Shown here piece after piece: positions 1-64,000 of a stretch of 64,000 bases of DNA. The first letter of the stretch is position 1; the number at the start of each line of letters is the position of its first letter. A program made the translations under genes and the position numbers. A model generated the notes under the pieces. That model did no database searches. It was not told the origin of the DNA and was given only the letters and a program-made list of their open reading frames with translations. The stretch comes from Nymphaea colorata (taxonomy: Eukaryota; Streptophyta; Magnoliopsida; Nymphaeales; Nymphaeaceae). Where the stretch lies: positions 23,026,981 to 23,090,980 of the forward strand of contig NC_045147.1 of assembly GCF_008831285.2 (NCBI RefSeq), written 5' to 3'.

Positions 1-2460
1 CCCAAATTGCAATTGACGTGAGAGTCGTTGTAAATGACAGCAGGGAATATGTTCTTCTTATAATCTGAAAATTAGAACAAAAAATGGTGATGGCCTTTAG
101 TGAAAAAAAAGAGGGAGTGAAATCGAATTTAACAGATTAAGAAAGAAGAGTTGTCAAAAGTAATGCATATGGAACTATTATCGTCTGAACATGTAGTTGC
201 TTTTTTTCCTAATCTAGTTGCTTTCTTCATTTCATCCTCATAAATGAAATACTACACAGGAAAGGAAAATGATTGCAAGTTGGCAAAAGATAAGAACTTT
301 CTTCCCCTTTTATAAGACAAAACCTTTGATCAGACTGATGAAGGAACATAGTAAGCTGTAAATCTTATTAACTTGCTGAGTAACTGAAGACAATTAAGAG
401 AAAACATGCCATTATACTAAAACATCCTCGGGGGTGGAACTAAATTTCTGAAAAAATCATTCCGGAAAAGAGGCCAACAGGTAATTTTTAGTCCCTAGTT
501 TGATTTGGAGGAATTCATTTTTTTTCGCTACAGTAAAATTTTTCCTCCCCATCAAACGCCCCTTAAAGAGAGAGCCAACAAAAACAAAATGGGAGAGATG
601 TGTGGTTGGATTGAGAACAAGTGCTGCTTCAAATGCGGTCATATCCAACAAAAGATCTCCATTCAAAATTTAGAGGGCCTTGTTGCTGGGACAGGGAAAT
701 TGTGTGGGCTTTAGTTCTATTATATTTGATGCAGACTTGAGTGCCCAACCATCTTCTCTACTTGGAATGCTGGACCAGTGAACATTCATACTCTCTCCAA
801 GTGTTGAGACTTGAGAGGATCCTTTATCCTCACCGTCTCCTGCTCCCCTCCTGTCATTTCCAAATTTTTTAATTTTAGAACGTGGCGCTCACTAGATTAA
901 ATCCATCATGAATGCGTAAGACCAACTGGACGGTGATGATCATAAATCTCTTTTTCAGAAAACGACCGAGGAGATGATCTGTTCAATGGATCAGAAAAAA
1001 GTGGAGGGCTCGCTTTTTAATTCCATTTTTATTTTGGTCCTTACAGTCTAATAGTGGCACTGCAGTTTTCATGCTTGGAAACTTGGAAAGTATAAGTTGA
1101 AAAAGTTTCTTTGAATGCTTATATATATATATATATATGGATCTGCAAGCGATCAGTAAGTGAGCAACGAAGTAGGATCATGAACTCGTATCTGGATAGA
1201 AGAGACTGGATTCAGTGAGAAAGAGGAAGCGGGTATTTTAATTTACATCTAACCAGCTAGCATTCATTGGGCCTATTTTGATGTTGATCAAAATATAAAT
1301 TTGATAGAAACCAAAATTTCATCCGTACCCAAATCGACGTATGGAAGATCAGGTCCTCTTTAATGAGCTAACAAAGAAAGATCTGATTATGGATCTTGTT
1401 TTTTATTTTAAAGAATAGAATGCAAGATTGAGATCGGTGGCTCAATTGTATGGCACGAAACTCAAAAGGCACGAAATGGACGGTGAAGATTGAAGAACTC
1501 TTTCACAATGTGATTTAGAGGGATTATGGTGATATTTGGCAGCAATCTAATTTCCTAATAACGTTGCTCCTTCTATGAATATAGAATTTACATGGGTGGT
1601 TGGGAAGTTGCTTTCTCAGAGGGACAGGGGATGATGGCAGTCGGGTACGGAGCTGATCTTTTCCATTGGAATCCAGACGGTGAGAAAGTAGCCGTTTTCA
1701 GAGGAAACACGTCATTTTCCGGGGAATGGTGAAGCGTTTGGATGGGCGTTGTAAATAACGTCGAATGCTTTTCTGAGAAAACGGTCAAATGTTCTGCAGC
1801 ATTCCAGCCATATCGTGCCCTTCTAGCTGGGCTTCTCCCTTCCCTTAATTTTCGAGGGAGATCTCACTGCGCACAAATGGCAGCAGGCTGTCGGCGCCTT
1901 TAGGCATGGCTCTTGGTTTAACTGCGTTCTCAATCCTTTGGTAAATATCAACCGTTTCACCGAATCCTTCGCCTGAGAAGGATGAAAGGGCCTATTCTCT
2001 GCATTTATGCTGCATATTTCTCTATCATGCAAATTTATTATCAATACCTCGAATTAAATTGTGAGACAAGGAGAGAAAGAGAAATTGTTTTTCTTTATTA
2101 GGTTTCATATTCATGAATCCATGTTCTTAGCGTTTTAATTTTTGAAAATCTTATGGCAGCCGCTTGGATGTGATTATATGTGTCAAAACTTACAAATGCA
2201 TGTCAGTTCAGATCAAATGATGTGTAGGACCAGGTTTTATAGCTTATATGAATAAACTGATCGTCTAAGAAAGGATCTTCAATTCTGAGCCATGTGGACT
2301 CCGATCCCGTCAGTATTTTGAGAAAAGAAAGCTTCAAAATTTGATATCTAAAGCCAAATTGCGTAAAGTTCATACTGTTAATTGCTCTGTATTTGAGAAA
2401 TGGAGAGTAGAAGGACGATCCTTCGTTGCGTCCTTTCTCTATCAACCCATCGCAGCATCT
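1..2460. other. Intergenic, no gene recognised
   Basis: I see no supported coding region here, only short chance ORFs. There is an (AT)n run at about 1120-1138. The last few hundred bases are the upstream region of the first lipid transfer protein gene. Confidence 0.6.
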
Positions 2461-2465
2461 CCGTC

Positions 2466-2473
2466 TATTTAAA
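2466..2473 (+). promoter_or_regulatory. TATA box of nsLTP gene 1
   Basis: TATTTAAA lies 75 bp before the start codon of the first nsLTP gene. The same TATTTAAA core precedes nsLTP genes 2 and 3, which supports its role as the core promoter. Confidence 0.7.
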
Positions 2474-2512
2474 GGCCCATGTGTGACCTGAATCTTGTGA
2501 GCGCAGACGGAT

Positions 2513-2514
<2 letters not shown>

Positions 2515-2545
<31 letters not shown>
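2515..2545. repeat. (GA)n microsatellite in 5' UTR
   Basis: A run of about 15 GA units sits between the TATA box and the ATG of nsLTP gene 1, so it should be transcribed as part of the 5' leader. Confidence 0.9.
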
Positions 2546-2547
<2 letters not shown>

Positions 2548-2548
<1 letters not shown>

Positions 2549-3244
2549 TGGCCGGCTTCTCCTTCAGATCCTTGGTTTGGTGGATCGTCGCCTGCTTGTT
2601 GGTATCTCTGCCGTCACCGACGGCGGCTCAGCTCACCTGTGACACGGTGGTGCCGTATGTGGCACCTTGTCTGCCCTTTACTTTAAACGGAGGCACCGTC
2701 TCTGACGCATGCTGTGCCGGAATCAGGGGACTGAACGCACTAGCCAAGCTCAGGGCAGACAGAGTCGTGGCCTGCCAGTGCATAAAGAACGCTGCTTCAG
2801 CATTCCCTGCAATCAACGTGGGCCGTCTTAACATGCTGCCCAGGTACTGTGGAGTGAAGCTCCCGGTCTCAAACATCTCTCCAAATATTGACTGCAGCAG
2901 GTTTGTTCAACTACGTGCCCTCAAATATAGCGCATATTCTGTATGATATTCATGTATACAATTTTAATTTATGTGCTCGAACCGAACTGAGCCTGCTCGA
3001 CTCAGTGTTGGCTTGGGATGTCTTCTTGAGGTCAGCTCGAGCTTATTTTCTCTTACACAAACGAGTCCAGCTTGGTGATTGGCCCAAGGTCATTTGGGTA
3101 TATACTTATATTGGACTTCCAAGTAGTGAGCTGGAGAAAAGAGTTACAAGTGAGCAAGATCACTTGAGCCTGTTTACTATAGGAATGAAACATGCTCTCT
3201 CTCTGATTTCTTTTTTTCTGATTTACTTCTACAGGGTGCCTTAA
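2548..3244 (+). CDS. LTP: Non-specific lipid transfer protein, type 1 (nsLTP gene 1)
   Basis: Secreted small lipid carrier of the cell wall or cuticle. Exons are 2548-2900 and 3235-3244, giving 120 aa. The ATG at 2548 is chosen because it directly starts a signal peptide (about residues 1-27, ending TAA before QLTC); an upstream in-frame ATG at 2479 would add a GA-encoded RE repeat. The eight-cysteine motif is complete: C31, C41, C55-C56, C76-Q-C78, C101, C116, with type-1 spacing (9, 13, 19, 22, 14). The intron at 2901-3234 (GTTTGT...ACAG) falls after the last cysteine and leaves a 10-nt final coding exon, so the protein ends CSRVP. Reading through the intron gives an unrelated tail ending at 2946, which I reject. 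It differs clearly from the three LTP genes about 50 kb away. Confidence 0.9.
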
Positions 3245-4355
3245 GTACTGGTCTGTTGATGATCCGCACCATTCTTATATGGGCAATAACAGGCTTATGA
3301 TTGGCATGCATTTCCGTATGTAGTTGTCGACAAGTTGTTGTGAAGTTTTAGCAGGTTGTGCTTTCCACTGTTGTGTTTGTCATTTTTCAATAAGGGAATG
3401 TTCCCATTTACGCGAGTCCGTTTTCTTTAATTCCGATTGTATGCCCCTGTTCTAAACCTGTCAGTGAATCAATAAGAGTATGTTCTGTCTCCTTCAATAA
3501 TTTTCAATTTGTGGTTTCTAGAGCGAGTCAATGATGCCACGGACAGCAAAATTGTGTCCTCGGGCCTTTGCAGTACCGAACGAAGCAGACCAGTTTTTTG
3601 GCGCAAAAGAGAATGAAGAATTTATGGAATTATGTGAACAATGATTGTTGGTCCAACCAAAATCTAAAACTTTGCATGTGCTAACAGCTAAAAAGGGGGC
3701 TTTGTGGAACAAAAGGAACAAAGCCACATGGGAGGCAAGATTAGTTCGTGCATGAGGATAAGAATTTGGAAGCAATGGAACCGTTGAGCTGGAAATCAAG
3801 GTGGTTGGTTGCGATGACAGGATCTGACCTCAGACATAAATTCTGTTCGTTTAACAAAGATAGAATCGAGTTCAGTCGCATGATTCAGAACTCATTCCCT
3901 TGTAAAAAAAGGCCTTCTGATTCATACAAGTCACACAAGAACAGCAAATAAATGAACGAGCAATTTCGAATCAATAGTTCCAAAGCTTTATTGATGCCAA
4001 CACATGTAGCGATCACATAAAGATGCAACCAATACAACTGTCTTACATTAGAAATGAGACCAATTAAACCAACTTTCTTTTCCACTAAACCAATTAAACC
4101 AACTTTCTTTTCCACTAAAGAGGAACTCGCAGAGGACCAAGTCAATTAGTGGGGACACGTATCCAATGAGACACATGACCAGTGACTACCACAACGGTAC
4201 AATAAAAATGCTTAGGTTGCAGGATGACAGACTTGATCTTAGTTATTATACTATCCCCTCATCATTGGATGAGAATGCTACCCACAAGAACAAAATATAT
4301 ATGAAAAAAAACCATAAGACACATAGGTATATAATATATACCTGTTACAAATTTC
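3245..4355. other. Intergenic between nsLTP 1 and EXPA copy 1
   Basis: The start is the presumed 3' UTR of nsLTP gene 1, with AATAAG-type signals near 3470. No gene is supported. A perfect 30-bp tandem duplication lies at 4060-4119. The right end is the 3' flank of the minus-strand expansin copy 1. Confidence 0.5.
4060..4119. repeat. Perfect 30-bp tandem duplication
   Basis: Two adjacent identical 30-bp units (4060-4089 and 4090-4119) start with CCAATTAAACC. I see no coding sense in them. Confidence 0.95.
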
Positions 4356-4390
4356 GGCTACGAGGGTGCAAGGATGCAGCCTCAGTAGCC
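4356..4390 (-). promoter_or_regulatory. 3' hairpin element of EXPA copy 1 (near-perfect stem)
   Basis: In gene sense the element starts GGCTAC and ends GTAGCC, a perfect 6-bp outer stem. Inside, GAGGCTGC faces GCACCCTC with one C/C mismatch, closing a 6-nt ATCCTT loop; one U is bulged. It begins about 270 nt past the stop codon. It matches, in core and arrangement, the elements after the other eight copies. Confidence 0.6.
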
Positions 4391-4661
4391 TAAATCCTGC
4401 AGCTCTTTCCCCCTTCTAAATAGAGGATTTAATACAAAAGTCAGGTTAGTTGCAATCTTTCGATCTAGACTTCATGAAACGACTCTTAGTAGTCTTGCCT
4501 ACAAGTTAGAGTTTTCTTCTCCATGAGGAACACAATCATCTGCTTCAGGAAGCTGCAGGGCCAGCCGCTGCTATAACCTTCTGAAAACTGGTCAGAAAAT
4601 CGACTACCCTCTTAAAGTTCGGCTGCCCATCGGAGCAGTAGGTCGTTAATTAGACCTAGTC

Positions 4662-5919
4662 TCAAAACTGACCACCCTCAAAGGTCTGGCCAAACTGCCA
4701 ATTTGCAGGCGCCAGATTGTAGCTGGTGACCGTCTTGCCGTCGCTGGTGGTGACCCGGAGGGAGAGGGACTGGCCATTGAGGTAGGAGTTGCTCTGCCAG
4801 TTCTGGCCCCAATTCCTGGACATGGTCTGCCATCCCGTTCTGGACCCCTTTATGGAGACGGCATGGACGTCCCCTGCACCAGCGACGTTGGTGATGAGCA
4901 CCAGGTTGAAGTAGGAGTGGCCATTGATGGTGAACCTTATTCCTCCCTTCTTTACGCATGGCACCCTGCAAAGAATATCATCATCAGTTCGATACCAAAG
5001 AGAAAATAGCAACACAGACTTGCTTTTTTTGAGCCAAATTTTAGTTTAAAAGTACAACGAAAGATTGATTTAGAAGGTTACTTCTCTGATGCACTGTGAA
5101 ACATAAAAACAATTGTTTTTTCTCATAGCATTTTGTAAGAAAAGCAAAAGCGGATGCCTTTTATTGCTCAAAAATGGCAATTAGGGACGGACATTTCTAG
5201 AACGGCAGTAATTTGAAGATATTAGCCGTCTTCATTTGGAATGAGCTCATCGTCCTGTAAAATCATGATAAACTATCACAAGATCGGCAACAAGCGAGAA
5301 CTAATTTCTCACCTTCTGAATGCTACTGGGACAATCCCTGCCTTGTACTGTGCAATTTGCAGGAAAGCAGGTTCTGCCATGTCGAAGTGCTGGAGGGGAG
5401 GGTTGCACCAGCCACCGTTGTCATTAGCCAAGACGTAGTTCGGGGGGCAGAAGTTCGTCGCCGTGATCGTGATCGTGCCGGGAAGGCACCACCTGGGGTC
5501 ATCGTTGCACTTCATCTCATAACAGGAACCACAGCTCAAACCATCATTGAAAAGAGCAGTGCTGAGTGCAGCAGTGTGTGTGCCATAGCCCTGGCTGTAC
5601 AGGTTGCCATAGCCACATGCTCCCCCTGTTACGTCAAACAATGAATCATTAGCACCAGCGTAAAACAAAAGCAACATTGCCACAGATAGCCGATGAAAAT
5701 TTCCAGTTTCTTCGAATTTCAGGAGGGTCAATTAAAGCCAATTTCCAATGCAAACTACTTACCCATGGTTCCAGATGCATCACCGCCTCCGTAAAAGGTG
5801 GCATGGCCACTCTGCCACCCATAGTCTCCATAGGAGCCAGTTAGACGAGAGGTAAACAAGAGAAAGAAGAGGAACAAGGAACCTGGTCTAAGTAAGGTGA
5901 AGTAATTAAGAGCAGCCAT
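4662..5919 (-). CDS. EXPA: Alpha-expansin, EXPA copy 1
   Basis: Secreted wall-loosening protein that acts non-hydrolytically on cellulose-xyloglucan contacts. Exons, in gene order, are 5763-5919, 5313-5625 and 4662-4965, giving 257 aa. A hydrophobic signal peptide covers about residues 1-31 (through SYG). Domain 1 (GH45-like double-psi barrel) has the cysteines [17 protein letters not shown] and GWC, the alpha-expansin insertion NGGWCNPP, and HFD with D134. Domain 2 (CBM63-like) runs from about VPCVKKGG to the end, with NWGQNWQSN and NWQFGQTF. The ATG at 5919 opens MAALN and agrees with the other copies. Intron 2 is the longest of the array (347 nt). Variants include HFDMAEP, IAQYKAG and NLAPANW. 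By memory it resembles Arabidopsis EXPA2/EXPA8-type proteins. Confidence 0.95.
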
Positions 5920-6024
5920 TGCAACTGCTTCTTGAGCAATGAACAGATGTCAGTTGACCTTCACAAGGAGAGGAAAGGAGAAGAGCGGTGAGTCTGCATG
6001 TGTTAGACGAGGAAGAGGGGCTCT

Positions 6025-6033
6025 CTATTTATA
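6025..6033 (-). promoter_or_regulatory. TATA box of EXPA copy 1
   Basis: TATAAATAG on the minus strand, 106 bp upstream of the ATG, followed by GAGCCCCTCTTCC and an initiator-like pyrimidine stretch. Confidence 0.8.
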
Positions 6034-6178
6034 CTTGCAGGAAAATAAAGGTCAGCTGATGGGATGATGATGATTTTGGGTTGGTCTTGGTGTATAAAAG
6101 AGACAAGTGGGACGCAAATTGTTTCAGGCCGGGCGGGTGTCCCGATTTTAGAGTCATAGTTTACAGTAAGCAAGCAAC

Positions 6179-6250
6179 TGAAGTGCACATGGAAATGTTG
6201 GGTAGAGAGAATACACAAAGCTACCCTCATGGGACCTACTGCACATGCTT
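6179..6250 (-). promoter_or_regulatory. Paired CATGTG module upstream of EXPA copy 1
   Basis: In gene sense, half A reads GCATGTGCAGTAGGTCCC. After about 30-40 bp, half B reads AACATTTCCATGTGCACTTC. The same pair in the same order lies upstream of copies 2-6. The TATA box is about 150 bp downstream. Confidence 0.55.
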
Positions 6251-9200
6251 ACCTTTTAGGTACAAGAAACTCTTGGCCTATAGTGGCCCATATCCATATG
6301 AAAATATTGGCAAACATCAAGGAAAATGCTCTTAAATGGGGCCATTGATCAACGAGCATGTTCCTTTTCCCAATAACCATTCTCTTTGTATATCTATATG
6401 CTATTGTCAAAAACAACTCTTTTATTTTCTTGCTTTCCATATTCATTCGCCTCTTTTGGGCACCAGGAAACATCTGTCTTTCCATATTCCATCCACTACC
6501 ATCCAATGAACTTCATGTCTAATTTAAGTTGATCGAAGAGCAGAAGAAAAAGGTCTGGCACATGCAGACACACGGATTTTTATCCAAAACTATCACTCCC
6601 GCAAGGATAACTTAGTTATTCATGAAAATATTTTCACAAGAACTGGTGCTCATGGCGATCGAGGGCCCCTGACAGCCAGGGCCCAAGGCCAGTCCTACAC
6701 TACAACCACCCCTTGGAGTCCACGTTTAAATTATCTGAACTAAGAAGTGTCCTCCTGTAGTTTTAACTGCTGGTATATCTAAACAACGGTTCTTCATGAT
6801 TAACGAAAAGGAAAGCTTGGCTTCTGGAAATTTGAAATATGGAGAACGGATTTGGAATTAGACTAAATAATGAGAGACTGCTGCTGAAGAACTCTTTTTC
6901 AAAATGCATTGCAACTGTCTGCAACTATGATGTCCATTACAGGATAAGGATAGTCACTTCATATTCCTTTTCTTGTTCATGGCCACATGACATGTTTGAA
7001 GACCATATGCAGAAACCTGGAATGGAACACTATATCCAAAACTTAACCTCATCTTCAAGTGGCAGCTAATTTACATGTTAGGTCTAGCACCCATGAATCA
7101 TTAAGAGCAACTTGGTGCAACTGTGACCCCGAAGGCTAAAGTCCTAAGCAGTTTCCATCTCTTGGCATAGTCTGGTAGGAATCTGCTTAATCAAGCAATT
7201 ATTTTGCTGCTTTAGTAAGGTGGAACCTACCATCCTGCTAGTTGAGGAGCTGGACACCATTCACTTTGGCTATACAAACTGTGGGAGTGTAAACAAAACA
7301 CTTGGAAAATCTTGATCTTGTCATGTGATGATTGCACTTAAGATTCCTTCTGCTTGTACTTGCAATTCTCTTGCTTTTTCTACTGAAAACAACGTACTGT
7401 CTTTAATTTCTTGTTAAATGATGCATTTATATTTTAACAACAAACATTAATTCGAGGTCAGCTGTGCCTGTGATTGAGGATGAGAGTGCCGTCCCCAGTT
7501 CATATATCGGTGGGGATGCAGTTGAAACAGGGGATATAGGAATCAAGTTTTCCATTTTTCTCCTGAAAACAATCTAGGATATGGGGATCCACTTTCATTC
7601 ATATTTCCGCTCTTACATTTATTTTCATTTGACTTCTTAAATGCAAAATGTAAAGGAAAATAGGAAAATAGCAGTTCTAGGATGATATATTTTCTACCGA
7701 GGTGACTAATTAATGTCCACTCATAAGAGCTTGTGGCTTGTATCAGAAAATTGTGAAACGCAGCATATTGAGACTAGAGGTAAATGATTGACCAGGATTT
7801 GCTCAAAAAGGAAGAGAAAGAAAGAAAAGCCAACGAATTAAGATGAAGAAGAAGCAGAATTACAAAGAAGGCAGGCGATTGATGAATTTCTTGCCTTTCT
7901 GGCTCTGAATATGATTCGAACCAGGGGTCTGCCTGTTGAAATTTTGAAAGAGGAGAATTAGAATAAGAAAGTATTCCTTTCAAACTTTTAGATGATTGAA
8001 GGAAGCGAAACTATTGACGAATTTAGGAAGCAATAGGTGTAGTACATTCACAAATCAAATACAAGCAAGCGAATAAAAATTTTAAGACGACATGGGAATC
8101 AGATTCATGTCTGGAAATCAGAGTTCTTATAGCTTCCTGCTATGTGATTCCCGTAGCAATAATGCAGTGTCAGCATAAAATATAAAGACTGTCGGACTGG
8201 GAAATCTTGTTTTCTTGCAGGTAGACAGTCTAATATTTAAGGCAATAAACGGGACTCTTTCATGACATTTTACAGTGACACTTGAAGCAAAAATCAACGG
8301 GTTATCTCATTACACTGCACAGAGGTGAACAAATAACAGTCTGAAGAAAGCTTACAGAAAATCATAAGCTAGGCCAACGTTTTCCTTGAAATTCAAGATT
8401 TATTAGAGAGATTCTCCCGTTTGGCTTTTGGGATTCTGAACTCGACTGAGTTATATCTCCAATGTATTTAAATAATTCAAATCAAACCACCTATATCCAT
8501 ATAGATGACTCGTGGTTTCATGAGCATCACTTGTCTGCACAATCTGAAATTTGAGCATCGAGGATAGGAATATTAACTACGGAATTTTAGGGCCTTCGAC
8601 AAGCAACTCTCTCGAGTCGGGTGAGGTTTTGCATGCAATAAAACAGAAAGAGAAAAGAATTATATCCCTGTTTGCCAATACCCCAAATCTTCTGCTACCA
8701 GTATGTTTGTTTCCCCTGTTATCACATAGGATGCAGGTGAGTCAGGTTCCAGCATGACCGTTTAGTCATTTTAAACTATTCAGGATCCAATATGGATCTG
8801 ACACTACTGTATTAAACCATCTGAAACCCAGCTCGCTTGCACCCTTTACTACTACTACAAGCCAGGCATGGCTAGATCAACCTGTTTTTACTCTGATATG
8901 TGATTACTTAGCCTGCTTTTCCTTCAATTTTGGTGCATCTAATACAGCATTTCATAGGCTATTTGCTGATGTATGTTTCGACTTTGGGGTTTTTTCTTCT
9001 TCTCCCAAGTGTTGTCCGAACGGAATCGTAAAGTAAACAGTTACAGAAAAGATTAGGTTGCATGAGCACCTAAAAGTAATGTCAAAACGTCCATGTCCTT
9101 TTGCCATTATTGTTCGTCTTTTTGACGAAATGATGAAGCCGAACCTTCCAAGGGACGCATGCTCAGCACTGCCTTTCACGAGGAATAGCATCTTTCATGG

Positions 9201-9408
9201 CTCACATAATAATATTACAGAAGCAAACAAGGATACATGCACGACTAGTGCTTCTAAATAAAACAGGGATCAGTTTAACAACTCTAATTATATAATTTCC
9301 CAAATGCTATTTGCCTGCTTGCACTTTAAGTGCAAATAATGCTACCCCATAAAAAGAATCATAAAAGACATATACACATATATTACCTATTCTAAGTTTT
9401 ATAAGCAT
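6251..9408. other. Intergenic between EXPA copies 1 and 2
   Basis: AT-rich DNA with only short chance ORFs. I recognise no gene, RNA or complete transposon. Confidence 0.5.
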
Positions 9409-9448
9409 AGCCTCGCGGGCGCTAAGAGCCACCTCTGCGTTAATGGCC
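9409..9448 (-). promoter_or_regulatory. 3' hairpin element of EXPA copy 2
   Basis: In gene sense the element starts GGCC and ends GGCT, a stem with one G-U wobble. The conserved core is GAGGTGGC, a short loop, then GCGCCCGC. It begins 57 nt past the stop codon. Confidence 0.55.
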
Positions 9449-9504
9449 ATGGCGTTACAGTCATTCCAAAAGAAAAGTGAATTTTCAGCCCTCTTTTTCA
9501 ATTT

Positions 9505-10497
9505 CTAGAACTGACCACCCTCATAGGTCTGGCCAAATTGCCAATTAGCAGGCGCCACATTGTAGCTGGTGACCGTCTTGCCGTCACTGGTGGTGACCCG
9601 GAAGGAGAGGGTTTGGCCGTTGAGGTAGGAGTTGCTCTGCCAGTTCTGGCCCCAATTCCTGGACATGGACTGCCACCCTGTTCTCGACCCCTTTATGGAC
9701 ACCGCATGGACGTCCCCTGCACCGCCGACGTTGGTGATGAGCACCAGGTTGAAGTAGGAGTGGCCATTGATGGTGAACCTTATTCCTCCTTTCTTCATGC
9801 ATGGAACCCTGTTGATCAGAACAACACTACTAAGAAAACTTGTCCTTCTTTCAGACAAATCTGGTCATGTAAGCGACGAGGAGTGCCTTCTTACCTTCTG
9901 AATGCTACCGGCACAATTCCGGCTCTGTACTCGGCGATCTGCAGGAAAGCAGGCTCCGCCAAGTCGAAGTGCTGCAGGGGAGGGTTGCACCACCCCCCAT
10001 TGTTATTAGCCAAGGCGAAGTTGGGTGGGCAGAAGTTGGTGGCAGTGACCGTGATGCTGCCCGGCCGGCACCACCTGGGATCGGCGTTGCACCTCATCTC
10101 ATAGCATGACCCACAGCTAAGGCCATCATTAAAGAGAGCAGTGCTGAGAGCAGCAGTCAGCGTGCCGTAGCCCTGGCTGTACAGGTTGCCATATCCGCAA
10201 GCTCCCCCTGTTTCACAATTCCACATCTAAAATAAGAATCATCACCACCAACGTAAGATAAACCACCGCAATGGCAATTTTTAACTTGTTCCCGGTTGCA
10301 GAATTTTCAAGGACAACCGATTTCTACCGAGATGCAGACTTACCCATGGTGCCAGTTGCATCACCACCGCCATAGAAAGTGGCATGCCCACCCTGCCATC
10401 CATAATCGCCGTAACAGCCGGCAGGAGAAAAAGCAAGGAAGGCAATCAAGAGGAAGAAAGAAGCTGGTCTAATCCCAGAGAACATAAGGGCAGCCAT
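9505..10497 (-). CDS. EXPA: Alpha-expansin, EXPA copy 2
   Basis: Exons, in gene order, are 10344-10497, 9895-10207 and 9505-9808, giving 256 aa. The chosen ATG opens MAALMFSG; upstream in-frame sequence is 5' leader. Signal peptide is about residues 1-30, unusual in having a cysteine just before the cleavage region (AGCYG). Domain 1 is complete with [23 protein letters not shown] and HFD. Domain 2 keeps [10 protein letters not shown] and ends TYEGGQF. Odd residues are CNADP (most copies CNDDP) and PCMKKGG. Introns are 136 and 86 nt; intron 2 shares its sequence with several other copies. It points away from copy 3, and the two flank the 5.4-kb head-to-head gap where the array changes strand. 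Confidence 0.95.
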
Positions 10498-10600
10498 TAC
10501 AACCCTTTCTGGAGGAAAATGCAGTGCAGGAGGTGAAGAAGAGGAGGGGAGATAGGAGTTGGATGAGTTTGCTGGTGATCGACAAAAGGGAAAGGCCCTC

Positions 10601-10609
10601 ATATTTATA
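10601..10609 (-). promoter_or_regulatory. TATA box of EXPA copy 2
   Basis: TATAAATAT on the minus strand, 104 bp before the ATG, followed by GGGCCTTTCCCTTTTG and CACCAGCAAAC, the array's common leader start. Confidence 0.8.
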
Positions 10610-10723
10610 CTGCTGAAAGGAAGCGAAGATGGACTTGGATTAATCTTTGTGCGTAAAAGAGACAAGGAATAGGAATTCTCCAAGATTTTGCCGGCCAAGT
10701 GGTGAGCGGTGTAACCACACAGA

Positions 10724-10792
10724 CGAAGTGCACATGCAAGTGTTTGGAGAAGACGAGCAGCAGCAAACCTCAAGGGTCCCTCCGCACATGCA
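10724..10792 (-). promoter_or_regulatory. Paired CATGTG module upstream of EXPA copy 2
   Basis: In gene sense, half A is GCATGTGCGGAGGGACCC and half B is CACTTGCATGTGCACTTC. It sits about 115 bp upstream of the TATA box. Confidence 0.55.
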
Positions 10793-11124
10793 GTCCCCTT
10801 TCAGCCTGTGGAGAAAGAAATCAATGGCCATAATAACAGCCCTCGCCCACATGGATATCTTGACAGAAGATAATGAATGGCACTTGGAATCGACCATAAA
10901 ATAAAACTGTTCGTCCAATCGCACTGACGTCGAGCGTTGCATGCACATTTGCGCCTTTTCTGAATCTCCACATGCTGTGCTTCGCGGTCAAGACGAAAGC
11001 CCTCTCTAAAATTCCTGATTATCCACCCTTTATTCCTAACCCACTATGTCAATGGATCAAATTATACTCGTCGTTTGCCATATATTCCAATGGACAAAAG
11101 TCTATACAGCAGTATTATTAGACT

Positions 11125-11345
11125 CCGATTTTTAAATTCGCAATCTGAATCTGACTTCTTAGTTCATGCATGAATTCGAGTGCAACTTTTAAATGCACAA
11201 CCAAATTCAAGCTGCAATATTATAATAATTTGAAAACAGATTCTCAAAACATATAGATATTGGTACATGATGTTTATTTAAAACCAAATCTGATATCAAT
11301 CGGATGTCTTTGCCAAATCCAATCCAAATTTCTTAATTGGGTCTC
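11125..11345. repeat. Degenerate dispersed repeat, family B
   Basis: This stretch is rich in AAATTCG/AATCTGA/AATCCAA words. It shares TTTATTTAAAAC followed by AAATC words with 18538-18935. I cannot assign a transposon class. Confidence 0.4.
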
Positions 11346-14300
11346 AATTTTCTTCTTTTTTTTTTTCTATAAATAACTTTTTGATATGGATTTCCTACAC
11401 AGCCGATCCGAATATTGGATCCACTGACATCCTTAGTGCAAAAGTTACACAGAAGTTGAGATAAATATCTACTTGTGTGAAAATTGAATGGGAAAAATAG
11501 TTGGCTGAGTGAATACGTCTGTTGTGGTACCACAGGGCAGATTCTATGTATGTTATCTGCATTGCGGCGGCAGTATATATTCACATCAGCTTTTGAAATC
11601 TATTTTTCCAAGGATCATCCGGGGCTTTGTTTTGGAAGAGAAATCTATAGCCATTCATCTCTGCAATCGGTCAGAACCATTTGAGCATGTGAATGACAGG
11701 AGCGAGACGACGGATTTTTAGTAGATAAGATATTGGGGATGAGGATAGCAGATAAGGGGATCCAGTTCGGCAGCGGACTGGGCCCTGAAGGGTTTGCTTT
11801 CCCAACCCACCAACGAATGAGCAGTGCAAGACATATGAACCCAGGTCAACATCCTGTCTGATCAGACTCCTTGAGCCATGATCAAAAGTGGTCCGGGTCT
11901 GGGTCCGGGTGGGGCCGCCGGCTTGATGGGCACTCCCTATTAATCTAGTCCAGAAGTGGGCGCGGCTGGTACACTGTGAGTACAGAACCATTGAATGTAA
12001 ATGAGCTAGCGAACACAAGTTAATAAGACAACGAAACATCAAAACCTCATCATAAGGAGAATTTGTCATGGGGTCAAGATCAAGATCAATTTAAGCAGAT
12101 GCCACTAATGTTGCTTTCTATTATAGATAACCAAACTTACTCACATAAGCTACTTAACTATGTCCCTGGTTAGTTCTAGCACGATAGAGCTTCCTCTGAG
12201 GGATGCTTAATGTTCGGTCATACAAAAAATATGTGAAATTAAACCAAGTTCTATTAGTGTGAATCTAATCATGGGGCAGTTAGTTGGATTCGGTATTAAA
12301 ATTTGGTTTAAAGTAACTGAGACACTCATTTGGCTGGTTTCCCTAAAGCGCTATTTTAAAATCTTAGCATCCAAATTGATGAATGAGTAACATGTAAGAT
12401 GTACTTGAATTTAGAAAATCAATGGAGCTGGAGCTGGAAAACAGTAGAGCATTAAATGACTCTTTCAGAGCCCTCTCCTTGGGTGCTGGTGTTGGCGTCG
12501 GAGATGGGAATGGAGATAGTGAACTACCATTCCCCACTGTCTGGACATGCTTTCTCTTGTATTTTCATGCTCTCAACACCATAAATGCTTTGCACAAGCT
12601 TGTCTTGCGTCTGTAACCAGTGATGGGATACACAATGGTAGATACTCGATTGCCATGGCAGAACCACGTTGCTTTCGGCATTAAAGGAGGAAATGTGGAG
12701 CAAGGACCCTTGATGTAGCGATATGTCTCCCTAGTGAAAGAGAAAAGACAATGGGCAGCACAAAGAATAACATTTCCCGCTTTTGCATGTGAAAAGACTG
12801 GAAATATCATTAGTAAATTTAGGGATTCCAGATTATGAGACCCTTCTTTTTCATGTTTTCCGAATGCTGTTTCAGAAAAGTAGAAATTACCTCAACTTTC
12901 TGTTTAAGGACTCAGAAAGGAGTGGTTTTATTGAGGCTAATCAACACTACTAGATCATGAAAAACCTAATTTTCCATACTAACCATATATGTATATGTAT
13001 ATATTATATCCTAGTGAGAGGCAACATCAAGGTGCAGGTTCAGACCCCTCATGGCTCCCATATAGGGGCACATATTGGACAAATTGGGACACCTTTAGTT
13101 GCATCAGTTTGATACTATGGACCAGCCACTGTTTGTCATGGAGGGGTCAGCTTCAAACCCACATGATCTTTGTCCTCTAAGGAGCAGGGGCCACCATGCA
13201 CCCACTTGTGTCATGGGGACCCAGTGGGCTCATACCCAACACCACCCTACCTGTTGGAAGCAGCACATGTTGTGTTTTTGGATGTGCTGAGTTTGGTCTC
13301 CCTCTAGAGGTTGATGAGCAACTCCCCATGAATCACAAATCCTCTTTCCTTCTCTCTCTCTCTCTCATTCATTCAAAGTAGAGTTTATCACATAGCTTGG
13401 AGAAGTGTTCTTCATACAATCGCTCTTCTTTAACTTTCTATCACATGCAAGGTTAAGGGTATAAGAGGATTCCTCATCCATTTACCATGCAACATTAGGA
13501 AAGCGTTGCAAACGAAGATAGAAAAGGATTAGGATTCACAACTTCACAAATTGACTAAGAGACAAGTTTCTCCATTTTACGAGAGATTTGGAAGTCTTAA
13601 TGTGGAGCGAGTTAAATAATGCACACATAAGCAAACACACACACACACACACAGAATGACACAAATATTATAAAATTGAAGCCATATTTTGGATGTTCTC
13701 GGGCGATATTCTCACAATATGGGAAGGAATTTACCGACAGTCTGAGACATTTAACATGAACACATAACAACAAAATCATAAAACTATCGGCAAGATGGCT
13801 GATCATTAGATACAGACATCATCTCACGTCATCTTCAAAATGTCAAAGCTATGGAACATGTCACATTTCCCAAGATTGAGATATGGGACAAGCATCTATG
13901 GTGGTTGTCGCGGCGTATGCATGTGGCCGGGTGATGGGTGAGAGAGATGAGATGAAAGGAGAGGAACATCGGTTCAGAGATATTGCATGAATTATGGACC
14001 TCAAAGCATGAGAGAACCATGTGCATGATGTACCAATTCACATGGTAGGGCTTCGTCAAATTTATTAGCGTCACGATACTCCCAACCAATATACAAAAGA
14101 AACCAAACCCTTATATATATATATATATATATATGTATATACTCAATCATTGTTCACACCGTCGGTTCACCAGCACCAAACCTTAGAAAAGGAGGAAAAA
14201 AAGAAAAGCAAGACGACGAAATAATGATTGCACCATAAGATCGTGCATATCTAATTTTCTTTATTTATGTGGGAAAGCTATTTTAAATAATGAAACGATA

Positions 14301-14401
14301 AAAATGAACTCCTCAAATGAATTTTATAAAAAATGGAGTTTTTTTATTTTTCTTTGTCAATACGGAGGGAAAAAAAAAAAGCACGGATGGCTTGCACAGT
14401 T

Positions 14402-14789
14402 GCCACGTCAGCTTGCCACGTCAATTTCTTGGCAGCAAGGTTAATGGACACGTCAGCAGGGTCAAACGCCCTTTCATGTGACCCATAGAGGACGGCGGTC
14501 GGCAGGGCAACGCGGAGAGTAAATTTGTTCATGCTACTCAACAATCTTTAACGCCCGGTCAAACTCTCCCGGCCGTTGATCGGCTCATCTAATTCGAAAG
14601 AGACCGCCCATCTAGAAGCTCTGGTGGGGACCACTCAAGTGGGACCTGCTGCTTTTCACTGTTTCTGGACGTCGTTCATCTTGCAGATCAACGGCGATTC
14701 AGAACAGTCCATCGCTTTCCATGTTTCTTTCAGACGCGATCTATGCCAACCATATTCCGACACGTCAACACATCACCGTCCACGTCAGC
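14402..14789. promoter_or_regulatory. Cluster of CACGTCA boxes
   Basis: Five CACGTCA cores occur at about 14403, 14418, 14450, 14761 and 14781, three of them as CCACGTCA. This is an ACGT-core bZIP-type site, and CCACGTCA resembles the unfolded-protein-response bZIP site. It lies 1.1-1.5 kb upstream of EXPA copy 3; whether it controls that gene is unknown. Confidence 0.4.
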
Positions 14790-15570
14790 AACCGTCTTGT
14801 GACCTCCTCTAATGCAAGACTTAAATGGGTCGCCCGTCTTCCCAACGCCCCCCACCTTCTCCCTCTCCCTTTACTTATCTGGGATTCTTTTTCTTCTTCT
14901 TCTTCTTCTTTTTCCCATCAAAAAAGAAAACAATTAATACCGGTTCATTAATTTCATTTTCTTCTGTTCTTTATGAGCATCTCCAAACAAACAAGGAACT
15001 CAGTATTTCAAACTTTTCATTCTTTCTATCACCCAAAAAGAAAGAGCTTTACCCTGACGGCAAGTTTCTTTCGCTCTATGAAGCATACATAATAAGGGAT
15101 ACCATTTTGTGGAACTGCTAAGCAAACAGAGAAAAAAGAGGTCAATTATGACATCTGATATGAACCATCTTCGATTTCTTTTGAAATGAGTGAACATGAC
15201 CCAATTTGTGCACGTTGAATGCAACGGGAGTTTGGGGACTCGTTTTCATATTGATAAAAATGGATTAAGATGTTGATTAGTATCAATAAGTTCGTCACAA
15301 ATGCAAGGTCCACTTGTACATTTGGGCTACATACGGAGTAGTGATGTTTTTGGTCTAAAAACTTGATATGTGGTGGCCCGAACGAGAAAGAAAACTGCCA
15401 TTAACTGTCCATGCATATGTCAATCATAGTCACAAACTTTACGGATATGTTCCATTCTTGGAGTATCATTGATGCTTGTCAAGTGGGCATCAACCCATTA
15501 TGGGATATTATTTATTTATTTAATAAGAAATTTAAACAAATTTTTTGTTTTTATTTTCCAGATAAAATGC

Positions 15571-15635
15571 TCACATGGGCAGTGGGTCCTGTGTGGTGGC
15601 TGCCTGGGTACTAAGCATTTCCATGTGCCCTTTCG
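15571..15635 (+). promoter_or_regulatory. Paired CATGTG module upstream of EXPA copy 3
   Basis: Half A is CACATGGGCAGTGGGTCC, which contains GTGGGTCC, a match to the class I TCP consensus GTGGGNCC. Half B is GCATTTCCATGTGCCCTTTC. The TATA box is about 120 bp downstream. Confidence 0.55.
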
Positions 15636-15752
15636 TCGTAATCTTAACAGCATTAACTAGGACGGCAAAGATTGGAGAGTTCTCTTGCCTGTCTCTTTGA
15701 TGAGGAGGCATTCAAACTCTTTTTCTATTCAACTACCATCTTGGTCATGCAG

Positions 15753-15761
15753 TATAAATAG
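15753..15761 (+). promoter_or_regulatory. TATA box of EXPA copy 3
   Basis: TATAAATAG, 128 bp before the ATG, followed by CCCCTTTGGCTAAGCACAAG, the leader-start motif seen across the array. Confidence 0.85.
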
Positions 15762-15880
15762 ATGAACCCCTCCCCTTTGGCTAAGCACAAGCAAACCCGG
15801 CTAACCAGCTCCTCTCATCTCTCCAGGTTTTCTTAGCTCTCTGATCTGCATTTCCTCCAGAATTTGAAGGGTTTGCATTA

Positions 15881-16840
15881 ATGGCTGCCCTTAACTTCTC
15901 TTCTACTGCAACAACCTGCTTCTTGCTCGTGATATCGTTGCTTACCTTTTCCCCTACCGGCTCCAACGGTGACTATGGATGGCAAGGTGGTCATGCCACC
16001 TTCTATGGTGGTGGTGATGCATCAGGGACCATGGGTAAGTCTGCATTTCTGCATTCAAGCTGTAAATTGAAGAGTTCAAAATTTGCTTGGGACTGGTGGC
16101 TTATTAGTTTAGATGGGGCAATGTGAAACAGGGGGAGCTTGCGGCTACGGCAACTTGTACAGCCAGGGCTACGGCACACTGACTGCTGCACTCAGCACTG
16201 CGCTCTTCAACGATGGCCTCAGCTGCGGGTCATGCTACGAGATGAGGTGCAACGACGACCCCAGGTGGTGCCGGCCGGGCAGCATCATTGTCACCGCCAC
16301 CAACTTCTGCCCCCCCAACTTCGCCTTGGCTAATGACAACGGCGGGTGGTGCAACCCTCCTCTGCAGCACTTCGACTTGGCAGAGCCTGCTTTCCTGCAG
16401 ATCGCCGAGTACAGGGCCGGAATTGTGCCAGTAGCATTCAGAAGGTGAGAAGGCGGTAACTCTTCTGTTTGTTAACAGACCAGATTTTGTGTGGAAGAAG
16501 AACAAGTTGTCTTAATGGCGTTGTTCTGATTAACAGGGTTCCGTGCGTGAAGAAAGGAGGAATAAGGTTCACCATCAATGGCCACTCCTACTTCAACCTG
16601 GTGCTCATCACCAACGTCGGTGGTGCAGGGGACGTCCATGCCGTGTCCATAAAGGGGTCGAGAACAGGGTGGCAGCCCATGTCCAGGAATTGGGGCCAGA
16701 ACTGGCAGAGCAACTCCTACCTCAACGGCCAGTCCCTCTCCTTCCAGGTCACCACCAGCGACGGCAAGACCGTCACCAGCTACAATGTCGCGCCTGCTAA
16801 TTGGCAATTCGGCCAGACCTTCGAGGGTGGTCAGTTCTAG
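15881..16840 (+). CDS. EXPA: Alpha-expansin, EXPA copy 3
   Basis: Exons are 15881-16034, 16132-16444 and 16537-16840, giving 256 aa. Signal peptide is about residues 1-30 (ending SNG before DYGW). Domain 1 has cysteines C55, C83, C86, C91, C98, C111 and C125, the insertion [10 protein letters not shown] (119-128) and the HFD motif at 131-133. Domain 2 begins near V157-C159 and carries surface tryptophans in SRNWGQNW (205-212) and NWQFGQTF (244-251). Intron 1 splits the codon for Gly52 (phase 1) and intron 2 splits Arg156 (phase 2). Introns are short (97 and 92 nt). It is the first plus-strand member of the array, and all subgroup A residues are present (INGHSYF, HAVSIKG). Confidence 0.96.
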
Positions 16841-16935
16841 TGATTACGTTATGAAACAGGGAAAAGCTGGTTTTGGATTTCCTTCTTTTTTGTTTTTCTT
16901 TTTGGCTTTTGAAGAAAGGAAAGGTTGGTAGGATC

Positions 16936-16976
16936 AGCCGATTCTGCTGAGGTCGCTTAATAGCACCCGCAGGGCT
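16936..16976 (+). promoter_or_regulatory. 3' hairpin element of EXPA copy 3
   Basis: The outer stem is AGCC with GGCT, a compensatory change from the GGCC pair in copies 4-6. The core is GCTGAGGTCGC, loop TTAATA, then GCACCCGC. It begins about 95 nt past the stop. Confidence 0.6.
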
Positions 16977-18230
16977 ATAATTTGGGGTTGTAGTAGATAT
17001 ATTACAGTTTATACATATGCATATATTGTCAATATGATTTTGGTCGGTACTTCGTAGCAGTTTTTTGCATTTAAAGAGCACAGTGGGGCAGATAGTATGT
17101 GAAAGGTGGTGTGATTAATGAAGTTGTTTAACTCATCTCAATTTTATATAATGATCCCTCTGCTAAAAAGTGTGTGTTCACGTAAGTTGAATGAAAGAAA
17201 GAGATTAGTTTTTGGCATTTTGCGACCCCCAAGCTATTCAATCATGTCGACTTCACTTGAGAAGCTAATCAAAAATCCAGGTTCTTCTAAATGTTGCCGT
17301 TTGCAACTCAGATCCGGATCTTATATTTGACATTTATCATGAACTCATTTGACAAGGAAGTTCAAATGAACCGGTTCAAATTTCAATATTCTCACATGCT
17401 CCCGTAAAACAAATATTAATTGCTAACTAACTTAAATTGTTTCTTAGAAGACGTTGGTCTCCATCACGTGTAGAGTTCCAACCCATCTAACTTATGAAAC
17501 TGAATCGTAATTATCCCTATAAGAAGAGAAAAAATATTGTTCTGGACATTTTGATTGTGTTGTTTTTTTGTTCTTTTAGCTTGATTGAATTATTCCATGT
17601 TTCATCGGTACCAACTAGCAAGGGTACAACATCGAAAAACTTACCATTAAAAGTAAAGATTCTTATCATGAGCGTGAATAGTGAAAGATCTGTGCGACCG
17701 TGGACGTATGAGATTATTGCTTCGAACCACGTAAATCTTTGTCTTCTTCATTGTTGCTTCTATCTCCCTTTTGCGAGTGCGAGATGAGAGTTTTGTGTGT
17801 TGTTCCTAACTAAGCGAACCTGAATACCAACAGCAAAACTGTTTGTTGCTATGCAAGCGTTTCTTTCTCGCTTCATATGCATGAGATCGATTAGGCGCAC
17901 ACATTTGTCTAAACCATGAGAAGACTACGTCTGTTTCTCCCTTCTAGACACGCAGTATAAGAGCTTGTCATGTCCAGACAAACGAGATAAGGTAGAGATT
18001 AGGAATCTATGCTCCATAGTAGGACCTTTCACCTTTGAATTCACTGAATCAAATGGACTTTTAGTTTGGCAATTCCGTTTCACTAAGAACCAGAACGGAT
18101 TTGACGGTAGTCTTTTTTTGGTCACGCAAACACTTCCCTATCTGTTCGGGACAGAAACACAAAACCCGCTTGGCTTTGATGAGGGATTGAAATGCTCGAG
18201 GGTACACCGAATGCCGCACTGAGCCCATGT

Positions 18231-18430
18231 GGTTGGATATCGAGTTGCGTGCACAGCTCTGTACACGCAACAGAAAATATACAAAGAGACAGGATTGGGG
18301 TATTTTGAAAATTTTTTATAATGATGTGTACCTTTTAGTCATTTTAGTTTTTTATAATTTCTTTTTTAATCGTTTTCAAAATCTTTTGCTTTTTTCACTT
18401 TATGAGGGAATTTTCGTCATTTCATAAAAG
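18231..18430 (+). repeat. Dispersed repeat family A, copy 1
   Basis: It shares ATCGAGTTGCGTGCACA, then AATGATGTGTAC, long T-rich tracts and a GGGAATTTTCGTCATT-like end with a minus-strand copy at about 57640-57815. No transposase or reverse transcriptase coding is visible. A non-autonomous mobile element remnant is likely but unclassified. Confidence 0.6.
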
Positions 18431-18537
18431 TGGCCGTATAACCAGCTCGGCTAGGTCCACCTTGATGCACCCTCGAGCCTCGACTTTGCATTGAGCTTTT
18501 CTTCTTTCACTATATTTTGGCTGCTCGTGTGTTCATG

Positions 18538-18935
18538 TCAATGGATTGGATTTGAATTGCATATTCTTTTAATCATTTTTGTTATTCATATGCCTGGATT
18601 CAAATTCAGATATGAGTGCAAATGAGAAAAGTCTATCTAAATTACAATTCGAATCTGATTTTTACATTTATATCTGAATCTGAATCCATCTGTTTTTCAA
18701 ACTGTAAAAGCATTGGATATAGAATATTTATTTAAAACTAAATCCAATATAAGTTAGAATCTGATCAGACATGTATATATATCTAAATTCGAATTTGATC
18801 CAATGGCATTTGTAAATCTAAATCCTAATGTGATCCGATTTCTTAAGCAGATAGTAAATGTTTTCCACATCCGATTTTTTCAAAACGATTGGATCGGATA
18901 TCCAATTCAAATCATGGACATCCCTAACTAAGACC
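18538..18935. repeat. Degenerate dispersed repeat, family B
   Basis: Rich in ATTCGAATCTGATT-like words; resembles 11125-11345. Degenerate and unclassified. Confidence 0.4.
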
Positions 18936-20133
18936 AACCTTAGTTGATACGTAAGATCTGTTGGAGCAATGAAGGTAAGTACATGGAAATCAAGTCTAAA
19001 CGAAGTCGATCTGGTTAATTAAGAACGTACCCTGGTGAAAAGAATTGCATTTCATCTGTTCCGTCTAGAGGTAGAGCTGTTATTTCGAACCCGTTTAGAT
19101 AACGAACAACTCCATTTCTAGCTTCTTTGAGTCAAAGTTTGGAGACAAATCAAGAATGTGGTCTTTGGAGTTACGCATTTTTAGCTTGCGCATAATTAAC
19201 GAATCTGATTTTACTGGTAGAAGAAAAAGAGATAGTTGCAATTGGAACCATTTACGCTCTCAAAAGGATAAGGATGTTTAACGAGAAAAGCATTTTTGTT
19301 CTTTGAACATATATTCCGAGAAAACATGATCCAGAAACAGTACTGGACTGCCAGAGATTTTTCTCGTCCGCTTTACTCTTCTGCAGGCAAAACGCGATCT
19401 CGTAAAGAGAAGTCGCATTTTGTTTCCCCTCCGATCATCAGCGGTGTACCCGCAAATTAATTAGAGTACTCAAACAAGTAGTTTAAAATTTAAATACCCA
19501 CACTCTCATAGAAATGCAGCGTTTCTCTTATAAAAATGATCATGTTCTGTGCTTCTGTAATGAGAGAGATTGAAATTCCTCCTAAACAAGTCGTTCCTTG
19601 TCTGGTTTGCAGTTCCGTTGTTTACGTATGTGACCAAAAGAGATCGTCATGCCGACGACATGTTTTACCATGGTGAACCTCAATCGGAGGCACCATTTAC
19701 GGTTATTAAACTTAAAAAACGAAAAAGGAGAAAGGCTGATGAAATCGGCGAACCAGCTTTTCTCTCCAGGATCTGTAGGCCCTAACTCGGGAGCCTTAGG
19801 ATCATAATTGGAGTTTGGTGGTTCATCTTCCTTTTTGTGGATCACACTGCTTTCAATAGCTTTCATCCCCCATCGTGTTTTTAGTAGATAACTTGTGGAT
19901 TAGATCATATTAATTTCTTCGCCGTGGAACATGATAAGTTGAGAACAAAACAAGAAAAGGAAAACATGCACCCAACCATCCATGTCGTGTGCAGACATCA
20001 CAACTACGCTTCTTTAATGGATGGTTTATTCGGAGCATCATACATGACTTTTTGCCAATTTTGCGACGTGGGCATTCATCACTATGGACTATGAGTTCTT
20101 CTTCTTCTTCTTCTTCCCTTTTGGTAAAAGGGA

Positions 20134-20200
20134 TGCATGTGCAGAGGGTCCCACGAGCAGACATGGCTGGCTGTGCGCCGAATGTCCGCATGTGCAGCTC
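20134..20200 (+). promoter_or_regulatory. Paired CATGTG module upstream of EXPA copy 4
   Basis: Half A is GCATGTGCAGAGGGTCCC and half B is GAATGTCCGCATGTGCAGCT. It is preceded by a TTC trinucleotide run at about 20097-20115. Confidence 0.55.
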
Positions 20201-20320
20201 TTCTGCGGGTACCGACTGCATGCAGCCGGTCGGCAAGGCATGGATAGATAGCTCTCCTGATTGACTCTTCCTCACACAAAACTCCAAGTGCTTCCCGTCA
20301 GCGACTCTCTCTCTGTGCAC

Positions 20321-20329
20321 CATAAATAG
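20321..20329 (+). promoter_or_regulatory. Degenerate TATA box of EXPA copy 4
   Basis: CATAAATAG occupies the TATA position, 116 bp before the ATG, and is followed by TTCCCCTTTCCAGGCACAA. The first T of the usual TATAAATAG is C. Confidence 0.65.
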
Positions 20330-20436
20330 AGGACTCTTCCCCTTTCCAGGCACAACCAAACTCATCCATCTTCTCCTCACGTTTTCCTTTCAGTACTGTG
20401 CACCTTTTTCTGCAATTGCTTGAGTAGAAAGTTGCA

Positions 20437-21422
20437 ATGGCTGCTGCCTTTAAGTTTCCTGCCGCTGGACATGCAACTTCCATTTTCTTCTTCCTGATCG
20501 CTGTGGTTGCTTTTTCTCCAACCGGCTCTTATGGCGACGCTGGATGGCAGAGTGGCCATGCCACCTTCTACGGAGGTGGTGATGCATCTGGCACCATGGG
20601 TATGCCCCCCCCCCCCAGCAAAAAGAAGTTGAAATTGTTATCCATAGGTGTAGGATTGTTTCGTTTCGTCTGTTCAATGGTATTAGATATTCATCGTTTG
20701 GTGTTAATCTGCTGAACAGGAGGAGCTTGTGGCTATGGCAACTTGTACAGCCAGGGCTATGGCACACTTACTGCTGCACTAAGCACTGCTCTGTTCAATG
20801 ATGGCCTCAGCTGTGGGTCCTGCTACGAGATGAGGTGTGACGACGATCCCAAGTGGTGCAGGCCAGGCACTATTACTGTCACTGCCACCAACTTCTGTCC
20901 ACCCAACTTCGCCTTGCCTAACAACAATGGAGGATGGTGCAACCCTCCCCTGCAACACTTCGACATGGCTGAGCCTGCTTTCCTGCAGATCGCCGAGTAC
21001 AGGGCCGGAATCGTGCCAGTAGCATTCAGAAGGTAAGAAGGCAGTGTTCCTCTGTTAACGGACCAGATTTCTTTGAAAGAAGAACAAGTTTTCTTAATGG
21101 TGGTGTTCTATTTGACAGGGTTCCATGCGTGAAGAAAGGAGGAATAAGGTTCACCATCAATGGCCACTCCTACTTCAACCTGGTGCTCATCACCAACGTT
21201 GCTGGAGCAGGGGACATCCACGCTGTGTCCATAAAAGGGTCTAGAACAGGGTGGCAGCCCATGTCTAGGAATTGGGGCCAGAACTGGCAGAGCAACTCGT
21301 ACCTCAACGGCCAGTCCCTATCCTTTCAGGTCACCACTAGCGACGGCAAGACTGTCACCAGCTACAATGTCGCGCCTGCTAATTGGCAATTTGGTCAGAC
21401 GTTTGAGGGCGGTCAGTTCTAG
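20437..21422 (+). CDS. EXPA: Alpha-expansin, EXPA copy 4
   Basis: Exons are 20437-20599, 20720-21032 and 21119-21422, giving 259 aa, the longest copy because the signal peptide region (about residues 1-33) is three residues longer. Domain 1 has [11 protein letters not shown] in place of [16 protein letters not shown] and HFDMAEP. Domain 2 has GDIHAVS and ends TFEGGQF. The intron 1 donor GTATG is immediately followed by 12 C residues, an odd sequence that may hamper sequencing. Intron 2 (86 nt) matches the conserved intron 2 of copies 2, 3, 5, 8 and 9. All catalytic-type and disulfide residues are present, so it should be functional. Confidence 0.95.
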
Positions 21423-21497
21423 AGAGAGAAAAGATAAACATTTACTTGTTCTTTTTATTATCTGGAACAAGGGAAGAAGAAGGATCATGGAATTAGG

Positions 21498-21539
21498 GGC
21501 CATGTACGCTGAGGTTGCTTCCTCGCACCCGCAAGGCCA
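21498..21539 (+). promoter_or_regulatory. 3' hairpin element of EXPA copy 4
   Basis: Outer stem GGCC with GGCC; core GCTGAGGTTGC, loop TTCCTC, then GCACCCGC. It begins 76 nt past the stop codon. Confidence 0.6.
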
Positions 21540-24500
21540 CGGTATAAAGCTCTGTAAAAAATATACATAGTTTCTTGGATGGTAGTAAAAATTGCCCCTT
21601 GATGAAGAAGGCGCAAATGGCAGTTAGGAGTTTGTATAAGTACTGGAGCGATTAATTGGTCTGTGTCATGAGACACTTGTATTAGTTACATGTAAACTCG
21701 TGCATTATGAGATATGGTGAAGACATTGACGTTTATTAAAAGCTGTTCTTTCTTGGCATTGCACTAAGGTGGTCCACCAGCCTCGTTTGTTCTTTTTGTT
21801 ATCATCGGCCATGATTTGTTTCTAACATAACCCGGCATGATACGGGGCGGTGCAGCAAGAAAACAAATGTTGGTGCATTGAAGTTCAATGACATGTTAAA
21901 ATGGTCCTCCTTGTTTCCTTCTCAGCAAATATAGTAGCATTATCTGTTGATCGATTGATTACCTTTTCCTGTCAAACAGAAGATCAATAAAAGAATTTAA
22001 CTCCCCCCAAAACTGAACTGTTTTCAATTTCTCTTCTCTTTTGACAAGGAGTCTCGTCCACAACCAGACTATATCAATGAATCTCTGCTGCAGAAGTAAA
22101 ACCTGGGTGAGAGACAGTAACCAGAGGAAAGCTCCCCGTGACTTGCCAAAATATATTTTAAATGTACAGATAAAATAACTTCCTGCTCATTTCTCTCTCC
22201 CTCTCCCCTACATGTGGCCCTTGGACTCAATTTATCGCTCTTCTGCTTCAAGTGTCATAATGTCATACAAGGATAATACCATGTGACGAAATAGGGACCT
22301 GAAAAGTGTCTTCACTGCAACATACTTTGCAACTTAACGCTTTTTACTTAGGTACTGATCATTTTTCACCATATTTTGAAAAGAAAAGTTGTCGAACAGT
22401 TGTCTTAAGCAGTTGTATCTCCTGCTGATGAATCATGCTATTTGATTGTAACCATTTGTTGAGATTAACAATGGAAAAATTAGTCCATGCTGTGTGCACC
22501 ATTACAGAGAGTCCACTTACCACATTTACTTAGTGCAACCACAAATAGTACTTTGATTTTATCTTCTTTCTCTTTGCATGTTTTTCATTTTGCTTGGCTT
22601 TCTTGTTCCCGGTGACAAATTGGCGCACAATTTAGTTAATGCATTCCCGTTTCATCGGCACAAATAGTACTTTGAAACAAAACACCAAGCAAGATGTCAT
22701 ATATGAAGAAAGCAAGAAATTGTATGACAAATAACAAAAGAATAGTCTTCCTGGCATTATTAACCAAAAAAAAACTGGCCGCAAGCGCAGTATAGAAAAC
22801 TTTCACACCCACATAAAGTAAAACCCAAGAAAGAGAATAGTAGTAACACAAAGCAGTAAGACAACATAACCGACAAAAAAGACCAAAAAAAAAAAATCTC
22901 TTTTCTTCAGAAAAACACAGGAAAATATTGTTAAAGAAACGCCTCAATGTAAATCAAAGAGTCTTCACAAGATCAGAAATCTTAAGTTCCATACAATTTC
23001 CTCCCTCCATCTCTGTTTCTTCCATCTCTGTTTCTTTCTTCAAAGCTTCGATTCAATCCCGCTGCAACTGACGGAAATCCTGGGAATTGCCAATCACAAT
23101 TAATGACATGGCATTTTAATAGCATCAACATTGGCGTAGCTCCAAAAACGGTGATGATCAAGGGGCCTCGAAAAGTCTCGGAGATCCATTCCGGCGATAT
23201 CATTGATCCTGGAATCGGCTTACGTGTTGTCACCGTCTTCTTCCTTCATTCATTTAATCCTTTGTTGATAATTTATTGCTGGATGACAATGAACCGGACA
23301 CGCCGCAGACCAGTAAATGAAAGACGGCCCATTCAAGCGGTATACACCGATCGGGCAGATGACACGTCAAATCATTGGTTGTTGAGTATATTATATCTTC
23401 GCATCATCACCGTCCGCTCTATTTATTATATCTTTTGAACCAAATCGCGGCGTCTACTTCCGGAGCTATGACCGGTCTCCCTTACTTTGAAGAGGGCAGT
23501 AGAGCACTGCCCACATTAGCTTATCATCCGCTGCCGTCCAGCCACATCGCTAGATCGCCGGAATCAGGCGCCGGATTGGAAGGGACTTGCGCGCACCTAG
23601 TTTTCGTGTCCAAGTTTCAGCTGCAGAAGTGCCAACTACGGCTAACCATGAATTTCTCTGCCAGTAGCAAAGGCCAAAACTTTTTGGTGAGGGACACTAA
23701 TACATGGTAACCTAAACTTAAATCTTCAAAAAAAATTTAACCTCATTAAGTACAAGCACCAATATATAATAGACCAATTCATTTGGCTATATGTGGCCAA
23801 TTGCCCACACTATTCTATAAGTGGCTCTGGTACGTGTTCATGCCACATGAGGTATAAAGGTGCAAAACGGATCCTATTTGGATCGAACAAATGAGAAATT
23901 AAGTTCAAACGTCCCAAAAAATTTTGTACTCCTATAGCAGCTTTGGAAGAAGGGGAATCACGCAACCTGAAGGATCGGCACAAAACGTGCTCTGATCTGA
24001 TGATTATACTCGCTTTGCTTTTTCTTGTTTTCTTGGTATCTTTCTCTTTTACATCGAATTTCAATCCGGCTTTCTGCAGGCCGTGCATCATTTAACAAGA
24101 GAAACACGTGCAGCAAATGCACGCGGAAGAAGCGGAACAAATTGCGAAGAACAAACTAAGTCAAATTATTACGATCACATAATTATAGAAATTAGAGAGA
24201 GAGAGAGAGAGAGATTTTCATGGTCATGTATACTGCCTACTTAGATAAAGTAACCTTGGAAGAGAGGGAGGGATAAAGAGAGAAAGAGAAGGTGCAGTAA
24301 ACAAAAAAAAAAATTGAACATTCTGTAAAAAGTGACTTCACGTTTCTATTGTGCCTCTCTCTACAGTAGAGATTACATCGTCTGCTTAACACTCTAAGTC
24401 TCTAACTCCTGTTCTTTGTATGACCGAAAAGAAAGCATCTTCCACACGACAAGTTGAACCCATGTGACAGACAGGGGCGCCATTTATGGTTGCTTCTTTG

Positions 24501-25206
24501 GCTATCGAACGAGCGAACACGGTCAATGACAGTCCGCCAACAATTTTTACAGTTCAAAAGATTCAAGACGGGCATGGTTCCGAAATTCAGGCTGTTCAAA
24601 GGAGCTTCGATTTCATACTCACCAACTTGCTGTCCAGCATTAGATCACGTACTACTGTTGAATATGTGGATCACTCCCCATGGTGCCATTTTGCGGCCTC
24701 TTGAGAGATGGACGGCATCACGTTCTGGATAATGCATGTTCATCGTGGGCGTCTTCATTTCGCTCTAAGAAACATGACATGTGGGCACTGAATATGGCAT
24801 GAGAAGAAAAATTGCTTGTGACTATCGGCCATCTCATGTGAATCGACAGCTCAATTTATTGTGGCTGCTGTTTTGAAAGATGGTCTCGTTGAAGAAATGT
24901 GGTCATGGGCCACAAAAAGTCTTTCTAAAAATATATTTGTCCTCAGAGGCCGCCTTCGGATCCTTTGGGCTTTTCTTTCTACAAATCTATTCGCATAAAG
25001 GAAGGGGAAAATTAGTTGTGGTTCCTATTGCTGAAATTAAACTTTTATGAGTTAACGAATTTAACGTTACAGAGTCTAAAACTCTTACATCGATCATATT
25101 TATACATCCAAAAACCATAAACATTGTTTCCAGAATCCTATAGATTTGGACATGAAGACGTGACCAGCTTATATGTACAGCATGAGCAATGCAGGTCTAC
25201 CAGGTA
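21540..25206. other. Intergenic between EXPA copies 4 and 5
   Basis: No gene is supported. There is a short (GA)n run near 24196-24213. The part from about 24750 to 24910 shares words with the distal flank of copy 6. Confidence 0.5.
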
Positions 25207-25280
25207 GCACACAAGAAGGCATAAGCATGTGTTCGTGTGGATCGCACACAAGAAGGCATATGCATGTGTTCGTGTATGAG
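25207..25280. repeat. 37-bp tandem duplication upstream of EXPA copy 5
   Basis: Two near-identical units (25207-25243 and 25244-25280) each carry GCACACAAGAAGGCATA and GCATGTGTTCGTGT. They lie directly before the paired CATGTG module and add more CATGTG words. Confidence 0.85.
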
Positions 25281-25283
25281 CAA

Positions 25284-25352
25284 TGCATGTGGAGTGGGTC
25301 CCAAGAGGTTAGCTTGTGATCCTCTGCACCTAATTTCCGAATGCGCTTCATT
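25284..25352 (+). promoter_or_regulatory. Paired CATGTG module upstream of EXPA copy 5
   Basis: Half A is GCATGTGGAGTGGGTCCC and contains the TCP-like GTGGGTCC. Half B is degenerate (AATTTCCGAATGCGCTTC), having lost CATGTG. Confidence 0.5.
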
Positions 25353-25481
25353 TGCATGCTCATCACAGTAGGCCGCAGAGGGCATGGCAGGCAAGAATCA
25401 GAGTGGCCCCTCGCCTGTCTCTTGTGTACACAAATATCGATCAAAACTGATCTCCACTTCAACTACCAAGCTTTTGTGAAA

Positions 25482-25490
25482 TATAAATAG
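25482..25490 (+). promoter_or_regulatory. TATA box of EXPA copy 5
   Basis: TATAAATAG, 110 bp before the ATG, followed by TTCCCCTTTGCCTTGCATCA. Confidence 0.85.
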
Positions 25491-25591
25491 AAGGCACTTC
25501 CCCTTTGCCTTGCATCAAGCCGATTTTTCAGCTCTTCTCTTTGCTAAGGTTTTAGCTTCCTGCTCTGCCATTTCATAAGAACAGGGTTGCA

Positions 25592-26596
25592 ATGGCTCCT
25601 CTAATTAACCCCTTCTCAGCTACCCTAGTTTCCCTCTTCCTCTTGATTGTCTCGTTTGCCTTTTCTCCTACTGTCTCTTATGGTGACTTTGGATGGCAGA
25701 GTGGGCACGCCACTTTTTATGGAGGTGGCGATGCCTCTGGGACTATGGGTAGGTCTAAAACTCGCTGGATATCGGCATTGGTCAGGCCTTCTTTAACTAG
25801 AAAGAGGCGAAGCCTTTGTCATTAGTTTGTTGGACCATAATTATCTGGATGCAGACGTGTTCTCATTAATTCAGTATTTGCTGTGAAATTTTGGAACAGG
25901 GGGAGCTTGTGGCTATGGCAACTTGTACAGCCAGGGGTATGGCACACTCACTGCTGCACTCAGCACTGCTCTCTTTAACGATGGCCTCAGCTGCGGGTCT
26001 TGCTATGAGATGAGGTGCAATGACGACCCCAAGTGGTGCCGGCCGGGCAGCATCACAATCACTGCCACCAACTTCTGCCCCCCCAACTACGCCTTGCCCA
26101 ACAACAACGGAGGGTGGTGCAACCCTCCGCTGCAACATTTCGACTTGGCTGAGCCTGCTTTCCTGCAGATTGCTGAGTACAGGGCCGGAATTGTCCCCGT
26201 GGCTTTCAGAAGGTCAGTCCTTGCCTGCCAGTACACTAACATTTTGCTGAAAGAGGAACAAGTTTTCTTAATGGTATTGTTCTGATTAACAGGGTACCCT
26301 GCGTGAAGAAAGGAGGAATAAGGTTCACCATCAATGGCCATTCTTACTTCAACTTGGTCCTCATCACCAACGTCGCTGGTGCAGGGGACGTCCACGCTGT
26401 GTCCATAAAGGGGTCGAGAACAGGGTGGCAGCCCATGTCCAGGAACTGGGGCCAGAACTGGCAGAGCAACTCCTATCTAAACGGCCAGTCCCTCTCCTTC
26501 CGGGTCACCTCCAGCGACGGCCGGACGGTCACCAGCTACAATGTGGTGCCTGCCAATTGGCAGTTCGGCCAGACCTTTGAGGGTGGTCAGTTCTAG
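25592..26596 (+). CDS. EXPA: Alpha-expansin, EXPA copy 5
   Basis: Exons are 25592-25748, 25900-26212 and 26293-26596, giving 257 aa. It starts MAPLINPF, unlike the MAA- start of most copies. Signal peptide runs to about SYG before DFGW. Domain 1 is complete ([28 protein letters not shown]). Domain 2 has VTSSDGRTV and NVVPANW where most copies have VTTSDGK and NVAPANW. Intron 1 uses the donor GTAGGT. Intron 2 is the shortest of the array (80 nt) and has the conserved end TTGTTCTGATTAACAG. No lesions. Confidence 0.95.
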
Positions 26597-26660
26597 AGAG
26601 GAAGATGGAGGACGTACTTCTTATATTTCTTTTTTGTTTTGAGATTTGGAATATAGGAAG

Positions 26661-26710
26661 GGCCATGCATGCTGACTGCTGTGGTTGCTTTCTAGCGCCC
26701 GCAAGGCCAT
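26661..26710 (+). promoter_or_regulatory. 3' hairpin element of EXPA copy 5
   Basis: Outer stem GGCC with GGCC. The left arm has a small insertion (GCTGACTGCTGTGG), followed by TTGC, loop TTTCTA and GCGCCCGC. It begins 65 nt past the stop. Confidence 0.55.
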
Positions 26711-29700
26711 AATATGAGCTCTTTATATACTATATATACATGTGATTTTTTTTTTTTTTTTTTTTTGCGTATGTGGTGCATAGTATACACCGTCTGTCTG
26801 TGCTTATAGAAACAACAGTGTTTTGGCAGATTATGCAATTGCATGTGGAGTAGTTATTTGTTCCTCTCTCTACATGTTAAGAAGTTGTATCACCCGAATA
26901 ATATATAAAAGATATTCAGATGATGACATTTATGAAAAGTTATTATGTTTTGGGCCTTTTGGCATTTTACTGGGATGGACCACCAATAATTGAACATTCA
27001 CTTTTCCTTTTTGTATTGTGGTTGCTAATATGAAATATGATCTTGTTACCCAGCACGATCTTATGACGTCAAGGTTGTCCAATCGGAAAGTTTGGATCGA
27101 GTCCCTAGTTTGTCCTGTACTCTGTGCTCTCATATGATTGTAATCCTGATAAAGAATGATAATGGAGCTTGTTGGGAGCTTACCTCTCAGTTAGTATACC
27201 AATTAATTGAACAGTCAATCTTGTCGCCTGTTATCAGAAAAGGAAAAACATAACGGGATCTAGACAAATGGCCACCAGGCAGAACTCCGGCAGCAGAAGC
27301 ATGTTGGACAATATCTAGTGGAACAGAGTGACACGCATGACCACCTGTGAACTTTCTCAAACAGATGAGTTAAATAACTCTCTCTTTACAAATGTGGTCG
27401 TTGGCCAGCCCTTTTGGTCTGCCATTAGCTGTTCCGGACACCAGCTCATTGGGAAGGATGTCTTCAAAAAGGATACTTTTTGAATGCACTGCAGTTCATC
27501 ATGTTGCCATTTCGTCAAACAGTTGAATTACAATTGACTTGAAGTTCAGTAATATGTGGAAGTGATTAGCTGTTCCCTGTTCCTTCTTCTGCAACGTAAA
27601 GTCATCTATCAACCGATTCAGTCTTTTGGGAAGAACGAGAAACATTTTACTGCTGCCAAACTGTTTGGCAAAGTTTGAGAAGATGAAACCAAGAATCCAT
27701 CTTCAACAGTATCTGACGTCCTTTCTGTTTATTGCGATTAATCTCACGGATTTTGCTAGAAGCAACAACAAAGCAAAAGAATGAGAATTCGTCGTTGCTT
27801 CACGTTATTGAACAATTAATGAACATGGTATGGATCCTTGGCATGAATGCTTCGATGTTTGGTAGTGCCCATTTGTCCAGACAAATTTGGATAATGTGGG
27901 AAATCGGACATGCTCTAAGTGCTTGTTCGTTAAAGCAATGCATTCCCAGTAAACTGATGATCTTTTGCCAGTTGCCAGAATTTAATGGGGACTAATGGAT
28001 TCCAACCTCACTGAAATTCAAAATTCTCTGTAATTGAGTGCCTTAAACTGCAAGTTAGCCCATCTATCCGCCCAACTCTTGTGCGTACAAGAGCGAGATC
28101 ATGAGAAGGGGGGAAAAACTCGGAGATGATGCGTCCAAGGTACCTAACGAGTTAAGGTCAAGTATTCAATGCCTGGATTGCGTCTCTGTGGGCACAACTG
28201 AAAGAGAAAGAAGATCTACCTTCCAGCTTGGCCATTAGAAAACAGTATGTTTGACCAGAATCACTTCCAAAAGAGAAAAAAGAAGAGAAGTATATATTCG
28301 ATTTAAGTATCATATATTATAGAGTTTAGTTTACTTCAACCCATATATTCCTTATATGAAGAAAACTTCTTTTGAATATAATATATGTGAAGAAGTTGGT
28401 AATAGAATACGGATATAAAGCATTTTCTGGCCTTTGAATCTAATTAAAAATTCATGAGGACTGATTAGATTCACTTTGAAATTATAAACTGCATGTGCTT
28501 GTGCAGAAAAAGGGCAAGGGTGGGGGGGTGCGTTGGATACCATCTATTTGCTTATCTGTTTATAATAATATTTCCGGGGGGTTATTACTTGTAGCCAGGC
28601 AAGCTAGCTAGAGATGCAGAGACTCCTCGTTTCAAGAGACGCCAGTGGAGTATTAAAGCGGCTCAAGTTAAAAGGTCTTCAACTGCTAACCAAGCGGACC
28701 AAGGAGAAAAGTTTCTTAGAAAATTGGAGTCGAGTGATATGTCAAATCACCGATCGTTGAATACAGTTTGTCAGCTTTAGAGTCACGTATCACTCTCAAA
28801 GTTAAAGTGGACCTCGTATGCTGAAAGCCCACACGAATGATCATGATCGGTTTCGTCAAGGATACAAATCATAACTTGGATTAGCATACGATGGGTTATT
28901 CGGTCAGACTTGTTCATTTGATCGACTTTCAAAATAACCTGAATCGGGTGAGTCAAGACGAATTGATGATCAGGTTTTTTAGTGATTCGAGCTGACTCGG
29001 GCAATTCACCAACCAGTTCGACGAGTCAGCCAACTGTGATACACGCAGTTTGGATTCAGGTAGATGTCAGATTTGCCCCATTCAATTTAGTTGGATCTTC
29101 TATGTAGGCTCTCAAAGTTTGTATCTGAAACTATATACACCAAGTACAGATCTGGTTGGGATTGAGATTGATCCATTGACATCGATGAGGAACTGTTGTT
29201 TAACCTGGCGGTTTGGCTGTATCTTCATATGGGCATCCACTTTTTCTGTCTCAGGTTTATTAGGCCTTTTTCTGCTCGTCTTGTGAAATGTGTTTCTGAT
29301 GCTTCAACCGGCTACCTTTTCAAGAGTGGCAGAGCCATACACGGGCCAGGATGAGCACGTGCAGCTCATGAGTTGTGTTCAAGAAGTTGTTTGCGTCTAT
29401 GACATGTCACATGAGTTCAAATGCAAAATAATTTTAGGAGAAAAGCCTTCCATCGAGTTTGATATTTGACGATAAATTCTTTAAACGTATTTGATAAGAA
29501 GAATGTTATCTTTTTATTTTTTTGTTCTATCAAAAGGACTATGTTGGCATCTAAATATCCTTTGCGCCTCATTGGTGCATGTCAATAACAGTGTCTCTAA
29601 TGCAGGTAAGAATTGGCATAGTGGCACAGTTCGATTCTCATGGTAGTTAGCTTAGCTAAGCGAGTAAAAGTTTGGTGTTTCTGTTGGATGTTGGTTCTCA

Positions 29701-31265
29701 ATTTTGAAAACTTATTGCACAATCAAACAACCTAAGGCATGTTTTTCAGTTCAGGTTGGCCATAAAAACATGCGATTACATGTCGGAGGTGTCATTTGCT
29801 CCGGAGAGTACGGGATAAATTGTCCTATTGAATATTATCTCTCATAGGATTCACCTACATTTTGAGCAGAAACTAATATAGATTTCCAACTCTACCTACT
29901 TTTGATGTGTCACAACAAACATCTCTTACTCCTTGAGGGTAGGACTTGAACCCCCCTCCATTAAGAAACGGATCCAGTAGTAGGTGTCATAAAAAAAAAA
30001 AAGGAATATAGAACCTTTGGGTAGATGCCCAAGTTAGGTTTAAAACCTTTTAGTGGGCTCTTTCAAAATTATGCCAGAAAAACTGCCCCTGGAACATTGT
30101 GCTGTTGACCATGTTCGACTTGTTCTTCCTCGATGGAGGCGAAGTTATTCCTCGAGACAAATTATCTCTACTTTTAAAGACAAAGTATCTCTACTTTTAA
30201 AGACAAATTATCTTTTCAATCAAACATGAAAATTTTACTCTGGGAGCATCTGGCATGGTCCTAATTCAACCCAACAACAACATGCCTCTACTCTTACCTT
30301 GGAAGTAGTTATAAGAAGTTTCGCAAGCTCGATTGAGAATCTCGAATTCAACCTCAGCATCATGGACAGTTCTCGTTTGTAAATTTAAAAATCTTTATAA
30401 GCCGTTGATGTTAAAACTTTCTAATGCCATTCATCTGAAAGATAGAGGATGATTCGAAGAGGGTGGGGCATCCAACACAACGCATCTCTACTGATCTCTC
30501 AGTTCTTCGCTACGCTGTGTCTGTGGGCAACATGATCTTTTCCTTCTATGTGAAGTCAAGCTGGAGTTAGGCTGCAGACTATCAAGAAAAGCACGTGCAG
30601 TAACTGTTGGAGGAAAAGCCAGAAGGGTTTGCGAAAACAAACTGAAAGAATTATAAAAGATTCCACTGTTTGATTTCCAATCCTGTTAATCACAAGATGG
30701 AAAAAGAAGCGTTCCTCTCACGGAAAGTTTTCCCGTGAATCTGTTAATCTAGGGCGCCCTTTCCGGAGAACTTTTCAAGCGTTAAAAAAACTGAAAAGCT
30801 TCCCAAGTTTACTGCCAATAGATTACGGACGGCTCGAACTCCAAGCTTTGACTGTCTTTTGGTTCTTACGCTAGCCAGCAGCACACAATCCCGTTCAGGA
30901 AAACCCGGAGCTGAACTCTCTCGAGAGCAGTTCAAAAACCGCTTGGGTCTAACAAAATGGAGCAAGTTGGCGGGAAGTGTTGAATGGTTCCCTCCGCATG
31001 ATGCAACTAGCAGCAACTTGGGGGATTAGAGTTCAATTTGGGGTCCTTCATTTGGCCTTGAAAACATGGCATGTGGGCATTAAACATGAGTAAAATTCAT
31101 GAAGCTGGACATGTCTTGCCAATTGAAAACTCTGTTGCTTATCGCAGCCGTTTTAAAGATAGATCGCTTTGAGGGAGATGTGATGATGTTTGACATGAAC
31201 TTCATGTGGGTATGGGCCAGAATTCCTTTTTATTTTGTTTTCTTTTTTTAGGCTCGTCTGCAGGC
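26711..31265. other. Intergenic between EXPA copies 5 and 6
   Basis: No gene is supported. A poly-T run lies at about 26747-26766 and a 23-bp tandem repeat (2.5 units) at 30155-30212. The 31040-31200 part resembles the distal flank of copy 5. Confidence 0.5.
30155..30212. repeat. 23-bp tandem repeat, about 2.5 units
   Basis: Units start AGACAAATTATCTC and end CTTTTAA, with one substitution between units. Confidence 0.85.
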
Positions 31266-31270
31266 CTCAT

Positions 31271-31333
31271 CCATGTGCAGTGGGCTCCATTTGAGGCTCG
31301 TCTGCACCGAACATTTCCATGTGCACTTCAGCT
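31271..31333 (+). promoter_or_regulatory. Paired CATGTG module upstream of EXPA copy 6
   Basis: Half A is CCATGTGCAGTGGGCTCC and half B is GAACATTTCCATGTGCACTT, the latter almost identical to half B of copy 1 on the other side of the array. Confidence 0.6.
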
Positions 31334-31464
31334 GTATGTCAACAGCTTTAAGCCTCCAAAGACATTGACGGTGAGAGGCGCAAGTGGCCCCCTTGCTTGT
31401 CTCTTCTACACACAAACATTAATTGCAGGTCGTCTCCTCTTTAACTACCACCTTTTCCTTCAAA

Positions 31465-31473
31465 TATAAATAA
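31465..31473 (+). promoter_or_regulatory. TATA box of EXPA copy 6
   Basis: TATAAATAA, 98 bp before the ATG, followed by CCTCCCTTTTGCATAGCATC. Confidence 0.8.
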
Positions 31474-31562
31474 AGGATCCTCCTCCCTTTTGCATAGCAT
31501 CTTCATCAGTTCATCTTCTTGGCTTCGTCTCCTTCTCTGCATTTCCTGAAGAAAGGGCTGCA

Positions 31563-32586
31563 ATGGCTACCCTTAAGTTGTCTATGACTAGACCCACTTC
31601 CCTCTTCTTCTTCATTGCCTTCTTTGCCTTCTCTCCTACTGTCTCCTACGGTGACTCTGGATGGGAGAGTGGGCATGCCACTTTCTACGGCGGTGGTGAT
31701 GCATCCGGGACAATGGGTAAGTCTGCATTCTGCGGAATGCTGCATTTCATTGATTCTTCTGCAACTTGGAGGGGTTAAAATTTGTCATTAGCGGGTGCAG
31801 GGCTGTTTTTGTTTCATATGTTGGGTGATTCATATATTTGATGTGCAACTATGCATCAGGGGGAGCTTGCGGCTATGGCAACTTATACAGTCAGGGCTAC
31901 GGCACGCTGACTGCTGCACTCAGCACTGCTCTGTTCAACGATGGCCTGAGCTGTGGGTCCTGCTACGAGATGAGGTGCAACGACGACCCCAGCTGGTGCC
32001 GGCCAGGCAGCATCATGGTCACTGCGACCAACTTCTGCCCGCCAAACTTCGCTTTGCCTAATAACAATGGAGGGTGGTGCAACCCTCCCCTGCAGCACTT
32101 CGACTTGGCCGAGCCCGCCTTCTTGCAGATTGCTGAGTACAGGGCTGGTATTGTCCCTGTCGCATTCAGAAGGTGAGAAGATAGTTCTAGTGTTTTAATA
32201 ACCCAAATTTGGCTGGAAGAAGAAGAAGAAAAAGACGTGACGCATGTATTTTTTTTTTTGCTTGGTGGGTTGTTCTTAACAGGGTCCCATGTGTGAAGAA
32301 AGGAGGAATAAGGTTCACCATCAATGGCCACTCCTACTTCAACCTGGTGCTCATCACCAACGTCGGTGGTGCAGGGGACGTCCATGCCGTGTCCATAAAG
32401 GGGTCGAGAACAGGGTGGCAGCCCATGTCCAGGAATTGGGGCCAGAACTGGCAGAGCAACTCCTACCTCAACGGCCAGTCCCTCTCCTTCCAGGTCACCA
32501 CCAGCGACGGGAAGACTGTCACCAGCTACAATGTAGCGCTTGCTAATTGGCAATTTGGCCAGACCTTTGAGGGTAGCCAGCTCTGA
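31563..32586 (+). CDS. EXPA: Alpha-expansin, EXPA copy 6
   Basis: Exons are 31563-31716, 31860-32172 and 32283-32586, giving 256 aa. Signal peptide is about residues 1-30. Domain 1 has distinctive WESGH (others WQSGH or WQGGH) and SWCRPGSIM, with the cysteines, NGGWCNPP and HFD intact. Domain 2 carries NVALANW in place of NVAPANW and ends EGSQL instead of EGGQF. Intron 2 (110 nt) lacks the conserved sequence seen in six other copies. The 3' end of intron 1 shares CATATATTTGATGTG with copy 8 and a close form with copy 7, so it looks transitional between the two halves of the array. Confidence 0.95.
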
Positions 32587-32662
32587 GACATGGGGATAGC
32601 AAGAGAGAATATTTTTTATCTCTTGTTGTCTGTATGAAGAAAAAAAGATTGCAGGACTGGGG

Positions 32663-32703
32663 GGCCATGAATGCTGAGGTTGCTTTCTAGCGCCCGCTTG
32701 GCC
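32663..32703 (+). promoter_or_regulatory. 3' hairpin element of EXPA copy 6
   Basis: Outer stem GGCCA with TGGCC; core GCTGAGGTTGC, loop TTTCTA, then GCGCCCGC. It begins 77 nt past the stop. Confidence 0.6.
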
Positions 32704-35700
32704 GTCAGTCCTGTCACAGAATAGTATACCTCAATATGTTATGCATATTCCTTCAATGGCAGCATTTCTTTGCCCTTGGAAGTGGAAAGAGGCATTTAGT
32801 ATTTGAAAGTTTGTTTGACTAGGAAATCTTTATAATTGGTCCTTTGTTTTATGTAAGGCACCTGCATTTAGATGTGTACTTGTGAAATACGAATCTTATC
32901 AAGAAGATGCTTCGTATAAAAAGTTGTTTCCATTGGCATTTCACCAATACGATCCACCAGAACTGTCTTGATTTTCTTTTATTTTTTCCAATCGCATATG
33001 GCAGAACTTGAAACAAACAGTAGAGGCAGGAACCATCTAAAGGCGGAGGAAGTTTGAAAATGCACAATCATAAGAGCGGTATAATTTCAGAAAGGAACCA
33101 TTAAAAAGAGGAGGACAAAGAGGTAATCACGAGAGTCATAAAGTCTCAACATGTGCAATTAATTGAACGAAGAGTAATTCAGAGATTAACCATTAAAAAC
33201 AGTGACAGGAAGACGATTAAAAAATTGCAGAAAGTTTTAAATTCGCGCAATTAATAAACAGGGTAGACAAGGAGAGTAATGAGATTTGAATGAAACCTTT
33301 ACCATCTTAGGCTAAAAAGTGACTTGCCAAATTGATACTTGAGTGTTGAAAACAGTAACAGTCTTAAATAAGGAACAGAATTCTCAGTTTGAAAATTTCC
33401 ACTTGCTACTTAAAGATGGCTGCGTTGCTGTTCCTGCAAGTAATTGGCCAGCTATCTGTCATAAAGAATGAATTTAATAGCAAGCGGATTTCGATTCTAC
33501 ATAATTTCTAGAATTCAAACATTGTGCATGTGTGGCGGTTTTCGAAACGAGCAGATTGGCTGAAATGTACCTGCACAAGAATTTAGTTGCACATGTGATT
33601 TTGCATTTTTGAAAGCGGGAAAGAGATTAACATTTTCAGATGTATAAATGTGATTTGCAGTAAAGATGTCTCTCAAAATCTATAGGTTGCAAAATTTGTT
33701 CTAAACCTCCAAATAAACTGATCCAGTAATGCATCTCTAAGGAGTAAAATTTGTTAATCACATCTCGACAGAAAAATACTTAAAATAAAGGGTCAAAGTT
33801 TGATCTTTTAGATGTAGTGCTGAATTTTTGTTCAGCATGTTTTTCTTCCCCCTCCTCCGCAGGAATCCATCCTTCAGAAAGGAAAACCTTGAGCATGCCC
33901 AAACCAGCCTTGAAAGATCAAGCAGCAGAACGGGAGAGTTTGGATTTAATCCAAGATGATCACCTTCCTTGTTCAATTAAATCACATGGGATCCACTCTT
34001 TTTCTCTGCAAGTCCTTGCACATGGGATCCACTGTTGATATTTCTGATAGTGAGCAATTTTTCATGAAGGTTTTAACATGGGGTTTTTCTTTTTGCCCCC
34101 TCTCCCTTTGACAAAACAGAGGTTCTTCAATGAACTTTTTCTTGTGATCTGCAAAAGGGAGAATCAGAAACTAGTTCGAGTTACACGACCAGCGGTTGTA
34201 GCCTCATGCTCACGAGCAACGGAAGATCCTTCATGATGCAATTGCACAAAAATTGTCTTAAATTTCTAAAATTTATAGTTTATGGAATCTTATTTGCACA
34301 TCCAAACCAACTGATTCCAGTTCTAATTGGCGAGTTTTTTCTCAGGTATAATATGGTAAACTTGAAAAAAAAAAAGGATAAATTTTGAAAAAATTAGAAA
34401 AACTAAAGTAAGGAAAAAATGAAATAAAACATAAACATAAAAAAAATAAGTAGATTTACAACAAATAAAAAAAAAAAAACAATTCATCATTAAAAAACGT
34501 GAAAAAGGAATAAAAGGAAAAAGGAAAAACACGTGTTTCTTTCTCTCTTTTTTTATTTTAAAGTTTTTTTATTTACCGCATTTTTTCGTCTTAAAAAAGA
34601 AGTGTTTTTTTTTGTGTGACTATGATATCCGTAATAAGACTTAAACTTTCATCCTGAAAATGAATTTGCCTGTTGCGACTAGTTGCCCAAGAGATCACTC
34701 ATCCACATGACTAAGAAAATGCACTTCAACTTTTGAAGTGAAGAAGGTGAAGACTTATAACTCTCAGGATCAGAATTTGACAGGATATGCCCAAGGCCTT
34801 GCATTGAACAGGAAAGGCCCATTGATCTGCCTAAGCTCTCCCGCTCGCTCCTCAAGAGATCATGTCTGCCAAATCAAAAGCGGTCAGCAACCTCCACCAT
34901 CCATGTTTTTATGATAACTGTTATGATTGCAAACATAAATCAATGCATGTAATTTTGGTGGGCTTCATCACCCCATCATCTGTCATGAAAGTGATTGGAC
35001 GGGATGAAGTATGGTGAGGATGTAGGATTATTTTTCAAAAGAGATTGGCGCTCAACCCGAATTTCTCTCCCATTTTTTACATGTTCCTCGTTATTCTCGC
35101 ACCTGAGATGCAAACAAATCACATAACAAAAAAATTTCATCCTCAAATTGCGCGAGAAAGAGAAAATTCCGAGAAACTATCAGGAATTGATGGGACTCAG
35201 GTGCCAATATCGTCGTCACAGGACGGGAGCAGAATTCATTCTCCAACGACAATCAGGTGTCGAAGTTTCGCTCCGTTCATCCAAGGAGCGGAAGAACGCA
35301 TCCACCAGACGACAAATTCTGTCACTGTATATGCATATGAACCGTAATCAGGGCCACCATTTATGGTGGTAGCCAGTCTTGGTCAACGGAGTCTGCTAAC
35401 AATCTTCAGTCTTTCAAAGATAATATAAATTTCAAGTTTTGATAAAAACAGGAGTTAGGCGTTCTGTTTCCATACTGACCCAAATCTGTCACTAGTTATC
35501 ATGCGGATCATACCTCAAGGATCAGACAAAAGTGTTTGTACTAATGCTGGTTTTGAGGGTCTTGGTGTTGATCTTAAAACAGGGAATGTGCTTGCCCATT
35601 TTAGAAACACAAAATAAGTTTTTATTCGGGAACCCACTTTTTCCTCTGAACTCAAGGAACACTACCCACTTTTGAATTTCATGAGTTGGATGTTCCTTTC

Positions 35701-35850
35701 AACTCCCAAATTTTAGATCTGACTTAAAGATTGGCATCTTATGAATTTTCTTAGAATCATCACGTGTGAATGCTGATAGATGGGGCTGACGTATGTGTCA
35801 AGAATTTCTTGTGGGACATAGACCAATATGCACCGACAGTACATTTTAGC
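32704..35850. other. Intergenic between EXPA copies 6 and 7
   Basis: Very AT-rich with poly-A/T tracts around 34360-34620. No gene is supported, and I see no paired CATGTG module before copy 7. Confidence 0.5.
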
Positions 35851-35852
35851 AG

Positions 35853-35861
35853 AATAAATAG
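35853..35861 (+). promoter_or_regulatory. Degraded TATA position of EXPA copy 7
   Basis: AATAAATAG stands where the other copies have TATAAATAG. The downstream CCCCCTTTGCCTAGCACAAG leader motif is intact. Confidence 0.5.
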
Positions 35862-35972
35862 AGGACCTAGTCCCCCTTTGCCTAGCACAAGCAAACACAT
35901 TCAGACCTCTTCTCACTGTCTCTCTAAACTTGAACTCTTGTTCTGCCATTCCTCAAGAAGAATTCGGTCGAA

Positions 35973-37086
35973 ATGGCTGCACTAATCACGTCCCTGGCTA
36001 CTACACCAGCTTCTTTCTTCCTCTTGATCCTCGTGTTTGCCTTTTCTCCTGCTGGCTCCTCTGCTGACTATTGATGGCAGAATGGCCATGCAACTTTCTA
36101 TGGTGGCAGTGATGCAACTGGGACCATGGGTAAGTGTGAGCCTCATCCAATATTGAGCGGCTTTCACTACTCTTTTGAGTCGTTTGAGAACCAAAGAAAT
36201 TCAAATTCCTGAAAAGGGCCTTTGTAAAATTTGTTGGTAACTTAATGTTTTTGTGACGGTTCATATATTTGTGGTCATGATGATTCTCATATTTGATGTG
36301 CAATTCTGCAACAGGTGGAGCTTGTGGATATGGCAACCTGTACAGCCAGGGCTACGGCACAATGACCGCTGCACTCAGCACTGCATTGTTCAACGATGGC
36401 CTCAGCTGCGGGTCATGCTACGAGATGAGGTGCAACGACGACCCCAAGTGGTGCCGGCCTGGCAGCATCACGGTCACCGCCACCAACTTCTGCCCGCCGA
36501 ACTACGCCCTGGCTAATGACAATGGGGGGTGGTGCAACCCTCCCTTGCAGCACTTCGATTTGGCAGAGCCTGCTTTCCTGCAGATCGCCGAGTACAGGGC
36601 CGGAATTGTGCCGGTGGCATTCAGAAGGTAAGCAACTCGACCGATTGGTTCTTCGATCAAGCAATTTCACAATTCTTATTGTTCTGCTATCACAAGTACT
36701 ACAAAATACACCTTGTGAATCAGAAGTTCCTGCTAACGATTCAGATTTTATATGTTCTTTTGTTGGCTGTTGTTCTCAACAGGGTTCCATGTGTGAAGAA
36801 AGGAGGAATAAGGTTCCAGATCAACGGCAACCCTTACTTCAACCTGGTGCTCATCACCAACGTGGGCGGCACCGGAGATGTCCATGCGGTGGCCGTGAAG
36901 GGGTCGAGAACAGGGTGGCAGCCCATGTCAAGGAACTGGGGCCAGAATTGGCAGAGCAACTCTTACCTCAGAGGTCAATCCCTGTCCTTCCGGGTCACCA
37001 CCAGCGACGGCAGGACCGTCACCAGCTACAATGCTGCGCCTGCAAATTGGCAATTCGGGCAGACCTTCGAGGGCAGCCAGCTCTAG
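35973..37086 (+). pseudogene. EXPA: Alpha-expansin with premature stop, EXPA copy 7
   Basis: Exons would be 35973-36129, 36315-36627 and 36783-37086 (257 sense and nonsense codons plus the final stop). Codon 34 (36072-36074) is TGA where all other copies have GGA, the glycine of DYGWQ, so translation should end just after the signal peptide. Everything downstream is intact: splice sites, cysteines, [20 protein letters not shown] and the end EGSQL. Restarting at a later ATG would lose the signal peptide. A single substitution in an otherwise open gene suggests very recent inactivation, an allele-specific null, or a base-call error. Other oddities are [14 protein letters not shown] and GGTGD. 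It belongs to subgroup B with copies 8 and 9. Confidence 0.85.
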
Positions 37087-37205
37087 ACATAAATACATGG
37101 ACATGCACTATTGCCGGAATGCACAGCATAGAGACGCATACATGTTGGCGAGTCTGTCTGTTCAGTCGAGAGAACAAACGTCGGGGTCAAGAATTGCAGA
37201 GACAG

Positions 37206-37245
37206 GACCATGGGAGCTGAGGTGGTTGCACATCACCCGCTTGTC
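37206..37245 (+). promoter_or_regulatory. Decayed 3' hairpin element of EXPA copy 7
   Basis: The core GCTGAGGTGG and CACCCGC are kept, but the outer stem is reduced to GAC with GTC. The decay fits loss of function of the gene. Confidence 0.45.
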
Positions 37246-40200
37246 ATATATATATATATATAATTCTTTTGGTAGAACATGTCGGCCTTTGAATGAGCTA
37301 GAATAAATCATCAAGGGGAAGTTTGATAATTGCTTGGATAGTTCATCAGCGAAGATAATGAGTGCATTGTAACAGAGACGTTTAAATGTTAAAAAAAAGA
37401 AAAAAGAAAATCTTTGTTAGATTTTCCAAATCAAATATCGAACTTGAAAAATCCCGATCGAAAATCCAAAGCTTTTTATTTGCTTTCGAATCAACTCATC
37501 AAAAATTGATTGAATAAATAAATGCAAGCTTCTTCAAGGGTTTGGATTTGTGAGCATTCGCTGTAAGTTTCACATCCACGGCAATAATTGAATCCCTTTT
37601 CTCAATATGTGAATTGAAAAAAGAAAATCCATTATTTGAATATCATGTATTTTATCTTTTAGAGAAATGCTTGCTAATGAATAAGCCATAAAAGTTGTTT
37701 AACAAAAAGATTTGATATGCTTAATAAAATATTAGGCCGGCAACAAAATCAAAGCAATATATCTAAATCGGTAAGAGGAGTTCCACAACACAAGCGTAAT
37801 GTTTTGTGAATCAATCCTAAAAAATTGAGTAGATTTGGTTTTGTATATTAGTTCCATCAATATGGCAATTGACTTCTATTCTTTAATTTAAAAAGTTGGT
37901 GATTGAAATCTATTATTTAATAGAAAATCTTTTTTTTTTTGTCAAAAAGAGTCCTCTGTCCTTGACCAACTTCCACTTGAAGGGGCTTAAGTCCTACTCC
38001 TCCCCATAAACACTGTGAATTTTTTTTTTCTTCTTAGCTGAGCTTAGAGAAATGGTAACCAAATTATCACTACACAAACTGGTGTCTGGATATCAACGTT
38101 GTTAAGGTAATTGAAAATCAAATCCAATCAGACCTTCTTTGAATCAATAAATGGCTGGGATTGAAGGGGCACATAGTATATTTCGCATGATAATTCTTTT
38201 ATTTTATATTCTCAATTTCCTTTTTCTTGGCTTGCGTTTATTTGCTCTATGAATTTTTACAATACGAAATTAAATTTATTTTATTTTTTATCCAATTCAC
38301 AAATGGTATCAATTCTATCTCAGTTCAGACAATTTTCCGAATGTTAGGCTCACAGGATGAACTGATTTGGAAGCCAAATATTCTAATAAAATTCCCCTGA
38401 ACTTATCAACTGATCTCTCAAGCCTAACCCATTAATATTATCCACCACTACTAGAGCATGAGCTACGTGCATCATTGATATTTGTCATTCTGAGCTTCAT
38501 CTTTTCTTAATATGATAATATGTTCGTATGACGTTAGTGAGTCCGATTCTCCTTCGCCACCCTTTCAAACTGAGATAGCCAAACAATGAAATTGAGTTAA
38601 TCGTGTTGAGAAAGGCAGGTGCATTCCGGCAAAAGAAATAAGGAGGTTTTCCTGTGAAATTTGACGCAACTGCTTTGACCAGCGGCTGGTATACGGTCGG
38701 TCCCTGGTTCCAATTCTTTGCACAAGTCAAAGCAAGGCTAGGCTACAAGAATAAGTGTCAAGTTTATAAGAATTTGGCTATAGCTTTTGAAGTTTTAAGT
38801 TCTAGGGGGAGCGACAAAGTCTCGCAGCCTAAGTTTAGCTTCCCAGAGCTATAAATTGAAAAGAAAACCAGCTATTCTCTAGGCAGCAACCACTGTTTGG
38901 GTAGGAAGGAGCAAAGTAGGCCTTGGGAAAATAAAAGAAAGAGTTTATATGGAGCGAACCTGGTTAGTCACAGTAAGTACACTTGGCCTTTACTTAAAAG
39001 CCGCAGTGTAACTAGTTCTCTATATTTAGCCGACAAAATGGAAATATATAACAAAATTTGAAGACAAGAACTCCAGAGCAGGCTAGTCGCCAATCCCTAA
39101 AGATAAGTCCAACAACGTGGTGTGGAGGTTTTGGTCCTGGTTTGTTTTTATGTTCCCCAATCCCATCAATTTCAAACACCATTGGATTACCTTGGTAGGT
39201 ACGCAACCGAACCGACTTTTCCGACCCTAATCCACCATTTATGCAGTGATCTATGATGAAAGGGACGTGGTTACGTTCAAAGCTATAGTTGTTTTGAACT
39301 GTCAATATCATGGAAAGATGTTTGAAATGCATCTCCTCATTAGGGGAAGGGATGGATTTGGCATTTTTGCGGTCTCTTTCTTCTCTTAACCTACTTGTCA
39401 GTCTATTCATGAATCCTCGCCCTGAAAACTTGATTAAACCAGAGTATCCACGCTCAAATTTTGGTTTTATAACAAGGTTAAGACATAAATATTCGAATGT
39501 TAATTTGAAGAGTTTAATGGTAATTATCTTGAAACTATGTATTTCCTTAGTCTTATATAATTTATACATACCTTGCAATATTTTGAAGTGCATGGAGGCA
39601 AACATCTCATTTTAGTTTTGAGTTGTCAGATTTTAAAGTTTTTGAAATGGGTAGGGTGGACCGGGTCGAGTTACCAAACAGCCTAGTTCATACCCTTTAG
39701 TTCAGACTCAAGCCCTAGGCCAAGCCCAAGCCCATTTTCCAACATTTGTTTCGAAAATATTTCATCTTACCTCTCAATTTCATTTTGAAAATAAAAGTTT
39801 TTAATTCAAAAAAAAGGAAAAAAAAGAGAGCTAATTTTTCTTGGCAAAATCGCAATGTGACCTTCATGCAGTGAAACGTATAAATTGGCTGTCTCATCAA
39901 TTTACTTGGGTGCCCAGACACACATATATGAAATGTTCACAAAAAATATTCCTATTCATCTCTACGATTTAATTTCTCCCGCAACTTCATCTCATCACAT
40001 GACGAGAAGCAGATTTTCAAAATGTTTCTGTCGTTCTTCTTGTGATGAAAGGAGACGGATGACCGTCCTCACGTCAATCAAGGGGGCGCCATTAATGGGG
40101 AGTCAAGCTTACCAGCTGCCGACGATCATCGCATGCATCGAGCAACCTTTTCCTCAAGCAACTCAAAGTCCCAAATTCCAAATCTTGACCAAGAGTTTTG

Positions 40201-40480
40201 GTTTCTCACTTTCACATTGATCGGACCTAAAAAAACAGGCCCCTAATTACCATAAGACTGCAGGGCCCATAGAAAAGGCTAATATTAATTTCATGATCCC
40301 GCATTTCATGATTCTGATTGATCTGAAAACACGGAATGTAGTGGTTGGGTTGAAGAACGCGCGAGATGATGCAGTTGTGAGCCGAGAACAAGATTACACA
40401 TCGAAAGATGGTTCGATCTTTGCCAAATTTTTCTTGTGGGCAGGTGCCGATGTGGGCCAGAAGCTCCTCTTTCTTAGCAA
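37246..40480. other. Intergenic between EXPA copies 7 and 8
   Basis: AT-rich. The longest unexplained open frame of the window (39012-39605, minus strand, 197 codons) lies here. It has no recognisable domain and is not called as a gene. Confidence 0.5.
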
Positions 40481-40489
40481 TATAAACAG
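40481..40489 (+). promoter_or_regulatory. TATA box of EXPA copy 8
   Basis: TATAAACAG, 119 bp before the ATG, followed by CCAGCCTTTGCCAAGCACCA. Confidence 0.8.
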
Positions 40490-40599
40490 AGCAATCTCCC
40501 AGCCTTTGCCAAGCACCAGCAAGCTCAGTAACCCAAGTACTACCTTTCCATCTCCCTACACTACACTTCCAGCGGAATTGCTCTGTTTTGAGAGTTGCA

Positions 40600-41602
40600 A
40601 TGGCTGCTCAGAACTTCCCCACACCTAAACGAGCTTCTGTTTTGCTTCTGCTCCTCGCGTTCGCCTTTTCCTTTACTGGCTCCTACGGGGACTATGGATG
40701 GCAGAGCGGCCATGCCACATTCTATGGTGGTAGTGATGCAACGGGGACGATGGGTAAGGCTCTGAGTGTTGCTTCTTCTGGCAGTATTAAGCCTTCTTAG
40801 ATTTGATGAAATTGAAATTGCTGCCGTAGATTGCTGCGTTTCTTGTGATGACATGTGATTGTTCATATATTTGATGTGTAAAACCGTGGAACAGGAGGAG
40901 CTTGTGGTTATGGAAACTTGTACAGCCAGGGCTACGGCACGCTCACTGCTGCACTCAGTACTGCCCTCTTCAACAATGGCCTGAGTTGTGGCTCCTGCTA
41001 CGAGATGAAGTGCAACGACGACCCCAAGTGGTGCCGGCCGGGCACCATCACGGTGACCGCCACCAACTTCTGCCCGCCGAACTACGCCTTGGCTAATGAC
41101 AATGGCGGGTGGTGCAACCCTCCCCTGCAGCACTTCGACTTGGCCGAGCCTGCTTTCCTGCAACTTGCCGAGTACAGAGCCGGAATTGTTCCAGTAGCAT
41201 TCAGAAGGTAAGAAGGCAGTAAAGTCCTCGTCCGTCAACAGACCAGATTTGTCTGAAAGAAGAACAAGTTGTCATAATGGGTTTGTTCTGATTAACAGGG
41301 TTCCATGCTTGAAGAAAGGAGGAATAAGGTTCACCATCAACGGCAATCCTTACTTCAACCTGGTGCTGATCACCAACGTGGGTGGCGCAGGGGACGTCCA
41401 CGCCGTGGCCGTAAAGGGGTCGAGAACAGGATGGCAGCCGATGTCCAGGAATTGGGGACAGAACTGGCAGAGCAACTCCCACCTCCAAGGTCAGTCCCTC
41501 TCCTTCCGGGTCACCACCAGCGACGGCAGAACGGTCACCAGCTACAATGCAGTGCCTGCAAATTGGCAATTTGGCCAGACTTTTGAAGGTGCCCAGCTCT
41601 AG
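40600..41602 (+). CDS. EXPA: Alpha-expansin, EXPA copy 8
   Basis: Exons are 40600-40753, 40895-41207 and 41299-41602, giving 256 aa. Signal peptide is leucine-rich, about residues 1-30, ending SYG before DYGW. Domain 1 has [10 protein letters not shown] (shared with copy 7), [25 protein letters not shown] and HFD. Domain 2 shows the subgroup B residues INGNPYF and HAVAVKG, with SNSHLQGQS in place of SNSYLNGQS, and ends EGAQL. The PCLKKGG segment is unique to this copy. Introns are 141 and 91 nt, and intron 2 is of the conserved type found in copies 2-5 and 9. Confidence 0.95.
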
Positions 41603-41639
41603 TACTTAGAAAATACAGACAGCGAAGGAGTTCGAAGTC

Positions 41640-41684
41640 ATGGCCGTGAAAGCTGAGGTGGACTGTTACCGCCCGCTCGGCCAT
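41640..41684 (+). promoter_or_regulatory. 3' hairpin element of EXPA copy 8
   Basis: ATGGCCG pairs perfectly with CGGCCAT (7 bp). The inner arms are GGTGG and CCGCC around an ACTGTTA loop. It begins about 38 nt past the stop. Confidence 0.65.
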
Positions 41685-43989
41685 ATCTGTTACAGACACT
41701 TAAAACATACATAAGCCATTGTTTCCATCTTACAAGTCCTCGGCGCTTGTAGGGAGAAGATGAGAATCGTGCAGTTCCATATAATGCTAGCTCTCTTATC
41801 GCATATACCAATATATTCTTGTATCATGTAATTGACTGATTACATTAATATGCCTTTCTGTTTGGAATATGAATATGCTTTTCTGTTTTTCAACAGTACA
41901 CTGGACTGGTTAACCTTGATCATACCAACTGATGATGAACAGTAAGATTTTCAGAAGTTAAAGCACTATCGCTACTCATGTTTGAATCCTTTTCCCCGCA
42001 TGACATGCACTCAACCGGCTCCGTGCCCCCTTTCACATCAAGAATGCCTCTTCCTATTAATAAACTTTTGAGCCTACGATGGCTTGCTTATAAGCTGATC
42101 AAACAAACAACCGATACAACTGTTTGGAATGTAAATATTGACGTCCTCGCGCTTCTCAAAATTTGAGGAAAAAAAAACTTATGCTTTCGTTAAGAAAATG
42201 ACTGAAAACTTGAGTAAGTTTACAAAAGCAAGCGCCTCAGATTTTAAAATCGGTAACATCCCAAGGTCTAATTTTCTATCAGTGAAACACCCGCTTCTTT
42301 TTTCTTCTTTGAACCGGCAGGGAGCGATGGCGGAGGAGCTCGAAAGGAAATTGTGAACAGTTGGTCAATAGTGTTCAAACTTTATAGTCTCCTTTTTATT
42401 TTTGAAAAGGAAAGGAACATTGGAGAATGAGAATGTACAGGCATATGTCCTAAGTTGGACTGGGAGACTTCGGAAACCTTTATTTACCATTCACCTTTTT
42501 GAAACGTCTGAACAAACAAAGAGATAGCTCATAGCAACTTCTCAGGAGGAGGGGTTGGTGGTGAAAAAAAAAAGGCATGAAGGGTATTCTGTTATATATA
42601 TATATATATATATAGAAACGGGCTAAAAAGTAACGTTTATTTTTCTGACTTTGTGTAGAGAGACTTCAATTTTTTTTCAACCAAGGTGTTTTATCACCAA
42701 GGAAGTTGGCTTAATGGACGGAAGGGAGGGGACTGGTATGTGGTTAGTCTCTTTTTCATGATGGAAACTAAGCAGTATGATGAAATACTCATTGTGCTAA
42801 ACTATGAAAAGTGCTTGCATAATTTTGGGCCCTAGCATGTGGCCTCATGTTTCTTATAAAATATAACCTGTTCGACATCTCATAGGTCATGACGTACAAG
42901 TGAAAATACAGAGCCGGACGGGGTCTGCAGGCATGCCCCCTCAACCTGAAATTTTGAAAAAGAAAAATAGCTTGCAAATATTTTGAAAACTTTCAACTTA
43001 GCCTTATAAAGATTTTGAAAAAAATAAATGCGCCTCAGTGAAAAGTTTTCAGAAGTTTTACTCCTTTTGTGTTTCACTATATTCGCCCCCCAAGACAAAA
43101 GTTCTAGAACCCAGTAAGAATTAGTTCCTAAACTAAATAGGTAGAGGGTTACGGGTTCCTTAAGGCTGACATATCGCACACTTTGAATCGGCCGCTAATT
43201 TGATTCACATTGGCCTAATCCAAGCCAATTCCGGCGACACTGGCTCTCATAAAAAAAGTCAGATGTAACCAATTATAATTTTAATTAATCAACATACTCA
43301 GTTCATGCATTCATTGGAGAAAGACTCTGCTTTCTCTTGATGATCTACGAAATATGAGATGGATATCTAATGGTGACAACCGTTTTTACGATTTTGGAGT
43401 TTTAGCAGTAATTATCGAAAAACCAGAGGAGCTTTCCTATCAGGCTCACCTACGCCGGCCGCCCTTAGATCAGATCTCATTTTGATATCCATCAGTTAAG
43501 CAATGAATGATGGAGAAGGCCGTGCCGTTTTGGCAGTGTGGGAGCCATCAAAATGTCAATCCCAAGAAAAAGTTTTGTGACTAAAAAGATCGCCTGGGGA
43601 AAGGAATTTTGTAGAGGAGGGAACTTTGATAGTTACAATTTTCATTCTTTCGATGTCAAAAGAGAAGGAAGAAAAGATGTTCACCTTCGGCGAAAAGCTG
43701 GAATAAAGGAAACAACCTACCATAGATCCACCTTAATCAAGGGCAACATTCATGGGCGCGAGTCATCGACAATGACGTCTGCCGACCTTCTCTCGATCTC
43801 TTTCGCTCTACTTTTCAAAAATCTCAATGACCAAGTTCCACATCTTGACTGAAATGGCAGTTTTTGGTGTCTCATTTTCATATTGACCCAAGTGCTTCTG
43901 TTTGTGTGGCCGGGCAAAGAGGAACTTCATGAAAATCTAAATCTACTCAAGTTGATCTTTTGCCGTTGAATGGGTCCAGGGGCTTACAG
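41685..43989. other. Intergenic between EXPA copies 8 and 9
   Basis: No gene is supported. An (AT)n run lies near 42593-42614. The region immediately upstream of copy 9 has no paired CATGTG module. Confidence 0.5.
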
Positions 43990-43998
43990 TATAAATAG
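43990..43998 (+). promoter_or_regulatory. TATA box of EXPA copy 9
   Basis: TATAAATAG, 110 bp before the ATG, followed by CTCCACCTTTGCAGAAGCAC. Confidence 0.85.
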
Positions 43999-44099
43999 AG
44001 CGCCCTCTCCACCTTTGCAGAAGCACAATAACTCGACTTCTCCTTGTACGCATATAAATTGAGCCTTTGCTCTCTGCCATCCCTCAAAAGGGAGTTGCC

Positions 44100-45070
44100 A
44101 TGGCTGCTTTTAAGTTCTGCACAACTAAACAAGCTTCCTTCTTCCTCTTCATTGTCTGGTTCGCATTCTCTCCTACTGCCTCTTATGGCGACTATGGGTG
44201 GCAGAGCGGCCATGCCACGTTCTATGGTGGTGGTGATGCAACTGGGACCATGGGTGTGTCTTCACTCTTGTTCGAGCATTGACTTTTCGTGCATTCAGCT
44301 TCTTGTTAATGTTGCCTTGTATCATATCTTATGGTGGTATTGATGTTTTTGTGTAATTGACGAACAGGGGGAGCTTGTGGATATGGCAACCTGTACAGCC
44401 AGGGGTATGGCACACTGACTGCTGCACTCAGCACTGCTCTGTTCAACGATGGCCTCAGCTGCGGGTCATGCTACGAGATGAGGTGCAACGACGACGCCAA
44501 GTGGTGCCGGCCGGGCAGCATCACGGTCACCGCCACCAACTTCTGCCCGCCGAACTACGCCTTGGCTAATGACAATGGCGGGTGGTGCAACCCTCCCCTG
44601 CAGCACTTCGATTTGGCAGAGCCTGCTTTCCTGCAGATCGCCGAGTACAGGGCCGGAATTGTGCCGGTAGCATACAGAAGGTAAGAAGGCAGTCCTTGTC
44701 TGTTAGCACACCAGATTTGTCTCAAAGAAGAACGAGTTGTCTTAATGGTATTGTTCTATTTAACAGGGTTCCATGCGTGAAGAAAGGAGGAATAAGGTTC
44801 ACCATCAACGGCAATCCTTACTTCAACCTGGTGCTCATCACCAACGTTGGTGGCGCAGGGGACGTCCATGCGGTGGCTGTAAAGGGGTCGAGAACAGGGT
44901 GGCAGCCCATGTCCAGGAACTGGGGACAGAACTGGCAGAGCAACTCTTACCTCAGAGGCCAGACCCTCTCCTTCCGGGTTACTACCAGCGACGGCAGGAC
45001 CGTCACCAGCTACAATGCAGTGCCGGAAAATTGGCAATTTGGCCAGACCTTCGAGGGTAGCCAGTTCTAG
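44100..45070 (+). CDS. EXPA: Alpha-expansin, EXPA copy 9
   Basis: Exons are 44100-44253, 44368-44680 and 44767-45070, giving 256 aa. Starts MAAFKF; signal peptide is about residues 1-30. Domain 1 is complete with HFD and all cysteines but has CNDDAKWC (others DDPKWC/DDPRWC) and ends AYRR in place of AFRR. Domain 2 carries subgroup B residues INGNPYF and HAVAVKG, plus NAVPENW and a final EGSQF. The intron 1 donor is GTGTGT, weaker than the GTAAGT of most copies. Copy 9 is the right-hand end of the array; the gap to copy 8 (3.5 kb start to start) is the smallest. Confidence 0.95.
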
Positions 45071-45156
45071 ACAAAGAGAGATTAGACAAGCATACACGCA
45101 TTGTTGGTAGAGAATGAGCGAGAGAAGAGAGAGAGAGAGAGAGAGACATTGTATGT

Positions 45157-45200
45157 AGCCATGAATGCTGAGGTGGTCTCAGTTAGCACCCGCTTGGCCA
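45157..45200 (+). promoter_or_regulatory. 3' hairpin element of EXPA copy 9
   Basis: TAGCCA faces TGGCCA with one A/C mismatch; the core is GCTGAGGTGG then GCACCCGC. A second local hairpin, CTGAG GTGGT CTCAG, is possible. A (GA)n run lies just before it (about 45117-45146). Confidence 0.5.
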
Positions 45201-46428
45201 CAACGTCGAGTTTGTCATAGGTACTTCTTGTATTGTATTATTTTTCATGGAAGATTTTTTGGCCTATAAAAAGCCAGAATGTATGTGCTGCATCCGGATT
45301 TTCTGTATGAGCTTTTCATGAAGTCTCCTTGTTCCATGGTCCGGCATCATATGCAGCTGGAGCAGCTCAACTTACGTTGGTTCTTGTTATCCACTATGTT
45401 CTTGATAAGATTCAGCATAATATAGACGGTCATATAAATAAAATGTTAAAAGCAAACGAAGGGGAAAGAATAATCGATATATTTTGACCTAAAAGAAATA
45501 CTGGGTACTGCTTGACCAACCATCATATTAGGGGGAAACCATACAAAACGTGTCAAAATGCAGGACTGGTGAACTAATCCAACAAAAACGAGCTAACCAA
45601 AGGTAATTCAGCATGAATTACACAAAGTTAGTCGAAGGTGAATCAAAAGTAGAACGAAATCCAGGCCCTAAAGAACGTCCAGGATCCAAGTTTAAGATTC
45701 ATAGATTGAAGTGTTAGGCTGTCAGAAGCAGTTGTTGTTTATGATATATGTCCCTGTGAACTTTTGTTTGGCTATTATGGAGGTAAATAATAGTTCCATC
45801 AACCAGGCTAGGGTGTTGAATCCGCAATCTTCAAGTTGATGCATGGATGTCAGGAGTTCCATACCAGCCATTGCAAATTTTGCAGTAGAAAGAACAAAGT
45901 TTCTAAATTTAGTGATATTTGTGACATATGGTTGAAGCCACTTCATTAGAGGCAAAATTTTACAAAGGTAAAAAGAAAAGGAGGAAATAAAAAAGATACC
46001 CTTTTCCAAACTCGAAAAAGTAATCCAAACAAGCAAGAAGCCGGTAAGCAAGGATATGATACATCACGCCCACCGTGGTTTCTTGAACTTGGCCTTGTCT
46101 TAGCTTGCACAGTCCAAGTGCAGCCAGGAAATGAATCTAGACCAGACAAGCAGGAAGTACCTAGGTTCTGTCCCTAATGCTTCATTTACATGTCTAATCC
46201 ACTTTAAATAAGACTGGAATTGAATTACACAAAAAATGAAAGCAATTAGGTTAAATGTGACCAATGTCCAATTCCAATCTATAAATAACAGTGTCATTGA
46301 ATTTCGAAAGGTGAAACAAAGAAAACAACAAAAAATGAAACAAAACAAATGCATAAGTTCATGCATTTGTAAAGAACAGTATCAGCGAGCAATGCTTGTC
46401 GCTACATAGACATTGTGTTACACAGCAA
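45201..46428. other. Intergenic between EXPA copy 9 and the HAD gene
   Basis: The two genes converge here. The left part is the 3' flank of copy 9 and the right part the 3' flank of the minus-strand HAD gene. No other gene is supported. Confidence 0.5.
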
Positions 46429-49400
46429 TCACTGGATCAAGGAAAGAACTTGTGGAAGCTCTATGACATTACTAATGGTATAACTAGGCCTTGCAGTAAC
46501 ATCCTCCGGTATATCAACAATCCCATGAACGTTGACCCATACAGCAGCCAAGAGATTAGCATTCCTTGCTCCCTGCAGAACAAAAAATATAATGAAATGT
46601 TTGTAAAATCTGCTTTAGCAAGCATTCAATAAGTTTCCCTTAAAGCAAGCCACTAGCTCTATATAGAAGGTATAATTATCTACGGAAGGCTCCAATTCCT
46701 TACACCTGAACATCAGTCTTCAGGTTATCCCCCACCATGACAGACTCCTCTGGTCTGCTACCAACAAGTTCACATGCTTTTATGAAAATGCTCGGATGCG
46801 GCTTCTCATTTGCTTCCTCTGGGAAGTCCAAAAAGAATATTAGTTTGCATCTCTCCCTCTCTCTCTCTCTCTCTCTGTGACAGAAAGAGCATATTTAGAA
46901 AACAAATGCATTCACAGACCTCCACCAACAAGAATAACATCAAATAGTTTTGAGGCTTCAGCTGCTCCCAGCTTATCCCGTTGAACCTACAGAAAAGATA
47001 AAATGTTAACTACAAAAAAGAATGTCTTTCGTACCTTATAGGCCATTGAGAGATACTGAAAAGACTTGATAGAAAATTCGGACCTTTGGGTGGCCATTTG
47101 TAATGATGCATGTTTTAATTCCTTGGTCTTGTAATTCCCTGACCATCTGCATTGAGCAATTCTGGACACTATCAGCACTTTGTTGCGCCACGGTTGGCAG
47201 TAACATATGAAAATACTTCACAGAACACATGCTTATCACATAATTAGCCGGATAATTCACCAGTCTTCAAATTGGGATGCCTAGTGGACATCAGCTTTTA
47301 ATAAACAATGGCCTGATTCACCACTTTATTGACAATCATCAATTCCCTATGATAAAGAAAAACAAGGAAAACATTCGAAAGTAATTTCTCATGTTCATCC
47401 TCTAAATCAAAACAAGTATATGCACTGAAGCCAACATAACAAACAAGAAAGAAAGCACTCGAGCATATCAAGGAATCAAACATGCATGCTATGGAAACCA
47501 TCATAAACCATGCATTACACATAAAAATCGTTAGAAAGAAGACATCTGGGCCCTTTGACATAAATTTTCTGGTTCAAACCCCTGCATACAGTACATGTGC
47601 AGTTGATCGGACCAGAAAAAGCCAGCTTTTTCATCCTCAAGCATGCAAGAATGCATACAGATAAAATGGATGGCACATAGCACTGGTTGATTTAAAAGAT
47701 TACACAGATTGCAGATGATAGTGATTTGCAGACGACATGAAATTCATATCATGTGAGCAAAAAATGAATATCCAAGATTCCAAATAATGTTACAAAATCG
47801 ATTCCAAAGGCATTCAAGTGCATGAGGTCTATAATGCTCATTACTTTTTATAATATTACATGATAGAGCAGTAAGATAAAGTAACTGTAACAAATTTCCA
47901 AGGATCACATATGGAGGTGCCTGTTGTATAAGTGACCAAAGATAAGAAAAGAAATTTTAGACTGATACATGATCATTTCTCATGCTACATGAACACATAA
48001 GTGAATGAGCTTCAAAGGCTTAAAAGTTAGTTTTAGCTAAACACGTGCACCTCCATAACAGTCTGATGAGAAGTTAAAAAGTGAAGAATAGAGGAACCTT
48101 GCCTGCTCAACACCTGGCAACCATTTGAAAGAAGCCATTCTTGTCATGTCAAAACAGTTTTGTACTTCCTGTTTCAAAGCCATTACAAAAACTAAGATAC
48201 AAGCACAACAATAATGGTGTTACCAGAGAAAGCTTTTGACCAGAATAATATCTAAATTCATTACTCTAGCAAGTGCAATGTCATCAATGCCTTGCTCCTG
48301 TAGAGCTTTGTGCCATAACTGTGCACGCCACTCTGTGACATCAATCTGAGAACAACAAAAGTAAAACTAATGTTAAAATTTATAAGAATCAGCATTTCTA
48401 GAAAAACTTGTGGAAATAGATCCCCAAGATTCCAACCGAATATCAAGCATCAAATCCACGAGCTGGTAGGTGGTGTCTTAGAAGCTTGTACTGCGGAGTA
48501 CAAATTTGGTGACAACCCATGTATGACTATGATGGCCAATCTATTCATGACTCGCAGCATGGAGAGATGAAGTCCATGACAGTCTATGAAGACACACATG
48601 ATTTTGGTGATGTTTCCCTCTGGACAAGACATTCAGAGGAACGTTTTATCTTTCTGTATTCAACCTTCCAAATTTTGTTTTTTATTAACCATAACCTTCA
48701 TTTCAGTCAGCAGGCAAGCTAGGATAGACAAGTTCCTTACCAATTTGTAAACACAAACATACTATACAACATTCATATGAAAGGGGTTTACCATCAAATA
48801 ACTTTGAAGTAGTTGCCCTTAATGCAGCTGTGACTCATCCAGAGAAATCATTGGGGGTTTCTATCTTAATAAACTTGAATTTGTTAAATCTAATGCTTTA
48901 AACCAACAACACTAGACTGTAATTTTACAGCCTTTATGTGATCGTTTATAAGACAAACTAAGTCTTTCTTGAGAACTAGATGATGATACCCAACGATTTT
49001 TCAAATCATCGCATCATGATGCTCCACAGGTCCCATTCTGTAGAAGCAATATATTCTTTTCTCTCCTGTTCCCAACCATCACCGTAGAAGCAATAGTCCC
49101 TAATCGTGAATCTAAATTGTCAATGCTGTTTATAAGCAGCTCTTCTTCGGTGCCAAGCATCTCACGGTGCAGCATCATCTGCTTGTGATTGAGGAGCACA
49201 AGAAGGCAGCGCACAACTAATTTAAGTTAGCCTTAGACAGACATTATGTGAAACTAAGTTTTTTCCTTTTGTTCAGCTTCAACAAGAGATGAGCGTACAA
49301 CTCCCATTAGCATCTATCCATCTAATATGAAATAATCGTCAAGGGACCAACTTAGGAACATGAAAAAGGACAATATCAGCATTAATTAACTTAACCAACG

Positions 49401-50206
49401 GTTGTATGTAACTTTGCAACACACCCTGTACAGCTTTTCTGTAGGTGTCAGCCAACAGGCACATGAAACACACACAGACCAAACTCTCACAAGCTAAGGT
49501 TCTAATAGATAACATCTATAGAATTTACATGCCTAATCAGGATGGGCAATGATTTCCTCAATAGGATAGCGCATCCAATAGATCATTCTTTTGAAATTCA
49601 TTGAAGTGCTTGGCAACCAAGACCGCATTGAAACGAATAGGTTCGATGTACTTCTTTCAGATTAATCAAAAGAGTGGAGAAATTTTTTACGGCACGGCAA
49701 TAAAAGCTTTTAACACCAACATCATCGAAAATTCGATATATTCAATGACGACCAGGCTGTAACTACCAAAAAACAAGAGAAATTTCCCAAGTTCTGAATC
49801 ATGACCGATGCAGTCAACTACAACTACAACGACAGAAAAACATCTTCATTAAGAAGTATAAAGTATAAACAATATACACTACCAAAACATTGATTTTGGT
49901 AGACGGTAATGCTGATACTAATGGATGGATATGATATCATGGGCATCGCAAGAATCGAATCAAAATTTTTGGGTTTTCGCAGGGATCAGTGTCTTTCTTG
50001 GTGAAAAGATCGAAAGCAACCTGATTGTGGGGATCCCAGGGCTGCGGGATGAAGGCCTTCCAAAAGCTGTCTGCGACGTCTTGACCACGGACAGCTGCGT
50101 AGCGGGAATGGAGGAGCTCCACCGCCCTTGAGCAAGCAGCTTGATTGGTGGCATCGGTGGACACGAGGGTGTCGTCCAAATCGAACAGCACGGCCTTCAC
50201 CACCAT
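46429..50206 (-). CDS. HAD-family phosphatase, N-acylneuraminate-9-phosphatase-like
   Basis: Seven exons, in gene order: 50021-50206, 48265-48345, 48103-48168, 47084-47146, 46920-46986, 46706-46818, 46429-46572, giving 239 aa. HAD motifs are all present: I, FDLDDTL with D9 and D11; II, ITNG with T127; III, EKPHP with K160; IV, MVGDNLKTD with D185 and D190. A cap segment (about residues 20-105) includes WRAQLW and FKWLPGVE. There is no signal peptide, so it is probably soluble. The family dephosphorylates small phosphorylated metabolites; the true substrate in plants cannot be read from sequence, and plants are not known to make sialic acid. The intron at 47147-48102 has a GC donor (CAG then GCAAGG); using the nearby GT instead would shift the frame before MVRELQDQG. 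Intron 1 is 1.7 kb. It is unrelated in function to the clusters on either side. Confidence 0.85.
46857..46876. repeat. (CT)n microsatellite in HAD intron
   Basis: About ten CT units lie in the short intron at 46819-46919, which on the minus strand places a GA run inside it. Confidence 0.85.
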
Positions 50207-51839
50207 CCGTCTTCTTCCGTCTTTGTCTCACCCCTATTCTGCTCCCTCCAACTCTCGGACTCGAGGGTTCTGTGGCAATTACGCTTAAACGAAGCATCCA
50301 CCTTGGGCCAAATCATTTTCACACGCGGGGAAGTGAAATTGGAGAAAAAAGTTTTCAAACCCCCAATGTTCTCCCCCAGATCAGATCAGACGTACAACGA
50401 GTCCAGCCAACTCGGGTGTTAACTCTAACTCACCTGTGTAAACTAAATAAAGTTAAGCTCACCTCGTGTCTTTTATATTTGTTAATCTTCGATCATTTTT
50501 AATAAATTTTAACACCTTTCTTATGACTCATTTTCATTAAAAATATATATATGTATGAATAAAGTGATACAAACTTAAAAGAGTAGACTCGACTGGAACG
50601 AAGCAATATATGACTCGAGCCTAGCGTTTTGTACTTTCCTATCTACCACTTGTGCTAGCTCATCCAAACGAGGATTCAAATAAAAGAACAGATGTTAACT
50701 TGCTTAGTTTTTTAATAAAATAATACATGGGAGGAAGGCCGAAACAATTTCCCTCGCCCCTAAAGCCATGACATGCAATGGTTAATATCAATTGTCTGAG
50801 GAGTGCTTGATTTTTCTTGTTTCCTGTTTTTCTAGAAATGGCACCACACTTTACATTCGATCAAGTTTGCTGTTAATTTTTCTCGCAAAACTTGCTTTTC
50901 TGCAATTAGATTCTCTCAATTGAGTTGTTATTGTAACCACCAGCAGCTCTGATTAAATACTTGTGGCATATTTAACTTCCCAGAGCGAAAAAACATGCAT
51001 CAAATTTTTCCTTTTACTATTAGAAAACGTAAAGAGTGTCGATTGATTAATTGACAACCAGCTTTCCCCTTCTTCCTTTTTGCTTGTGGTATGTCCTCCT
51101 TGTAAAGCTTGGGATCGGCTTTGCTTTACGTTAAAAAATTAGAAATCGTAATCAGCATTGACGCCATTATAATACCTTGGTTCAGTAAAACATTCACAAA
51201 TGATACCATGCTTTTTTCAAAGTTTGAGTGCCGATATCAAACACAATCGTAGGGAGCCGATTGAATTCGAACCAAAAGCCATTAGTGCAGCATGCTACTA
51301 TTATAATGCTGATTGTAAGTCTAAAACTCCTGGCTCTGTGGGCAGAACTCTTTTAATTATTTTCTGGAAGAGGGAGAACGCCAAGGTTTCGTCAAGTTTT
51401 ATTAGAAGATCACATCCTGCAGGCTCTATGGTTTGATTTTGATGGCGAATAGAAATTGCAGGTTGTATTAATTGGTGGTGGATCTGCATCTTCTTATATT
51501 CCAAATCTTCATCTCCATCGCCAACATGCAAACATATTTGGCCCATGAAGTCGAAGATTAAGTGCAAGCATTTTTCGGGGACAAGAGCTCTTGTACAGGC
51601 CCAGCAAAAGAGACAGCCATTGCACAAGCCATTAATATCAGAATTAGATAATACATTACAACTGAATGGGATTCCGATTTGTCAATTCAGATCTCATTTA
51701 CATTTTGACTCACATCTGAGTCAAAACTTTAAGTTAGTTTTGGCATACGTTCAGTAGACGTCCATTGAAAATAAAATTTTCAACTGAAACATAACATTTT
51801 TTGAAGGCAGCATTATATATATATATATATATATACTAG
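50207..51839. other. Intergenic between HAD gene and nsLTP gene 2
   Basis: The left end is the upstream region of the HAD gene, where no clear TATA box is seen. An (AT)n run is at about 51815-51836. No gene is supported. Confidence 0.5.
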
Positions 51840-52116
51840 AGACAGAGAGAGAAGCGTGCAAAATGACCAAAGTTGACAAGTTTATTAGCTAGCAGTAGCT
51901 AGAAGCAGGAAAAGGAAGGAGAGGGTTCAACATCGATAGCGGACCGACACTTTTACTCTCTCTCCTTGTGACTACGTAAAAGACACACATGACAACTAAA
52001 CTAAACTAAACTAGAAGTAGGAGATGATCATCGTCGGCAGTACTGTGAACCAGGAACGGCGTCTTCCGATGACGAGCAGCTGCAGCATATATAGTGAGCT
52101 CCATCTACTGATTAAT

Positions 52117-52582
52117 TCAGTGTACCCTGCAAAAGAAAAAGAAGAACCATTACAACTGATCATTAACCTTGAGAAAAAGAGAGATGGAAGGAGAGAAGTT
52201 GTCAGAAACTGTACGTGCTGCAGTCGATGGAGGGGGAGATCTTGTAGGGGAGGGAGACGCCGCACTTCTGTGGCAGGTTCTTGACGACGTTGAAGTCGAT
52301 GGCGCCGGCGTAGCGGGAGCCAAGGTCCTTGAGGCAGCGGCAGGCCGATTGGCGGTCGGCCTGCAGCTTGAGGCCGGACTTGAGGCCCTTGATGCCGGAG
52401 CAGCAGGAGTCGGAGGGGGGCGTGACGCCGCCGCCGGTGACGTAGCCCATGCATGGCATGAGGCGCGAGTACACCGAGTTGCAGGATGTGTCCGCCGTTG
52501 CAGACATCACCCCCACCAACGCCACCACCACAACAAAGAGCGAGAGCTTAACAAAGGAAGAAGCATTTGCAATGGCTGCCAT
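52117..52582 (-). CDS. LTP: Non-specific lipid transfer protein, type 1 (nsLTP gene 2)
   Basis: Exons, in gene order, are 52215-52582 and 52117-52126, giving 125 aa. Signal peptide is about residues 1-30. Cysteines C34, C44, C60-C61, C81-R-C83, C107 and C121 have type-1 spacing, and the lipid-pocket signatures ADRQ and PYKIS are present. The 88-nt intron (GTACAG...TTGCAG) leaves a 10-nt last coding exon, so the spliced protein ends CSTVH. If the intron is kept, the frame ends three codons later as CSTYSF, so both forms would be stable-looking proteins. It differs from gene 3 by only about three bases in the first exon (NVVKN here, NIVKD there). Confidence 0.92.
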
Positions 52583-52663
52583 GGCTGAGCTCTTAGTTCA
52601 GCTAATTCTCTCTCACTCTTTGTATTTGTGATTGTGTGGTGCCTAGATGGAGCTGGGCGAAGG

Positions 52664-52671
52664 TTTAAATA
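52664..52671 (-). promoter_or_regulatory. TATA box of nsLTP gene 2
   Basis: TATTTAAA on the minus strand, 82 bp before the ATG, at the edge of the duplicated arm. Sequence further upstream is not shared with gene 3. Confidence 0.75.
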
Positions 52672-54261
52672 GACGGAAGGCGGGTGAGGGTCGTGTTGTG
52701 AGAGGGAGCTTCACTTCGTTGTCCAATGAGTGATTGGTTTGAGCATTAAATCTGCATTGGAGGCAATGCTCTGCTAGGATTTAATGCATGGGAGCGCCCG
52801 GCGGAGTAAAATATTTTAAGTAGCAGTGCTCTCCCCTCGAGAACAGATCGTGTGGACTCTGTATAATTGTACAGAACCTGTAAGACCGAGCATTTCTTTA
52901 AAGGCTTGTCACGTGAGAATCTAGCGGAACCAAAAGGTCGACCGGCCGGATCTGGAACTCAGATGAAAGGTTTACTCCGCCAGGTCGTGTCTCCGGCGAT
53001 ACGGGCACGACTAAATCTATTCTTGGGTGGTGCGCAACCGGACAGGTTGCGATGTTAGGACTCTTCTGCCGCTTCGACATTATTTTTGGACACCTTCATT
53101 CTGACATAATTAATTTTTAAATGTCTCTGATATGAGTCATGTCATGTGCGCTCTAAGATGACTACCACACTGAGAAACTAGTGTAATCTTTTCCAAGATT
53201 TACTTAGATGCTTTCCAGCTTTTTTGGATAGTTTTTCAGGCGAACTTATGTATGTTTTGTGTTTTGGGTTTGTGGATGATTTCTTCACAAATTTATGTAT
53301 GTTCCTCACATTAATCGTTAACGCCAAGTGCTTATTTTTTGTTTTTGGTGTTCCTCTACTTCCAATATTTGTTTATTGTTTCTGTTTCCCAGATCATTGC
53401 AAGTAGTTTTCAACCAGCGGTTGATGCGCCTTGGTTTTACTTTACTTCACTAGCTGTGTTATTGTCCTTAGCGCAAAGATAATTTTTATTAATAACATGT
53501 TTTGTGTATGTACCAGATATTCCAAAAAAATGTTGAAATGTAAGATTAGGTAGCTCTCCAACCAACAAGTGTGTCAGAGGAACGCTGTAGCATAAGTGAA
53601 TTAAACTATTTTTTTCTCGACTTGAAGCGGCAGGCTGAGAAATTTGAAAATACCGAAACTTCCACGACGGTCCGTCTTGTTATTTTATTATTATTCTTTT
53701 TGATGTAATAATTGTAGCCCCTAAAATAGGGGATTTCAGCTTCCTCCTAAGTTCGAGGGAGGGGCTAAATGTGATTTCTTTAAAAAAAAAAATTGAAAAA
53801 TTCTTAAACAATTTCATAATTTTCCAAAATCCAAAAGAAGCGATGATTCCCCTCTTTCCACATATTCATCAAAATGTACTTGGTAATAATAAATTAGAAG
53901 CCAATCACAAACGAAGTACAAATTTTAAGTTATATAAAGCGGGAAAGGAGTTGGTCTGAGCTCCAAATGATAAATAAATTGTGCAAAGGTCATTGCACCT
54001 CTGTACGCCTTTTAAAAGAAATTAACGTTTGAATCTTAATCAATATGTGCAAAAGCCAAGTCTAACACGACTTCCAAGACCATCTTTAGAGCATCCACCG
54101 CGTTTGTGGACCACCAACTTAATTATCTCGATATATATATAAATTTGAACCTTACCCTCTGCAATTAAAAATTCCAACGGCCCGTAAACCTATTGTTTGA
54201 GACATGCACCCATATGACGGTGCAATCGGTACTCCACATAGTCAGCATCTTGGCGACCGTG

Positions 54262-54397
<136 letters not shown>

Positions 54398-54545
54398 TTG
54401 ATTACTAGAGTATTAAAATCAGATAATAAAAAAAAACTTGGTTTTATGCCGACCAAGAAAGATAGCAAAGTCAATTCTAGTCAAATCAGGCGTCTGTTGA
54501 GATTTGCTTAAATATACCAAGTCCTAAGGAGCGTTGATAGCTTAA

Positions 54546-54800
54546 GGAGGTTGGTCTAATTATACGATTAGTTTTTGTTTTGAATTCTTTTAATGTCTTT
54601 TTATAGTGTAAGAGTTTGGATGAGGTCTAATTATACGATTAGTTTTGAGGTTGGTATAAGAGTTGTAAGAGTTTGGATGAGGTCTAATTATACGATTAGT
54701 TTTTGTTTTGAATTGTGTTTTTTTATGGTGTAAGAGTTCGGATGAGGTCTCATTATACGATGAGTTTTTGTTTTGAATTATCTCTTCGTGCTGTAAAAAA
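54546..54800. repeat. Imperfect minisatellite, about four units
   Basis: Units share GGATGAGGTCTAATTATACG, ATTAGTTTTTGTTTTGAATT and GTGTAAGAGTT, with small deletions in the third unit. Confidence 0.8.
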
Positions 54801-56117
54801 ACATCATAAATCAACCTTTTGAACTAAAAAAAAAATGAAGAGGAAAAATAAGACTTCCTTTTGCTCTCCCGTTAATCAATGTACTTCCGTACTATTAATA
54901 TAAAAAATTTAAATAAATATTTCTCGTAGAAAGATTCTAAAATGGCCAACCAGATGTAGCTCACGTGCGCTCCTCCCATTCAATCACATGAAGGACACGT
55001 GAAGGGTGAACACAGACAGAAATTTAATTTAAATCAGAAATTGTCGAAAAAAAGTCTGCTTCTTCACAGGTCCCAATGAGCGTCACTGCTTGTGCGGGTA
55101 AAGGAGTACATAGCAATCCATAGTTCGAATTTCATATATTTTATATTTACGATCTGAAACCAAGCAAGATCATGAACACCGAACCCCCAAAAAATAATAG
55201 ATCAATGGGCTTACTTATTTTTATGCTAATTTTGGTTTATGTTTTTATACGGCGGGACAATGTGATTCAGAATTAGCTAGGTATCGTTAAATAAACTATG
55301 CAGGTTATATATATATATATATATATATATACAAGAGAGAGAGAAGCCCTGGCTGCTTCGACGAAACAGTGACATAAAATGCCGTGCAATGGAGTCTCCC
55401 CGCTGCATGCTGCTTTGAGGAAACAGAGATATTGGAGAGAATGAGTGGTGAAAAATGAAGACTGCATTTATTCTATTGACGAAATTAAAGCTTTCTTCTG
55501 GAGCAGTATTTTGATTCATCGTGTTAGATCATGATATAAAAAGAAAAAAGAAATGCCGATGAGAAACACCAGAAATTGACACAATCTAGGCAAGACAGCC
55601 CTTTGTGTAGCCATTAAGTTCATATATGTTGTGAATATAATATCGTGTTCAGAGCAGAAATTGATCACTTTTCCATTAGCTGTTTATCAAGAAATTTGCC
55701 TTTGTTCTGGTTTAGGCTATGGCAGTTAAACAGTTGACAGACATCTCTACCAGTTTTGTCACTGCGGACTATACTTGAATACGATTCCAAAGAATCCAAA
55801 ATCCTGATTATTGTAAACTGCGAGGGATATCCGATGAGATGATCATATTTATATTCAAGTTGAAGGAGGAGCAAAGGTATGGAAAGAAAAATAATTACTT
55901 TGGCATAGTCTTAAAAGGAGAAAACAACTTTATAAAGAAATTGCATGGAAATAAACTTTGAGAAACTGATCTGGTTGAAAGATCCAGAGCGATCGCATCC
56001 ACATTTTAAAATAATCAAACAACACTCTGCTAGCTTTCGGGCTCCATTAAGCACTACCGTGCTTTAACTCTCTCTCTCTCTCCCTCTCCAGAGACAAGCT
56101 TCGACGCATCTTCCGCC

Positions 56118-56125
56118 TATTTAAA
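56118..56125 (+). promoter_or_regulatory. TATA box of nsLTP gene 3
   Basis: TATTTAAA, 82 bp upstream of the longest clean ATG, inside the duplicated arm. Confidence 0.75.
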
Positions 56126-56206
56126 CCCTCGCCCAGCTCCATCTAGGCACCACACAATCACAAATACAAAGAGTGAGAAAGAATTAGCTGAACTAAGAGC
56201 TCAGCC

Positions 56207-56672
56207 ATGGCAGCCATTGCAAATGCTTCTTCCTTTGTTAAGCTCTCGCTCTTTGTTGTGGTGGTGGCGTTGGTGGGGGTGATGTCTGCAACGGCGGACA
56301 CATCCTGCAACTCGGTGTACTCGCGCCTCATGCCATGCATGGGCTACGTCACCGGCGGCGGCGTCACGCCCCCCTCCGACTCCTGCTGCTCCGGCATCAA
56401 GGGCCTCAAGTCCGGCCTCAAGCTGCAGGCCGATCGCCAATCGGCCTGCCGCTGCCTCAAGGACCTTGGCTCCCGCTACGCCGGCGCCATCGACTTCAAC
56501 ATCGTCAAGGACCTGCCACAGAAGTGCGGCGTCTCCCTCCCCTACAAGATCTCCCCCTCCATCGACTGCAGCACGTACAGTTTCTGACAACCTCTCTCCT
56601 TCCATCTCTCTTTTTCTCAAGGTTAATGATCAGTTGTAATGGTTCTTCTTTTTCTTTTGCAGGGTACACTGA
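56207..56672 (+). CDS. LTP: Non-specific lipid transfer protein, type 1 (nsLTP gene 3)
   Basis: Exons are 56207-56574 and 56663-56672, giving 125 aa. It encodes the same protein as gene 2 except two residues (NIVKD versus NVVKN, about residues 99-103), with the same signal peptide, eight cysteines and CSTVH end. The start ATG sits in CCATGGC, a good plant initiation context. It points away from gene 2. Sequence upstream of the core promoter differs from that of gene 2, so the pair may be expressed differently despite near-identical products. Confidence 0.92.
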
Positions 56673-57639
56673 ATTAATCAGTAGATGGAGCCTCACTATA
56701 TATGCTGCAGCTGCTCGTCATCGGAAGACGCCGTTCCTGGTTCACAGTACTGCCGACGATGATCATCTCCTACTTTAAGTTTAGTTTAGTTGTGGTCTGT
56801 GTCTTTTACGTAGTTACAAGGAGAGAGACTCAGAGAGTAAAAGTGTCGGTCCTTTATCGATGTTGAACCCTCTCCTTCCTTTTTCCTGTTTCTAGCTAGT
56901 GCTAGCTAATAAACTTGTCAACTTTGAGCATTTTGCACGCTTCCCTCTCTCTCTTTCTCTCTCTCTCTATCTCTATCTACATAAATATAAATAAATCGGG
57001 ATGATATATTGATCCAGAACTAATTAGTTTAACATCCAGAAAAAAAAAAGAAGAAAATCCGGCTTCATAGAACAGAAAATGATGCTAATAACTGATAATA
57101 TGTACTGTTTGTTTAACTGAAAATTGGAGTAATAAAGGATCAGTTGAAAAGGGCGTTGATGAGTGATCATCTTCAAGATATATAGACAGATATCCAATAA
57201 TCGAATGGGAAGGCCCTATATTTGAAAACTAATATCCTTGTTTCGGAAGAGAAAACTATTATCAACTTGCAAATATCGAAGATCAGTTTAACTGCACATT
57301 AAGTGTAGACTGCTATCCACCTGCGGCGGTTCAAACCCACTTATCCGTTGCTAATTATGTCTTGGTTTATGTCAGTGGGCTTCCGTGATTCATTTAATAT
57401 ATTCAGTCACGACCAACTTCAATTTTTATCTTATGGTTTGATTTACGTCAGCCGGCATTTTGGCTGTTTAAAACTGTGACCTTTAAGTGTGTGTGTACTT
57501 AAGTAGGCTGGCTGGCTATCTGCGGAATTGGAAAACCTTTTAATCGGAAGTTTGTAATTTCATTACATTTTAATATGTAAAAATATTATCATGAAGCTGG
57601 TTACATGCACTGGCACACATCTTTGCATGCATAAAGGTT

Positions 57640-57815
57640 TGTAATGACCAAAATACCCTTGATGGGGTTTTGAAAGGATAAAAAAGAGATTGTAAAAAAG
57701 TAAAAAAAGATTAAAAAGTACACTTCATTATCAAAAAATTGTAAATCCCAAACCTTCTCTCCTTCTTTGTTACTGTATCTTTGACCTTGTGCACGCAACT
57801 CGATCTCATCTCTTA
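57640..57815 (-). repeat. Dispersed repeat family A, copy 2
   Basis: On the minus strand it reads ATCGAGTTGCGTGCACA, later AATGAAGTGTAC, T-rich tracts and GGGTATTTTGGTCATT, in the same order as 18231-18430. Confidence 0.6.
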
Positions 57816-58654
57816 GGTGCGGTTGCACCGGATCTAGAGCTCATTTGGGAGTTTTACATGTTATTTTGCAAATATAGCTTATTAAGCCAATTTAAGTCTG
57901 TCCTTGTTGATATTTTTTTTTCTTTCTATATTTTTTGCATCTATACTTTTCAAAGAATAAATTTTACAATAACTCTTTCCGATTCGCCTAACCAATGGCT
58001 GGCTGAAATTCGGTTCTAAATTTTTTTAAGATTGGTAGACAGCAAAAAGAGCCTGCTGATTGGGGTTTAAGAGTACCATTAACCGACATGCATGGCATTG
58101 TTTGTATAGGAAATTTTATTTGCTTGTCTGGTTTTTGATGAAGGAAAAGATTAAGCAAGCGACTAGTCCCGAGCGTCCCTTTCCTACATTTTTCAATCGG
58201 GCGCATGGAATTGCAACATGTAACCCATTCAAACTTGAATCGGTTGCACTGCAAAACAAGGAAACCTTTGAAGCTGCTGCCCAATAGTCTGTGAACATTA
58301 GATAATACATCAAAATATATATATATAAGCATTTGTTCGTCTAATGTGGTGAACTTTTACAACGCAAACGCTGGTTCTACCAAGTAGTGACATCCAATTT
58401 ATTAACTCAAACAGTGAGCACATTTTGGATTGGGGACTCTGCATTTGAACGCTTAAGATAATATGTTCTGTAAATCTGAACTCGGTTTAGCTCATAATGC
58501 CATCCGCCAACTAATGTTTAGTTCTAATAGTTCATTGTACGCAGAGTGGGAGAAGGGCTCTAGTCCTGCCTCTTTTAGACTGTTCCGGCTTCCAGAAACC
58601 AGTCCGAAGTCCATTGGAGCTACAGAAGCCAATCAAGCAGCCAATGAGTTGAAC

Positions 58655-58658
<4 letters not shown>

Positions 58659-58687
<29 letters not shown>
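58659..58687. repeat. (GA)n microsatellite
   Basis: About 14 GA units in intergenic DNA; the open frame across it is not a gene. Confidence 0.9.
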
Positions 58688-58691
<4 letters not shown>

Positions 58692-59422
58692 CACTGCTCT
58701 ATCTCAAAGCCACAAGAAAGAAAGAGTAGAAGCGAAGGAATCGAACAGGCTTTTAGATGGTAGTAAATATTTTCCATCGATAGCCACACCTTGTTAGTCA
58801 ATAGAGGAACTGTTAAGCGGGCCTGGTTAATTACTACAGCTTGAGTAATTAAAATAACACACAAACAGAGAAGGAGGGAACCGGTGGAGAGTTTGATAAC
58901 TGGATCACATGGGCAACATTAATGACCATCTGCATTTTGTTTAAACTTTAAACTACTGCCTCTAATCGATCTCCGGATCGAACATTAATAGCAAATGAAA
59001 TACCTCAGGTGGGTGTCCGGTACGCTTATAGGGCGTTCTAAAAGCTCCACCCACATGACCCCGCATTAAATAAAGTTTGTCGGTTCCAACTTATCAAAGT
59101 CGAGCCTACAATCCGTATGCTGTATAATAATAATAATAGTACGCATATACTCGCTTTTAAAATTCTCATCGTCCTGCTTCCGTGCACCAATCCAGGTCCG
59201 AACCAACGTATCGGTTGCTTAAAGTTCAATTGTTTTATAGCTTTTCACATGTCTACATGAACACATTTCACGAAAAGTCTATTATTTTACAACGTAATAT
59301 GCAGCACACTTGCTTAACTACAGCACCTGATCTGATCTTCCCTCGATGCAAAGACTTTTGTTTTTCCTTCACAGATTTCGTCCTTTTTTACCACCAATCG
59401 ACTATCTCTCTTCCTTTAGCTC

Positions 59423-59430
59423 TATTTATA
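59423..59430 (+). promoter_or_regulatory. TATA box of nsLTP gene 4
   Basis: TATTTATA, 73 bp upstream of the ATG, followed by a CCCTCACGC stretch. Confidence 0.65.
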
Positions 59431-59495
59431 CCCTCACGCGGAGCCATATATGACACGCACAAACAGCGAGAGAGAAGATAGCTCAATACTCGATC

Positions 59496-59975
59496 ATGGC
59501 AGCCACCTCTTCTTCCAGCGTTAAGCTTTCAGTCCTTGTGGTGGTGCTGGTAGCGATGATCCTATTGGAGTCGATGCCGACGGCGACGGCCGCCGTGAGC
59601 TGCGGGAGTGTGTACGGGAAGCTGACGCCGTGCACGAGCTACGTCTCCGGCGGAGGCCGCACCGGGCCATCTATCTCCTGCTGCAGCGGCATCAGGAGCC
59701 TCAACTTCAGCATCAAGCTGCGGTCCGACCGCCAAGCCGCCTGCGTCTGCCTCAAGAGCCTTGCTTCCCGCTTCGCCGGCGCCGTCAACTACGGCGTCAT
59801 CAGCTCCCTCCCCAAGAAGTGCGGCGTCAACCTTCCTTACCCCATTTCCAGCAACATCAACTGCAACAGGTACCATGCACCACTGCACTCGCTTCTCTTT
59901 CTTCTCCTCGATGGCTTTTCTTATAGCAAATTGGCTGATCGTTCATGTGCTTGCTTGCCTTTCAGGATTGGCTGA
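59496..59975 (+). CDS. LTP: Non-specific lipid transfer protein, type 1 (nsLTP gene 4)
   Basis: Exons are 59496-59869 and 59966-59975, giving 127 aa. Signal peptide is about residues 1-33 (ending TATAA before VSC). Cysteines C36, C46, C62-C63, C83-V-C85, C109 and C123 have exactly the spacing of genes 2 and 3, with SDRQ and PYPIS. The 96-nt intron (GTACCA...TTCAG) again leaves a 10-nt last exon, so the protein ends CNRIG; the unspliced frame also stops at 59975 but gives a longer nonsense tail. It is a diverged tandem relative of genes 2 and 3, sharing their N-terminal style (MAA, SSSVKLS) and intron site. Confidence 0.92.
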   Translation: MAATSSSSVKLSVLVVVLVAMILLESMPTATAAVSCGSVYGKLTPCTSYVSGGGRTGPSISCCSGIRSLNFSIKLRSDRQAACVCLKSLASRFAGAVNYGVISSLPKKCGVNLPYPISSNINCNRYHAPLHSLLFLLLDGFSYSKLADRSCACLPFRIG

Positions 59976-61170
59976 AGTAAGTAGCAGACGGTGCAACTCT
60001 ATGCTCGTCCCGGTGATGTTGGGAATGGGCCGTGGTTCACGATGCTGAGGAAGATCCTTTAGTTTGGTTGTTTCTGTGTCTTGAAGTTAGAGAGAGAAAA
60101 AAAATGCAGTGCCATCTCTCTCATTTTTCATTGTAGTGGTAGAACTGCATGTCTTGTTTTCGTTTTCTAGTATTCAGTAATAAATTCGTGAACATTTGAC
60201 ACTCTCTCTCGCTCTCGTGTGCAGAAGAAAAAGATACCAAAATGTGGAATTAAATCTGGATCAAAAACGTGTGACTAAGGATCGAAATGAAGATGAGTTA
60301 CAAACGAAAAATACACCAAGGATCGAAATGATGTCCTCCGAAAAATACACCAAGGACTCTATTTTAAAAATCCAATCCAAATCCGGCGACCATACGATCA
60401 AAAAGTTGTGTAAGTGATTCTGGACCATCTTTCTCGGGTCGCAGTCAATATCAGTCTTGAATCCAATTCAGCTGTTAAGCTGCATAATATACACCAGATC
60501 GCAACTTGATAAATAATAATATCTGGATACTGTCATATTGTTTCGAATTTGGATGAACGGCATTTTTATGATATGGAGAGAGAGAGAGACAGAGAAAACG
60601 GAACGGTATCTCTTACAGCGACGGCGAAATCCGACATCAAAAATTATACACTTAAAAGTATGTTTTTTAGCTTAAGATTAAACAAGTGAATGCATTTCTC
60701 GCTGCTTATTCTTGGTTCAAATTTAAAGAACCATAATTTTATGATGAAATATTCTTGTGTAACAAGAACCATTGAAATCTTCATAGTTCAAAAGCACACC
60801 CAAATTGGAGAATAGGCCGCGTTTGTGTTTCCTGCTAGATTAATCGTAACATCACACATACAAGATTAGATCTCTCTTGGATATATTCGATTTTCCCAAA
60901 CAACACAAGAAAGAAAGGAGATCCCATCAAGAAAAAACAAACAAATAAACAACTTAGAAGCTCAAGTTCTCAACAAGAAACATACAGATCGGAAGCCGAT
61001 TACTGACAAAAACCTCCCAGATCTGTACTCAGGGCCAACCAATGGGCGCAAGTAGCAACTAAGGAAAAAGAGACTTTCCCCAGTGTACGTAGATCAAGTA
61101 AACCACTCCCAAACGGGATCTCAGGTTTTGTTCACCGAGGTCAAAAATGTGAAGCGAAGGAATGCAGGAC
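59976..61170. other. Intergenic right of nsLTP gene 4
   Basis: The left part is the 3' flank of gene 4. A short internal repeat (AAATACACCAAGGA) is near 60308-60356. The right part would be intron 1 of the beta-adaptin remnant on the minus strand. Confidence 0.45.
60858..60885. repeat. 28-bp direct repeat, left copy
   Basis: Identical to 61946-61973 and begins ATACAAGATTAGATCTCTCT. The two copies flank the beta-adaptin fragment about 1.09 kb apart. Confidence 0.85.
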
Positions 61171-61261
61171 CTTGAATTGGGAATTGAGCTCCTCTTTCAG
61201 CTAGGGGATCTCTCCCTTCTTGGTGGTGGAGAAGTACTTAGAGAGAGTCGTGCCCGCTCAT
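61171..61261 (-). pseudogene. Broken first exon of beta-adaptin (AP complex large subunit)
   Basis: On the minus strand the ATG at 61259-61261 opens MSGHDS, followed after a frame break by KYFSTTKKGEIP and then LKEELNSQFK, which I recognise as the N-terminus of plant beta-adaptin, a clathrin adaptor subunit. Two lesions are visible: an extra 4 nt in a TC run (about 61240-61246), and a TAG at 61201-61203 where a glutamate codon is expected. The exon ends AAG followed by GT (61170-61169), a normal intron boundary, so the copy came from genomic DNA rather than mRNA. Sequence upstream to about 61350 looks like its 5' UTR. No second exon is found within the window. Confidence 0.75.
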
Positions 61262-61945
61262 TTCTTCTTCCTCTGTTCCGCTACTCCTGCTCTCCCCTTC
61301 TACGCCTTCCCCAAGAGATCTCCGCCCTCGCAGAGAGCTCCCCGAGCTGAGGATTATGTGTTATATAGGCACATCAATACTTGTTCCATTGCTGACATCA
61401 TGAGCAGGAGGATTCAGTCCGTTTATCTTTTTTGGCAAAAAAACTTGCTTACAGTGGTTAGCTCCCTGGACAATAGGTTGATGTGCCTTAGCATCTGCAT
61501 CTCTAGCTTTTCTCTCTTTTTATTCATGTCAATGACGTTCACATGAGTTTATCTACAATCATTATGTAACTCGCCAATGAATCTTGATTATTAAACCAAG
61601 CTATGGTTCGCTCTTAACAGAAGAATCATCTGTGCATATGCATGTGCAGATAAATGCATAATATGTTCTTAGTTTATTTTACATTCCCAAAGTGAGTTTA
61701 TTGGAGATGAAGTAAAAAATGTTCAGACATCATTGAAAGGCTGCATCATCAGATTTAGAGTCCAACCTAATGTTGTCAAATCAGTATCAGAGGAATCCAT
61801 TTACGAAAAGATACAGAAAATTACTGTATTGTCTGATTGTTAATTTGTATCAAACCGTATCATTCAGCTGATATTTGAGGGTCATTCATACCTATGTCCC
61901 TTCTGTAAAGGGATATTCTCAACATTCACTCAAGTTAGATTGTGT

Positions 61946-61973
61946 ATACAAGATTAGATCTCTCTTGGATATA
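61946..61973. repeat. 28-bp direct repeat, right copy
   Basis: Identical to 60858-60885. The minus-strand continuation includes ACTTGAGTGAATGTTG, a phrase reminiscent of Ty1/copia LTR sequence. Confidence 0.85.
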
Positions 61974-61978
61974 CCAAT

Positions 61979-61993
61979 ACACACACACACACA
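61979..61993. repeat. (CA)n microsatellite
   Basis: About seven CA units next to the right 28-bp repeat. Confidence 0.85.
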
Positions 61994-62031
61994 TCATGTG
62001 GACGCTTTTAATATATGTGATGTATTATTAC

Positions 62032-62093
62032 TTACCATGTTCTTGTTATATACTTCAACCAGTTACCATGATCTTGTTATATACTTCAACCAC
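62032..62093. repeat. 31-bp tandem duplication
   Basis: Two units begin TTACCATG and share TCTTGTTATATACTTCAACC, with two substitutions. Confidence 0.9.
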
Positions 62094-64000
62094 TTTTGCA
62101 TACTTCATGATACCAAATATATAATATTGATTGATGTACATGACAAGTCAACGATCCAGAACTGATTAACGTGGGGTGCTTCGACGATGGTTGAGTTTGA
62201 CCCGACTTGTCATAAGTAAATATAACAAATTATATCATATAAGATTCATATCTTGTTAGATTTTTTACTTTATGATAATCAAGGAGTACAACAATTGTCA
62301 ACAGTTGTTATTTCTTATTTTGTAAAAGGTCTAACCCTACAAGTGTGATTCAAGCGGTAGAGACGGTTCAGTGGAAAGCAGTTCTCGAATTGCGGGAGTC
62401 TAATTTGCATTAAAATTTCTTTGTGATCACGCAAAAGCTTGATGCATTAAATTTGTAGAGTAGATCTAAAATATATTTTCTTGATAAAATATTAGAAGAA
62501 CAGGGGGCTGATCTCAATCATCTTAAAGGCTTGTCTAGATAGGTGTATGGCAACTGTTCAGAAGATTGACTTACAATCATCTCTTTAAATAGATTCTTTG
62601 TAATCACATGATGTGGGGTGGTGATCTCAATACAAACAATTGACAGCATGAGCTCTAGCGCTAAAATAGCGTTGATCTCTGACACTAGTATTTCAGCACC
62701 AGAGGTTGCTCGATTAACAACCCTCATACTGCCGACTTCTTAATTGCCTACCAATGCGATGTGCATCGGTCCATATATGTTAAAGAAATTCTGCTACCCT
62801 TGATTAAGATTGCTACTCTACATCAGCTTTTACATATAAACTTTGGATTGTGACTCATCGAATATCTTTCGTGATTTATATTTTTTTGTTTGATAAATGT
62901 TTCAATTAGATAAATGCAGGCTAAATATTATAGATAAATAAAGAACAAAATTACAAAATTATCTACTAAATGCATGCTATATATAGTAGGAAAATAAAAG
63001 GCAGAAGCCACTGATGAAAATGATGCTAATATAGATTGTAGAATTTGACAAAGATTACGTTTAGTTAATTTAAAAAACAAATAAGCTAATCTAGTACTAA
63101 ATGTTTCATTAGTGAACACTTATTCTCTAGCTTTACCTTTGTCAGTGGATCAGATCCAAATTAGGTATGCAACTGAAGTACTTTAATTAAGTCAGATACA
63201 GAAAAAAGTATGACATTCATTTAAGAAAACAGATCAGTTTTAGCTTTAAGAAATGGCGTCTGCTTATACAGAGTCAGATTATGATTCTATTTTAGATACA
63301 TGTCTGATTGGATGACAAGCATCAATTTGGCCATTTACGTTTTCCTTGTCTACTAATATTCACGCGTTTGGAAAGTCATCTTCTTAGACTCTACTTTTTT
63401 TGTATATCGGAGTAAGATGGGAATTAAAATAATTTCAATTGTGATTTTGTTGTGAATTTAAAAGATCGATTTGGATATGGTTAGACTTTTCTTCATCTAC
63501 ATTCGAATCCAAATATGTGAATACATGATCTTTTATGAGACATTCGATAAAATTGGAACGAATATGTGCATTTATGATAAGTGAGATATGGTGAAAAAAA
63601 GTACATCTAATTGAGGGCCATGCCCGGGCAACCAATTTCTTACTTTGATAATAGTGCGACTAATCTGAGATGAACGTGTCTCTTGTTCTTTAACTTGTTA
63701 GCTTGTCTAAAATTAACCAAACTTTGGGGTGATGTTTGATTGCCTCTTATGTTGGACAATTCGAAGATCTACCATGGCTTGCTGCTGCTAATCGATGTAC
63801 AAATTTACACTAATTAATTAAATTCTATACATCATCAACTTAAGAATCTTAAATTGGATGCTTAATATATACACTACTTGAAATCCTCGTTTTACTCTTG
63901 TATACTGCAAACTAAACGTCCACTCTAAGGTTAGACAGCAGATCAGAGGTCAAACTTTAGATTCATAGATCTCAATTTCTGAAGATTTAAAATCAAACTA
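62094..64000. other. Intergenic right end
   Basis: AT-rich DNA with no supported gene, RNA or complete mobile element. Confidence 0.5.

Follow-up and report, generated by a model that had tools for sequence, protein, structure and literature searches.

Nine expansin (EXPA) copies, c1 to c9, lie in a 64-kb window of Nymphaea colorata, which is the whole stretch of DNA analysed here, with c1 and c2 on the minus strand and c3 to c9 on the plus strand (see table). An original prediction made from the letters alone placed a conserved hairpin after the stop codon of every copy and named message localisation, stability and control of the 3′ end as possibilities, which raises the question of whether these genes share an element that is selected for its pairing and, if so, what it might do for their messages. 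We located an element of 39–52 nt on the 3′ side of all nine copies, starting 37–269 nt past the stop codon, and the outer arms originally given for copies 1, 2, 3, 6 and 8 are all present in the sequence. The core pattern (G[AT]GG[TC]NG, 5–12 nt, C[AG]CCC[GT]C) has ten matches in the 64 kb at nine places, two of them overlapping in c7, and these places are exactly the nine elements; 20 dinucleotide shuffles of the window contained no match.

Table. EXPA copies of the window and the elements on their 3′ sides (positions are those of the window)
Feature	Position	Strand	Remarks
EXPA copy 1 (c1)	4662..5919	-	Three exons
c1 element	4354-4392	-	Unbroken outer stem GGCUAC/GUAGCC, without internal loop; z -5.6 against shuffles
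EXPA copy 2 (c2)	9505..10497	-	Expansin_C (PF01357) found in exon 3
c2 element	9407-9450	-	Outer stem AUGGCC/GGCUAU, one G-U
EXPA copy 3 (c3)	15881..16840	+	
c3 element	16934-16978	+	Outer stem AGCC/GGCU
EXPA copy 4 (c4)	20437..21422	+	Start codon at 20437, read from upstream letters
c4 element	21496-21540	+	Outer stem GGCC/GGCC
EXPA copy 5 (c5)	25631..26596	+	Exon 1 match begins at query residue 14; true start slightly upstream
c5 element	26659-26710	+	Short insertion on the 5′ side
EXPA copy 6 (c6)	31563..32586	+	
c6 element	32661-32705	+	Outer stem GGCCA/UGGCC; CAGGACUG/CAGUCCUG extend the stem outside
EXPA copy 7 (c7)	35973..37086	+	In-frame stop codon in exon 1
c7 element	37204-37247	+	Outer stem of three pairs; gene with exon 1 stop codon
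EXPA copy 8 (c8)	40600..41602	+	
c8 element	41640-41684	+	Outer stem AUGGCCG/CGGCCAU
EXPA copy 9 (c9)	44100..45070	+	
c9 element	45155-45201	+	One A-C mismatch in the outer stem

The element is the most conserved block of the 3′ flank across the nine copies, with a mean pair identity of 0.66–0.68 in 20-column windows of its core, compared with 0.35–0.57 in the listed flank windows that are free of it. With c6 as the reference, its best 12-mer averages 0.84 over the other copies against a shuffle maximum of 0.76. On the same 12-mer measure, eight of the genes reach 0.89 in their TATA-box block. A covariance model built on seven copies (R1) recovered the held-out c5 element at 37.8 bits (E 2e-7), while the held-out c1 gave a partial match of just 11.2 bits (E 2.5). 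The c7 element, originally expected to be the weakest, has a weak outer stem, but both of these scores are lower than the 44.8 bits of c7, which is itself part of the model. A tenth element was found by a model built without it, at positions 1904–1947 of locus L035, on the 3′ side of an EXPA gene on another contig (43.3 bits, E 7e-9). Its outer arms are GGCU/AGCC, a C-G pair of the outer stem being replaced by U-A, and its upper inner stem GGUGCUU/AAGCACC is unbroken.

The common layout has an outer stem of the GGCC/GGCC type, then an internal loop with about 6 nt on one side and 2 on the other, and, under a short loop, an inner stem. RNAalifold, run without structure input on eight aligned copies, predicted the same two stems. 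The inner stem has bulged, unpaired bases on the 5′ side and is nearly invariant in sequence, so that covariation is located in the outer stem, which refines the original description of the arms. In five of eight copies (c2, c3, c6, c7 and c8) the trimmed element also has the common fold as its minimum-energy fold, whereas an alternative inner fold is favoured by 5.5, 6.1 and 2.8 kcal/mol in c4, c5 and c9, respectively. The c1 element folds in its own register.

Pairing was assessed by arm swaps, by shuffles and by simulation. In an arm-swap permutation scored by duplex folding, native arms of the ten copies with the outer stem fold better than exchanged ones (p 0.0006–0.003); among 20 control positions taken from the flanks of these copies, 3 gave p <0.05, the lowest being 0.019. 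Removing c1, c6 and c8 from the ten raises p to 0.026–0.27; removing L035 as well, so that the cluster copies minus these three remain, gives 0.07–0.25 with the outer stem and significance is lost. Covariation among the seven well-aligned cluster copies is not significant, its score being matched by 58 of 500 shuffles. With L035 added as an eighth aligned copy, five pairs have changed on both sides, which 5 of 500 shuffles equalled, and 87.4% of cells are paired (reached by 9 of 500 shuffles) against 36–41% when the arms are slid. Tree-based simulations, for which the c1 and c5 rows were aligned by hand, reached the both-sided changes of the seven outer pairs of ten copies in 0.15% of 4000 runs and never reached these changes jointly with the pairing level (0/4000). 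Without c1 and L035 the signal of the five core outer pairs is weak, the simulations equalling the both-sided changes in 8.7% of runs. Covariation thus exceeds phylogenetic expectation with all ten copies and is weak when the cluster is taken by itself. The pairing has moderate support, which leans on c1, c6, c8 and the L035 copy. The original reading is supported in part: block conservation, the arm swap, covariation with the tenth copy and the simulation speak for selection acting on an element that is conserved and paired.

Our best explanation, to which we give about an even chance, is that the element is a cis-acting RNA hairpin in the 3′ UTR of one EXPA subclade that tunes mRNA decay or translation. 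We infer from sequence comparison that it would lie within the mature message, be selected as RNA rather than DNA, be bound by a protein and act on decay or translation. The protein would read the fixed inner part, and the outer stem, free to vary as long as it stays paired, would keep that part in shape.

Several other explanations can be set against these data. The near-invariance of the inner arms, with 6 of 9 inner pairs showing no variation at all in the eight aligned copies, is what would be seen if the element were a linear motif, recognised by a small RNA or by a protein that binds single-stranded RNA, in which pairing is incidental. Single-copy stability points the same way and is weak as evidence for a hairpin: compared with their own shuffles, c1 and c8 are clearly more stable and c3 marginally so, the other six of the nine are not, and the combined z is dominated by c1. 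We nevertheless consider a linear motif unlikely, since native arms outperform swapped ones and the outer stem changes on both sides. Plant small-RNA sites are near-complementary over ~21 nt, and the longest conserved runs of the element (~8 and ~6 nt, with a spacing between them that varies by as much as 3 bases) do not resemble such a site.

The element could instead be selected as double-stranded DNA, for example as a downstream enhancer, a chromatin element or a dyad transcription-factor site. The folding energy summed over ten copies is nearly the same for the antisense (-160.6 kcal/mol) as for the sense strand (-161.9 kcal/mol), and there is no clear excess of G-U (8 cells) over A-C (6 cells) in the eight aligned copies, so these tests do not distinguish the strand. 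Two observations weigh against a DNA site without being decisive: all copies, including the one at L035, carry the element on the coding strand of their own gene and shortly past its stop codon, and the outer arms exchange letters that a DNA-binding site would keep. On balance we regard selection on DNA as distinctly unlikely. A role in 3′-end formation, with the hairpin helping to place cleavage and polyadenylation, appears very doubtful. In c1, c2 and c4, AU-rich sequence containing words that resemble signals (TATAAA, TGTAA) begins within 5 bases downstream of the element, and secondary structure may help plant poly(A) signals according to the excerpted text of a review (PMC7457121); the spacing, however, is inconstant, and c3, c5, c6 and c8 lack any of eight scanned signal-like words in the 100 nt downstream.

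Shared ancestry or gene conversion of tandem copies could by itself preserve a block of sequence, and the nine cluster copies are indeed related, with dS values of 0.25–0.88 among them. They form a clade in the DNA tree (support 98); in the protein tree they do not, c1 standing beside L035 and L038 with support of 37–38. Yet the flanks have diverged and the element has not. L035 differs from the nine cluster copies at a dS of 0.69–0.94, exceeding the divergence within most of the cluster, and the unlinked L035 element still shares 38 of 44 aligned positions with that of c6 (counted by eye, one gap besides; dS ~0.86), while a conversion tract would have brought the flanks along. We therefore hold ancestry or conversion alone to be highly improbable. 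Genes for nsLTPs occur near the L035 EXPA gene as they do near the cluster, and these shared neighbours, together with a dS range in keeping with the water-lily genome duplication reported at Ks ~0.9, suggest that the element is probably older than the EXPA cluster.

The remaining evidence concerns confinement to these genes. Of 19 further loci that expansin exon 3 matched, 18 yielded no element with the model, though it also barely detects c1, and the original attribution to expansin mRNAs at large was too wide. Two scans of 408 Mb each, using fixed-spacing patterns with two mismatches allowed, placed all matches with at most one mismatch on the 3′ side of EXPA genes (5/5 and 2/2); another 7 and 11 matches lie elsewhere, each with two mismatches, and none of these 18 loci matched the covariance model. 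The scan patterns miss c1- and c9-like copies by design and the model scores c1 at so few bits, so equally altered copies elsewhere in the genome may escape. A looser pattern, GAGGTNGN{7,11}CRCCCGC, gave 50 genomic matches (7 inside the window) against 27 for its reversed control and is therefore uninformative on other genes; the best of the 29 checked with a further model (R2), out of 43 outside the window, reached 17.8 bits (E 0.2, at L005). Insertion of a MITE or other small transposable element beside EXPA genes, a class of small inverted-repeat elements able to form stem-loops, found no direct support beyond the 11 two-mismatch matches of the spacing-9 scan against 3 for the reversed control, and is extremely improbable because the near-perfect matches all follow EXPA genes and the other loci fail the model, which is not the genome-wide scatter named in the original prediction as the mark of a transposon.

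The EXPA hairpin was also compared with known elements. Rfam 15 gave no match reaching the gathering score in the 64 kb, and a relaxed search with the c6 and L035 elements returned three matches far under the gathering scores (E 1.7–5). The Pumilio (PUF) response element has the motif UGUANAUA, which occurs in none of the nine cluster copies up to 420 nt past the stop codon, and ARAGORN found no tRNA-like fold, a mobility signal, in the window. Expansin messages reportedly have a defined place in cells, to go by the title of one report; we know of no sequence element from that report, and any link to the EXPA element would be speculation. No such element is described for expansin 3′ UTRs in the accessible parts of the open-access literature searched, and the terms ‘UTR’ and ‘untranslated’ are absent from the main text of a 2024 plant expansin survey that includes Nymphaea colorata (PMC11547041). 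Two plant systems offer a likeness, and message lifetime or translation control would by comparison with them be the likeliest use of the hairpin. The DST element of SAUR 3′ UTRs, which in the excerpted review consists of repeats of ATAGAT and GTA motifs and causes message instability (PMC7457121), is likewise a short conserved 3′-flank element in a family of growth genes; the EXPA element differs in being paired, in its letters and in the genes that carry it, and the ATAGAT motif is absent from all nine cluster copies within 420 nt past the stop codon. In HD-ZIP IV genes (Roc8, OCL1), a predicted 3′ UTR stem-loop is conserved in 20 of 50 bp across monocots and dicots, and a 50-bp deletion in Roc8 led to more protein (PMC7680540). 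Like the EXPA element, this stretch is conserved, predicted to form a hairpin and carried by a plant gene family, but the EXPA element belongs to expansins and was seen in one subclade of the one genome covered, and the two are likened by description, not by letters.

What such a hairpin could serve may be considered in flowers. In water-lily petals, Expansin-A transcripts, not necessarily those of the cluster genes, are reported to reach up to ~7,300 FPKM, and by 18:00 several have dropped below half the level measured at 6:00 while others fall less or not at all (PMC6042438). A low-probability conjecture is that the hairpin was fixed before the Nymphaealean genome duplication, and that a shared, regulated message lifetime or translation in one expansin subclade contributes to a daily cycle of wall loosening in petals that open and close. 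To our knowledge, expansins have mostly been studied as proteins and promoters. If the reading as an RNA hairpin is true, one more plant family would join those with conserved 3′ UTR stem-loops of plausible function, and an old structured 3′ UTR element in ten genes would provide a handle on post-transcriptional control of expansin messages, so that asking where expansin mRNAs localise and how they turn over would come down to testing a 45-nt sequence.

Each of the nine alpha-expansin (EXPA) genes in the window, c1 to c9, has three exons and carries a 39-52 nt hairpin-like element 37-269 nt downstream of its stop codon, in agreement with the original prediction. The core pattern of the element, G[AT]GG[TC]NG, 5-12 nt, C[AG]CCC[GT]C, is found at nine sites across the 64 kb, each of them one of these elements, and is absent from all 20 dinucleotide shuffles. 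When 600 nt of 3′ flank were aligned with MAFFT, mean pair identity was 0.66-0.68 in element-core windows versus 0.35-0.57 in the listed element-free windows, those with few comparable columns being left unlisted. Within the first 350 nt, the highest-scoring 12-mer falls inside the element for all four reference copies (c3, c4, c6 and c9), and with c6 as reference its mean best identity across the other eight copies is 0.84 (median 0.69; shuffle maximum 0.76). Applied to 600 nt upstream in eight genes (without c5; references c3 and c9), the same measure peaks at 0.89 at the TATA box, where the block AGTATAAATAGA is conserved about 110-130 nt 5′ of the c3 and c9 start codons. Nine tandem EXPA genes make a large cluster; the largest named in a 2024 survey has ten, on wheat chromosome 3B (PMC11547041).

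Features of the window and of related regions (window positions unless a contig is named)
Feature	Position	Remark
Window	C10:23026981-23090980	407.8 Mb assembly
EXPA cluster	4662-45070	c1, c2 minus strand; c3-c9 plus strand
c7	35973-37086	in-frame stop codon in exon 1; exons 2 and 3 otherwise open
8-bp repeat CAGGACTG/CAGTCCTG of c6	32651-32715	
TTGGCATTTCACTAAGGTGGTCCACCA-like block of c4	about 21755-21790	
nsLTP-like genes (PF00234) flanking the cluster	2479-2946; 59496-59975; C10:23.016-23.117 Mb	
264-nt repeat, two copies	56315-56578; 59610-59873	73% alike; both overlap nsLTP-like matches
Three best nsLTP matches off C10	C5 24.51-24.54 Mb	about 84-120 kb from L035

Searching the assembly with exon 3 yielded 28 matches, of which nine lie in the cluster and 19 elsewhere; two matches, the weakest at 31-34% identity, may be something other than EXPA genes. 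The 19 other loci were examined with 1.5 kb of flank on each side using R1, a covariance model built from seven cluster copies with c1 and c5 held out. One of them has the element: L035, an unlinked gene on C5 with an exon 3 that is 94% identical (43.3 bits, E 7e-9). Like c1, it has U-A in place of C-G in the outer stem (GGCU/AGCC); the upper part of its inner stem (GGUGCUU/AAGCACC) has no N bulge. Neither R1 nor a second element model, R2, matched L038 (92%), L040 (88%), L043 (82%) or the remaining fifteen loci, with the proviso that R1 barely detects c1 (11.2 bits), so that strongly altered copies could escape. A second block resembling TTGGCATTTCACTAAGGTGGTCCACCA, a possible marker of the gene's 3′ end, was seen by eye about 335-470 nt past the stop in c4, c5, c6 and L035 (about 465 nt in the last).

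We also scanned the whole assembly at fixed spacing with two mismatches permitted and a reversed pattern as control, a design unable to pick up variants like c1 and c9. Spacing 10 gave 13 matches versus 7 in the control; all five with at most one mismatch lie within the cluster, and c7 is among the eight with two. Spacing 9 gave 13 versus 3, and only L035 and c2 had one mismatch or none. On these scans the element is not a repeat: none of the 18 other scan loci (7 + 11) matched the model, and all matches with at most one mismatch belong to the cluster or L035; transposon-like scatter was not seen in either scan. The element is real, conserved, probably old and, by these scans, gene-specific.

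The element comprises an outer GGCC/GGCC-like stem and an inner stem of GC-U-G-A-GGU-N-GC opposite GCRCCCGC. Given eight copies and no structure, RNAalifold recovered the same two stems (13 pairs, three with both-sided change). When the element is trimmed, five of eight copies (c1 aside) have this common fold as their optimum, and c4, c5 and c9 favour another inner fold. Stability exceeds that of shuffles clearly in c1 (z -5.6) and c8 (z -2.8) and marginally in c3 (z -1.95); the other six of nine show no such excess. In an arm-swap test, each copy's left half was joined to every other copy's right half, all were folded, and the native set was compared with random pairings. With the outer stem included, the native set was more stable (nine copies, p 0.0014-0.008, one setting 0.012; ten copies, p 0.0006-0.003), and the inner part alone gave p 0.05-0.06 and about 0.04, respectively. 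At twenty overlapping control positions farther downstream along these flanks, p ranged from 0.019 to 0.997 and was below 0.05 at three. Without c1, c6 and c8, the outer-stem test gave p 0.07-0.25 for the six left of nine and 0.026-0.27 for the seven left of ten. In c6 alone, an 8-bp repeat lengthens the outer stem, and the c6 hairpin with flanks is the strongest of the nine (-30.7 kcal/mol). The two arms of the c7 element are a poor match, the native right half ranking 6-9 of 9 in the six settings with the outer stem.

Compensatory change in the outer stem, also originally predicted, finds support once L035 is added and in a ten-copy simulation, but is weak in the cluster alone. With the cluster alone (seven copies), the covariation score was reached by 58 of 500 shuffles, the paired fraction by 55 and the number of pairs with both-sided changes by 112. 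Adding L035 gave a score of 0.185 (reached by 15/500), five pairs with both-sided changes (5/500) and 87.4% of cells paired (9/500), versus 36-41% when slid by 1-3 columns. The tree simulation, simpler than R-scape, evolved each column on its own along the gene tree, keeping the observed number of changes, with the c1 and c5 rows hand-aligned. For ten copies and seven outer pairs, 0.50% of 4000 runs attained the observed 79.7% pairing, 0.15% the eight both-sided cells and no run both; with the five core-nearest pairs (columns 3-7), the corresponding values were 2.3%, 2.5% and 0.18%. Without c1 and L035 (3000 runs), they were 0.6%, 2.3% and 0.03% for seven pairs and 2.8%, 8.7% and 0.9% for five. 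The evidence for pairing of the arms is moderate. Since the antisense strand folds as well as the sense strand, the inference that selection acts on RNA, and not on a palindrome in the DNA, comes from position and orientation.

A DNA tree places L035 outside the nine (support 98 for the nine), which a poorly resolved protein tree does not. Synonymous divergence is 0.69-0.94 between L035 and the nine copies and, where computable, 1.8-2.6 between L038 and others; the water-lily whole-genome duplication is reported with a Ks peak of about 0.9 (PMC7015852). Searching with a single nsLTP gene from the window showed such genes surrounding the C10 cluster, and a smaller nsLTP-like group lies near L035. 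Most simply, these comparisons suggest that the two regions on C5 and C10 arose as partners in that duplication, in which case the element would predate it. Collinearity was assessed on nsLTP genes alone, and the copies may instead stem from a later segmental duplication.

No Rfam family reached its gathering score in the window, and relaxed searches with the c6 and L035 elements gave matches only far below gathering scores. None of the nine flanks contains the DST motif ATAGAT or the Pumilio motif within 420 nt. The nearest known counterparts are the DST element of SAUR transcripts and the 3′ UTR stem-loop of HD-ZIP IV genes; for the latter, a deletion in rice Roc8 is reported to have led to more protein (PMC7680540). 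The expansin element is a member of neither and, by analogy, would work in their manner if at all. The inner hairpin, fixed in sequence, would be read by a putative protein and held by the outer stem, most likely tuning message lifetime or translation; message localisation is a possible role. Several Expansin-A transcripts, possibly including those of the present genes, are reported as very abundant in water-lily petals and by 18:00 below half their 6:00 level, others showing a smaller fall or none (PMC6042438), so regulated turnover would make sense. The element would be an addition to the conserved 3′ UTR stem-loops of plants and makes post-transcriptional control of expansins testable.
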